A DNA stretch of 34,487 bases from Desulfamplus sp. (GTDB taxonomy: Bacteria > Desulfobacterota > Desulfobacteria > Desulfobacterales > Desulfobacteraceae), in NCBI GenBank assembly GCA_015232455.1, contig JADFZQ010000032.1, positions 1 to 34,487 of the forward strand, in the 5' to 3' direction. Below, piece by piece: positions 1 to 34,487 of this stretch. The position numbers were made by a program, and so were the translations under genes. A model generated the notes under the pieces. It saw nothing but the letters and a program-made list of their open reading frames with translations. It was not told where the DNA came from and searched no databases. Each line of letters starts with the position of its first letter. Position 1 is the stretch's first letter.

Positions 1-568
1 CTAAATCTCTTAACCTGTCAACAATAAGCTGCCATGCACAGTCAAGCTCTTTGTTGATTTCGCATTTACCTTTGCTTGAGCCTCCGCAAGGTCCATTCAT
101 AACACGTTTTGCACATCTTGAGATTGGGCAGATTCCCCCTGTTCTTGCAAGAATACATGCTCCACATGCCTGACAACGCTCTGTCCACATACCTCTTTGT
201 TCATTTGCTCCAAGAAAGCAGGTGTTTACCCCGGGAAGAAGTGGAGTTGAGTGGTATTTTTCTGCTGTAAACTGAACTCCTACTCCGCAAGCAAGAGATA
301 AAATCGCATCATAATTATCAACTATATCTCTTATCTCTTCTAAATATTCATGATCGCATTGACGTTCTAAGGTTCTTTCGTCAATCTTTTTTTCGTTTCC
401 CTCTTTGATAAAGTGCATTCTTAAAGCTGATGCTAAAACCTCAACCTCTTTTTTTCCGCCTGCTTCGCATACTGTAACGCACTCATTACAACCAAGTATG
501 AGAAGTCTCTTGTAATCTTTCACCTCTTGTATAATCTCTTCAATGGGCTTTTTACTTGCTATTATCAT
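1..568 (-). CDS. metV: MetV-like methylene-THF reductase partner subunit, partial at the left edge
   Basis: About 189 residues are visible, beginning MIIASKKPIEEIIQEVKDYK; the C-terminus lies beyond the window. The protein has an N-terminal cysteine pair (CNECVTVC) and a later cysteine-rich part (CQACGACILARTGGICPISRCAKRVMNGPCGG is split over about residues 137-170), the pattern of the MetV / MTHFR C-terminal zinc-finger family. In acetogens MetV pairs with MetF, often with HdrA and MvhD, to reduce methylene-THF to methyl-THF in the Wood-Ljungdahl methyl branch. The start is supported by GAGG 8 bases upstream. metF, hdrA and mvhD lie upstream on the same strand, but two small DUF genes separate metV from mvhD. 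No UGA interrupts the visible part. The role in a MetFV-HdrA-MvhD complex is inferred from context. Confidence 0.85.
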   Translation of the reverse strand, partial: MIIASKKPIEEIIQEVKDYKRLLILGCNECVTVCEAGGKKEVEVLASALRMHFIKEGNEKKIDERTLERQCDHEYLEEIRDIVDNYDAILSLACGVGVQFTAEKYHSTPLLPGVNTCFLGANEQRGMWTERCQACGACILARTGGICPISRCAKRVMNGPCGGSSKGKCEINKELDCAWQLIVDRLRDL

Positions 569-667
569 CTGTAAAACCTCATATTGTTTTTATGAACATT
601 TAATTTTAAAGTATAAAATTGCTTTCATATTTAATATTTAAAGATATAACTAAATAACACAAAGAGT

Positions 668-919
668 TTAAGAAGGAAAACCACCTTCCCATAACTCATA
701 TTCTGAAATATCTATCTCGTCATTCCATGCAACTGAATAACCACCACAATCAACATGAACAAGATCAAATAACGATTTATCTTCAAGCCTTTTAAATATA
801 GGAAACTGAGAAATAAGTTGTTTAACGTCATATTTTTTTATTACTCTGTTATCAAACTCAATTAACAGAATCATATTATCAAGAGGCTCAACTTTTTTCA
901 CTTTTATTGATAAACTCAT
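668..919 (-). CDS. DUF2442 family protein
   Basis: This 83-residue protein shows the DUF2442 pattern: an N-terminal VKKVEPLDNMILLIEFDN strand pair, then YDVKQLI, and a C-terminal VAWNDEIDISEYELWEGG segment typical of the family. It follows the DUF4160 gene by 21 bases, and the two families are very often adjacent. Their molecular role is unsettled; the pairing has been compared to toxin-antitoxin modules, but nothing in this sequence proves that. The pair sits between mvhD and metV, whose products should belong to one complex, so it may be a later insertion into that operon. Confidence is high for the family and low for function. Confidence 0.8.
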   Translation of the reverse strand: MSLSIKVKKVEPLDNMILLIEFDNRVIKKYDVKQLISQFPIFKRLEDKSLFDLVHVDCGGYSVAWNDEIDISEYELWEGGFPS

Positions 920-940
920 AAATACTCGTTTAAATTGTTG

Positions 941-1192
941 TTATTCAAGTGGAGGCAGCTTCTTCAACGTCTTGGTATCCCACATCTTCATGATATCAGG
1001 TGAGTATTGTGAAGCCCATTCTTTGACCAGAGATTGTGCCTTTGCAGGCAAATCACCTTCAATCATGTTTAATGATTGAATATCAAAAATTCCATTATAT
1101 TCATTATAAACAGCATGAAAGTGTGGAGGATTGTGTTCTCTGGTAAAGAATATTTTTATTATAATGCCGTAGAATCTTGTTATTTCTGGCAT
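941..1192 (-). CDS. DUF4160 family protein
   Basis: The product starts MPEITRFYGIIIKIFF and carries the DUF4160 hallmark EHNPPHFHA, with a C-terminal helix (QSLVKEWASQYSPDIMKMWD). I chose the ATG at 1192, giving 83 residues, rather than an in-frame ATG at 1210. Family members begin with MP.I.RFYG, a GAGAG lies upstream of the inner start, and no ribosome site precedes the outer one. DUF2442 follows directly. The HNPPHFH motif resembles a metal or nucleic-acid site, but the family has no settled function. Together the two genes split mvhD from metV. Confidence 0.82.
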   Translation of the reverse strand: MPEITRFYGIIIKIFFTREHNPPHFHAVYNEYNGIFDIQSLNMIEGDLPAKAQSLVKEWASQYSPDIMKMWDTKTLKKLPPLE

Positions 1193-1266
1193 AAAACAAA
1201 TCGCTCTCAAATGTTTATTTATACTTTATTTAACTAATAGAATTACGTTGAATTTAAAATTATCTT

Positions 1267-1794
1267 TTAAGCCGCCTTCTTTTTCGCCTGAAGTGCCACC
1301 TTAACAGGATTTGGTCCAAGCTCGCGGATTTTTTTATCCATCTCAATGGAGTATTGAGCAAAAAGAGGTCCCTCTCCAGAAGATAGATTGAACATTTTAA
1401 CTCTTCCTCCTCCTACCCCGATTGTATCAAGAATTTTTGCAGCCTGCTCAACTCTCTTTCTTGCACGGAAATTGCCACTTTTAAAATGGCAGTCGCCCTC
1501 CATGCAACCAACTACATAGACACCATCTGCCCCTTTTTCAAATGCCCGCAAAATATGAATCACATCAATCTTGCCAGTGCATGGAAGACGAACAATTCTA
1601 AAATTTGGAGGACACTTCAATCTCATCGAACCTGCCAGGTCCGCAGCAGAGTATCCTCAATAGTTACAGCAAAAAGCAAGAATTAACGGCTCAAAATCAA
1701 TTGCATCAGTATCTGATTTAACATGAACTTCACTAACTGGTGCAACTGGTTTACAACAAGCAGAATCAGCCTCAGTCTTTACATCATTTGTCAT
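1267..1794 (-). CDS. mvhD: MvhD-like iron-sulfur subunit, selenocysteine-containing
   Basis: The [2Fe-2S] delta subunit of methyl-viologen-type hydrogenase passes electrons to HdrA. The full reading is 175 residues if UGA at 1657-1659 is selenocysteine (residue 46). The motif reads FCCNY-U-GYSAADLAGS, where the family has FCCNWC-x-YAGADLAG. Further on are RIVRLPCTGKIDV, GADGVYVVGCMEGDCHF and SGNFRARKR. The start ATG at 1794 lies one base beyond the hdrA stop, with a GGAGGGGG ribosome site inside the hdrA end. Without recoding, only a 119-residue piece from 1626 would be called, lacking the conserved N-terminal cysteines. A SECIS-like stem-loop follows the UGA. Methanogen VhuD is a known selenoprotein homologue. 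Residues 1-35 are a non-conserved extension. Confidence 0.9.
1628..1642 (-). promoter_or_regulatory. Candidate bacterial SECIS stem-loop of mvhD
   Basis: Fourteen bases after the UGA the mRNA can form a 6-bp stem, GGACCU with AGGUUC (one G-U pair), closing a GGC loop. The loop starts about 21 bases after UGA and its first base is G, as expected for bacterial SECIS elements. A competing stem, CUGC with GCAG, overlaps it. The prediction is by eye. Confidence 0.6.
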
Positions 1795-1795
1795 A

Positions 1796-4700
1796 TTAGA
1801 TTACCCCCTCCAGCAAGGATTCCACCTTACTTAGCAATTGATTATCCTCATACCAGTTGAGTTTTATTGTTTTTGCAGGACACTCTGATGCACAAACTCC
1901 ACACCCATGACAGAGAGCTGGATCAATGTAGCTTACACCCTCTTCATTGATTCTTGGCACATTATATGGACATGAACGAACACAGATAAGGCAAGATGCA
2001 CAGTTATCCTGATTTACCTCAGCCGTAACAGCAGAGAGCGTAAGCTGCGTTTGCGATAGGAATGTTGTTGCTCTTGATGCAGCAGCCATAGCCTGAACTA
2101 TTGTCTCTGTTATAAGTTTTGGACTGTGTGCTGTTCCGCAGATAAAAATACCCTCTGTAGCTGCTTCAACAGGTCTTAGCTTAACATGAGCCTCAATAAA
2201 GAAACCTTCGCTGTTGCGATTGGTTTTTAGAATTGTTGCAAGCTCCTCAGTATCAGCAGCTTGAACTCCAGCACTTAAAGTTACAAGGTCAGCGTCAACA
2301 GAGACCTTTCTTCCAAGAACATGGTCAGTAAATGTTACAGTAAGAGTATCGCTTCCATCACTATTTTTCTCAACAACAGGTGGATTATCAGGAGTAAATC
2401 TAAAAAAGAGAACGCCTTTTTTTCTTGCCTCAGTGTAATACTCTTCAAGCATTGAATACATTCTCATATCTCTGTAGAGAATAAACACATCAGCATCAGG
2501 ATTCAGCTCTTTTATGTGCAGAGCATTTTTAACAGCACCTTGACAGCAGACTCTTGAGCAATTGGGATTCTTGTCGTTTCTTGAACCAACACACTGAATC
2601 ATCACAACCTGATTTAAGTCATCTGCCCCGTCTTCTTCCAAATGCCGACCAAGTTCAAGCTGTGTTACAACCCTATCACTCTTTTTATAGAAATATTCAT
2701 TATCAAGAGGTTCATACTCGTTTGCACCAGTTGCAATAATCAGAACGCCATGCTCGATTTTACGCTCATACATACCAGGACCTACTAAAACTTCTGTAGT
2801 AAAGTTGCCTTTATATCCTGTAAAATCAACAATCAAGGACTGCTTTAAAACCTGAATCTTTGAGTGTGATTCAACCTCTGCTGCAAGTTTTTTCACATAT
2901 TCGCGTATATTTGCCCCTTCAATGGTTTTGTAGAGTTTATTGGCAAGACCGCCAAGTTGAGCCTCTTTTTCAATTAGCACAACATCAAAACCTTGATCAG
3001 CAAGACCCTTTGCAGCAGTCATACCAGCCACACCGCCGCCAATTACCAAAGCACGAACAACTACTGTAATCTTCTTTTCATGCAGAGGCTGTAGGGTTGC
3101 TGCTCTTGCAACTGCCATTCTGACCAAATCTTTTGCTTTGTTTGTTGCTTTTTCTGGTTCATGAAAGTGCATCCATGAGTTTTGATTACGAATATTTGCC
3201 ATTTCAAAGAGATATTTGTTAAGCCCGCTCTTTTCTAAGGTATCCATAAAAATAGGCTCATGGGTCTTTGGTGTGCAGGAGGCTACAACTACGCGGTTAA
3301 GTTTCTGTTCAGTTATGATGGCTTTCATGTTGTCTTGGGCATCTTGTGAACAGGTAAAGAGATTTTCGCCAACATAAGCAACTCCTGGAAGTGTAGCCGC
3401 GTAATTAGAGACAGCCTCAACATCAACAATTCCAGCAATGTTAATTCCGCACTTGCAGACAAACACGCCAATTCTTGGCTCTTCTCCTGTAACGTCTCTT
3501 TCTTCAACAACTTCAACGCTTTTTGTGCAGCTATTTCTTGCCTGAATTAACTGGACTCCAGCAGCACAAGCTGCACCGCTTGCCTCAGTAACTGATGATG
3601 GAATATCTTTTGGACCTTGGAAAACTCCAGATACAAATACACCGGGTCTTGTGGTGGCAAGTGGATTAAAGGTTGAGGTTTTTGCAAATCCATATTTATC
3701 AAGCTCAACACCAATACTTCTTGCCAAAGCACGGTTCTCTTCTGGAACAACAAGACCCACAGAGAGAACAACCATGTCAAACTCTTCTTTTTGAATATTG
3801 CCAGCTTCATCAACATAGTTAAGGATAAGATTGCCAGTTTCTCTTACCTCATCAATAGAGTGGACACGAGATTTGACAAACCTGACCTTCTGCTCATCTC
3901 TTGCTCTGATGTAATATTTTTCATAATCTTTGCCAAAGGTTCGCATATCCATATTAAAGATTGCACAGTCAAGCTCATGGTGTGAATGCTCTTTTGCAAT
4001 CATGGCGTCTTTTACAGCATACATGCAGCAAACTGATGAACAGTAGCCATTACCGCATTTGTTGTTATCACGAGAACCTATACATTGCAGCCATGCGATC
4101 TTTTCAGGCTCTTTTTCGTCAGATGGACGAACAAGATGACCCATTGTTGGACCGCCAGCACTCAAAATTCGCTCAAACTCAAGGCTTGTCATAACATTGG
4201 GTGAGCGTTTATACATATAAATATCGCTCAATTTTGACGGATCAAAAGGACGGCTTCCAGATGTCATAATAACAGAACCAACAGAGAGGTCTTTGTAAAC
4301 CACCTGCTGACAGTGATCAATTGCACCTGCAAGACACGCCTCAACACACTGATAGCACTCTGAGCAGATACCGCAGGCAAGACATCTTGTTGCCTCTTGA
4401 ACAATCGCCTCCTCTGGCAGACCACAGGTAACTTCGCAGAAATTGCCTTCACGCTCTGCAACGGCTATTTTGCTCGGATTAATTCTTGGACGTGGTTTTT
4501 GTTTTAAAACTTCTGTTAAATCTGGTTTTTCATAATCAAGCTCTTTTTTATGTGCTTGAGATAATTTATCAATAACCTCTTGTGATTTTAAATCTTCTCC
4601 TTGTATGAATCTGTGCATACTATCTGCTGCCTGTTTGCCAGAGGCAACAGCGTCAACAACTGATCTTGGTCCATAAAAGACATCGCCACCAGCAAAGACC

Positions 4701-6352
4701 CAAGGAATTGGAGTTTGCAAAGTTACAGGATCAGCAGAAAGCCCGCCTCTTGGAGTAACAGCAATCTCTTGAGATTTTGCAAACTCAAGTTCAGCCATCT
4801 GACCAATCGCAACTATAACATAGTCAGCATCAATGGTGATAAGGTCTGTTTCGTCATACTGAGGGTTAAATCTGCCCTGCTCATCAAAAACCGCTGTGCA
4901 TTTTTTAAATTCCACACCCCCTACAAAACCGTTATTACCTGAATTTGAACCATCTTTTTCAATAAACCTTACAGGTCCACGGCTATTTACAATCTTAACC
5001 TTTTCCTCAAGAGCCTCTTCAACCTCATAATCCCAAGCAGGCATTTTGACCCGCTCTTCTAAGCAGACCATTGTAACGTCTTTTGAGCCAAGTCTTCTTG
5101 CAGTTAGAGCAACGTCAACAGCCACATTACCGCCGCCAATTACAATAACCTTTCCTAACAGAGGCTCACAGCTTGTTGTTAAAGGCTCACCTCTCTCATT
5201 TCTTGCCTCACAGTTATGAAGAGCTGCTTCTCTTAAAAAATTTACACCTTTGAGAACTCCTTGCAGATTTTCTCCCTGAACACCAAGCCCTCGGCTTCCA
5301 TGAAGTCCAGTTGCGAGAAATAGAGTGCTGTAACCATCATTTTTAAGAGACTCAAGAGTTATATCCTTTCCAAACTCCACATTGGTTTTAATCTCAACAC
5401 CCATAGCTTCAATAACTCTGATTTCTCTTTGAAGCTCTCTGTCTGGCAGACGATATTCAGGAATACCAACTGCCATCATGCCGCCTTTTACAGGCAATTT
5501 TTCAAAGACAGTTACTCTATAGCCTTTTTTCGCCATGTAGTAGGCAGCAGTTAAACCAGCAGGACCAGAACCAACAATTGCAACTTTTTGGTCTCTTGAC
5601 TCTTCAACTTTTGGAATATAAGGCGATTCAGAGGCAAAATCAGTATCAGCTAAAAATCTGTGAAGATATTGGATTGCAAGAGGTTCTTCAACATCTCCTC
5701 TTGTGCAGATTCCTTCGCATGGATGATGACAAACCCTTCCGCAAGCTCCGGGAAAAGGATGTTCATCTTTAAATAGTTTAAGAGCTTCTTTATATTTTCC
5801 TTGATTTATCAAGGCGACAAAACCTTGAATACTTACGTGGGCAGGGCATGTTGCCTTACATGGGGCAGTTGATCGTTTAGAAATACCGTAAGCTCCGGGG
5901 ATTGCTTGCTCATACTGTTTAAATGCAGCTTTACGCATGGCAAGTCCTTGATTGTGTTCACTTGGGAAACTTATAGGACAAACTTTGGCACATTCTCCGC
6001 AGCTTGTGCATTTGGATATATCAATAAAACGTGGTTTCTGCTTTATACGTGCAGTAAAATTGCCTTGTTCACCATCAAGGGCAATAAGTTCTGTATTTGT
6101 TAATAACTCAATATTTAGATGCCGGCCGACCTCGACCAGTTTGGGAGAGATGACTCACATTGTGCAGTCATTTGTGGGGAATGTCTTATCAAGCTGTGCC
6201 ATCATCCCCCCGATGGCATAGGATTTTTCTACGAGATATACATAATAACCTGAATTTGCAAGATCAATGGCAGACTGCATTCCGGCAATACCACCGCCAA
6301 GAACCATGACCGACCCAGCAAGATTATCATTTACAATTGCATTTTCAGCCAT
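1796..6352 (-). CDS. hdrA: HdrA-like electron-bifurcating flavoprotein with GltD-type NAD(P)H module, selenocysteine-containing
   Basis: The full reading is 1518 residues if UGA at 6155-6157 is selenocysteine 66. Order: FAD fold with GGGIAG (19-24); [17 protein letters not shown] (58-74), where HdrA proteins have NDCSMC; a CxxCxxCxxxCP cluster (115-126); a GltD/Fer4_20 part (about 165-235) with FAD motif GSGPAG (about 261) and NAD(P)H motif GGGNVA (about 407); cysteines at about 657-673; the rest of the first HdrA unit; a second HdrA-like unit with CKCGINI and GGGVAG but no NDC motif; and two C-terminal [4Fe-4S] motifs (1451-1491). A role moving electrons between NAD(P)H, ferredoxin and the MetFV/MvhD partners is likely. 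The start has AAGGAG 6 bases upstream. The parts before and after UGA are in one frame with no other stop. Ignoring UGA would give a 65-residue peptide and a 1380-residue protein. Confidence 0.92.
6122..6139 (-). promoter_or_regulatory. Candidate bacterial SECIS stem-loop of hdrA
   Basis: Fifteen bases after UGA the mRNA forms a 6-bp stem, CUGGUC with GGCCGG (G-U pairs allowed), around a GAGGUC loop. The loop begins about 22 bases after UGA with G first, which fits bacterial SECIS spacing. The prediction is by eye. Confidence 0.65.
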
Positions 6353-6414
6353 TTAATTCTCCTTACCCTATCTTTATGCTACCTGTTGAAACAATTTTTG
6401 TATGATTGGTTGAA

Positions 6415-6532
6415 AGATTTGACAACATTTGAAAATTTACAGCCCAGAGCTGAAACTCAGGGCTAATTTTTACCCAAGCCCGCTTAAGCGGGCTTTTTTT
6501 ATGGGTCAGCCGAGGGCTTCAGCCCAACGGCT
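6415..6532. repeat. Cluster of short palindromes between metF and hdrA
   Basis: Three hairpins lie in the 231-base gap: AGCCC-A-GAG/CTC-A-GGGCT (6441-6464); a perfect 20-base palindrome with arms AAGCCCGCTT/AAGCGGGCTT (6476-6495) followed by a T run on the plus strand; and AGCCG-A-GGGCT/AGCCC-AA-CGGCT (6508-6532). A half-copy, AGATTTGACAAC, of the palindrome found complete at 12005 and 24484 is at 6415-6426. The flanking genes are on the minus strand, where no U-run follows the strongest stem, so a simple terminator does not explain the array. REP-like repeats or mRNA processing sites are possible. Confidence 0.6.
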
Positions 6533-6583
6533 TAAGGATTAATTAATAAAAAACTAATTTATGACCTTTAATAATACAGTATC

Positions 6584-7468
6584 TTAACCGTTAAGACCTT
6601 CCATTACACCAAGAATTTCAGGCAGTTTATGCTCCCATCCAAGCGTTGAGACATTGACTCCGCCATACCCTTCAACCTTTACAGATTGAATAAGCTCTCT
6701 TGCAATTTTGGTGCACTCTTTGATCTTATCAGGTGCGTTTAAAACTCTATCAACAATAGTTGAAGGCATATTTACCTGATTGACATTTCTTGCCATATAT
6801 CTTGCCATACCAAGAGATTTTAAGAGAAGCACTGTGGGGAAAATCTTGACATGGCTTTTTTCAGCAGTTTTTAAGAAAGGCTGGGTCATTGAAAATTCAA
6901 AAAGAGGCTGGGTTACAAAAAAAGAGACACCAGCATCAATCATCTTTTTCATTTTATCTAACTCATTTTCACGATCAGCCCCGCGAAGGCAAGTATTAAG
7001 AGTAGAACCTTTTAAGAAATCAGGTTTACCCGCAAGTTCAACACCTGCCATATCGCGTCCGTTCTCCATACTTTTTAAACCTTTTAAGAAATCTTCTAAA
7101 GTAACATCATAAACAGCTTTTGCAGTGTGGTGATCTCCGAAACTTGGGTCTTCGCCAGTTACTGCCATAAGTGTATTGATACCACAAGCAGAAGCGGCTA
7201 AAACATCTCCTTGGAGAGCAAGTCTGTTTCTATCTCTGCAACTGACCTGTATAACAGTATCAAGACCTTTTTTCTGTAATATAAGTGCAGCACCAAGAGA
7301 ACTCATACGCATTACAGCATTGCCCATTTCAGGAACAAGGAACGCATCAGCAACCCCTTTAACATTTACTGCATTTTTCACCATTGATGAAACATCTGTC
7401 CCTTTAGGCGGTTCAATCTGCACAAGACAGGCGAATTCACCAGCTTCAAACTTTTTTCTAAACTGCAT
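6584..7468 (-). CDS. metF: Methylenetetrahydrofolate reductase
   Basis: This 294-residue protein matches the compact bacterial/acetogen MetF TIM barrel. Landmarks are the early QIEPPKGTD (the catalytic-glutamate segment), CRDRNRLALQGDVLAASACG, the flavin-binding VTGEDPSFGDH, and VSFFVTQPLFE, the family's FxxTQ.xF motif. It reduces 5,10-methylene-THF to 5-methyl-THF, or the reverse when the pathway runs oxidatively. The gene heads the minus-strand set with hdrA, mvhD and metV, which suggests that its flavin gets electrons from the HdrA/MvhD partners rather than directly from NADH. The start is supported by GGAGGTG 6 bases upstream. A 231-base hairpin-rich gap separates it from hdrA. Confidence 0.95.
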   Translation of the reverse strand: MQFRKKFEAGEFACLVQIEPPKGTDVSSMVKNAVNVKGVADAFLVPEMGNAVMRMSSLGAALILQKKGLDTVIQVSCRDRNRLALQGDVLAASACGINTLMAVTGEDPSFGDHHTAKAVYDVTLEDFLKGLKSMENGRDMAGVELAGKPDFLKGSTLNTCLRGADRENELDKMKKMIDAGVSFFVTQPLFEFSMTQPFLKTAEKSHVKIFPTVLLLKSLGMARYMARNVNQVNMPSTIVDRVLNAPDKIKECTKIARELIQSVKVEGYGGVNVSTLGWEHKLPEILGVMEGLNG

Positions 7469-7779
7469 AGATGCACCTCCGAAAAAGCGGTTCGGTTAAT
7501 AGATTTTAAGATTTTTATTAAAAAACAGAAATTATGAAAAACAAATAGAAGCTATAAAAAACAAACAGAATTTGTGAAAAAGAAAACAGGATATCTAATA
7601 TAACACAAATAAATTATACATATATACAACTGTGCATAAACATATCGCTTGCCAAAATCTACGAAATGAGCATTTGCTTTAAATCGGTGAGATAAGGAAC
7701 ATATTTGATAGCTAATTAGCATTGAGCAATCAAAAAGTCAAAAATATTTTTTAAGTAATTATTTCTATAAGTTACTATA
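7469..7779. other. Non-coding gap between der and metF
   Basis: This is 311 bases without a credible gene. Positions 7521-7590 hold about four degenerate A-rich units of roughly 17-21 bases (AAAAACAGAAATTATG, AAAAACAAATAGAAGC, AAAAAACAAACAGAATT and a fourth variant). Any metF promoter should lie here on the minus strand; a TATAAT-like hexamer near 7611-7616 (minus) has no convincing -35 partner. No RNA gene is recognised. Confidence 0.5.
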
Positions 7780-9258
7780 TTATTCTATTTTTTGGAAATT
7801 AAATTTTGTCTCTCTTGCTTTTTTTCGCTGCTGCTGAATTGAACGCTCTTTTTCTCTTTTTACGGTTTTACGCTGTTTTTTCTCAGCATATCTCTTATTA
7901 GCAGGTGTATTTGGAACCTTATCCGAAAAATCGATCTTTCCAGTTCTTTCACGGAAATATAGGTTTATCGGAGTTTTTTCAAGTCCTGCAAATTCGCGTA
8001 TTTGATTTAGTAGATAACGTTTATATGAAAAGTGTACAGCATCTGGATAGTTGACAAAACAGACAATTGTAGGTGGTTTAACTGATACTTGAGTTGAATA
8101 GTAGAATTTAAGCCTCTTTCCCTTGTGAAGAGGTGGTTCAGACCTAAAAACTGCATTTGTAATTATACGATTTAAAAGAGCTGTGCTAATTCTGTTGGAG
8201 TATTCTTTATAAACACTTTCAACCATATCAAGGATTTTATGGGTTCTTAAACCTGTTTTTGCAGAAATAGTTATTGCAGGTGCAAAAGATAAAAATTTTG
8301 ATTGAATACGGAGAGATTCGAGAAATTTTTTCTGATCTTTTTCATCTTTATCAACAATATCCCATTTATTGAGCAAAAATATTGCTCCGCAGCCTCTATC
8401 TTGAGCATATCCTGCAATAGTTATATCTTGATCTGTTATACCTTCGCTTGCATCAATTAAGATAAGAGCAACATCACAATCATCTAAACTTTGAAGTGAT
8501 TTTATGATTGAGAATTTCTCAATTTTTTCTGTAACTTTACCTTTACGCCGTATTCCTGCTGTATCAATCAATTTGAACCGCCGCTCGTTATGTTCAATAG
8601 TTAATGAGACAGAATCTCTTGTTGTTCCTGCCTGTTCGCTAACCATAAGACGCTCTTCTCCAAATAGTTTATTTACAAGAGAGGACTTGCCAACATTAGG
8701 GCGACCAGCAACTGCAATGCAAATTTCCTCTTTAGAATCATCAACGTCAATATCTGGTTCATAGAGAGGGAAAAGTGTAACCATTTCATCAAGAAAATCA
8801 TCTATACCCAAACCATGTTCTGCAGAAACTGGGTAAAATTTATCAATACCAAGTGAATAAAACTCTGAAATATTATTATGCTGACTTGGATTTTCAATTT
8901 TATTTATGAGGTAAAATATACTCTTTTTAGAACGCCTTAAAATATCTGCAAGGTCTCGGTCAAAAGGGGAGATTCCAGATTTTCCATCAAGAACAAAAAC
9001 AACGACATCAGCTTCACTAACAGCTATTTCCACATGCTGCCTTATCTCGGCTGAAAAAAAATCGTCATCCGAAAGGAGAAATCCACCAGTATCAACAAGT
9101 GTAAACTCTTTGTCATTCCACACAGCATCTGCGTAATGTCTATCACGGGTAACACCTGGAAAATTATCAACTAATGCCTTTTTAGATCGGGTAATTCTAT
9201 TAAAAAGAGTTGATTTACCAACATTGGGACGTCCCACAAGGGCAACAACTGGCTTCAT
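7780..9258 (-). CDS. der: Ribosome biogenesis GTPase Der (EngA)
   Basis: The protein has 492 residues with two GTPase domains in tandem and a C-terminal KH-like domain, the Der layout. Domain 1: GRPNVGKSTLF (8-18), PGVTRDR, DTGG, and NKIE where NKxD is usual. Domain 2: GRPNVGKSSL, AGTTRDS, DTAGIRRKGKV, and NKWD. The C-terminus is strongly basic (KKQRKTVKREKERSIQQQRK), longer than in many Der proteins and suited to rRNA contact. Der acts in assembly of the 50S ribosomal subunit. GGAGA lies about 12 bases before the start. Confidence 0.97.
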   Translation of the reverse strand: MKPVVALVGRPNVGKSTLFNRITRSKKALVDNFPGVTRDRHYADAVWNDKEFTLVDTGGFLLSDDDFFSAEIRQHVEIAVSEADVVVFVLDGKSGISPFDRDLADILRRSKKSIFYLINKIENPSQHNNISEFYSLGIDKFYPVSAEHGLGIDDFLDEMVTLFPLYEPDIDVDDSKEEICIAVAGRPNVGKSSLVNKLFGEERLMVSEQAGTTRDSVSLTIEHNERRFKLIDTAGIRRKGKVTEKIEKFSIIKSLQSLDDCDVALILIDASEGITDQDITIAGYAQDRGCGAIFLLNKWDIVDKDEKDQKKFLESLRIQSKFLSFAPAITISAKTGLRTHKILDMVESVYKEYSNRISTALLNRIITNAVFRSEPPLHKGKRLKFYYSTQVSVKPPTIVCFVNYPDAVHFSYKRYLLNQIREFAGLEKTPINLYFRERTGKIDFSDKVPNTPANKRYAEKKQRKTVKREKERSIQQQRKKARETKFNFQKIE

Positions 9259-9290
9259 TATATTTTATAATCTCCATATTTAATGTGTAT

Positions 9291-9321
9291 AGATTTGAAA
9301 CTCTTAATAAGTTTCAAATCT
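9291..9321. repeat. 31-base palindrome between der and the hemerythrin-like gene
   Basis: Twelve-base perfect arms, AGATTTGAAACT and AGTTTCAAATCT, flank a 7-base loop (CTTAATA). It starts with the same AGATTTGA core as the palindromes at 12005 and 24484. It could stabilise or terminate the hemerythrin transcript, but no strong U-run follows on either strand. Confidence 0.6.
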
Positions 9322-9370
9322 TAAATTTCAATCTTAAGCCAATCAAAACTAAAAAATTAGTAGCAGAAAA

Positions 9371-10027
9371 TTATATCAGCCTTTTTATCCTACACTCTTC
9401 TACATAATTATTTATCCTGACAAAAGGAACATAGATATGATCAGTGCCTGAAATGTGGTTGACCAACCAATCCCTTAAATTACTTACAGAATCATAACAG
9501 AGATTTTTCTTATCTTCAGATACCTGTCTTCTAAGATTAATAGTATTTTTGATAAATTGACGATGTTCCTTAGAATGGCAATCAATATCAGGATAACCAC
9601 ATCTCCTAAGATACTCCTCTTCCTTGCTAAAATAGTACCGACTATATTCAGTAAGCTCTGCAACCATAGCCGCACCGTCTTTTACAATCTCATCATCTTG
9701 GTCATGGTTATTAATAAGACCATTTAACATCGCAAAAATTTTCTTCTGCAACTCATCAATTTCAGGAATATCAACGCTTAATGATTGTTCCCATTCAATG
9801 CTCTTACCATTAATGGCTCTATTTTTTTGTGAAATGTTAGAATTTATGTTGCCTGATAAGCTACAATTTGAATCTTCGTCTGCCTCATCATAACTATCAT
9901 CTATTTCATTATCATCATATATTTCACTATCATCATTTTGAAGTTCATTTTCTAACTCATTATCTAACATATCTTCTTGATCCATTATATCTTCCATATC
10001 TTGTTCTATTAAATCTTGTTCCACCAT
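9371..10027 (-). CDS. Hemerythrin-like protein with incomplete di-iron site
   Basis: Residues 1-55 are extremely acidic and low in complexity; about 76-205 match bacteriohemerythrin (WEQSLSVDIPEIDELQKKIF, EYSRYYFSKEEEYLRRCGYPDIDCHSKEH, DWLVNHISGTDHIY). Aligned to the family, the ligands His151, His155, His191, bridging Glu136 and bridging Asp196 are kept. The histidine of the usual DxQHxxLF motif is Gln94, and that of the usual HFxxEE motif is Tyr132. These two correspond to both histidines of one iron (His25 and His54 in sipunculid hemerythrin). A mononuclear, non-iron or non-O2 role is therefore likely. It lies alone between der and a small membrane protein. Confidence 0.85.
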   Translation of the reverse strand: MVEQDLIEQDMEDIMDQEDMLDNELENELQNDDSEIYDDNEIDDSYDEADEDSNCSLSGNINSNISQKNRAINGKSIEWEQSLSVDIPEIDELQKKIFAMLNGLINNHDQDDEIVKDGAAMVAELTEYSRYYFSKEEEYLRRCGYPDIDCHSKEHRQFIKNTINLRRQVSEDKKNLCYDSVSNLRDWLVNHISGTDHIYVPFVRINNYVEECRIKRLI

Positions 10028-10118
10028 AAGCTCATATCTCCTAATTTCTTATATTTTATACAGAATCTTTCCTGATTATTTTAATCATAGGTATTTTTTA
10101 AGAGCATTTTAGTCAAGG

Positions 10119-10310
10119 TTATATTTTCCTCTTTTTCACATAAAAAGCATTGCTAAGTATTGATATAGATATTATCAGAGCAACGATTACAGTAAACATA
10201 AAACCATTATGACCGAACTTAGGGTAAATCACAAAAGGAACAAACCATAAGTAAAGAATTGTATGCAATGCTCCTATCATCAAAAATTTAAACAATATTT
10301 TTTTTGTCAT
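10119..10310 (-). CDS. Small two-helix membrane protein, unknown function
   Basis: This 63-residue product has hydrophobic segments at about residues 8-27 (FLMIGALHTILYLWFVPFVI) and 37-56 (FMFTVIVALIISISILSNAF), with a basic N-terminal MTKK and C-terminal KKRKI. That predicts an inner-membrane hairpin with both ends in the cytoplasm. TAGGTAG lies about 9 bases before the ATG. I recognise no family. It sits between mpl and the hemerythrin-like gene on the same strand. Confidence 0.6.
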   Translation of the reverse strand: MTKKILFKFLMIGALHTILYLWFVPFVIYPKFGHNGFMFTVIVALIISISILSNAFYVKKRKI

Positions 10311-10382
10311 TGTTTCTAACTACCTAATTTTAAGAACTTTATTCTATATCCAAAGTGAAATAACTAAAAATATTGTAAGGAA

Positions 10383-11891
10383 CTACAACATTTCAAGGAC
10401 TCTATTGTGAATATTGTCAAACCCTCCGTTTGACATAATTAAGATTAAATCTTTAACTTTAGACTCTTTAGTAAGAAATTCAATAATACTATCTGTATCT
10501 TCAAAGTAGTATGCCCTGATACCTCGTTGAGCAATATCTGCAACAAGTTTTTCTGTGTTTATTCTCTGATTTTCAACAACTTTAGAGAGCATAGAGGGTT
10601 TTCTTATGCAGACAATATCAGCACCATCAAACGATTTTGGGTAATCGTTTTGAAAAATATCTCTCATGCTGGAGTTAGTTCTTGGTTCAAATACAGCAAT
10701 CAATCTACCCTCTTTAAAGAAAGGCTTAACCCCTGCAATAGTCTCTCTAACTGCCGAAGGATGGTGTGCAAAATCATCCATAACAGTTATACCTTTTTTA
10801 ACACCCCTTATCTCCTGCCGTCTTTTAATCCCGCTAAAAGTTCTAAATGCTTCTAAAATGATCTCATCTGAAATCCCAATTCGTTTTGCAACACCATAAA
10901 CCGCAAGAATATTCATTGCATTGTGTCTGCCCATAAGCGGGGTTGTTATTCCAATATTATGAACAGCACCATTATTTATAATGCCGTTATTTCTTTTGCT
11001 AATATTTTTTGAAATATCTCTTATTGAGAAGTTTGTATAACCATTTTCCATTAAAAGATTGGTATATGAGAAATCATAAGAAGAGTTATCTCCATAATAT
11101 TCTACATCACAAACAGCAGAAGCAATAATATCTTTTATATTAGAATCTGTGCCTGATGCTATGAGTAAACTATCTTTTGGGATTTTAGAAACAAGTTTCT
11201 TAAACGCATCTTTTATCTGATCAATGTCTCTAAAAATATCAGCATGGTCAAACTCAATGCTTGTGATAATAGCTGCATAAGGAGAGTAGTGCAAAAACTT
11301 TGAACCTTTATCAAAAAAAGCAGTATCATACTCATCTCCCTCAATTACAATATAATCACCTTTTCCAATTCTGTAATTGCTTCCAAATCCTTTTACGATT
11401 CCGCCAATCATAAATGAAGGGTCAAGATTAGCTTTGTATAAAAGATGTGCAAGAATTGATGAAGTAGTAGTTTTTCCATGTGTTCCAGTGATTAGAAGTA
11501 TCTTTTTATCTTTTGCAAAAAAATGGTTCAAAGCCTGAGGCATGGAGCAGTAAGGAATATTATTTTCCATTACAGCCACTGATTCTGGGTTATTGCGTGT
11601 AACAGCATTTCCGATAACTACAAGATCAGGCTTAATCTGTAGAGGTGATTTGCTAACAGCACCAGTTTGCGTTTCTCTTATAATATTTGAAGGGCTAAAC
11701 CCTTTAAAAAGCTCTATCCCCTTTGCTGCTAAAAAATCGCTCATTGGCGGGTATATATTTTGATCAGAACCAGTAACCTCAAAACCCATATCTTTAAGCA
11801 TACAGGCTAAAGCTCCCATGCCAGTCCCACATGCCGCAATTATATGGATTTTTCTAACATCTTGTGGAATGAAATTCCCTTTTAAACCCAT
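10383..11891 (-). CDS. mpl: UDP-N-acetylmuramate:L-alanyl-gamma-D-glutamyl-meso-DAP ligase (Mpl)
   Basis: This 502-residue Mur-ligase-type enzyme attaches recycled tripeptide to UDP-MurNAc in peptidoglycan recycling. The N-terminal IHIIAACGTGMGALACMLKD binds UDP, the ATP loop is GTHGKTTTSS (about residue 134), and VIEGDEYDTAFFDKGSKF is typical of Mpl rather than MurC, as are the segments IGNAVTRNNPE and MDDFAHHPSAV. Its presence implies meso-diaminopimelate peptidoglycan, as in Gram-negative bacteria. MurC is the main alternative and is less likely on these motifs. A 154-base gap containing a palindrome separates it from hemL. Confidence 0.92.
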   Translation of the reverse strand: MGLKGNFIPQDVRKIHIIAACGTGMGALACMLKDMGFEVTGSDQNIYPPMSDFLAAKGIELFKGFSPSNIIRETQTGAVSKSPLQIKPDLVVIGNAVTRNNPESVAVMENNIPYCSMPQALNHFFAKDKKILLITGTHGKTTTSSILAHLLYKANLDPSFMIGGIVKGFGSNYRIGKGDYIVIEGDEYDTAFFDKGSKFLHYSPYAAIITSIEFDHADIFRDIDQIKDAFKKLVSKIPKDSLLIASGTDSNIKDIIASAVCDVEYYGDNSSYDFSYTNLLMENGYTNFSIRDISKNISKRNNGIINNGAVHNIGITTPLMGRHNAMNILAVYGVAKRIGISDEIILEAFRTFSGIKRRQEIRGVKKGITVMDDFAHHPSAVRETIAGVKPFFKEGRLIAVFEPRTNSSMRDIFQNDYPKSFDGADIVCIRKPSMLSKVVENQRINTEKLVADIAQRGIRAYYFEDTDSIIEFLTKESKVKDLILIMSNGGFDNIHNRVLEML

Positions 11892-12004
11892 TTTAAATAA
11901 AACCTTTCATTCATATTTAACAAAATAGATTTGATAGTCTCTTAAAAAGTTATTTTCAAAAAATTGTCATAAATAAAATCAATAGGATTTTTTAAGAAAA
12001 TCTC

Positions 12005-12037
12005 AGATTTGACAACTTTTTACAAGTTGTCAAATCT
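12005..12037. repeat. 33-base palindrome, AGATTTGACAACTT family, copy 1
   Basis: Fourteen-base perfect arms (AGATTTGACAACTT / AAGTTGTCAAATCT) flank the loop TTTAC. It lies 8 bases after the hemL stop. The same arms occur at 24484-24516 with a different 5-base loop, so this is a dispersed element rather than a private hairpin. It could serve as a hemL terminator on the minus strand, although the U-run there is poor. Confidence 0.75.
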
Positions 12038-12045
12038 TTTAAATA

Positions 12046-13329
12046 TCAAAGAGACTGCATAACCTCTTGTGCAGATTTGATTGTCATATCAATATCAGCA
12101 TCGCTGTGGGCAGAAGAGACAAAAAAAGCCTCAAATTGAGAAGGAGCAAGATAGATGCCTTTTTCTCTCATTTTTCTATAGAAGTTACCAAATCTTTCAA
12201 GATTGCTCTTTTTTGCATCATCAAAATTATTTACAGGTCCAGAGGTGAAAAAAAGTCCCCCCATTGAACCAATATTACACGCAGTAACTTCAATATCAGC
12301 CTCTTGAGCAACTTTTTTTAGACCGCTGACAAGTCTATCTGTTTTTCTCTCTAAATCCTCATAAAATCCATCTTTTTTTAGCTCTGTTAAAGTCGCAATA
12401 CCAGCAGCCATTGCAAGAGGATTGCCTGAAAGTGTGCCAGCTTGATAGACAGGCCCAACAGGGGCAATATAGTTCATAATCTCTTTTTTTCCACCATAAG
12501 AACCTACTGGAAGACCGCCGCCAATAATTTTGCCAAAGCAGGATAGATCAGGGGTTATGTTGAACAAGCCTTGTGCAGAGCCTTTGGCAACTCTAAATCC
12601 AGTCATTACCTCATCAAAAATAAGCAAAGCACCATAATTTAAAGTAAGTTCTCGCAAAGTTTCAAGAAATCCCTTAACAGGCAGCACTAATCCCATATTT
12701 CCAGCAACTGGCTCTACAATTACAGCAGCTACCTTGTCTCCCATTTTTTTCATAACCTCTGTAAAGGCATCAATATTGTTATATTGAATAGAGAGGGTAT
12801 TTTTAATGACTGACTCAGGAACACCAGGGCTTCCCGGAATACCAAGTGTTGCAACTCCAGAGCCAGCAGCTACAAGCAAAGTATCTGCATGTCCATGATA
12901 ACAGCCATCAAATTTAATGATAATATCGCGACCTGTAAAACCTCTTGCAAGACGCAAAGCACTCATTGTTGCCTCTGTCCCTGAGTTGACCATTCTTACC
13001 ATATCAATTGAAGGGACAAATTCAATAAGTAGATTGGCAAGCTCTGTCTCAAGCGGAGTTGGCGCCCCAAAACTTGTTCCGCTTTGTAGTATTTTTCCAA
13101 GAGCTTCGATAACTGCTGGATGGCGATGGCCTAATATCATGGGACCCCATGAGCCAACATAATCAATATAACAGTTGCCATCAACATCAAAAATTTTACT
13201 TCCTTCTGCTTTATCAATAAAAAGAGGATTTCCCCCAACTGAACCACATGCTCTAACAGGAGAATTTACGCCACCGGGAATCACAGCAATCGCATCTTTA
13301 AAGAATGCCTGAGATTTTATACTGTTCAT
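12046..13329 (-). CDS. hemL: Glutamate-1-semialdehyde 2,1-aminomutase
   Basis: The 427-residue length is normal for HemL, a PLP enzyme converting glutamate-1-semialdehyde to 5-aminolevulinate in tetrapyrrole synthesis by the C5 route. Visible motifs are [10 protein letters not shown] at the N-terminus, [47 protein letters not shown], and the PLP-lysine segment [12 protein letters not shown]. The conserved [14 protein letters not shown] follows. The N-terminus and motif set separate it from other class III aminotransferases. It is the last minus-strand gene before the tRNA junction. Confidence 0.97.
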
Positions 13330-13453
13330 ATATTAGTTTTTCCTTATATTAAATTTTGTTGTCATAGTTCTAAAATTTGTTCCCCTTATAATTCATTAAG
13401 TAGTAATCGTTTACTATACAAGGCATTCATAAAAGGTTGCAACAAAAAAATAT

Positions 13454-13482
13454 TTGACATACAGCATGATTGCTGTTAAATT
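13454..13482 (+). promoter_or_regulatory. Sigma-70-type promoter of tRNA-Lys
   Basis: A perfect -35 TTGACA (13454-13459) and a -10 TAAATT (13477-13482) are 17 bases apart, placing the start near 13489, about 18 bases before the tRNA. The spacer itself is an inverted repeat (ACAGCA-TGAT-TGCTGT). Confidence 0.7.
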
Positions 13483-13506
13483 TCCGACGTTTTTTTGTAA
13501 AGAAAG

Positions 13507-13582
13507 GGGCCGTTAGCTCAATCGGTAGAGCACCTGACTCTTAATCAGTAGGTTCCGCGTTCGATTCGCGGACGGCCCACCA
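13507..13582 (+). tRNA. tRNA-Lys (anticodon CUU)
   Basis: The full cloverleaf is readable: acceptor GGGCCGT with ACGGCCC, D arm GCTC/GAGC, anticodon loop CTCTTAA (anticodon CTT), T arm CCGCG-TTCGATT-CGCGG, and an encoded CCA (13580-13582). The gene is 76 bases long. The first anticodon-stem pair (C-T) is a mismatch. It has its own promoter and terminator and borders an integrase remnant. Confidence 0.97.
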
Positions 13583-13594
13583 TTTAAAATCAAG

Positions 13595-13627
13595 GGGTTA
13601 CAGTCAATCGGCTGTAACCCTTTTTTT
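13595..13627 (+). terminator. Rho-independent terminator of tRNA-Lys
   Basis: A 9-bp perfect stem, GGGTTACAG / CTGTAACCC, with an 8-base loop is followed by seven T residues. The downstream integrase remnant on the minus strand reads into this stem. Confidence 0.9.
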
Positions 13628-13857
13628 GTTTGGGTGCTTATAGGGTGCGTTTGGTTGCATTACCAATTCATCATCCAGATGATCTACCTCATCCTTATTC
13701 CACCCGGTGTCAGGTGTCCATAAATATCAACTGTAAAACTTATACTATGATGACCAAGCTGATCTTTGATATATGCTAAAGATTCTCCTGATTGAATCAA
13801 GATGCTCGCATAAGTATGTCTTATATCATGTACCCTGATTCTATTCGAAGGTTTTAG
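13604..13857 (-). pseudogene. Remnant of a tyrosine recombinase (phage-type integrase)
   Basis: Read on the minus strand, this encodes only the C-terminal catalytic end: VHDIRHTYASILIQSGESLA, LGHHSISFTVDIYGHLTPGG. It has the HxxR box, the second histidine (LGHH) and the nucleophile tyrosine of DIYGH. A one-base loss at about 13699-13701 shifts the frame: the original frame stops at 13684-13686, while the next frame continues KDEVDHLDDELV and ends with TGA at 13604-13606, inside the tRNA terminator. Everything upstream of about 13857 is missing. This marks a past integration at tRNA-Lys. No second attachment copy of the tRNA 3' end is seen in the window. Confidence 0.88.
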
Positions 13858-13889
13858 GACAAATTTAAAATTAAATTTGTAATTTGTCC
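13857..13889. repeat. Inverted repeat at the broken end of the integrase remnant
   Basis: Nine-base arms, GGACAAATT (13857-13865) and AATTTGTCC (13881-13889), lie exactly where integrase similarity ends; a second near-palindrome lies inside. It may mark the deletion junction or be a hairpin upstream of the ATPase gene. The rest of 13858-13970 shows no gene. Confidence 0.5.
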
Positions 13890-13970
13890 GTTATTATGCG
13901 ATACTTTAAAGTATATCTATAAATTACCAATTACCAAATCCTAATACGAAATTTAAGATCGCAGGAGATC

Positions 13971-15134
13971 ATGGACTACATCCCAAGAACACTTGAAAAT
14001 CATATAAAATTAATGGCTTCCAAATTTCCGGTTATTACTTTGACTGGTCCAAGGCAATCAGGAAAATCAACATTAATACGCCACGCATTTCCTGAAAAGC
14101 CTTACATATCATGTGAAGACCCTGACATAAGGCTTTTTGCCATGCAGGATCCAAGAGGATTTCTTAAAACATATCCAAGTGCCATCATTGATGAAGCACA
14201 GAAAGCACCTGAAATTTTTTCATATATTCAAACAAAGGTGGATTTGGATGATGAACCAGGTCAGTATATTCTCACAGGTTCCCATGATTTTCTTCTTATT
14301 GAGCAAATTTCACAATCACTTGCGGGGCGTACAGCCGTGTTAAGGCTTCTTCCTTTTTCGTTTCAGGAGATTCACAATGTCTGCCAATTTAAAACTCCTG
14401 AAGAGTATCTTTTTAACGGTTTTTATCCACGACTTTATAAGATGAATATACAACCTTATGATTTCTATCCCTCTTATATTCAGACTTATATTGAAAGAGA
14501 TGTCAGATTGATTAAAAACATATCTAATCTCTCACAGTTCCAGCTTCTATTAAAGATGTGTGCTGGCAGAACAGGTCAAATGCTCAACCTATCCTCTCTT
14601 GGAAATGAATGTGGCATTTCCAGTACAACTGCAAAAGCATGGATAGCAATACTTGAGGCAAGCTATATTATTTTTCTTTTAAAGCCTCATCATGCCAATT
14701 TCAATAAACGATTAGTTAAGATGCCAAAATTATACTTCTATGATACAGGGCTTGCTGCATTTTTGCTGGGAATCAATTCGGTTGAGCAGATTCAGACCCA
14801 CTATAACAAAGGAGGACTCTTTGAATCGTTTGTTATATCTGACCTCATTAAAAGAATGTTCAATGAGGGACAGGAGAATAAGTGTTATTTCTGGCGGGAT
14901 AAAAATGGCAATGAGATTGACTGTCTTCTGGAAAATGGAGAGCATCTTATCCCTTTAGAGATAAAATCAGGAAAAACTGTTAATAGTGATTATTTTAAAG
15001 GTATAGATTATTACAGTAAGGCTGCAGGAGCAAAAGCCTCTCATCCCTTTATTATATACGGTGGAGACAGCGAGCAGATAAGAAGTAATGCTCATGTGCT
15101 TCCTTGGAAGTATATAGATAAAATTACATTATAA
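13971..15134 (+). CDS. AAA-family ATPase with DUF4143 domain
   Basis: This 387-residue protein belongs to the common AAA_14/DUF4143 group. It has Walker A GPRQSGKST (about 26-34), Walker B AIIDEAQKAP, sensor-like LTGSHDFLL, a middle winged-helix part (LNLSSLGNECGISSTTAKAW), and a C-terminal DUF4143 domain with the nuclease-fold signature NEIDCLLENG...PLEIKSGK. The biochemical role of the family is not settled; members are scattered, often transferred, and found near mobile DNA, which fits the integrase remnant just upstream. AGGAG precedes the ATG at a short spacing. It is 26 bases upstream of the response-regulator gene, so read-through is possible, but a functional link to chemosensing is not supported. 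Confidence 0.9.
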   Translation: MDYIPRTLENHIKLMASKFPVITLTGPRQSGKSTLIRHAFPEKPYISCEDPDIRLFAMQDPRGFLKTYPSAIIDEAQKAPEIFSYIQTKVDLDDEPGQYILTGSHDFLLIEQISQSLAGRTAVLRLLPFSFQEIHNVCQFKTPEEYLFNGFYPRLYKMNIQPYDFYPSYIQTYIERDVRLIKNISNLSQFQLLLKMCAGRTGQMLNLSSLGNECGISSTTAKAWIAILEASYIIFLLKPHHANFNKRLVKMPKLYFYDTGLAAFLLGINSVEQIQTHYNKGGLFESFVISDLIKRMFNEGQENKCYFWRDKNGNEIDCLLENGEHLIPLEIKSGKTVNSDYFKGIDYYSKAAGAKASHPFIIYGGDSEQIRSNAHVLPWKYIDKITL

Positions 15135-15160
15135 TAGACTATAGGTGAGGCAATAAAATT

Positions 15161-16681
15161 ATGCTTGGTAATCAGAATGTTCTGATTATTGATGATCAGA
15201 TCGCAATACAAAAACTTTTAACCTCATGGATTTCAAGATTGGGTCATTCTTGTAAAACTACAGGAACTCTTCATGAAGCCCGGCATCTGCTTAAATATGG
15301 AGATTTTAGAATTGTATTTCTTGATATTTATCTTCCTGATGGTAATGGCATTGACTTTATTGCAGATATTCTTGATAGAAAAATTCCGCCTGTAATTATA
15401 GTTATTACAGCTTCAGCGGAGCTTGGAAATGTGCATAAAGCCTTGATGAAAGGTGCATGGAATTATTTGGTAAAACCATTCTCAATGGTAGATGTTAATA
15501 ATGTTCTTCAGCGTGCTTTGAATGTTGCCTTTATAGAGCGTGTTTATGAATCTAAAATAGATATTGAGCATAAAATAGTTGGCTCAAGCAAAAATATCAT
15601 TCAATCTGTAAGAACTATGTTTCAAGCTGCTGAAAATGATGCCCCTGTTCTTATTACAGGTGCTTCTGGCACAGGCAAAGAGATGTTTGCCAATGAGATT
15701 CATAGACTCAGCAGACGCTCTGCAAATCCATTTGTAGTTGTTGATTGTGCAATACTTCCTGAAAACCTTGTGGAAAGTATTCTCTTTGGACATGTTAAAG
15801 GGGCGTTCACAGGAGCATATTCCGAAAGAACAGGGCTTGTAAGACAGGCAGACAGAGGAACTCTTTTTCTTGATGAAATAGGCGAACTGCCATTAGAGAT
15901 GCAGAAAAAATTTCTAAGAGTAATTCAGGAGAAGAGTGTAATGCCGATTGGAGGCAAAGATCATATTGGTGTTGATTTCAGACTTGTTTGTGCAACAAAC
16001 AGGGACATAAGGAATATGGTAATTGCTGGAACTTTTCGTGAGGACTTATTTTACAGAATAAATGTTTTTCCTGTCAAGCTCTCTCCATTAAATGAGCGTC
16101 AAGAAGATATACGGATTCTGGCAGAATTTTTTATAGCACAGATATGCAAGCAGCATTCGCTTGAAGTGAGAGTTTGTTCATCTGAATTTATTGTTGCTAT
16201 TGAACTGTATAATTGGCCCGGAAATGTCAGGGAACTTAAAAATGTTTTTGAGAAAATTATTCTAACTTCCAAAGAGAAAGTTATCTATCCTGACCATCTT
16301 CCAGAAAATATACGCGAATATATAATACAACAGAATATATTGAATAATTTGTCAAACACACTGATTCCAAGTTTACCTGCTTATTCAAAATATCCAAAAA
16401 ACGATGATACTAACAATATTGAGCATGAATTACATTCTGAAATAAAACCAAATAAAGATTATGAGGCTGATCTAAATTTAGCAAAAAACATTACCATGCC
16501 AATTATAAAATCTGTGCGTGAAAAGGCAATATCAGAAGCTGAACAAAATTATTTAAAGGAGTTGATAAGATTTACTAATGGAAATACAGCCGAAGCAATA
16601 AAGATATCAGGTCTTGCAAAATCTCAATTCTATCGCCTTCTAAAAAAATATAACATAACCAAACTTTTTAATATAAGTTAG
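15161..16681 (+). CDS. Sigma-54-dependent response regulator (NtrC family)
   Basis: The 506 residues comprise a receiver domain (1-125; phospho-acceptor Asp55 in VFLDIYLPD, Lys in VKPFS), an AAA+ sigma-54 domain (about 142-375; Walker A GASGTGKE, the sigma-54 loop GAFTGAYSE, Walker B LFLDEIGELP, and the NWPGNVREL segment), a 70-residue linker, and a Fis-type helix-turn-helix at the end (GNTAEAIKISGLAKSQFYRLLKK). It should open sigma-54 promoters when phosphorylated. The obvious target is the -24/-12 promoter at 16801, just downstream. No kinase gene is adjacent; the soluble histidine kinase at 25851 is a candidate partner. GGTGAGG precedes the start. Confidence 0.95.
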   Translation: MLGNQNVLIIDDQIAIQKLLTSWISRLGHSCKTTGTLHEARHLLKYGDFRIVFLDIYLPDGNGIDFIADILDRKIPPVIIVITASAELGNVHKALMKGAWNYLVKPFSMVDVNNVLQRALNVAFIERVYESKIDIEHKIVGSSKNIIQSVRTMFQAAENDAPVLITGASGTGKEMFANEIHRLSRRSANPFVVVDCAILPENLVESILFGHVKGAFTGAYSERTGLVRQADRGTLFLDEIGELPLEMQKKFLRVIQEKSVMPIGGKDHIGVDFRLVCATNRDIRNMVIAGTFREDLFYRINVFPVKLSPLNERQEDIRILAEFFIAQICKQHSLEVRVCSSEFIVAIELYNWPGNVRELKNVFEKIILTSKEKVIYPDHLPENIREYIIQQNILNNLSNTLIPSLPAYSKYPKNDDTNNIEHELHSEIKPNKDYEADLNLAKNITMPIIKSVREKAISEAEQNYLKELIRFTNGNTAEAIKISGLAKSQFYRLLKKYNITKLFNIS

Positions 16682-16747
16682 CTTTTTACTGTTTGTATAT
16701 ACAACTCTCCACCGCTCTCCTAACTATTTGAAATATCAGTATTTATA

Positions 16748-16775
16748 GATAGAGATTCACTAAAGAGTCTCTATC
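16748..16775. promoter_or_regulatory. Candidate activator-binding palindrome (UAS)
   Basis: Eight-base perfect arms, GATAGAGA and TCTCTATC, are separated by 12 bases. The centre is about 42 bases upstream of the -24 element at 16801. Position and symmetry suit a dimeric NtrC-type activator, such as the one encoded just upstream. The assignment is inferred. Confidence 0.5.
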
Positions 16776-16800
16776 TTGCACCATAATAAGCGAATAATAT

Positions 16801-16817
16801 TTGGTATGAATAGTGCA
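16801..16817 (+). promoter_or_regulatory. Sigma-54 (-24/-12) promoter of the chemosensory operon
   Basis: TTGGTATGAATAGTGCA has GG and GC exactly 10 bases apart, with good agreement to TTGGCACG-N4-TTGCA. Transcription would start near 16828, about 60 bases before the first gene (16889). A sigma-54 activator gene ends 120 bases upstream. Confidence 0.65.
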
Positions 16818-16888
16818 TAAATTTTGTAGAAATTTCATTTATAGCAACTAAAGATGTAATTCTTTTTCACAATAATACGGACTTAACA

Positions 16889-17365
16889 ATGCTTCTATAC
16901 TATGAAAATGGTAATGGTTATAAAAATGATGTTAGCAATAAATGTATAGAACAATATTCTAACATAAACTTAAGTTTAGCTGATATTATTGAAGCAGAAT
17001 GCGAAAAAGTTGATTTCTTTGATAAATTAGACCTTTTAATAAACCGTATTCAACACACAGTCTATGATATTGCGGGTATAATTATTGTTTTGGATAACAA
17101 AAATGAACTCGATATTCTCCTTAGTTATAAAAATCTCTTTGATGATATTTACATTTTGCTGATACTTCTTGGGGAAAATCCTGCAATGTTCACAAAGTCC
17201 CTTGAATTAAGACCAAGATATATAGTTTACTGGAAAAAAGAGAAAAAAGAAATTATAGCCATACTTCATAATTTTGTCCGTATTATAAAGAAGAGAAACC
17301 TTCTTACAAATCCAAATGCTCTTAGGCATATTTTCATGCCAAAGAATGGGATAAGTAATAAGTGA
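16889..17365 (+). CDS. Hypothetical protein, degenerate receiver-like
   Basis: This 158-residue, AT-rich product is not assigned to a family with confidence. Its middle (IAGIIIVLDNKNELDILLSY, IYILLILLGENPAMFTKSLE, RYIVYWKKEKKEIIAILHNF) has the alternating hydrophobic-strand and helix pattern of a receiver domain. LVLDN-like and IVYWKK-like segments stand where the phospho-aspartate and conserved lysine strands would be, but the acidic pocket is absent. It is the first gene after the sigma-54 promoter and overlaps parA by 4 bases (GTGA), so translation is coupled. An adaptor or array-specific partner of ParA is possible. Confidence 0.65.
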   Translation: MLLYYENGNGYKNDVSNKCIEQYSNINLSLADIIEAECEKVDFFDKLDLLINRIQHTVYDIAGIIIVLDNKNELDILLSYKNLFDDIYILLILLGENPAMFTKSLELRPRYIVYWKKEKKEIIAILHNFVRIIKKRNLLTNPNALRHIFMPKNGISNK

Positions 17366-18192
17366 CAAGATATATTGTATTTGCAAATAGAAAAGGCGGA
17401 TGCGGGAAAACAACAACTGCTGTAAATATTGCGTGTATATTTTCAATCAAAAACAAAAAGGTTCTTCTTGTTGACCTTGACCCTCAAGCACATGCGACCC
17501 TCTCTTTACGCATAAACCCTGATCCTGAAAAGCCAAATATCTATAACTTGTTGGATAAAAAAGCATCGTTTAAAGAGGTTATCCAGCAAGTGATTACAAC
17601 CCCAAAGATAAACTGCCACTCAATAACTAATAAAAATGATGAAAAACGGGAAAAATCTCGATCAAAGAATTTATATATTATTCCCTCATCGCGTAATCTG
17701 TCTGTTGTTGAGATGAATGCCCCAAGATTTTCAGGTGATGAACTCTATCTTGCTGAGATACTCCACAATAATGCTTCTGAATTTGATTATGTTATAATAG
17801 ACCCTCCACCGTCAGTTGGAATATTGTCTGTATCAGCACTTGTTGCAGCAAAAGAGGCATATATTCCAATGCCCATGCACTTTCTTGCAATGGAAGGTCT
17901 TGCAGAGATGACACGCCTTATTTATCAAATAAATGCGACATGGAATCCAGAGTTAAAGCTATGCGGTATTATTCCCACCTTTTATAACAAAAACACCCGT
18001 ATCACAAAAGAGATTGCCTCAGATATTGTTAATACCTTTGGAACAGGAAGGCTTGCCCCTCCGATTCGCCAAAATGTAGCTTTAGCAGAAGCGCCTGGAC
18101 ATGGCTGTTCAATATTTGAGTATGCCCCAGACAGTATTGGTGCAGAAGATTATGAGACATTAGCCATGTTTATTGAAAATAATGTTAAGTAA
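17362..18192 (+). CDS. parA: ParA/MinD-type ATPase of the chemosensory cluster
   Basis: The 276 residues begin (GTG) MTRYIVFANRKGGCGKTTT, with the deviant Walker A KGGCGKTT of ParA. VLLVDLDPQAHAT (switch I) and VIIDPPPSVG (Walker B) follow, then FYNKNTRITKEI and the C-terminal part typical of the family. Linker residues 85-105 are rich in charge. ParA homologues in chemosensory operons (ParC in Vibrio, PpfA in Rhodobacter) position polar or cytoplasmic receptor arrays and secure their inheritance. No ParB and no parS-like site are seen, which argues against plasmid or chromosome partition. The soluble receptor encoded downstream supports a role in placing a cytoplasmic array. Confidence 0.93.
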   Translation: MTRYIVFANRKGGCGKTTTAVNIACIFSIKNKKVLLVDLDPQAHATLSLRINPDPEKPNIYNLLDKKASFKEVIQQVITTPKINCHSITNKNDEKREKSRSKNLYIIPSSRNLSVVEMNAPRFSGDELYLAEILHNNASEFDYVIIDPPPSVGILSVSALVAAKEAYIPMPMHFLAMEGLAEMTRLIYQINATWNPELKLCGIIPTFYNKNTRITKEIASDIVNTFGTGRLAPPIRQNVALAEAPGHGCSIFEYAPDSIGAEDYETLAMFIENNVK

Positions 18193-18263
18193 ATCTTTAT
18201 AAAGGATAATAAACTACCATAAAGAGTAACAATGATAAGGAGTAAAAATGTTCTGGAGTAACA

Positions 18264-18683
18264 ATGAGCGAAAAAACAGATAATCGTGAATTTCTAAAAA
18301 GAACAACTCTTCAGGATTTGCTCAATCAGAAAAATGTCCTGACACCCTTAGATAATCCACAAAAAAGGGAAAATTCCCATATTGGCGGAAAAAATTCATT
18401 TTTAGAGGAAAAAACAAGTAAGTTAGAAGAGATTAGCCTCTTCATTTTTAAAAGAGGAGTTAATGAACTTAAACAAGAGAAATATTGCTGTGCCTCCGCC
18501 CTTTTTGAAACACTGCTTACTTTTGAACCTGATCATATAAAGGCTAAACTCAACCTTGCTGTTGCTCTGTCACAGGTAGGTAATAATAAAAAAGCATTAG
18601 CAATACTTGAAAGTGTGCTTGAACAAGAGCCAGATAATGAAGTTGCAATACAAAATATTAAAATAATTGAAGAATCTATATAA
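18264..18683 (+). CDS. TPR-repeat protein
   Basis: Of 139 residues, the first 50 are polar and probably disordered; about 58-137 form two or more tetratricopeptide-like repeats (KRGVNELKQEKYCCASALFE, HIKAKLNLAVALSQVGNNKK, ALAILESVLEQEPDNEVAIQ). TPRs bind protein partners. Lying between parA and an Hsp70-like gene, it could be a co-chaperone-like adaptor, but that is only suggested by context. The start is set by GGAGTAACA-ATG. Two very short open frames overlap the leader (from 18232 and 18248) and are probably not genes. Confidence 0.78.
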   Translation: MSEKTDNREFLKRTTLQDLLNQKNVLTPLDNPQKRENSHIGGKNSFLEEKTSKLEEISLFIFKRGVNELKQEKYCCASALFETLLTFEPDHIKAKLNLAVALSQVGNNKKALAILESVLEQEPDNEVAIQNIKIIEESI

Positions 18684-18771
18684 AAATAAGAATTTCAATT
18701 TTTCTATTTTTTTTGAAAATTGTAATATAAAACATCATAGGTTTTAAAATAATTTAAGTTGGATTTTGCCA

Positions 18772-20301
18772 ATGAAAGACAACATGAAAAATAACGATCT
18801 TAGTAAAGCAGAAGAACATACCACAATAATCGGCATAGACCTTGGAACAAGCAACTCTTTGGTCTCATATATAAAAAATGGCAGCCCCAGAATTATCCCA
18901 AACGAGAGAGGAGAGAGAATGAACCCCTCTGTTGTTCATTTCAAAGAAAACGGTGATGTCATAGTTGGGCAGATGGCAAAAAATCAGGCTGTTATTAATT
19001 CTGATCAGACAGTTTCACTTGTAAAGCTCTCAATGGGAACAGATAGAAAATACAACATTTTCAACAATGTTTATACTCCTGTTGACATCTCAAGCATGAT
19101 TCTTGCCTATCTTAAAAAGAGTGCTGAAAACTATCTTGGCTATCCTGTAAAAAGGGCTGTTATCACAGTGCCAGCATACTTTAATGATCACCAAAGAGAA
19201 GATACTCTTTTAGCAGCACAACAAGCAGGAATTGAAGTTCTTAAACTTCTGAATGAGCCGATAGCAGCAGCTCTTGTTTATGGATTCAGCAACCACAAGG
19301 ATACTAAACTTCTTGTAGTGGATTTAGGTGGCGGAACTCTTGATATAACTCTAATCTCTTATGAAGATAAAGTTTTTAAAGTAAGAGGTGTTGGAGGCTC
19401 AACACGAATCGGTGGTTCAAATTTTGATAGATTGATTGTCAATAAAATAATTGAAGAGTTTAAGCAGATACATGGAATTGAGCTTGAGAATGATAGAATT
19501 GCTCTTCAGCAGCTTCTTATAAATGCTGAAAAAGCAAAGATAGACCTTTCATCATCTAATGAGACTCAAATATTGATCCCATATATTACTGTAACTCCAA
19601 AAGGTCCTATTCATCTTAATATTAGTCTAAACAGAGATGAGTTTGAACACTTAATATCATCTATTTTAAAAGAGATTACAGAGCATATCAAACACACATT
19701 TGAAAATGCAAAGATTGATTATGACTGGGTTGACTCAGTAATACTTGTAGGTGGAAGCACAAGGCTGCCTGTCTTAGAGTCTCTTGTAAAGGAAATGGTT
19801 TGTTCAAACAGTGCATCAACCGAGAACAATGCAGTAATTGAGAAAGAGATAAAAAGAAATGTTAATCCAGATGAGGCAGTTGCAAGAGGAGCAGGACTTC
19901 TTGCTGGTATTTTAGATGGAAGCATAAAAGATATTGAATTCCATGACATCACTGCCCATGACCTTGGAATAGAAGATGATGAGGGAAATTTTATCAGTAT
20001 TATTCCCAAAGGCAGCCTCTATCCTCTCTATGTTTCTCATATAGTTACAAACACAATGGATAATCAGGAAAAAGTTGTGATTAATGTGCTTCAACGTATG
20101 GGAATGGCAACAACAGAATCAGATGAAATAGTCTCAATCGGGTGGTTTGAATTGTTAATTGATTCGACAAAGAAAAAATATGAGTCCAATATTGAGGTTA
20201 CTTTAAGTATAGATGGCAATGGGATTCTTGAGGTTACAGCACTTGATGTTGATACAGGAGAGCAGAAGGCGATTGTTATTACCAACAAAAGAGTATCTTA
20301 A
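18772..20301 (+). CDS. Hsp70/DnaK-like ATPase, truncated form
   Basis: The product has 509 residues against about 630 for DnaK. The nucleotide-binding domain is complete: GIDLGTSNSLVSY (phosphate 1), VITVPAYFNDHQRE, LLNEPIAAALVYG, VVDLGGGTLDIT (phosphate 2), and VILVGGSTRLP (adenosine). The substrate-binding beta part is shortened (about 385-505; EKVVINVLQRM, GWFELLIDS, NGILEVTALDVDTGEQKAIVI) and the helical lid and C-terminal tail are missing. No dnaJ or grpE is nearby, so this is not the housekeeping chaperone. It probably serves the adjacent chemosensory proteins. I prefer ATG at 18772 over TTG at 18766; ATG at 18784 is also possible. Confidence 0.9.
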   Translation: MKDNMKNNDLSKAEEHTTIIGIDLGTSNSLVSYIKNGSPRIIPNERGERMNPSVVHFKENGDVIVGQMAKNQAVINSDQTVSLVKLSMGTDRKYNIFNNVYTPVDISSMILAYLKKSAENYLGYPVKRAVITVPAYFNDHQREDTLLAAQQAGIEVLKLLNEPIAAALVYGFSNHKDTKLLVVDLGGGTLDITLISYEDKVFKVRGVGGSTRIGGSNFDRLIVNKIIEEFKQIHGIELENDRIALQQLLINAEKAKIDLSSSNETQILIPYITVTPKGPIHLNISLNRDEFEHLISSILKEITEHIKHTFENAKIDYDWVDSVILVGGSTRLPVLESLVKEMVCSNSASTENNAVIEKEIKRNVNPDEAVARGAGLLAGILDGSIKDIEFHDITAHDLGIEDDEGNFISIIPKGSLYPLYVSHIVTNTMDNQEKVVINVLQRMGMATTESDEIVSIGWFELLIDSTKKKYESNIEVTLSIDGNGILEVTALDVDTGEQKAIVITNKRVS

Positions 20302-20421
20302 AGTATAAACCATTTAAAATAGTCGATGGTGGTTTATGAAATTTTCAAATGGCAAACATGTAGGGATTTATAATACTCATTTAGAATAAATATTAATTTT
20401 TTGATAAGGAGACAAATTGAG

Positions 20422-22371
20422 ATGGCAAAAACTCTTGCAAAACCGCAAAGCATGAGAACAGGAGTTACGACTAAAGCTGTAGCCGCCGCTGATGAGGATA
20501 TGGGTGTAAAAAGGGAACACGCAAAGCGTGTGGCTCAAGATAAGGCAAAAGCAAGAACTCTTGCAAGACAGCAATCAATCGCGGAACGTCTTGCCACAGC
20601 AGTTGAAGAGATGACTTCATCTTTAGCTGAAGCTGCTGCTGCATCAGAACAGTTGGCAAAAAATATGGAGCAAATATCTTCAGCAGCAGAAGAGTCCTCA
20701 GCAGGTGCAGAGGAGTCAAGAGCTGCAATTAACCAGATATTAAAAGGGTCAGAGATTGCAGATGAAAGGGCAAAAGGGGCACTTACAAAAGGTGATAATC
20801 TTAAACTGCTCATCACCTCTACTACAAATGATATTAATGCCCTGATTAAAGGGGTTATGGACAGTGCTGAGGCAAATCAGAACTCCACAGAGCTTATCAA
20901 AGAGTTAGAAAAAAGCTCTGATCAGATAGGGGAGATTGTCGGGGCAGTTGTAAGAATTGCAGACCAGACAAACCTTCTTGCCCTGAATGCCGCAATAGAG
21001 GCTGCAAGAGCTGGGGAGCATGGCAGAGGTTTTGCTGTTGTTGCTGATGAGGTAAGAAATCTTGCTGAAATATCTGAGAGAAGTGCGAGAGATATAAGAA
21101 ATGTAGTAGATGAGATTCAGTCACAGGTACAGCAGGTTGTGGGCGATATTGAAACATCTACAAAAGATTCTCTTGAAGAGGTTGAAAAGGCAAAGGCTAT
21201 AACATCTGATCTTGGCAAAATTGACGGAGATGTTAAAGAGCTTGTTGACTCTTGCAAAGACATCGCAAAAAATGCCGCAGATACCAGGTCAAATGCACAA
21301 GTTTTTTTAAGCGGAGCTGAAGATATTGCAAGCAATGCAGAAGAGCAGTCAAGTGCTGCAGAAGAGGCAACCAAAGGAGTTGAAGAGCAGAACAAGGCTT
21401 TTACCGAGATGCAAAATGCCTCTGAAGACCTTGCAGAGCTTACCGATGCTTTAAAACACTCAACTGACAGCCAGAAATCAGCCGAAGAGGTTGCAGCAGC
21501 AGCAGAGCAGCTCTCAGCAAGTATTGAGGAGGCAAGAAACTCTGCTGCCCAGATTATGACCGCAATTGAACAGATTGCAAAAGGTTCACAGAATCAGGCA
21601 AAGGCAGCAGATGCAAACAAGGAGCTTGGTGAGCGTTTAGAGAAAGCTGCTCAGGGTATGGCTAAACAGGCAGATGATTCTGAAAAGAGAATTGATGATA
21701 TAAAAGAGTTAGTTGTAAAAAATAAGTCCAATGTAAATACACTTATCTCAAATATAGGGAAGGGGGCGGACTCTTCCAAAATATCGGTTGGCAATGTTAA
21801 AAAGATGGACGAATGCACAATCAGAATCAATAAAATCGTTGAGAAGATTGTAAATGTTGCATTACAGACCAATATGCTTGCTGTAAACGGTTCAATTGAA
21901 GCTGCAAGGGCTGGCGAATTTGGAAGAGGTTTTTCTGTAGTAGCTGGTGATATAAGAACCCTTGCAAATGACTCTTCTGAAAATGCAGAGAAGATTCAGG
22001 ATATGGTCCGCAATATGCAGACACAGATAAATGCTGTATCAAGAGACCTTGAGCAGGCAGCAAGCATAGCTTCCCGAGAGCTTGAGAATTCAAGAAAAAC
22101 TACTGAAAGCCTTGTGTTTATTGAAGCTGAAATGGATGAAGTGAGAAAGGCAATAGTAGAGATAAGCCAAGGGGCTGCTGAATCTCTTGCTGCTATTGAA
22201 CAGGCAAGCAAGGCTGTTGAAAATATTGCAAACGGTGCTGAAGAGGCATCAAAAGTTGCTCAGGAGGCAAGCAAAGCTGCCGCAGAGGGTAGCAAAGGTA
22301 TGGAGCAGATTATGGAGGCAGTTGAGGATATTGCAAGTCAGGCTGATGAAATGCAGAACATGGGAGGCTGA
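20422..22371 (+). CDS. Soluble methyl-accepting chemotaxis protein with two tandem signalling hairpins
   Basis: This 649-residue protein is almost wholly coiled coil and rich in Ala, Glu and Ser, with no membrane segment and no recognisable sensor domain. Two receptor tips are present: residues 172-215 ([20 protein letters not shown], then [16 protein letters not shown]) and 472-515 ([20 protein letters not shown], then [17 protein letters not shown]). Each has roughly 130-150-residue helical legs, as in a full MCP hairpin, and runs such as [10 protein letters not shown] and [10 protein letters not shown] look like methylation segments. The N-terminal 50 residues are basic. CheA and CheW should bind both tips, giving a cytoplasmic array; CheR and CheB are encoded downstream. 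The start has AAGGAG 10 bases upstream. It ends 2 bases before cheW. Confidence 0.93.
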
Positions 22372-22373
22372 TT

Positions 22374-24440
22374 ATGGCTGGTATTGAAACAGTCCGGGAA
22401 CAGAACTTGCCAAACGCATCAAACATGACACCAAATATGCAGGCAGTAGGAACTCAAAAGGTGTCAAATGCCCAGATGGCATCAGATGAGGGGCAGTGTG
22501 TTGTGTTTCAGCTTTCAGGAGAGGAGTTTGCAATTGACATCAATAATGTAAAAGAGATTGTCCGTCTGCCAAATATAACTCCTATTCCAAGAAGTCCTCA
22601 GTTTGTTTCTGGTATATGCAATTTAAGGGGAAGTGTCCTTCCTGTCATTGACACCCGTATCCGCTTTTCCATGAAACCGCAGGAAGTTACAGACCAGACA
22701 AGGCTTCTTGTGGTTGAGAGCAGCGGAGTTCAGACAAGCCTGCTTGTGGATAACGTCAGAGAGGTTCTACGAATAAGAGAAACAGCAATTGAACCTCCGC
22801 CGGCAGTGTGCAAAGGTGTTGAAAGGGAGTTTTTGACAGGTGTTGTAAAGATTAACAAGGGCGAGCGTCTTATAATGATGCTCAATTTAAACGAATTGAT
22901 TGCAGTAGATTTAAGCAAAACAGCATCAAAGCAGGTTACAGCAGGTTCAGTTAAATCAGATTCAGATAAATCAAAATCAGATTCAGTGTCAGAAGAAGAG
23001 CAACTTGTATCTTTTCGCGTTGCTGATGATGAGTATGCGTTTGACATAGCAAAGGTGAGCGAAATTCTTAAAGTGAGCCGCATAAGTGCTGTGCCGAATG
23101 TGCCTGACTATGTGCTGGGACTTTTCACAATAAGAAACCACCTTCTGCCGATACTTGATATGAGAAGGCTTTTAGGGCTTCCAACTCTTATTTCCGAGCG
23201 TCAGGAGATGCTTGAACAGGCTGTTGAGAGCGAGAACCGTTGGGCAGAAGATATTTTAAATTCTCTGGAATCTGGCAAAAAATTCTCTGGAACTTTTGAT
23301 TCTAAAAAGACAACTTTTGGTATATGGCTTGAGAGCTACAACACATCAAGCGTTGAACTTGAACTTGTTGCAAAGAGGTTAAAGAGAGAGCGGACTGAAT
23401 TATACAGCGTTGGAAAAAAACTTATGGAATCAGCCATCTCCTCAAACAAGGGTGCAATAGATTCTGAGGTTGTCTCTAATGCTGATGCACTCCAGATTAG
23501 AGAGCAGTTTAATGCTCTATCAAAGGGGGTTTCAAGCACTATTAAAGAATTTAAAGAGAAAATGGCTGCCCACATTCGTGAAGACCAAAGAACTATGGTT
23601 GTTGAATGCGAATCAATGACAATAGGTTTTCTTGTTGATTGGGTAGATGAGGTTTTAAGAATTCCCAAATCAGTGATTGACAAAACTCCTGCAATGGCAG
23701 CCTCCCGTAAAAAAGAGATAAAAAGTGTTGCAAAGCTCGACTCTGGAGATCGTCTTATAATGATTATGGATGAATCAGCCCTTGTTTCTGAAGAGACACG
23801 GGAGATGCTCTCAGATATTAAATCAGGGTCAGGAAATGAGCTGAAAACAGGCAAGAGTGAGGGCAAATCAATTTCACAGCAGAGCATTGATGAAGAGCAG
23901 ATGGTAACTTTTTCCATCAACAACGAGGAGTATGGAATCAGGATAATGCAGGTTCAGGAGATTAACCGAATATCTGAAATTACCCATATTCCAAGGGCAC
24001 CGCACTTTATTGATGGAATGACAAACCTTAGAGGCAATGTGATTCCAGTTATAAATGTCAGACGACTCTTTGACCTTGAAGAAAAAGAGGTTGATGACAG
24101 AACACGTATAATTATTGTTGATATAGGCGGTACCAAGACAGGGTTAAGGGTTGATCAGGTAAATGAGGTGCTGCGTCTATCCAAGCACGATATTGAGGAG
24201 ACCCCTTCTATTGTTACGGAGGATTCAACAAGCCGTCTGATGCAGGGTATCTGCAAGATCAATGATGGCAAGCGTATGATTGTGCTTCTTGATGTCTCTG
24301 AAATACTTGATCAAAAGGAGCTTAAACACCTTAAACAGATGGCAAAATCAGAATCAGGTGGGAGCGAAAAAAAAGCAGGCGTTGAAGACAAAACAACTCT
24401 TGCAAAAGCGTCAGGCAAAAAACTTGCGATAGCAGAGTAA
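22374..24440 (+). CDS. cheW: Triple-domain CheW scaffold with a CZB-like insert
   Basis: The 688 residues contain three CheW domains. Domain 1 is 38-180 (VVFQLSGEEFAIDI, GICNLRGSVLPVID). Domain 2 is split: 207-275 (VSFRVADDEYAFDI) and 405-475. Domain 3 is 506-655 (VTFSINNEEYGIRI, GMTNLRGNVIPVIN). The insert in domain 2 (about 280-400) resembles a CZB domain (RWAEDILNSLESGKKFSG, TTFGIWLESY), but the zinc ligands appear replaced: His by Glu287, Cys by Thr313, and the two His by Arg340 and Tyr344. CheW bridges receptor tips and CheA; three linked copies would be a multivalent scaffold suited to a two-tip receptor. GGGAGG precedes the ATG, and the MCP stop is 2 bases upstream. Confidence 0.93.
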   Translation: MAGIETVREQNLPNASNMTPNMQAVGTQKVSNAQMASDEGQCVVFQLSGEEFAIDINNVKEIVRLPNITPIPRSPQFVSGICNLRGSVLPVIDTRIRFSMKPQEVTDQTRLLVVESSGVQTSLLVDNVREVLRIRETAIEPPPAVCKGVEREFLTGVVKINKGERLIMMLNLNELIAVDLSKTASKQVTAGSVKSDSDKSKSDSVSEEEQLVSFRVADDEYAFDIAKVSEILKVSRISAVPNVPDYVLGLFTIRNHLLPILDMRRLLGLPTLISERQEMLEQAVESENRWAEDILNSLESGKKFSGTFDSKKTTFGIWLESYNTSSVELELVAKRLKRERTELYSVGKKLMESAISSNKGAIDSEVVSNADALQIREQFNALSKGVSSTIKEFKEKMAAHIREDQRTMVVECESMTIGFLVDWVDEVLRIPKSVIDKTPAMAASRKKEIKSVAKLDSGDRLIMIMDESALVSEETREMLSDIKSGSGNELKTGKSEGKSISQQSIDEEQMVTFSINNEEYGIRIMQVQEINRISEITHIPRAPHFIDGMTNLRGNVIPVINVRRLFDLEEKEVDDRTRIIIVDIGGTKTGLRVDQVNEVLRLSKHDIEETPSIVTEDSTSRLMQGICKINDGKRMIVLLDVSEILDQKELKHLKQMAKSESGGSEKKAGVEDKTTLAKASGKKLAIAE

Positions 24441-24483
24441 TAGTAAAATTGCTCTGCTTGTTATTAGGTAAAATAGGCATTGT

Positions 24484-24516
24484 AGATTTGACAACTTTCC
24501 AAAAGTTGTCAAATCT
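24484..24516. repeat. 33-base palindrome, AGATTTGACAACTT family, copy 2
   Basis: The 14-base arms are identical to those of the copy at 12005-12037, with loop TCCAA. It lies between cheW and cheB, so it could end or stabilise the mcp-cheW part of the transcript and alter the dose of array scaffold against enzymes. No clear U-run follows. Confidence 0.75.
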
Positions 24517-24591
24517 TGTCATTAAAATTACAACGAATAAAAACAGACAAAATAGGTAATTATAATTAAGAATATTGGTAATGAAAAAGAG

Positions 24592-25761
24592 ATGAAAAAA
24601 ATAAGTGTTCTGATATGCGATGACTCTGCCTTGATGAGGCGGTCTCTGACAAAGATTATTGAGAATGATCCAGAGCTTTCTGTTGCTGGTATTGCAAGAG
24701 ACGGGGAAGATGCTGTTGCCAAAGCAAAGGACCTCAAACCAGACGTAATTACAATGGATATAAATATGCCGGGTTTAGATGGCATTACAGCTCTTCAATA
24801 TATAATGGCTGACAAGATTGCTCCTGTAATTATGGTTTCATCGCTGACTCAAGAGGGTGCAACAGCTACTTTTCAGGCTATGGCACTGGGTGCATTTGAT
24901 TATGTTGCAAAGCCTGGTGGAACAGTTTCTACAAATATTGAGGCTGTGGCACGAGAGTTACAGGTAAAAATCAAGGCAGCAGCAAAATCTGGCACACTTA
25001 ATAGATTGTTAAGAAAACGCGGGACAACAGAGCAAACCCAATTAATAGATGATAGAGAAAAAGAACCTAAAAGGTCTGCAAAAGCCTCTTTAAGAGAGCG
25101 TATCAGTATTATTCAAAAAGAGCGTAAAAGCAGAACTGAAGAAGAAAATCAGCAGAGCCAGACAAAAACTAAAATTCGTTCTGATCTGCCTGATTTCAAG
25201 GCTGTTGCACTTGGAATATCAACTGGGGGTCCTAAAACGCTTTATGACGTTCTGCCTCTTTTGCCAAAAGGGCTTGATGCTGCGGTGATGGTTGTCCAGC
25301 ACATGCCAGCCAATTTTATATCATCTTTTGCAAAGCGGATTAATGACAACTGCAAGATGCCCTGTTTTGAGGTTGAAGCTGGAATGGAGATTGAACCGGG
25401 TAATATCTATATTGGAAAGGGAGGCGTCCATTTTACACTTTATCGTAAGCTCTCAAAAAAGATTGTTGTAAGAACTCCTACAAAACCAGACCACGCTTTT
25501 ATCCCATCAGTTGATGTTATGATGAAATCAGTACTTGAAGTTTTTGGCAGACAAACCATCGGTGTTCTTATGACAGGCATGGGTGATGATGGAGCTGACA
25601 GCATGGTTGAGATGACCCGTGCAGGCTGCACAACAATAGCAGAGAGCGAAGAGAGTGCTATTGTGTTTGGTATGCCAAGAGAGGCTATAGAGAGAGGGGG
25701 AGCAAAAATTGTTGTGCCAAGCTGGGACATTGCTGCACAGGTTATAAAGGCAGTAAGATAA
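24592..25761 (+). CDS. cheB: Protein-glutamate methylesterase CheB
   Basis: The 389 residues have a receiver domain first (acid pair CDDS, phospho-acceptor Asp56 in TMDINMPGLDG, Lys in VAKPGG) and a methylesterase domain from about 200. The catalytic triad is Ser210 (GISTGGP), His237 (VVQHMP) and Asp333 (GMGDDGA). The linker (125-200) is unusually long and charged. It removes methyl groups from receptor glutamates, opposing CheR (28896). Here the substrate should be the tandem-hairpin receptor. The ribosome site is weak. Confidence 0.96.
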   Translation: MKKISVLICDDSALMRRSLTKIIENDPELSVAGIARDGEDAVAKAKDLKPDVITMDINMPGLDGITALQYIMADKIAPVIMVSSLTQEGATATFQAMALGAFDYVAKPGGTVSTNIEAVARELQVKIKAAAKSGTLNRLLRKRGTTEQTQLIDDREKEPKRSAKASLRERISIIQKERKSRTEEENQQSQTKTKIRSDLPDFKAVALGISTGGPKTLYDVLPLLPKGLDAAVMVVQHMPANFISSFAKRINDNCKMPCFEVEAGMEIEPGNIYIGKGGVHFTLYRKLSKKIVVRTPTKPDHAFIPSVDVMMKSVLEVFGRQTIGVLMTGMGDDGADSMVEMTRAGCTTIAESEESAIVFGMPREAIERGGAKIVVPSWDIAAQVIKAVR

Positions 25762-25781
25762 ATAACGATTTTTTATAGTAG

Positions 25782-25801
25782 GGAACAACGATCGTTGTTC
25801 C
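25782..25801. repeat. Perfect 20-base palindrome between cheB and the kinase gene
   Basis: The half-site GGAACAACGA is followed by its exact complement, and CATTTATTT follows. It could be a weak hairpin terminator or a regulator-binding site. No second copy was seen in the window. Confidence 0.5.
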
Positions 25802-25850
25802 ATTTATTTAATGTCAGAGAACATCAGAGTATCGAGTGAAAGATAGATTA

Positions 25851-26579
25851 ATGACCATTGAAATTGTTACAGACAAAGAGTTTGAACTTTTGATAAGAAT
25901 GCTCACCCATGATTTGGAGAAACTTATCACAATAACATCAAGAGTTCTCAAACGCTTGGTTGAAGGCTCTCTTACGCTTGAAAATCCGCGACATCGCTCA
26001 TTGGTTCAATCATCATTTTACTCAATGGAGAGATCAAAAAAAATGATAGCTGATCTCAATGACACCATAGCTAATCGAAAACTTAATGTTTCAATCAAAC
26101 CATGCAATATTGCCGAACTTATAGATAAAGTGGCTGACTCTTTTGCCCCAATAGCTCACAATGAAAATATCTCTTTTGAAAAAAATATAGAAAATCCAGA
26201 AATAGTTATTGATTCTGATCCAGACCTCTTAACCCGTATTATTGAAAATTATCTCTACAATGCAATATCCCATACAGAGACAAGAGGATATATAAAGCTT
26301 TCACTCAAAAGTGAAAATAAGAGCGAAAAAAATAGCTGTGTCATCTGTGTTGAAAATTCAGGTTCAACAATTCCAGAAGATGATTTGAATAAAATTTTTA
26401 ATGTTGGTGTTCAGCTCAATCTAAGGCAGAAGCGTTATTGGAGGGGCAGCGGTCTTGGTCTTGCATTTTGCAAAATGGCAGCAGAAGCGATTGGTGCAGA
26501 GGTTGGTGCTGTAAACTTGAGTGAAGAAACAGGAGTTATATTTTATTGTTCTTTTGCTTCTATTAAAAATAATCTCTAA
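25851..26579 (+). CDS. Soluble histidine kinase-like protein
   Basis: About 242 residues. A helical N-terminal part has the H-box-like RMLTHDLEKLI (His at about residue 19) followed by a second helix (SSFYSMERSKKMIADLNDTI). The HATPase domain starts at about 90, with N-box ENYLYNAISHT, a reduced D-box VENSGSTIP, F-box DLNKIFN, and G2 GSGLGLAFCKMAAEAIG. There is no membrane segment or sensor domain, so it must be controlled by partners, plausibly the array. It could phosphorylate the sigma-54 regulator (15161), the CheY proteins or CheV. GTG at 25836 would add five residues; neither start has a strong ribosome site. Confidence 0.85.
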   Translation: MTIEIVTDKEFELLIRMLTHDLEKLITITSRVLKRLVEGSLTLENPRHRSLVQSSFYSMERSKKMIADLNDTIANRKLNVSIKPCNIAELIDKVADSFAPIAHNENISFEKNIENPEIVIDSDPDLLTRIIENYLYNAISHTETRGYIKLSLKSENKSEKNSCVICVENSGSTIPEDDLNKIFNVGVQLNLRQKRYWRGSGLGLAFCKMAAEAIGAEVGAVNLSEETGVIFYCSFASIKNNL

Positions 26580-26604
26580 ATAATTTGAAGTTAAGAGGGG
26601 AGAA

Positions 26605-27549
26605 ATGAGCACATTCAAAGAGCCAGAGGCATATTTAAAAAGCGGTTCTAATGAACTTAAAATTTTAGAATACGGCATTGGAAATCTTCATCTTGGTATC
26701 AATATTCTTAAAGTGAGCCGTATCCTTGATTGCCCTGAAAAATTAGCCAGACCGGGTGCAACTGCACATGAAGCTGTTGTTGGATTGTTTGAAGACCACA
26801 ACAAGATTGTTCCGCTTGTTGATCTTGGTCAAATATTGGGAGTTGCTTCTGAAAACCGTAAAAGCAGGGTAATTATAACTGAATTTTTTGATGAGATAAC
26901 AGGACTTCTTGTTGACAGAGTTGAGCAGGTGTTGACTCTGTCGTGGGAGCAGGTGGTTGGGGCTGACGAGATTCTCTGGACGCTTGATAATCCTTATGTT
27001 ATTGGCGTTGCCCGTCCAAGTGACGAGCATAATGTGCTGCTTGTTGATTATGAAAAGATTGTGCTTGAACTTGCCCCGTCTTTAAAAGAGAGAAAAGGAA
27101 GAGATAAAACTAAGTCAGGAAAATTTAGCATAAACGGTGAATCATCAGACGAAAATTGTGAGGCTGAAAAGTGGCAAGGTGAAGGACAGACAATTCTTAT
27201 TGCCGAAGATTCAACACCAGTAAGGCAGATGCTCACTTTTGAACTTGAAGAGATGAATTTTAAAGTTATTGAAGCTGTTGATGGTCAAATGGCTTTAGAG
27301 CTTTTTGATAAAAATGATGACATTGACATGGTAATAGCCGATGTTGAGATGCCAAGAAAAGATGGTTTGGCTCTGCTTGGACATATCAGGCAGCACCCTT
27401 CAAGAAGAAGCACTCCAGTTCTTATCTACTCATCAATTGGCGATATAGGAATGAAGGAGCGGGCAAGACTTATGAAGGCAAATGCTCATATAACCAAACT
27501 TGAGATTGAGACCCTGCTTGAAGAGATTAAAAAGATTTTGGGTAAATGA
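26605..27549 (+). CDS. cheV: CheV-type coupling protein (CheW domain plus receiver)
   Basis: The 314 residues comprise a CheW-like domain (about 15-157; LGINILKVSRIL, VVGLFEDHNKIVPLVDL, GLLVDRVEQVLTL), a charged linker (160-190), and a receiver domain (195-314; AEDSTPVR, phospho-acceptor Asp246 in VIADVEMPRKDG, and Lys in HITKLE replacing the usual KP). CheV joins receptors to CheA and can act as a phosphate sink or adaptation element. GGGGAG precedes the ATG by a few bases. With the triple CheW this makes four CheW-type modules in the operon besides the one in CheA. Confidence 0.93.
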   Translation: MSTFKEPEAYLKSGSNELKILEYGIGNLHLGINILKVSRILDCPEKLARPGATAHEAVVGLFEDHNKIVPLVDLGQILGVASENRKSRVIITEFFDEITGLLVDRVEQVLTLSWEQVVGADEILWTLDNPYVIGVARPSDEHNVLLVDYEKIVLELAPSLKERKGRDKTKSGKFSINGESSDENCEAEKWQGEGQTILIAEDSTPVRQMLTFELEEMNFKVIEAVDGQMALELFDKNDDIDMVIADVEMPRKDGLALLGHIRQHPSRRSTPVLIYSSIGDIGMKERARLMKANAHITKLEIETLLEEIKKILGK

Positions 27550-27622
27550 ATACAATCTCGTGTAATACGAATACTATAATTTCAGATATAGAAAGCTAAA
27601 AATATAGAAAAGAGATTAGAAA

Positions 27623-28837
27623 ATGACAAACTTAACCAAAGCCCTGAACAGTCCTGAAGAGTCGGAACGGCTATATGCTATCCAAGATATTATTGCCCTT
27701 AAAGACAGCCACAATAAAACTGATGTCTATGCTCACGCTGATGCCTATGCAGAAACGCTTGTCCGCCATTTGGAATCTGATACATCTCAGGCAGTGAGAA
27801 ACAGCATTGTTTATGCTTTGAAACTTATGCCATGCACAAAGGCACTGTCCCTGCTTTTCGAGCTTTTCCAGAACCCTGATGCTTATCTTCGTAATGCTGC
27901 TGTAACCATATTTGGCACAAAAGGAGTTGATGGAGTAGCATTTTTAACATCTCAGCTTGACCATGCTGATCGCGAGGTAAGAAAACTTGTTATTGACTCC
28001 CTATTTCAAATTGGCTCAAAAGAGGATGAGTTTCAAGCTGGTGCAAAAGAGGCTATTCTTGCGATTCGTGCAGGGCTTAATGACCCTTCAATAAATGTCA
28101 GAATTACAGCAGTTGAATATCTTGGTCAGCTTAATGACACCCAAAGCGTTGAAGATATACTTGGTATGCTAAAGAGTGAAAATGACCCTATGCTTATCAC
28201 AGCAGCGTTGGAGACTATTCTTCAAATTGGAGACGAGACAAATATTCAAGATACAATAAAATTTTTAAGCAATAGTGCTTCAGAACCAGACCGGATAAAT
28301 TCAGGCTCAAGTGCAAATGAGACAGGTTCAGTTTCAAACAGGATGAACAGACCTGTTGATATTCTTAAGGTTCACCCTGTTTTTTTACCCGAATTCATAC
28401 AACTGATTGCTAAATGCGGTTCAGTTGACAACCTTATTGGAATAATTGAGTTTTTGCACAGCAAAACAACCTACACAAAAGATATTGTTGCAGCAGTTGA
28501 AAAGATAAAAAACAGATATAACTCTATAGTGTTTGAACCTAAGATTAACGATTTCCTTGTTAATACAATTAAAAACAAGGACATAGATGAAAATTCACGA
28601 TATGCAGCATCTGAGCTTCTTCTTGCAGAAGATGAATCTATTACAAACAGCCTCTCTTCTGAGAATATTTATCTTGAAATCGGGCAGACTCTTATTAAAG
28701 AGCAATCAATGATAGTTACGGCTCTTCGTTTTCTTGCAAAATCAGACACTAAAGAGGGCAAAAAGATAATTGATGATATAAAGGCAGCAACAAAAGATAT
28801 GAATTTATTGGCAATTTGTGATGAGTTTGGTTTGTGA
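27623..28837 (+). CDS. HEAT-repeat protein
   Basis: The 404-residue helical-repeat protein has units such as SQAVRNSIVYALKLM, DAYLRNAAVTIFGTKG, DREVRKLVIDSLFQIGS, SINVRITAVEYLGQLN and DPMLITAALETILQIGD over about residues 1-215. A serine/asparagine-rich break follows at about 225-245, then a less regular helical half. HEAT solenoids are protein-binding scaffolds. Its place between cheV and cheR suggests a structural or regulatory partner of the array; no enzyme motif is seen. Confidence 0.85.
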   Translation: MTNLTKALNSPEESERLYAIQDIIALKDSHNKTDVYAHADAYAETLVRHLESDTSQAVRNSIVYALKLMPCTKALSLLFELFQNPDAYLRNAAVTIFGTKGVDGVAFLTSQLDHADREVRKLVIDSLFQIGSKEDEFQAGAKEAILAIRAGLNDPSINVRITAVEYLGQLNDTQSVEDILGMLKSENDPMLITAALETILQIGDETNIQDTIKFLSNSASEPDRINSGSSANETGSVSNRMNRPVDILKVHPVFLPEFIQLIAKCGSVDNLIGIIEFLHSKTTYTKDIVAAVEKIKNRYNSIVFEPKINDFLVNTIKNKDIDENSRYAASELLLAEDESITNSLSSENIYLEIGQTLIKEQSMIVTALRFLAKSDTKEGKKIIDDIKAATKDMNLLAICDEFGL

Positions 28838-28895
28838 TGAGTCTCTTAAACGGGATTCCAATCTGACAACAGTTTAATGAAAAAGCAGCTTGAAT

Positions 28896-29744
28896 ATGAA
28901 TAAAAAAATATCACATTCCATGAACATGAATGAGTTTGAGGTTTTGACTGGATTTATCTACCGAAAAACAGGTATCCGTTTGGAATCCCAAAAACTATAT
29001 TTTTTAAATACAAGAATAAACAAACGAATTGAATCTATAGGAGCAGAATCTATTGCAGACTACATAAGGGTATTAAGATTTGCTGATCCTAATGGCACAG
29101 AATTTCAATATCTTGTTAATCTTCTTACAGTAAATGAGACCTATTTTTTCCGTGATTTTCCACAGCTTCAGGCATTTGCAGAGCAAAGTCTTACAGAGGT
29201 TGTAGAGCGTAAAAGATCAATAAATGATTTTAAACTTAAAGTCTGGTCAGCACCCTGTTCAAGCGGTGAAGAGCCTTATACTTTAGCAATTATCCTTAAC
29301 GCTATGATAGATGATATAGATAAATGGAGTATTGAGATAATTGGAAGCGACATTGATCAGAATATTCTTGTAAAGGCAAGAGAAGGAGTTTACGACGAAC
29401 GCCGTTTAAGAGATGTTCCTCCTGAATATCTTCAAGAATTTTTCAAGCCTCTTTCCAATGGCATGTTCAAGGTCAATCAAAATATCAGAAATATGGTAAA
29501 ATTTGAGCATGTCAATCTTTCAGAAACAAATGACATTAGAAACAAAGTAGGGTTTGATTTTATATTCTGCCGTAATCTTCTTATCTATTTTGATGATGAC
29601 TCCCGAAAGAAGTTGGTTGATCAATTTTACATTGCTCTTAACAAAGGCGGATACATATTTCTTGGTGCAAGCGAATCTATGAGCAGAATATCAACAGCTT
29701 TTCGTGTAAAACGCAAAGGCGGGTATTTTGTCTATTATAAATAG
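28896..29744 (+). CDS. cheR: Chemotaxis protein methyltransferase CheR
   Basis: About 282 residues. The helical N-terminal domain (FIYRKTGIRLESQKLYFLNT) is followed by the SAM-dependent domain: LTVNETYFFRD, the SAM motif WSAPCSSGEEPYTLAI, IIGSDID, and FDFIFCRNLLIYFDD, all canonical for CheR. It methylates receptor glutamates. The receptor lacks any visible pentapeptide tail, so CheR must bind the hairpin directly. I prefer ATG at 28896; TTG at 28890 or ATG at 28920 are alternatives, and no start has a strong ribosome site. Confidence 0.95.
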   Translation: MNKKISHSMNMNEFEVLTGFIYRKTGIRLESQKLYFLNTRINKRIESIGAESIADYIRVLRFADPNGTEFQYLVNLLTVNETYFFRDFPQLQAFAEQSLTEVVERKRSINDFKLKVWSAPCSSGEEPYTLAIILNAMIDDIDKWSIEIIGSDIDQNILVKAREGVYDERRLRDVPPEYLQEFFKPLSNGMFKVNQNIRNMVKFEHVNLSETNDIRNKVGFDFIFCRNLLIYFDDDSRKKLVDQFYIALNKGGYIFLGASESMSRISTAFRVKRKGGYFVYYK

Positions 29745-29818
29745 GCAGCCATTTTTATAGTAAAATTGGGATAAACTCTCTTTTATCTTTACAGTTTAAT
29801 ATCAGGGGAATTCTTAAA

Positions 29819-30190
29819 ATGAAAAAAGTTCTTGTTGTAGATGACTCTCCAGTTGTCCGCAGCTTTCACATGAATATCTTGAAAATAGAAGGTTTTATGG
29901 CAGATGGTGCATCAGATGGTATTGAGGCATTAGAAAAAGTGCTAAACCACCGATATGACCTTATTCTGTGCGACATAAACATGCCAAACATGGATGGACT
30001 AACATTTATTAAGGAATATCGAGAACAGGAGCCAGATGGTCCTCCAGTCATAATTTTAACAACACAAGAAGAGGAGATACACAGAAAAAAGGGCTATGCT
30101 TCTGGTGCGAACCTCTATCTTGTTAAACCTGTTGTACCTAATAAGTTGATTTTGCACATAAAACTCCTGATGGGAGGTGATTGTAAATGA
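29819..30190 (+). CDS. CheY-like single-domain response regulator 1
   Basis: The 123 residues form a lone receiver: acid pair VVDDS, phospho-acceptor Asp52 (LILCDINMPNMDG), Thr in VIILTTQ, and Lys in LVKPV. There is no output domain. The stop overlaps the STAS gene by 4 bases (ATGA), so the two products are probably made in equal amounts and may interact. AGGGGA lies upstream of the ATG. It should receive phosphate from CheA. Confidence 0.93.
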   Translation: MKKVLVVDDSPVVRSFHMNILKIEGFMADGASDGIEALEKVLNHRYDLILCDINMPNMDGLTFIKEYREQEPDGPPVIILTTQEEEIHRKKGYASGANLYLVKPVVPNKLILHIKLLMGGDCK

Positions 30191-30591
30191 AACTTGACAC
30201 AGAAGATAATTCCTTAACAATAACGCTTGGTGAAGAGTGTACAATTATTGATGTTGAGAATCACACTGATCTTTTAAGAGCTATTCCTGACAATATCAAC
30301 ACTATATTCTTAAACATTGATGCCCTTAAAGAGTTGGATACAGCTTATCTTCAATCTATCTATTCCCTTGTAAAAGAGTCGCAGGAGAGAAGTATAACTA
30401 TTCAGACTACAGGAAAAAGCAAGGTTTTCGCTCATCTCTGCAAGCTTTATGGAGTTCAGAGAGTTGCGGCTTTTGAATCACAAAACAAAGATTCTAACAC
30501 AGCAGAGACTCGCAGCCGTGCGTCTCTATCAAAGAAATTATCTAAAAACAGTAAGAACACAAACAAATCAAAAAAACAAAGAGCTAAATAA
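30187..30591 (+). CDS. STAS-domain protein
   Basis: Of 134 residues, about 1-98 match a STAS (anti-anti-sigma-like) domain: LTITLGEECTIIDVENHTDL, then ALKELDTAYLQSIYSLVKE, where the family has D-S/T-x-G-L. Thr at about residue 57 could be the phosphorylation site. The C-terminal 35 residues are basic and low in complexity (SKKLSKNSKNTNKSKKQRAK), with an in-frame palindromic repeat (30504-30527) at the junction. Stand-alone STAS proteins switch partners in sigma or cyclase control. Coupled to cheY by an ATGA overlap, it may be an output module of this chemosensory system. Confidence 0.82.
   Translation: MKLDTEDNSLTITLGEECTIIDVENHTDLLRAIPDNINTIFLNIDALKELDTAYLQSIYSLVKESQERSITIQTTGKSKVFAHLCKLYGVQRVAAFESQNKDSNTAETRSRASLSKKLSKNSKNTNKSKKQRAK
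30504..30527. repeat. In-gene palindromic repeat, copy A (STAS gene)
   Basis: Arms AGAGA...CGCA and TGCG...TCTCT enclose a GCCG loop, with a two-base bulge. It encodes the peptide ETRSRASLS. A close copy, in the same frame, lies in cheA at 32708-32735. Confidence 0.75.
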
Positions 30592-30683
30592 AAAGCTAAA
30601 ACAAATGGTTAGAAAAAGTAAGTAAAGAATTAAAATACTATATGTTTCTATTGTATATATTAATGAGGAATATAATTTAAGAT

Positions 30684-31049
30684 ATGGGAAAAACAGTAAT
30701 GGTTGTTGATGATGCCAAGTCCATGAGAGGGCTTGTTGCAATGACTCTTCAAAGTGCTGGATACGACGTTGTTGAGGCGTGTGATGGCAAAGATGCTTTA
30801 GATAAAATAGGTCAGCATAAAGTTAATATGATTATATCAGATTTGAATATGCCTAATATGAATGGAATAGACCTTATTAAAAGTTTAAAACAAGACCCTA
30901 AATATAAGTTTCTGCCAATAGTTATGCTGACAACTGAAAGTGAAGATGCCAAGAAAAAAGAGGGGCAGGAAGCTGGTGCAAAGGCTTGGATAGTAAAGCC
31001 TTTCAAGCCTGAGACAGTGCTTAAGGTTGTAAGTAAAATAATAGGATGA
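30684..31049 (+). CDS. cheY: CheY-like single-domain response regulator 2
   Basis: The 121 residues have all CheY marks: VVDDAKSMR, phospho-acceptor Asp53 (IISDLNMPNMNG), Thr in IVMLTTES, and Lys in IVKPFKP. The gene overlaps cheA by 4 bases (ATGA), so it is the most likely direct CheA phosphate acceptor. Two CheY proteins in one operon suggest an output regulator plus a phosphate sink, or two outputs. A 92-base gap upstream shows no clear promoter. Confidence 0.95.
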   Translation: MGKTVMVVDDAKSMRGLVAMTLQSAGYDVVEACDGKDALDKIGQHKVNMIISDLNMPNMNGIDLIKSLKQDPKYKFLPIVMLTTESEDAKKKEGQEAGAKAWIVKPFKPETVLKVVSKIIG

Positions 31050-34000
31050 CAAATAAAAAACAGGATTCAGATAATATGACACAGGATAATTTCATCGACC
31101 ATTTCAGGCAGGAGTTCTTTCAAGAAGCAAGAGAGATTCTTGAAAACATATCTGATGATATATTGAAACTTGAAGCAGACCCTGAAAATGATGAGCTGCT
31201 GAATTCTGTTTTTAGAGGAATCCATACAATAAAGGGAAGTGCAGGTTCATTTGAACTTGGGATTATATCTGATTTTACACACCATTTAGAGGGGCTTTTA
31301 AATTCTCTCCGCGATAAAAAAATCTCCTTGTCTCCAGATATGGTTGATGTGATTCTTTCTGGTTCTGATGAGATTTCCAGCATGATTGATATGTGTGCTA
31401 ATGGCGAAACTCCAGAGCTTAACAATGAGCTTATTGAGAGAATTGCAGCCTGTCTTGAAAAAGAATCATTGGATAGCCAAGAGAAGGTGCAAGATAAAGT
31501 AGATGTTGAACAAGATAATTCAGAAATTTTATCAAATTCTAAATCAACAAGCTCTGAACCTTCAAGTTCTGAATCATCAGCTTCCCAATCATCATCTTTT
31601 GAAATAAAAAAAGGAGCAATCCCTGATCAATTTTATGACTCTTTTCTACAACGGTCAAATAATGGCGATAATATCTTTAAAATCACACTAAAATACACAT
31701 CAGCACACTTTGAAAACGGCTATGATCCTTTGGTATTTTTGACAAATCTATATGAATCCTCCTCTCTTTACAATCCGGTTCTGGAAAATTCAAACCCTGT
31801 GCCTCCGCTTAATGATTTTGAGCCTTTACATCTCTATCTTGACCCGATTATCTATGTTGCAACTTCAATGACATCAAAAGAAGTTTATGAACTTGTTTTT
31901 GATGAAGAGCTTATTTATGTTGAAGAACTTTTGGAGCATGATTCTTCTCAATCTACTCAATCATCAAAATCTGCTGGCTCTATAGAAGATGTTATAAGAA
32001 ACAGTGAGGCAATGTCAGAGTTTATAGAAGGCTCTCTTGATATGCTCCAAACTGCTGAAAAGGCAGTAATGGAATATGAAAACAGTGCCTCTGCCTCTGC
32101 ATTAGATGAGCTTTTTAGAGTGGTTCACAATATAAAAGGTGATTCAGATTTAATGGGTTTTAAAGACCTTGTTACCTTTACCCATGCTTTTGAATCTGTG
32201 CTTGACCTTTTAAGAACCAATAAACTTCAACGCTCTCAGGCTGTTGTTGAGCTTGCACTTCAATCAGTAGATTTTATAAAAGGGGCTTTTGCAGATATTG
32301 AGGCACAAAAAACTATCCGTTCACACAGCCAGCTTTATAAACAGATAAGGTATTATCTTGACTCTAATAAAACCGCAGACAACAAACACTTATCAAGAAT
32401 AAATTTACAAGACACTAAACACTCCAACTCCAAAGAGCTGAACTTTAATGATTCAGCCGTTCAGCCAGTTTTTGTCGCAGCAGATAAAGAACTTCACGAT
32501 GTCTATATTGAGGAGGTTCTTCAATTTAAGGCGATTCTGATTCAGTGGATGGATAATTTACATGTTTCAGATTCAAAAATAAGCCTTATTTTGCTTAACT
32601 CCATAAAACGGACACTCAAGGATATTATAAAAGCATCTGCAACTGTTGGTCATAAATCTTTAGAGCAGATTGCTTCAGATGCCTTTTCAGCAGTCAATTT
32701 AATCACAGTAGAGACGCACAGCCGTGCATCTCTACCAATAGCAAACACCACTCAAGCATCAAAAGAGCCTCAAGAGGATAAAATAACAGATAGTATAAAC
32801 ATAGTAATTGATACTATGGGCGAACTTTTTGGAGAGCCAAAAAAGATAGGTGAAATACTTCTTGAGTCTGGCAAAATAAAAGAAGAGGACTTACATTCCG
32901 CACTTGAAGCACAAAAGCCAGTTGGACAGATTCTTATTGAGTCAGGCAAAATAACCAAGGGGGATTTGGATTCTGCATTAACAAAACAAAAAATCATCTC
33001 CATGATGCCAACGCCCAAAATATCATCATCTGCACAACAAGCTGATGAGCCTCAAGGCATCAAAACAATGAGAGTTGACGAGCATAAAGTTGAATCTTTT
33101 TCAAATCTTGTTGGAGAGATGCTGATAGCAAGAAATACATATTCATATCTTTTAAGCCGTCTTGTCTCTGCCCAGAACCAGAATGAAACCAATGAAATAA
33201 TCAAGGATTTAAAAGAAAATCTCCATCTTTTTGCCCGCCTTACCAACGATGTCCAGCATGGTGTTGTATCTCTTAGAATGATTCCCATTAAAGGTATTTT
33301 CCAGAAATTTTCAAGGGTTGTAAGGGATATAAGCAGAAAACAGAACAAGATGATTAATATAATGACTGATGGAGAGGATATTGAGATAGACAAAAAAGTT
33401 GCTGATGTTCTCTCTGACCCGCTTGTCCACCTTATCAGAAACTCCTGCGATCATGGCATTGAGACACCTGTTGAGCGTAAAAAAGCTGGTAAAGCTGAAC
33501 AAGGAACAATTCTGCTTAAAGCTTCACGGGAAGGCAGCAACATTGTAATACGCATAAATGATGATGGACGGGGAATCAATAAGGCAAAACTTGTTGAAAA
33601 GGCTCAAAAACTTGGGCTTAATTTCTCGTCAGTCAATGATTCTGGACTTATGGATATTATCTTTATGCCGGGTCTTTCCACAGCAGAGCAGATTACCGAT
33701 GTGTCTGGAAGAGGCGTTGGAATGGACGTTGTAAAAACTACTATCCAGTCTCTTGGAGGTTCTGTATCTGTAATGTCAGAACATGGAGAAGGGACACAGA
33801 TTACCCTGACAATTCCAACATCAATGGGCATTGACACAGTTCTTTTTGTTGAGGCTGGCGGTAACTCCTATGCAATTCCTATCAATTACATCATGGAAAC
33901 GATAAAGGTTAAGCCTGATAAGTTTATCAGGGCAGGTGAGCAGCTTATGTTTTTTTACAGAGGCGAGGTTATCTCTGTCCATTTTCTTGATGAGCTTTTA

Positions 34001-34264
34001 GATTCTGAATCTCTTTTAAATTCTGATTCTAATGAACTGCTCCATGACAGGCGTGATATGGGGAACAATGATATTTCAATGGTGATTATTAAAACAGCAA
34101 GAGATAAATATGGCGTTATAATTGACCGTTTTGACAAGAACATGGAGATAGCTGTAAAGCCTCTGCCTTCAATGCTCTCAGGGCTTGATGTTATAAGCGG
34201 CATCAGTATTCTTGGAGATGGCAGGGTTCTGCTTGTTATAAATCCAGAGCAGCTTGCGGGGTAA
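31046..34264 (+). CDS. cheA: Multi-Hpt chemotaxis histidine kinase CheA
   Basis: The protein has 1072 residues. Domains: Hpt1 (15-140, His60 in GIHTIKGSAG); a serine-rich linker; a P2-like domain (about 190-295); Hpt2 (315-440, His361 in VVHNIKGDSD); a third Hpt-like bundle (480-552) with SIKRTLKDIIKASATVG, where the phospho-histidine is replaced; two short repeats IGEILLESGKI..EDLHSAL and VGQILIESGKI..GDLDSAL (601-646), like the type II secretion GspE N-terminal repeat; dimerisation P3 (about 672-765); the ATPase P4 (N-box HLIRNSCDHGIE, DDGRG, GRGVGMDVV, GEGTQITL); and CheW-like P5 (930-1072). No receiver is attached. The start overlaps cheY; ATG at 31076 is an alternative. It is the last gene of the operon. 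Confidence 0.95.
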   Translation: MTNKKQDSDNMTQDNFIDHFRQEFFQEAREILENISDDILKLEADPENDELLNSVFRGIHTIKGSAGSFELGIISDFTHHLEGLLNSLRDKKISLSPDMVDVILSGSDEISSMIDMCANGETPELNNELIERIAACLEKESLDSQEKVQDKVDVEQDNSEILSNSKSTSSEPSSSESSASQSSSFEIKKGAIPDQFYDSFLQRSNNGDNIFKITLKYTSAHFENGYDPLVFLTNLYESSSLYNPVLENSNPVPPLNDFEPLHLYLDPIIYVATSMTSKEVYELVFDEELIYVEELLEHDSSQSTQSSKSAGSIEDVIRNSEAMSEFIEGSLDMLQTAEKAVMEYENSASASALDELFRVVHNIKGDSDLMGFKDLVTFTHAFESVLDLLRTNKLQRSQAVVELALQSVDFIKGAFADIEAQKTIRSHSQLYKQIRYYLDSNKTADNKHLSRINLQDTKHSNSKELNFNDSAVQPVFVAADKELHDVYIEEVLQFKAILIQWMDNLHVSDSKISLILLNSIKRTLKDIIKASATVGHKSLEQIASDAFSAVNLITVETHSRASLPIANTTQASKEPQEDKITDSINIVIDTMGELFGEPKKIGEILLESGKIKEEDLHSALEAQKPVGQILIESGKITKGDLDSALTKQKIISMMPTPKISSSAQQADEPQGIKTMRVDEHKVESFSNLVGEMLIARNTYSYLLSRLVSAQNQNETNEIIKDLKENLHLFARLTNDVQHGVVSLRMIPIKGIFQKFSRVVRDISRKQNKMINIMTDGEDIEIDKKVADVLSDPLVHLIRNSCDHGIETPVERKKAGKAEQGTILLKASREGSNIVIRINDDGRGINKAKLVEKAQKLGLNFSSVNDSGLMDIIFMPGLSTAEQITDVSGRGVGMDVVKTTIQSLGGSVSVMSEHGEGTQITLTIPTSMGIDTVLFVEAGGNSYAIPINYIMETIKVKPDKFIRAGEQLMFFYRGEVISVHFLDELLDSESLLNSDSNELLHDRRDMGNNDISMVIIKTARDKYGVIIDRFDKNMEIAVKPLPSMLSGLDVISGISILGDGRVLLVINPEQLAG
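32708..32735. repeat. In-gene palindromic repeat, copy B (cheA)
   Basis: Twelve-base arms, GTAGAGACGCAC and GTGCATCTCTAC (one mismatch), flank AGCC. It encodes VETHSRASLP at residues 555-564, in the linker after the third Hpt-like bundle. The same element, in the same frame, is in the STAS gene at 30504. Confidence 0.8.
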
Positions 34265-34298
34265 AATATGATGCTGAAGAGGAGGATATAATATCAGC

Positions 34299-34366
34299 CC
34301 CACCCCCTGCCTCCTCCTCAAAAGGAGGGGGGGAATGGATATTAATAACTGCCTCCCCTTGGGCAG
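34299..34366. repeat. Hairpin-forming GC-rich repeats after cheA
   Basis: Two hairpins lie downstream of the cheA stop: CCTCC-TCAAAA-GGAGG (34313-34328), extended by C/G runs, and CTGCC-TCCCCTTG-GGCAG (34349-34366). The C- and G-rich composition contrasts with the AT-rich surroundings. They could end the chemosensory transcript or be dispersed intergenic repeats. The rest of 34265-34487 shows no gene. Confidence 0.55.
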
Positions 34367-34487
34367 GGCTGTTAAGTTCTTTTCAAAGTGTTGACAGAGT
34401 AGGTAAGTTTTCATAAAGCGTTTCAGAGTTATAAGTATTATAAACTTGAAAGACATGGAGACTATTATCTGAATATGAATTTAATTG

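Follow-up and report, generated by a model that had tools for sequence, protein, structure and literature searches.

Organization of the locus

The window analysed here is the complete contig C25 (34,487 bp) of a Desulfamplus sp. genome, which ends 223 bases past the gene for CheA. All 16 genes located between positions 15161 and 34264 lie on the forward strand, with intergenic gaps of -4 to 207 bases and 4-base overlaps at 17362 (GTGA), 30187 and 31046 (both ATGA). The one-strand run of che and accessory genes with short gaps and such overlaps, described in the sequence-only reading, was thereby confirmed from the positions of the open reading frames and, for most genes, from Pfam matches. 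The features are as follows.

15161..16681, +, NtrC-type sigma-54 activator with receiver (Pfam Sigma54_activat 3.5e-66, Response_reg 9e-20)
16889..17365, +, 158-aa protein, possible degenerate receiver (no Pfam match at E 0.1)
17362..18192, +, ParA-type ATPase (Pfam AAA_31 2.1e-43; Walker motif KGGCGKTT)
18264..18683, +, small TPR protein (Pfam TPR_19 3.5e-9; same position in several relatives)
18766..20301, +, Hsp70-like chaperone without C-terminal lid (Pfam HSP70 1.5e-131)
20422..22371, +, soluble two-tipped receptor, DosM type (two MCPsignal stretches; alignments)
22374..24440, +, triple CheW (CheW3) with an insert in the middle domain (four Pfam CheW stretches; alignments)
24592..25761, +, CheB methylesterase (Pfam)
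25836..26579, +, soluble histidine-kinase-like protein (HATPase_c 6.8e-15)
26605..27549, +, CheV, CheW plus receiver (Pfam)
27623..28837, +, HEAT-repeat protein (HEAT_2 1.1e-21; by CheR in most F9 clusters compared)
28890..29744, +, CheR methyltransferase (Pfam)
29819..30190, +, CheY1 receiver (Pfam)
30187..30591, +, single STAS protein, Asp-Thr at the phospho-site position (STAS_2 E 0.0012)
30684..31049, +, CheY2 receiver (Pfam)
31046..34264, +, CheA, 1072 aa, with two Hpt domains, MshEN-like repeat and kinase core (Pfam)
34352..34487, no strand, 12-base CCTCCCCTTGGG, then terminal inverted repeat of a multi-copy insertion sequence (contig end)

The sigma-54 activator is likely the regulator of the che cluster, and NtrC-type genes are also found close to some related clusters. 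Since a scan for sigma-54 promoters returned 17 sites where chance alone would give 11.2, with none within 15161-19157, we claim no promoter. The 158-aa protein, which shares 27% identity with the product of the same-position gene of Desulfobacter latus, is plausibly a degenerate receiver as first suggested: the best match of its low-confidence structural model (pLDDT 58.8) to a receiver domain had an E value of 7e-3, although Pfam searches gave no support.

A class F9 chemosensory system

Judged by its receptor and CheW signature and by its che gene content, the 16-gene cluster is a class F9 chemosensory system. In the available passages of the F9 literature, this class is marked by a two-tipped soluble receptor of the DosM type and a triple CheW, and its arrays are described as double-layered, cytoplasmic and of unresolved function. 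The cluster encodes CheA, CheY, CheB and CheR together. Its receptor, rightly called membrane-free from the sequence (strong hydrophobic stretches are absent), turns out to be double, with two signalling domains whose tips are both conserved in an 11-row alignment, and it likely starts at the ATG at 20422 rather than at the TTG at 20401. The triple CheW announced earlier is borne out by its four Pfam stretches and by alignments, as three concatenated domains. Because these signature proteins are encoded, the cytoplasmic array first suggested fits the locus, and by analogy with published F9 work this array would be double-layered. Three points had escaped the sequence-only reading and are added here: that the receptor has two tips, that the system belongs to class F9, and that a stressosome module, described below, goes with it in relatives.

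The CheA protein carries two Hpt domains, with histidines at 60 and 361, and a MshEN-like repeat at 600-648 made of two 24-residue motifs (NF053729, 42.3 bits against a cut-off of 38). Similar repeats occur in several CheA orthologues; many others have none by the pattern used. The MshEN c-di-GMP domain, in the published passages available, has a 5-residue spacer and an RLG start, and the repeats of this CheA have a period of 25 (spacer 1) and KIG and PVG starts. Given the misfit of spacer and first residue, and since CheA proteins with MshEN have been published before, c-di-GMP reception by this CheA was demoted to a possibility. A role of the membrane MCP-like neighbours as CheZ-type phosphatases was set aside: of the seven proteins compared with the CheZ profile one matched, and its E value of 0.32 falls well short of the cut-off.

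A close described counterpart is cluster I of Vibrio cholerae (F9: DosM, triple CheW, CheA), which according to the passages available shares the two-tipped soluble receptor, triple CheW, CheA, CheB, CheR and CheY. The window differs by the addition of ParA, TPR, lidless Hsp70, HEAT, STAS and CheV, and by the stressosome module. None of these additions is mentioned in the F9 text passages covered by our search.

Conservation of the accessory genes

The gene order in relatives revealed that these che genes are repeatedly accompanied by HEAT, ParA, TPR, lidless Hsp70 and STAS genes, and the interpretation of the locus as one system therefore survives. In Desulfobacter latus, the order is 158-aa protein, ParA, TPR, Hsp70, receptor, CheW3, CheB, histidine kinase, CheV, HEAT, CheR, CheY1, STAS and CheA, followed by RsbR, RsbS, RsbT and phosphatase; CheY2 is lacking. 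The set is not fixed, as Hsp70, STAS and even ParA are absent from some F9 clusters: Hsp70 from those of Desulfonema magnum, G567, G652 and G568, and ParA from those of a KSB1 MAG and Desulfosporosinus hippei. In the D. hippei cluster RsbRST is present and no STAS gene was detected; conversely, a Syntrophobacteraceae cluster has STAS and no RsbR match.

Linkage to a stressosome module in relatives

The assignment of the small protein encoded at 30187 to the STAS family stood on its fold and not on its sequence score: the STAS_2 match falls below the Pfam cut-off, but a model built from 12 relatives (mean pLDDT 77.9) found its best structural matches in SpoIIAA and RsbV. Its residues D51-T52 are invariant in the 12 rows of the alignment and align with the phosphorylated site of RsbS and RsbR. 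In relatives, a RsbR-RsbS-RsbT-phosphatase stressosome module follows or joins the F9 cluster. In the source genome these genes lie outside the window, on contig C60, which opens with RsbR (RsbRD_N, 47.3 bits, and STAS, both above cut-off), RsbS, RsbT and a SpoIIE-type phosphatase, in that order, a HATPase domain being found in the module. This module apparently belongs just beyond the end of C25, from which an insertion sequence would have split it off; the proposed join relies on synteny and on a 12-base direct repeat found on both sides of the multi-copy insertion sequence, whose other copies have similar GC-rich flanks. The content and order of these genes are those of RsbRST stressosomes, from which they differ by their tie to a F9 cluster, by the additional N-terminal ATPase domain of the phosphatase and by the lack of any visible SigB-type output gene in the C60 stretch. 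In the passages available on the O2-sensing stressosome of Vibrio brasiliensis, a CheY-like gene lies by RsbR/S/T and aerotaxis is suggested as a possible output; there, one CheY-like neighbour is described, whereas here a full chemosensory system is present. No paper joining stressosome and chemosensory genes was found among the matches listed in a search of papers other than preprints.

A survey of 389 genomes, in which the first candidates per genome were scored (2 CheA, 6 RsbR, 3 Hsp70), found full-length RsbR (at least 161 bits, a threshold set once a gap in the list had been noticed) in at least 16, the CheA orthologue in at least 15 and both in at least 12, in 8 families (4e-17 by chance, ignoring kinship). 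These counts are lower bounds because the survey overlooked some known holders: G004, to which L119 belongs, and G101 both carry a F9 receptor and Hsp70, yet the former escaped the CheA and Hsp70 searches and the latter the CheA search. With these two included, RsbR co-occurs in at least 12 of 17 genomes (p 5e-16, again ignoring kinship). RsbR-type matches were found in 7 of the 20 genomes of a separate comparison, four of them full length.

Array and stressosome could be mere neighbours that share a stress response and transcription, with no protein acting across them. Many F9 clusters, in Thermotogota, Myxococcota and others, have no RsbRST; four genomes (G296, G220, G063 and G193) have full-length RsbR and no F9 CheA match; and an insertion sequence apparently parts cheA from rsbR in the source genome itself. 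Against simple proximity, the linkage recurs across the order and in several gene orders, the Rsb genes sitting between cheR and cheY1 in G117, G134, G171 and G204, and CheA-RsbR adjacency being found also in the KSB1 MAG and in D. hippei, a Firmicute; moreover, the conserved STAS residue suits RsbT. We consider mere proximity a somewhat unlikely explanation, and infer that the STAS protein is coupled to the stressosome.

ParA, Hsp70 and the receptor tail

ParA is a deviant Walker A ATPase whose gene lies close to that of the soluble receptor, and its orthologues lie upstream of the receptor in relatives; among the 13 Thermotogota that have the receptor, 7 keep both ParA and Hsp70 together with it. 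By analogy with PpfA and TlpT of Rhodobacter sphaeroides, this ParA may position the array. That system, in the passages available, likewise has a ParA homologue gene by that of a soluble receptor whose N-tail is basic, but TlpT is a classical single-hairpin receptor, unlike the two-tipped one found here, and the same passages name no Hsp70 or stressosome partner. The receptor N-tail of the window is rich in K and R; such tails occur both with and without ParA in the locus, so a tail of this kind does not prove that ParA is its partner.

The description of the Hsp70 as truncated holds: its sequence stops after the substrate-binding beta domain and the lid is lacking throughout a 9-row alignment. 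Lidless and below both equivalog cut-offs (473.9 against 648 bits, 470.1 against 822.55 bits), it was rejected as a DnaK. The same receptor tail bears a TGVT motif, and Hsp70 is predicted to dock on this tail motif. The motif was found post hoc, and the prediction was fixed before fresh loci were fetched, from which G288, G069 and G090 were dropped as being on the same contigs as L121, L128 and L137. TG[ILV] was present in 4 of 7 fresh loci with Hsp70 and in none of the 6 that lack it (p 0.049, one-sided; p 0.030 minus the later-added G101), the strict motif failing in three of the seven (TGM, PGI, PGI). In a 43-row tree set, which excludes same-contig duplicates, fragments, both L140 receptors and loci without full receptor, it occurred in 16 of 18 rows with Hsp70 and 1 of 25 without; the phylogenetic test gave five pairs with, none against and two without difference, and was not significant (p 0.0625). 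No paper joining F9 or DosM with Hsp70 or ParA genes was found among the matches listed, again in papers other than preprints.

Hsp70, TPR and ParA could instead regulate exopolysaccharide, pili or surface behaviour. StkA of Myxococcus xanthus, at 540 aa, is likewise a short Hsp70-like protein that works with chemosensory proteins; according to the passages available it acts, by genetic criteria, upstream of those of the Dif pathway. In addition, several F9 holders have no FliM match. The stkA gene, however, is described there with stkB and stkC and not beside a chemoreceptor, whereas Hsp70 matches at E<=1e-170 were found in at least 7 of the 389 genomes and in all 7, among the matches listed, the gene adjoins that of the F9 receptor (that of G133 through L138). 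A StkA-like role appears unlikely to us, and a part in array assembly is preferred.

Output of the system

A non-flagellar output had been proposed from the absence of flagellar genes in the window, a weak argument since the source genome has FliM on contig C1. The proposal finds a better footing in relatives: a FliM match is absent from 9 of 16 F9 holders, including Desulfonema magnum and G173 (perhaps Desulfonema limicola), both single-contig genomes, so that a purely flagellar output is improbable. As a whole, the earlier interpretation is supported in part. The alternative of a common flagellar chemotaxis cluster that carries passenger genes and acts on the flagellar switch through CheY1 or CheY2 would agree with FliM in the source genome and with the complete flagellar set that a published survey gives for 97% of F9 species, but seems quite improbable in view of the nine holders without FliM match, of which D. 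magnum is described as gliding in a published passage, and of accessory genes that recur too often for passengers.

Proposed mechanism

We favor, with moderate confidence, the reading of the locus as a F9 array equipped with a ParA/TPR/Hsp70 cassette and a stressosome-linked STAS protein, the output of which is probably not only flagellar. The two-tipped receptor, CheW3 and CheA would assemble into a double-layered cytoplasmic array, adapted by CheR and CheB, with CheY1, CheY2 and CheV carrying or buffering the signal and the HEAT protein as a recurrent partner. ParA, TPR and lidless Hsp70 could form an assembly and positioning cassette, in which nucleoid-bound ParA would place the array via a tail of the receptor or of the TPR protein and Hsp70 would gate its assembly through the TG-hydrophobic motif of the receptor N-tail. 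Past CheA, the cluster would continue into the RsbR-RsbS-RsbT-phosphatase module (here on C60), where RsbT may write, and the SpoIIE-type phosphatase erase, phosphorylation of the STAS protein at its conserved Asp-Thr, such that the stress state sets the activity of the array, or the reverse. More tentatively, and with rather less than even chances in our estimation, array and stressosome would be wired via this RsbT- and phosphatase-switched STAS protein, Hsp70 coupling assembly to folding state and ParA dealing the array to daughter cells.

Concluding remarks

In the published passages available, deletion of the F9 cheA has no phenotype under standard conditions and F9 arrays form when cells starve or oxygen is low. 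The presence of stressosome genes and of a special Hsp70 gene in the same linkage group would turn this "stress-related" role into named proteins and a named residue. If the proposed wiring is true, it connects two sensory complexes that rank among the largest known in bacteria, and internal stress would reset CheA signalling, or CheA signalling would reset the stressosome. It would also place a chaperone and a ParA ATPase in the service of a single signalling array, both in bacteria that have a FliM match and in others that have none. The combination of array genes with ParA, a special chaperone and, apparently, a stressosome module provides a testable lead on the function of a poorly understood kind of array in a sulfate-reducing bacterium.

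Gene content and class of the cluster

The window is the entire contig C25 (34,487 bp), one of 82 contigs of a 4.35 Mb genome. Its positions 15161-34264 hold the genes listed by the sequence-only reading, on one strand throughout and with short gaps; the triple CheW is borne out as three domains (four Pfam stretches), and the receptor called membrane-free did prove to contain no strong hydrophobic stretch when scanned for one.

20422-22371, + strand: receptor with two MCP signalling stretches

Both receptor tips are kept in an 11-row alignment covering Desulfobacterota, Firmicutes, Thermotogota and others. A Desulfamplus MAG (L119) has a receptor 97% identical to it, which makes a Desulfamplus species the probable source of the window. 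Two papers mark class F9 by a concatenated triple CheW together with a receptor that has two signalling domains; both marks are present in the window. The F9 member of V. cholerae forms a double-layered cytoplasmic array approximately 35 nm high. CheA carries two Hpt domains, both with a histidine. Residues 600-648 of CheA (window 31046-34264) contain tandem MshEN-like half-motifs, which may bind c-di-GMP, with a period of 25 instead of 29, and the half-motif occurs in three copies in L133, L134 and L136. Immediately upstream of the cluster (13507-15134) lie a tRNA-Lys (CTT), then an AAA/DUF4143 ATPase; further away, at 1267-5938 (- strand), a 1380-aa FAD/iron-sulfur oxidoreductase adjoins an FlpD-type hydrogenase delta subunit.

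Stressosome module and its linkage in relatives

A stressosome module opens another contig of the same genome, C60:

225-2870 of C60, start of contig: RsbR, RsbS, RsbT and ATPase-SpoIIE phosphatase

The RsbR has RsbRD_N and STAS domains, both above cut-off. Next on C60 come membrane MCP-like proteins, one CheX-like protein, one CheY and a histidine kinase. In three genomes (G009, G288 and Desulfobacter latus, G015) the same four genes lie downstream of CheA. The assembly break after CheA is due to a multi-copy insertion sequence: one of its ends closes the window, and its opposite end opens C60. The element (inverted repeat CAGGGCTGTTAAGTTC; window 34352-34487 and L051 1-115) occupies 13 genomic places, often contig ends. 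The sequence CCTCCCCTTGGG precedes it at the window end and lies directly 3' of it on C60, but in this position beside none of the 11 other copies examined. That the two contigs are joined in the genome and split at the element is likely rather than proven, because a similar CCCTTGGG-type or reverse-strand sequence lies near three other copies.

Across 389 genomes of the order, at least 15 encode the CheA orthologue (E<=1e-95) and at least 16 an RsbR of full length (no less than 161 bits); at least 12, from eight families, have both (chance 4e-17, ignoring kinship); with two further F9 holders added, RsbR is found in 12/17 (5e-16, ignoring kinship). RsbR and F9 genes share a contig in 10 of the 12 (G288, G173, G171, G117, G015, G009, G069, G076, G204 and G134), the others being the window's genome, with its C25/C60 split, and G133, where they lie on separate contigs. 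Placement of the module varies: it sits between cheR and cheY1 in some genomes, and 3' of CheA or of an MCP-like gene in others. In D. latus (C216 5900-13367, L042), more CheA, CheX and CheY genes follow it, and a second CheA has a kinase part 49% identical to that of the window's CheA. Beyond the order, Desulfosporosinus hippei and a KSB1 MAG have adjacent CheA, RsbR, RsbS, RsbT and phosphatase genes; in a Fibrobacteres MAG, CheA is followed by an RsbT-like gene, and a search there for RsbR gave no match. Since many other F9 clusters are devoid of a stressosome, the linkage is a variant of these clusters, not a rule.

The STAS protein, modelled from 12 relatives, has a SpoIIAA/RsbV fold. Its Asp51-Thr52 pair, invariant in 12/12 relatives, occupies the same alignment columns as Asp-Ser in RsbS and Asp-Ser/Thr in RsbR, and Ser occurs in one of 15 distinct STAS proteins compared (L132). 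The STAS protein is a candidate contact between array and stressosome. The D. hippei cluster has RsbRST and no detected STAS gene; L125 has STAS without RsbR.

Accessory genes and the receptor tail

The accessory genes accompany che genes in relatives, though not in every cluster, and the condition under which the sequence-only reading would fail did not arise. HEAT is found in most other clusters compared, mostly adjoining CheR, and many have ParA 5' of the receptor, several of them with a TPR gene; D. latus (contig 47655, as in L123) keeps the order from the 158-aa protein to CheA, minus CheY2. Hsp70 and ParA are missing from some: ParA stands without an Hsp70 gene at the locus in G567, G652, G568, L137 and Desulfonema magnum (L126/G171), and the KSB1 and D. 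hippei clusters have neither. The lidless Hsp70 profile matches at least 7/389 genomes of the order (E<=1e-170), a search that overlooks some known holders, and in all seven (the window, G015, G117, G173, G204, G101 and G133, the last placed via L138 by matching coordinates) Hsp70 adjoins the F9 receptor. Of 103 genomes searched in the phylum to which a Thermotogota MAG belongs, 13 have the receptor, seven of them with ParA and Hsp70 genes close to it and six with no Hsp70 gene in the stretch examined around it.

A TG plus hydrophobic residue in the receptor N-tail (TGVT in the window) accompanies Hsp70 in 16/18 loci, versus 1/25 loci without Hsp70. This motif was noticed post hoc, then checked on fresh loci (4/7 with Hsp70 versus 0/6 without); a tree-aware test gave 5-0-2 (p 0.0625). 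As a sequence association it is a lead, making the motif a candidate Hsp70 docking site. Receptor tails are K/R-rich both with and without ParA, and their likeness to TlpT and other ParA activators, as described in print, is therefore weak evidence of a ParA partner.

Known components and output

Taken singly, all the components are already known: F9 arrays, stressosomes, arrays placed by ParA, and Hsp70-like proteins that regulate chemosensory pathways. One paper notes a CheY-like neighbour of the Vibrio brasiliensis stressosome; a limited literature search did not find the combination of F9 array, stressosome, ParA and Hsp70 genes.

Membrane MCP-like and coiled-coil neighbours of F9 clusters (L051 2933-4120 and 5238-6698; relatives) end in [VI]-x-F-F after acidic residues. 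This tail, possibly a docking tag, is present in 19/21 distinct tails, the exceptions being one VIYF and one truncated at a contig end. Five DDxVTFF repeats occur in the second MCP-like protein of C60.

FliM was matched in 7/16 F9 holders, including the window's own genome, and the search gave no match in nine; among the latter, D. magnum (8,027,777 bp) and G173 are single contigs, and several others are 73-91% complete. Desulfonema is reported to glide. Given the nine holders without a FliM match and gliding Desulfonema, the output is probably not confined to flagella, though the window's genome has FliM.
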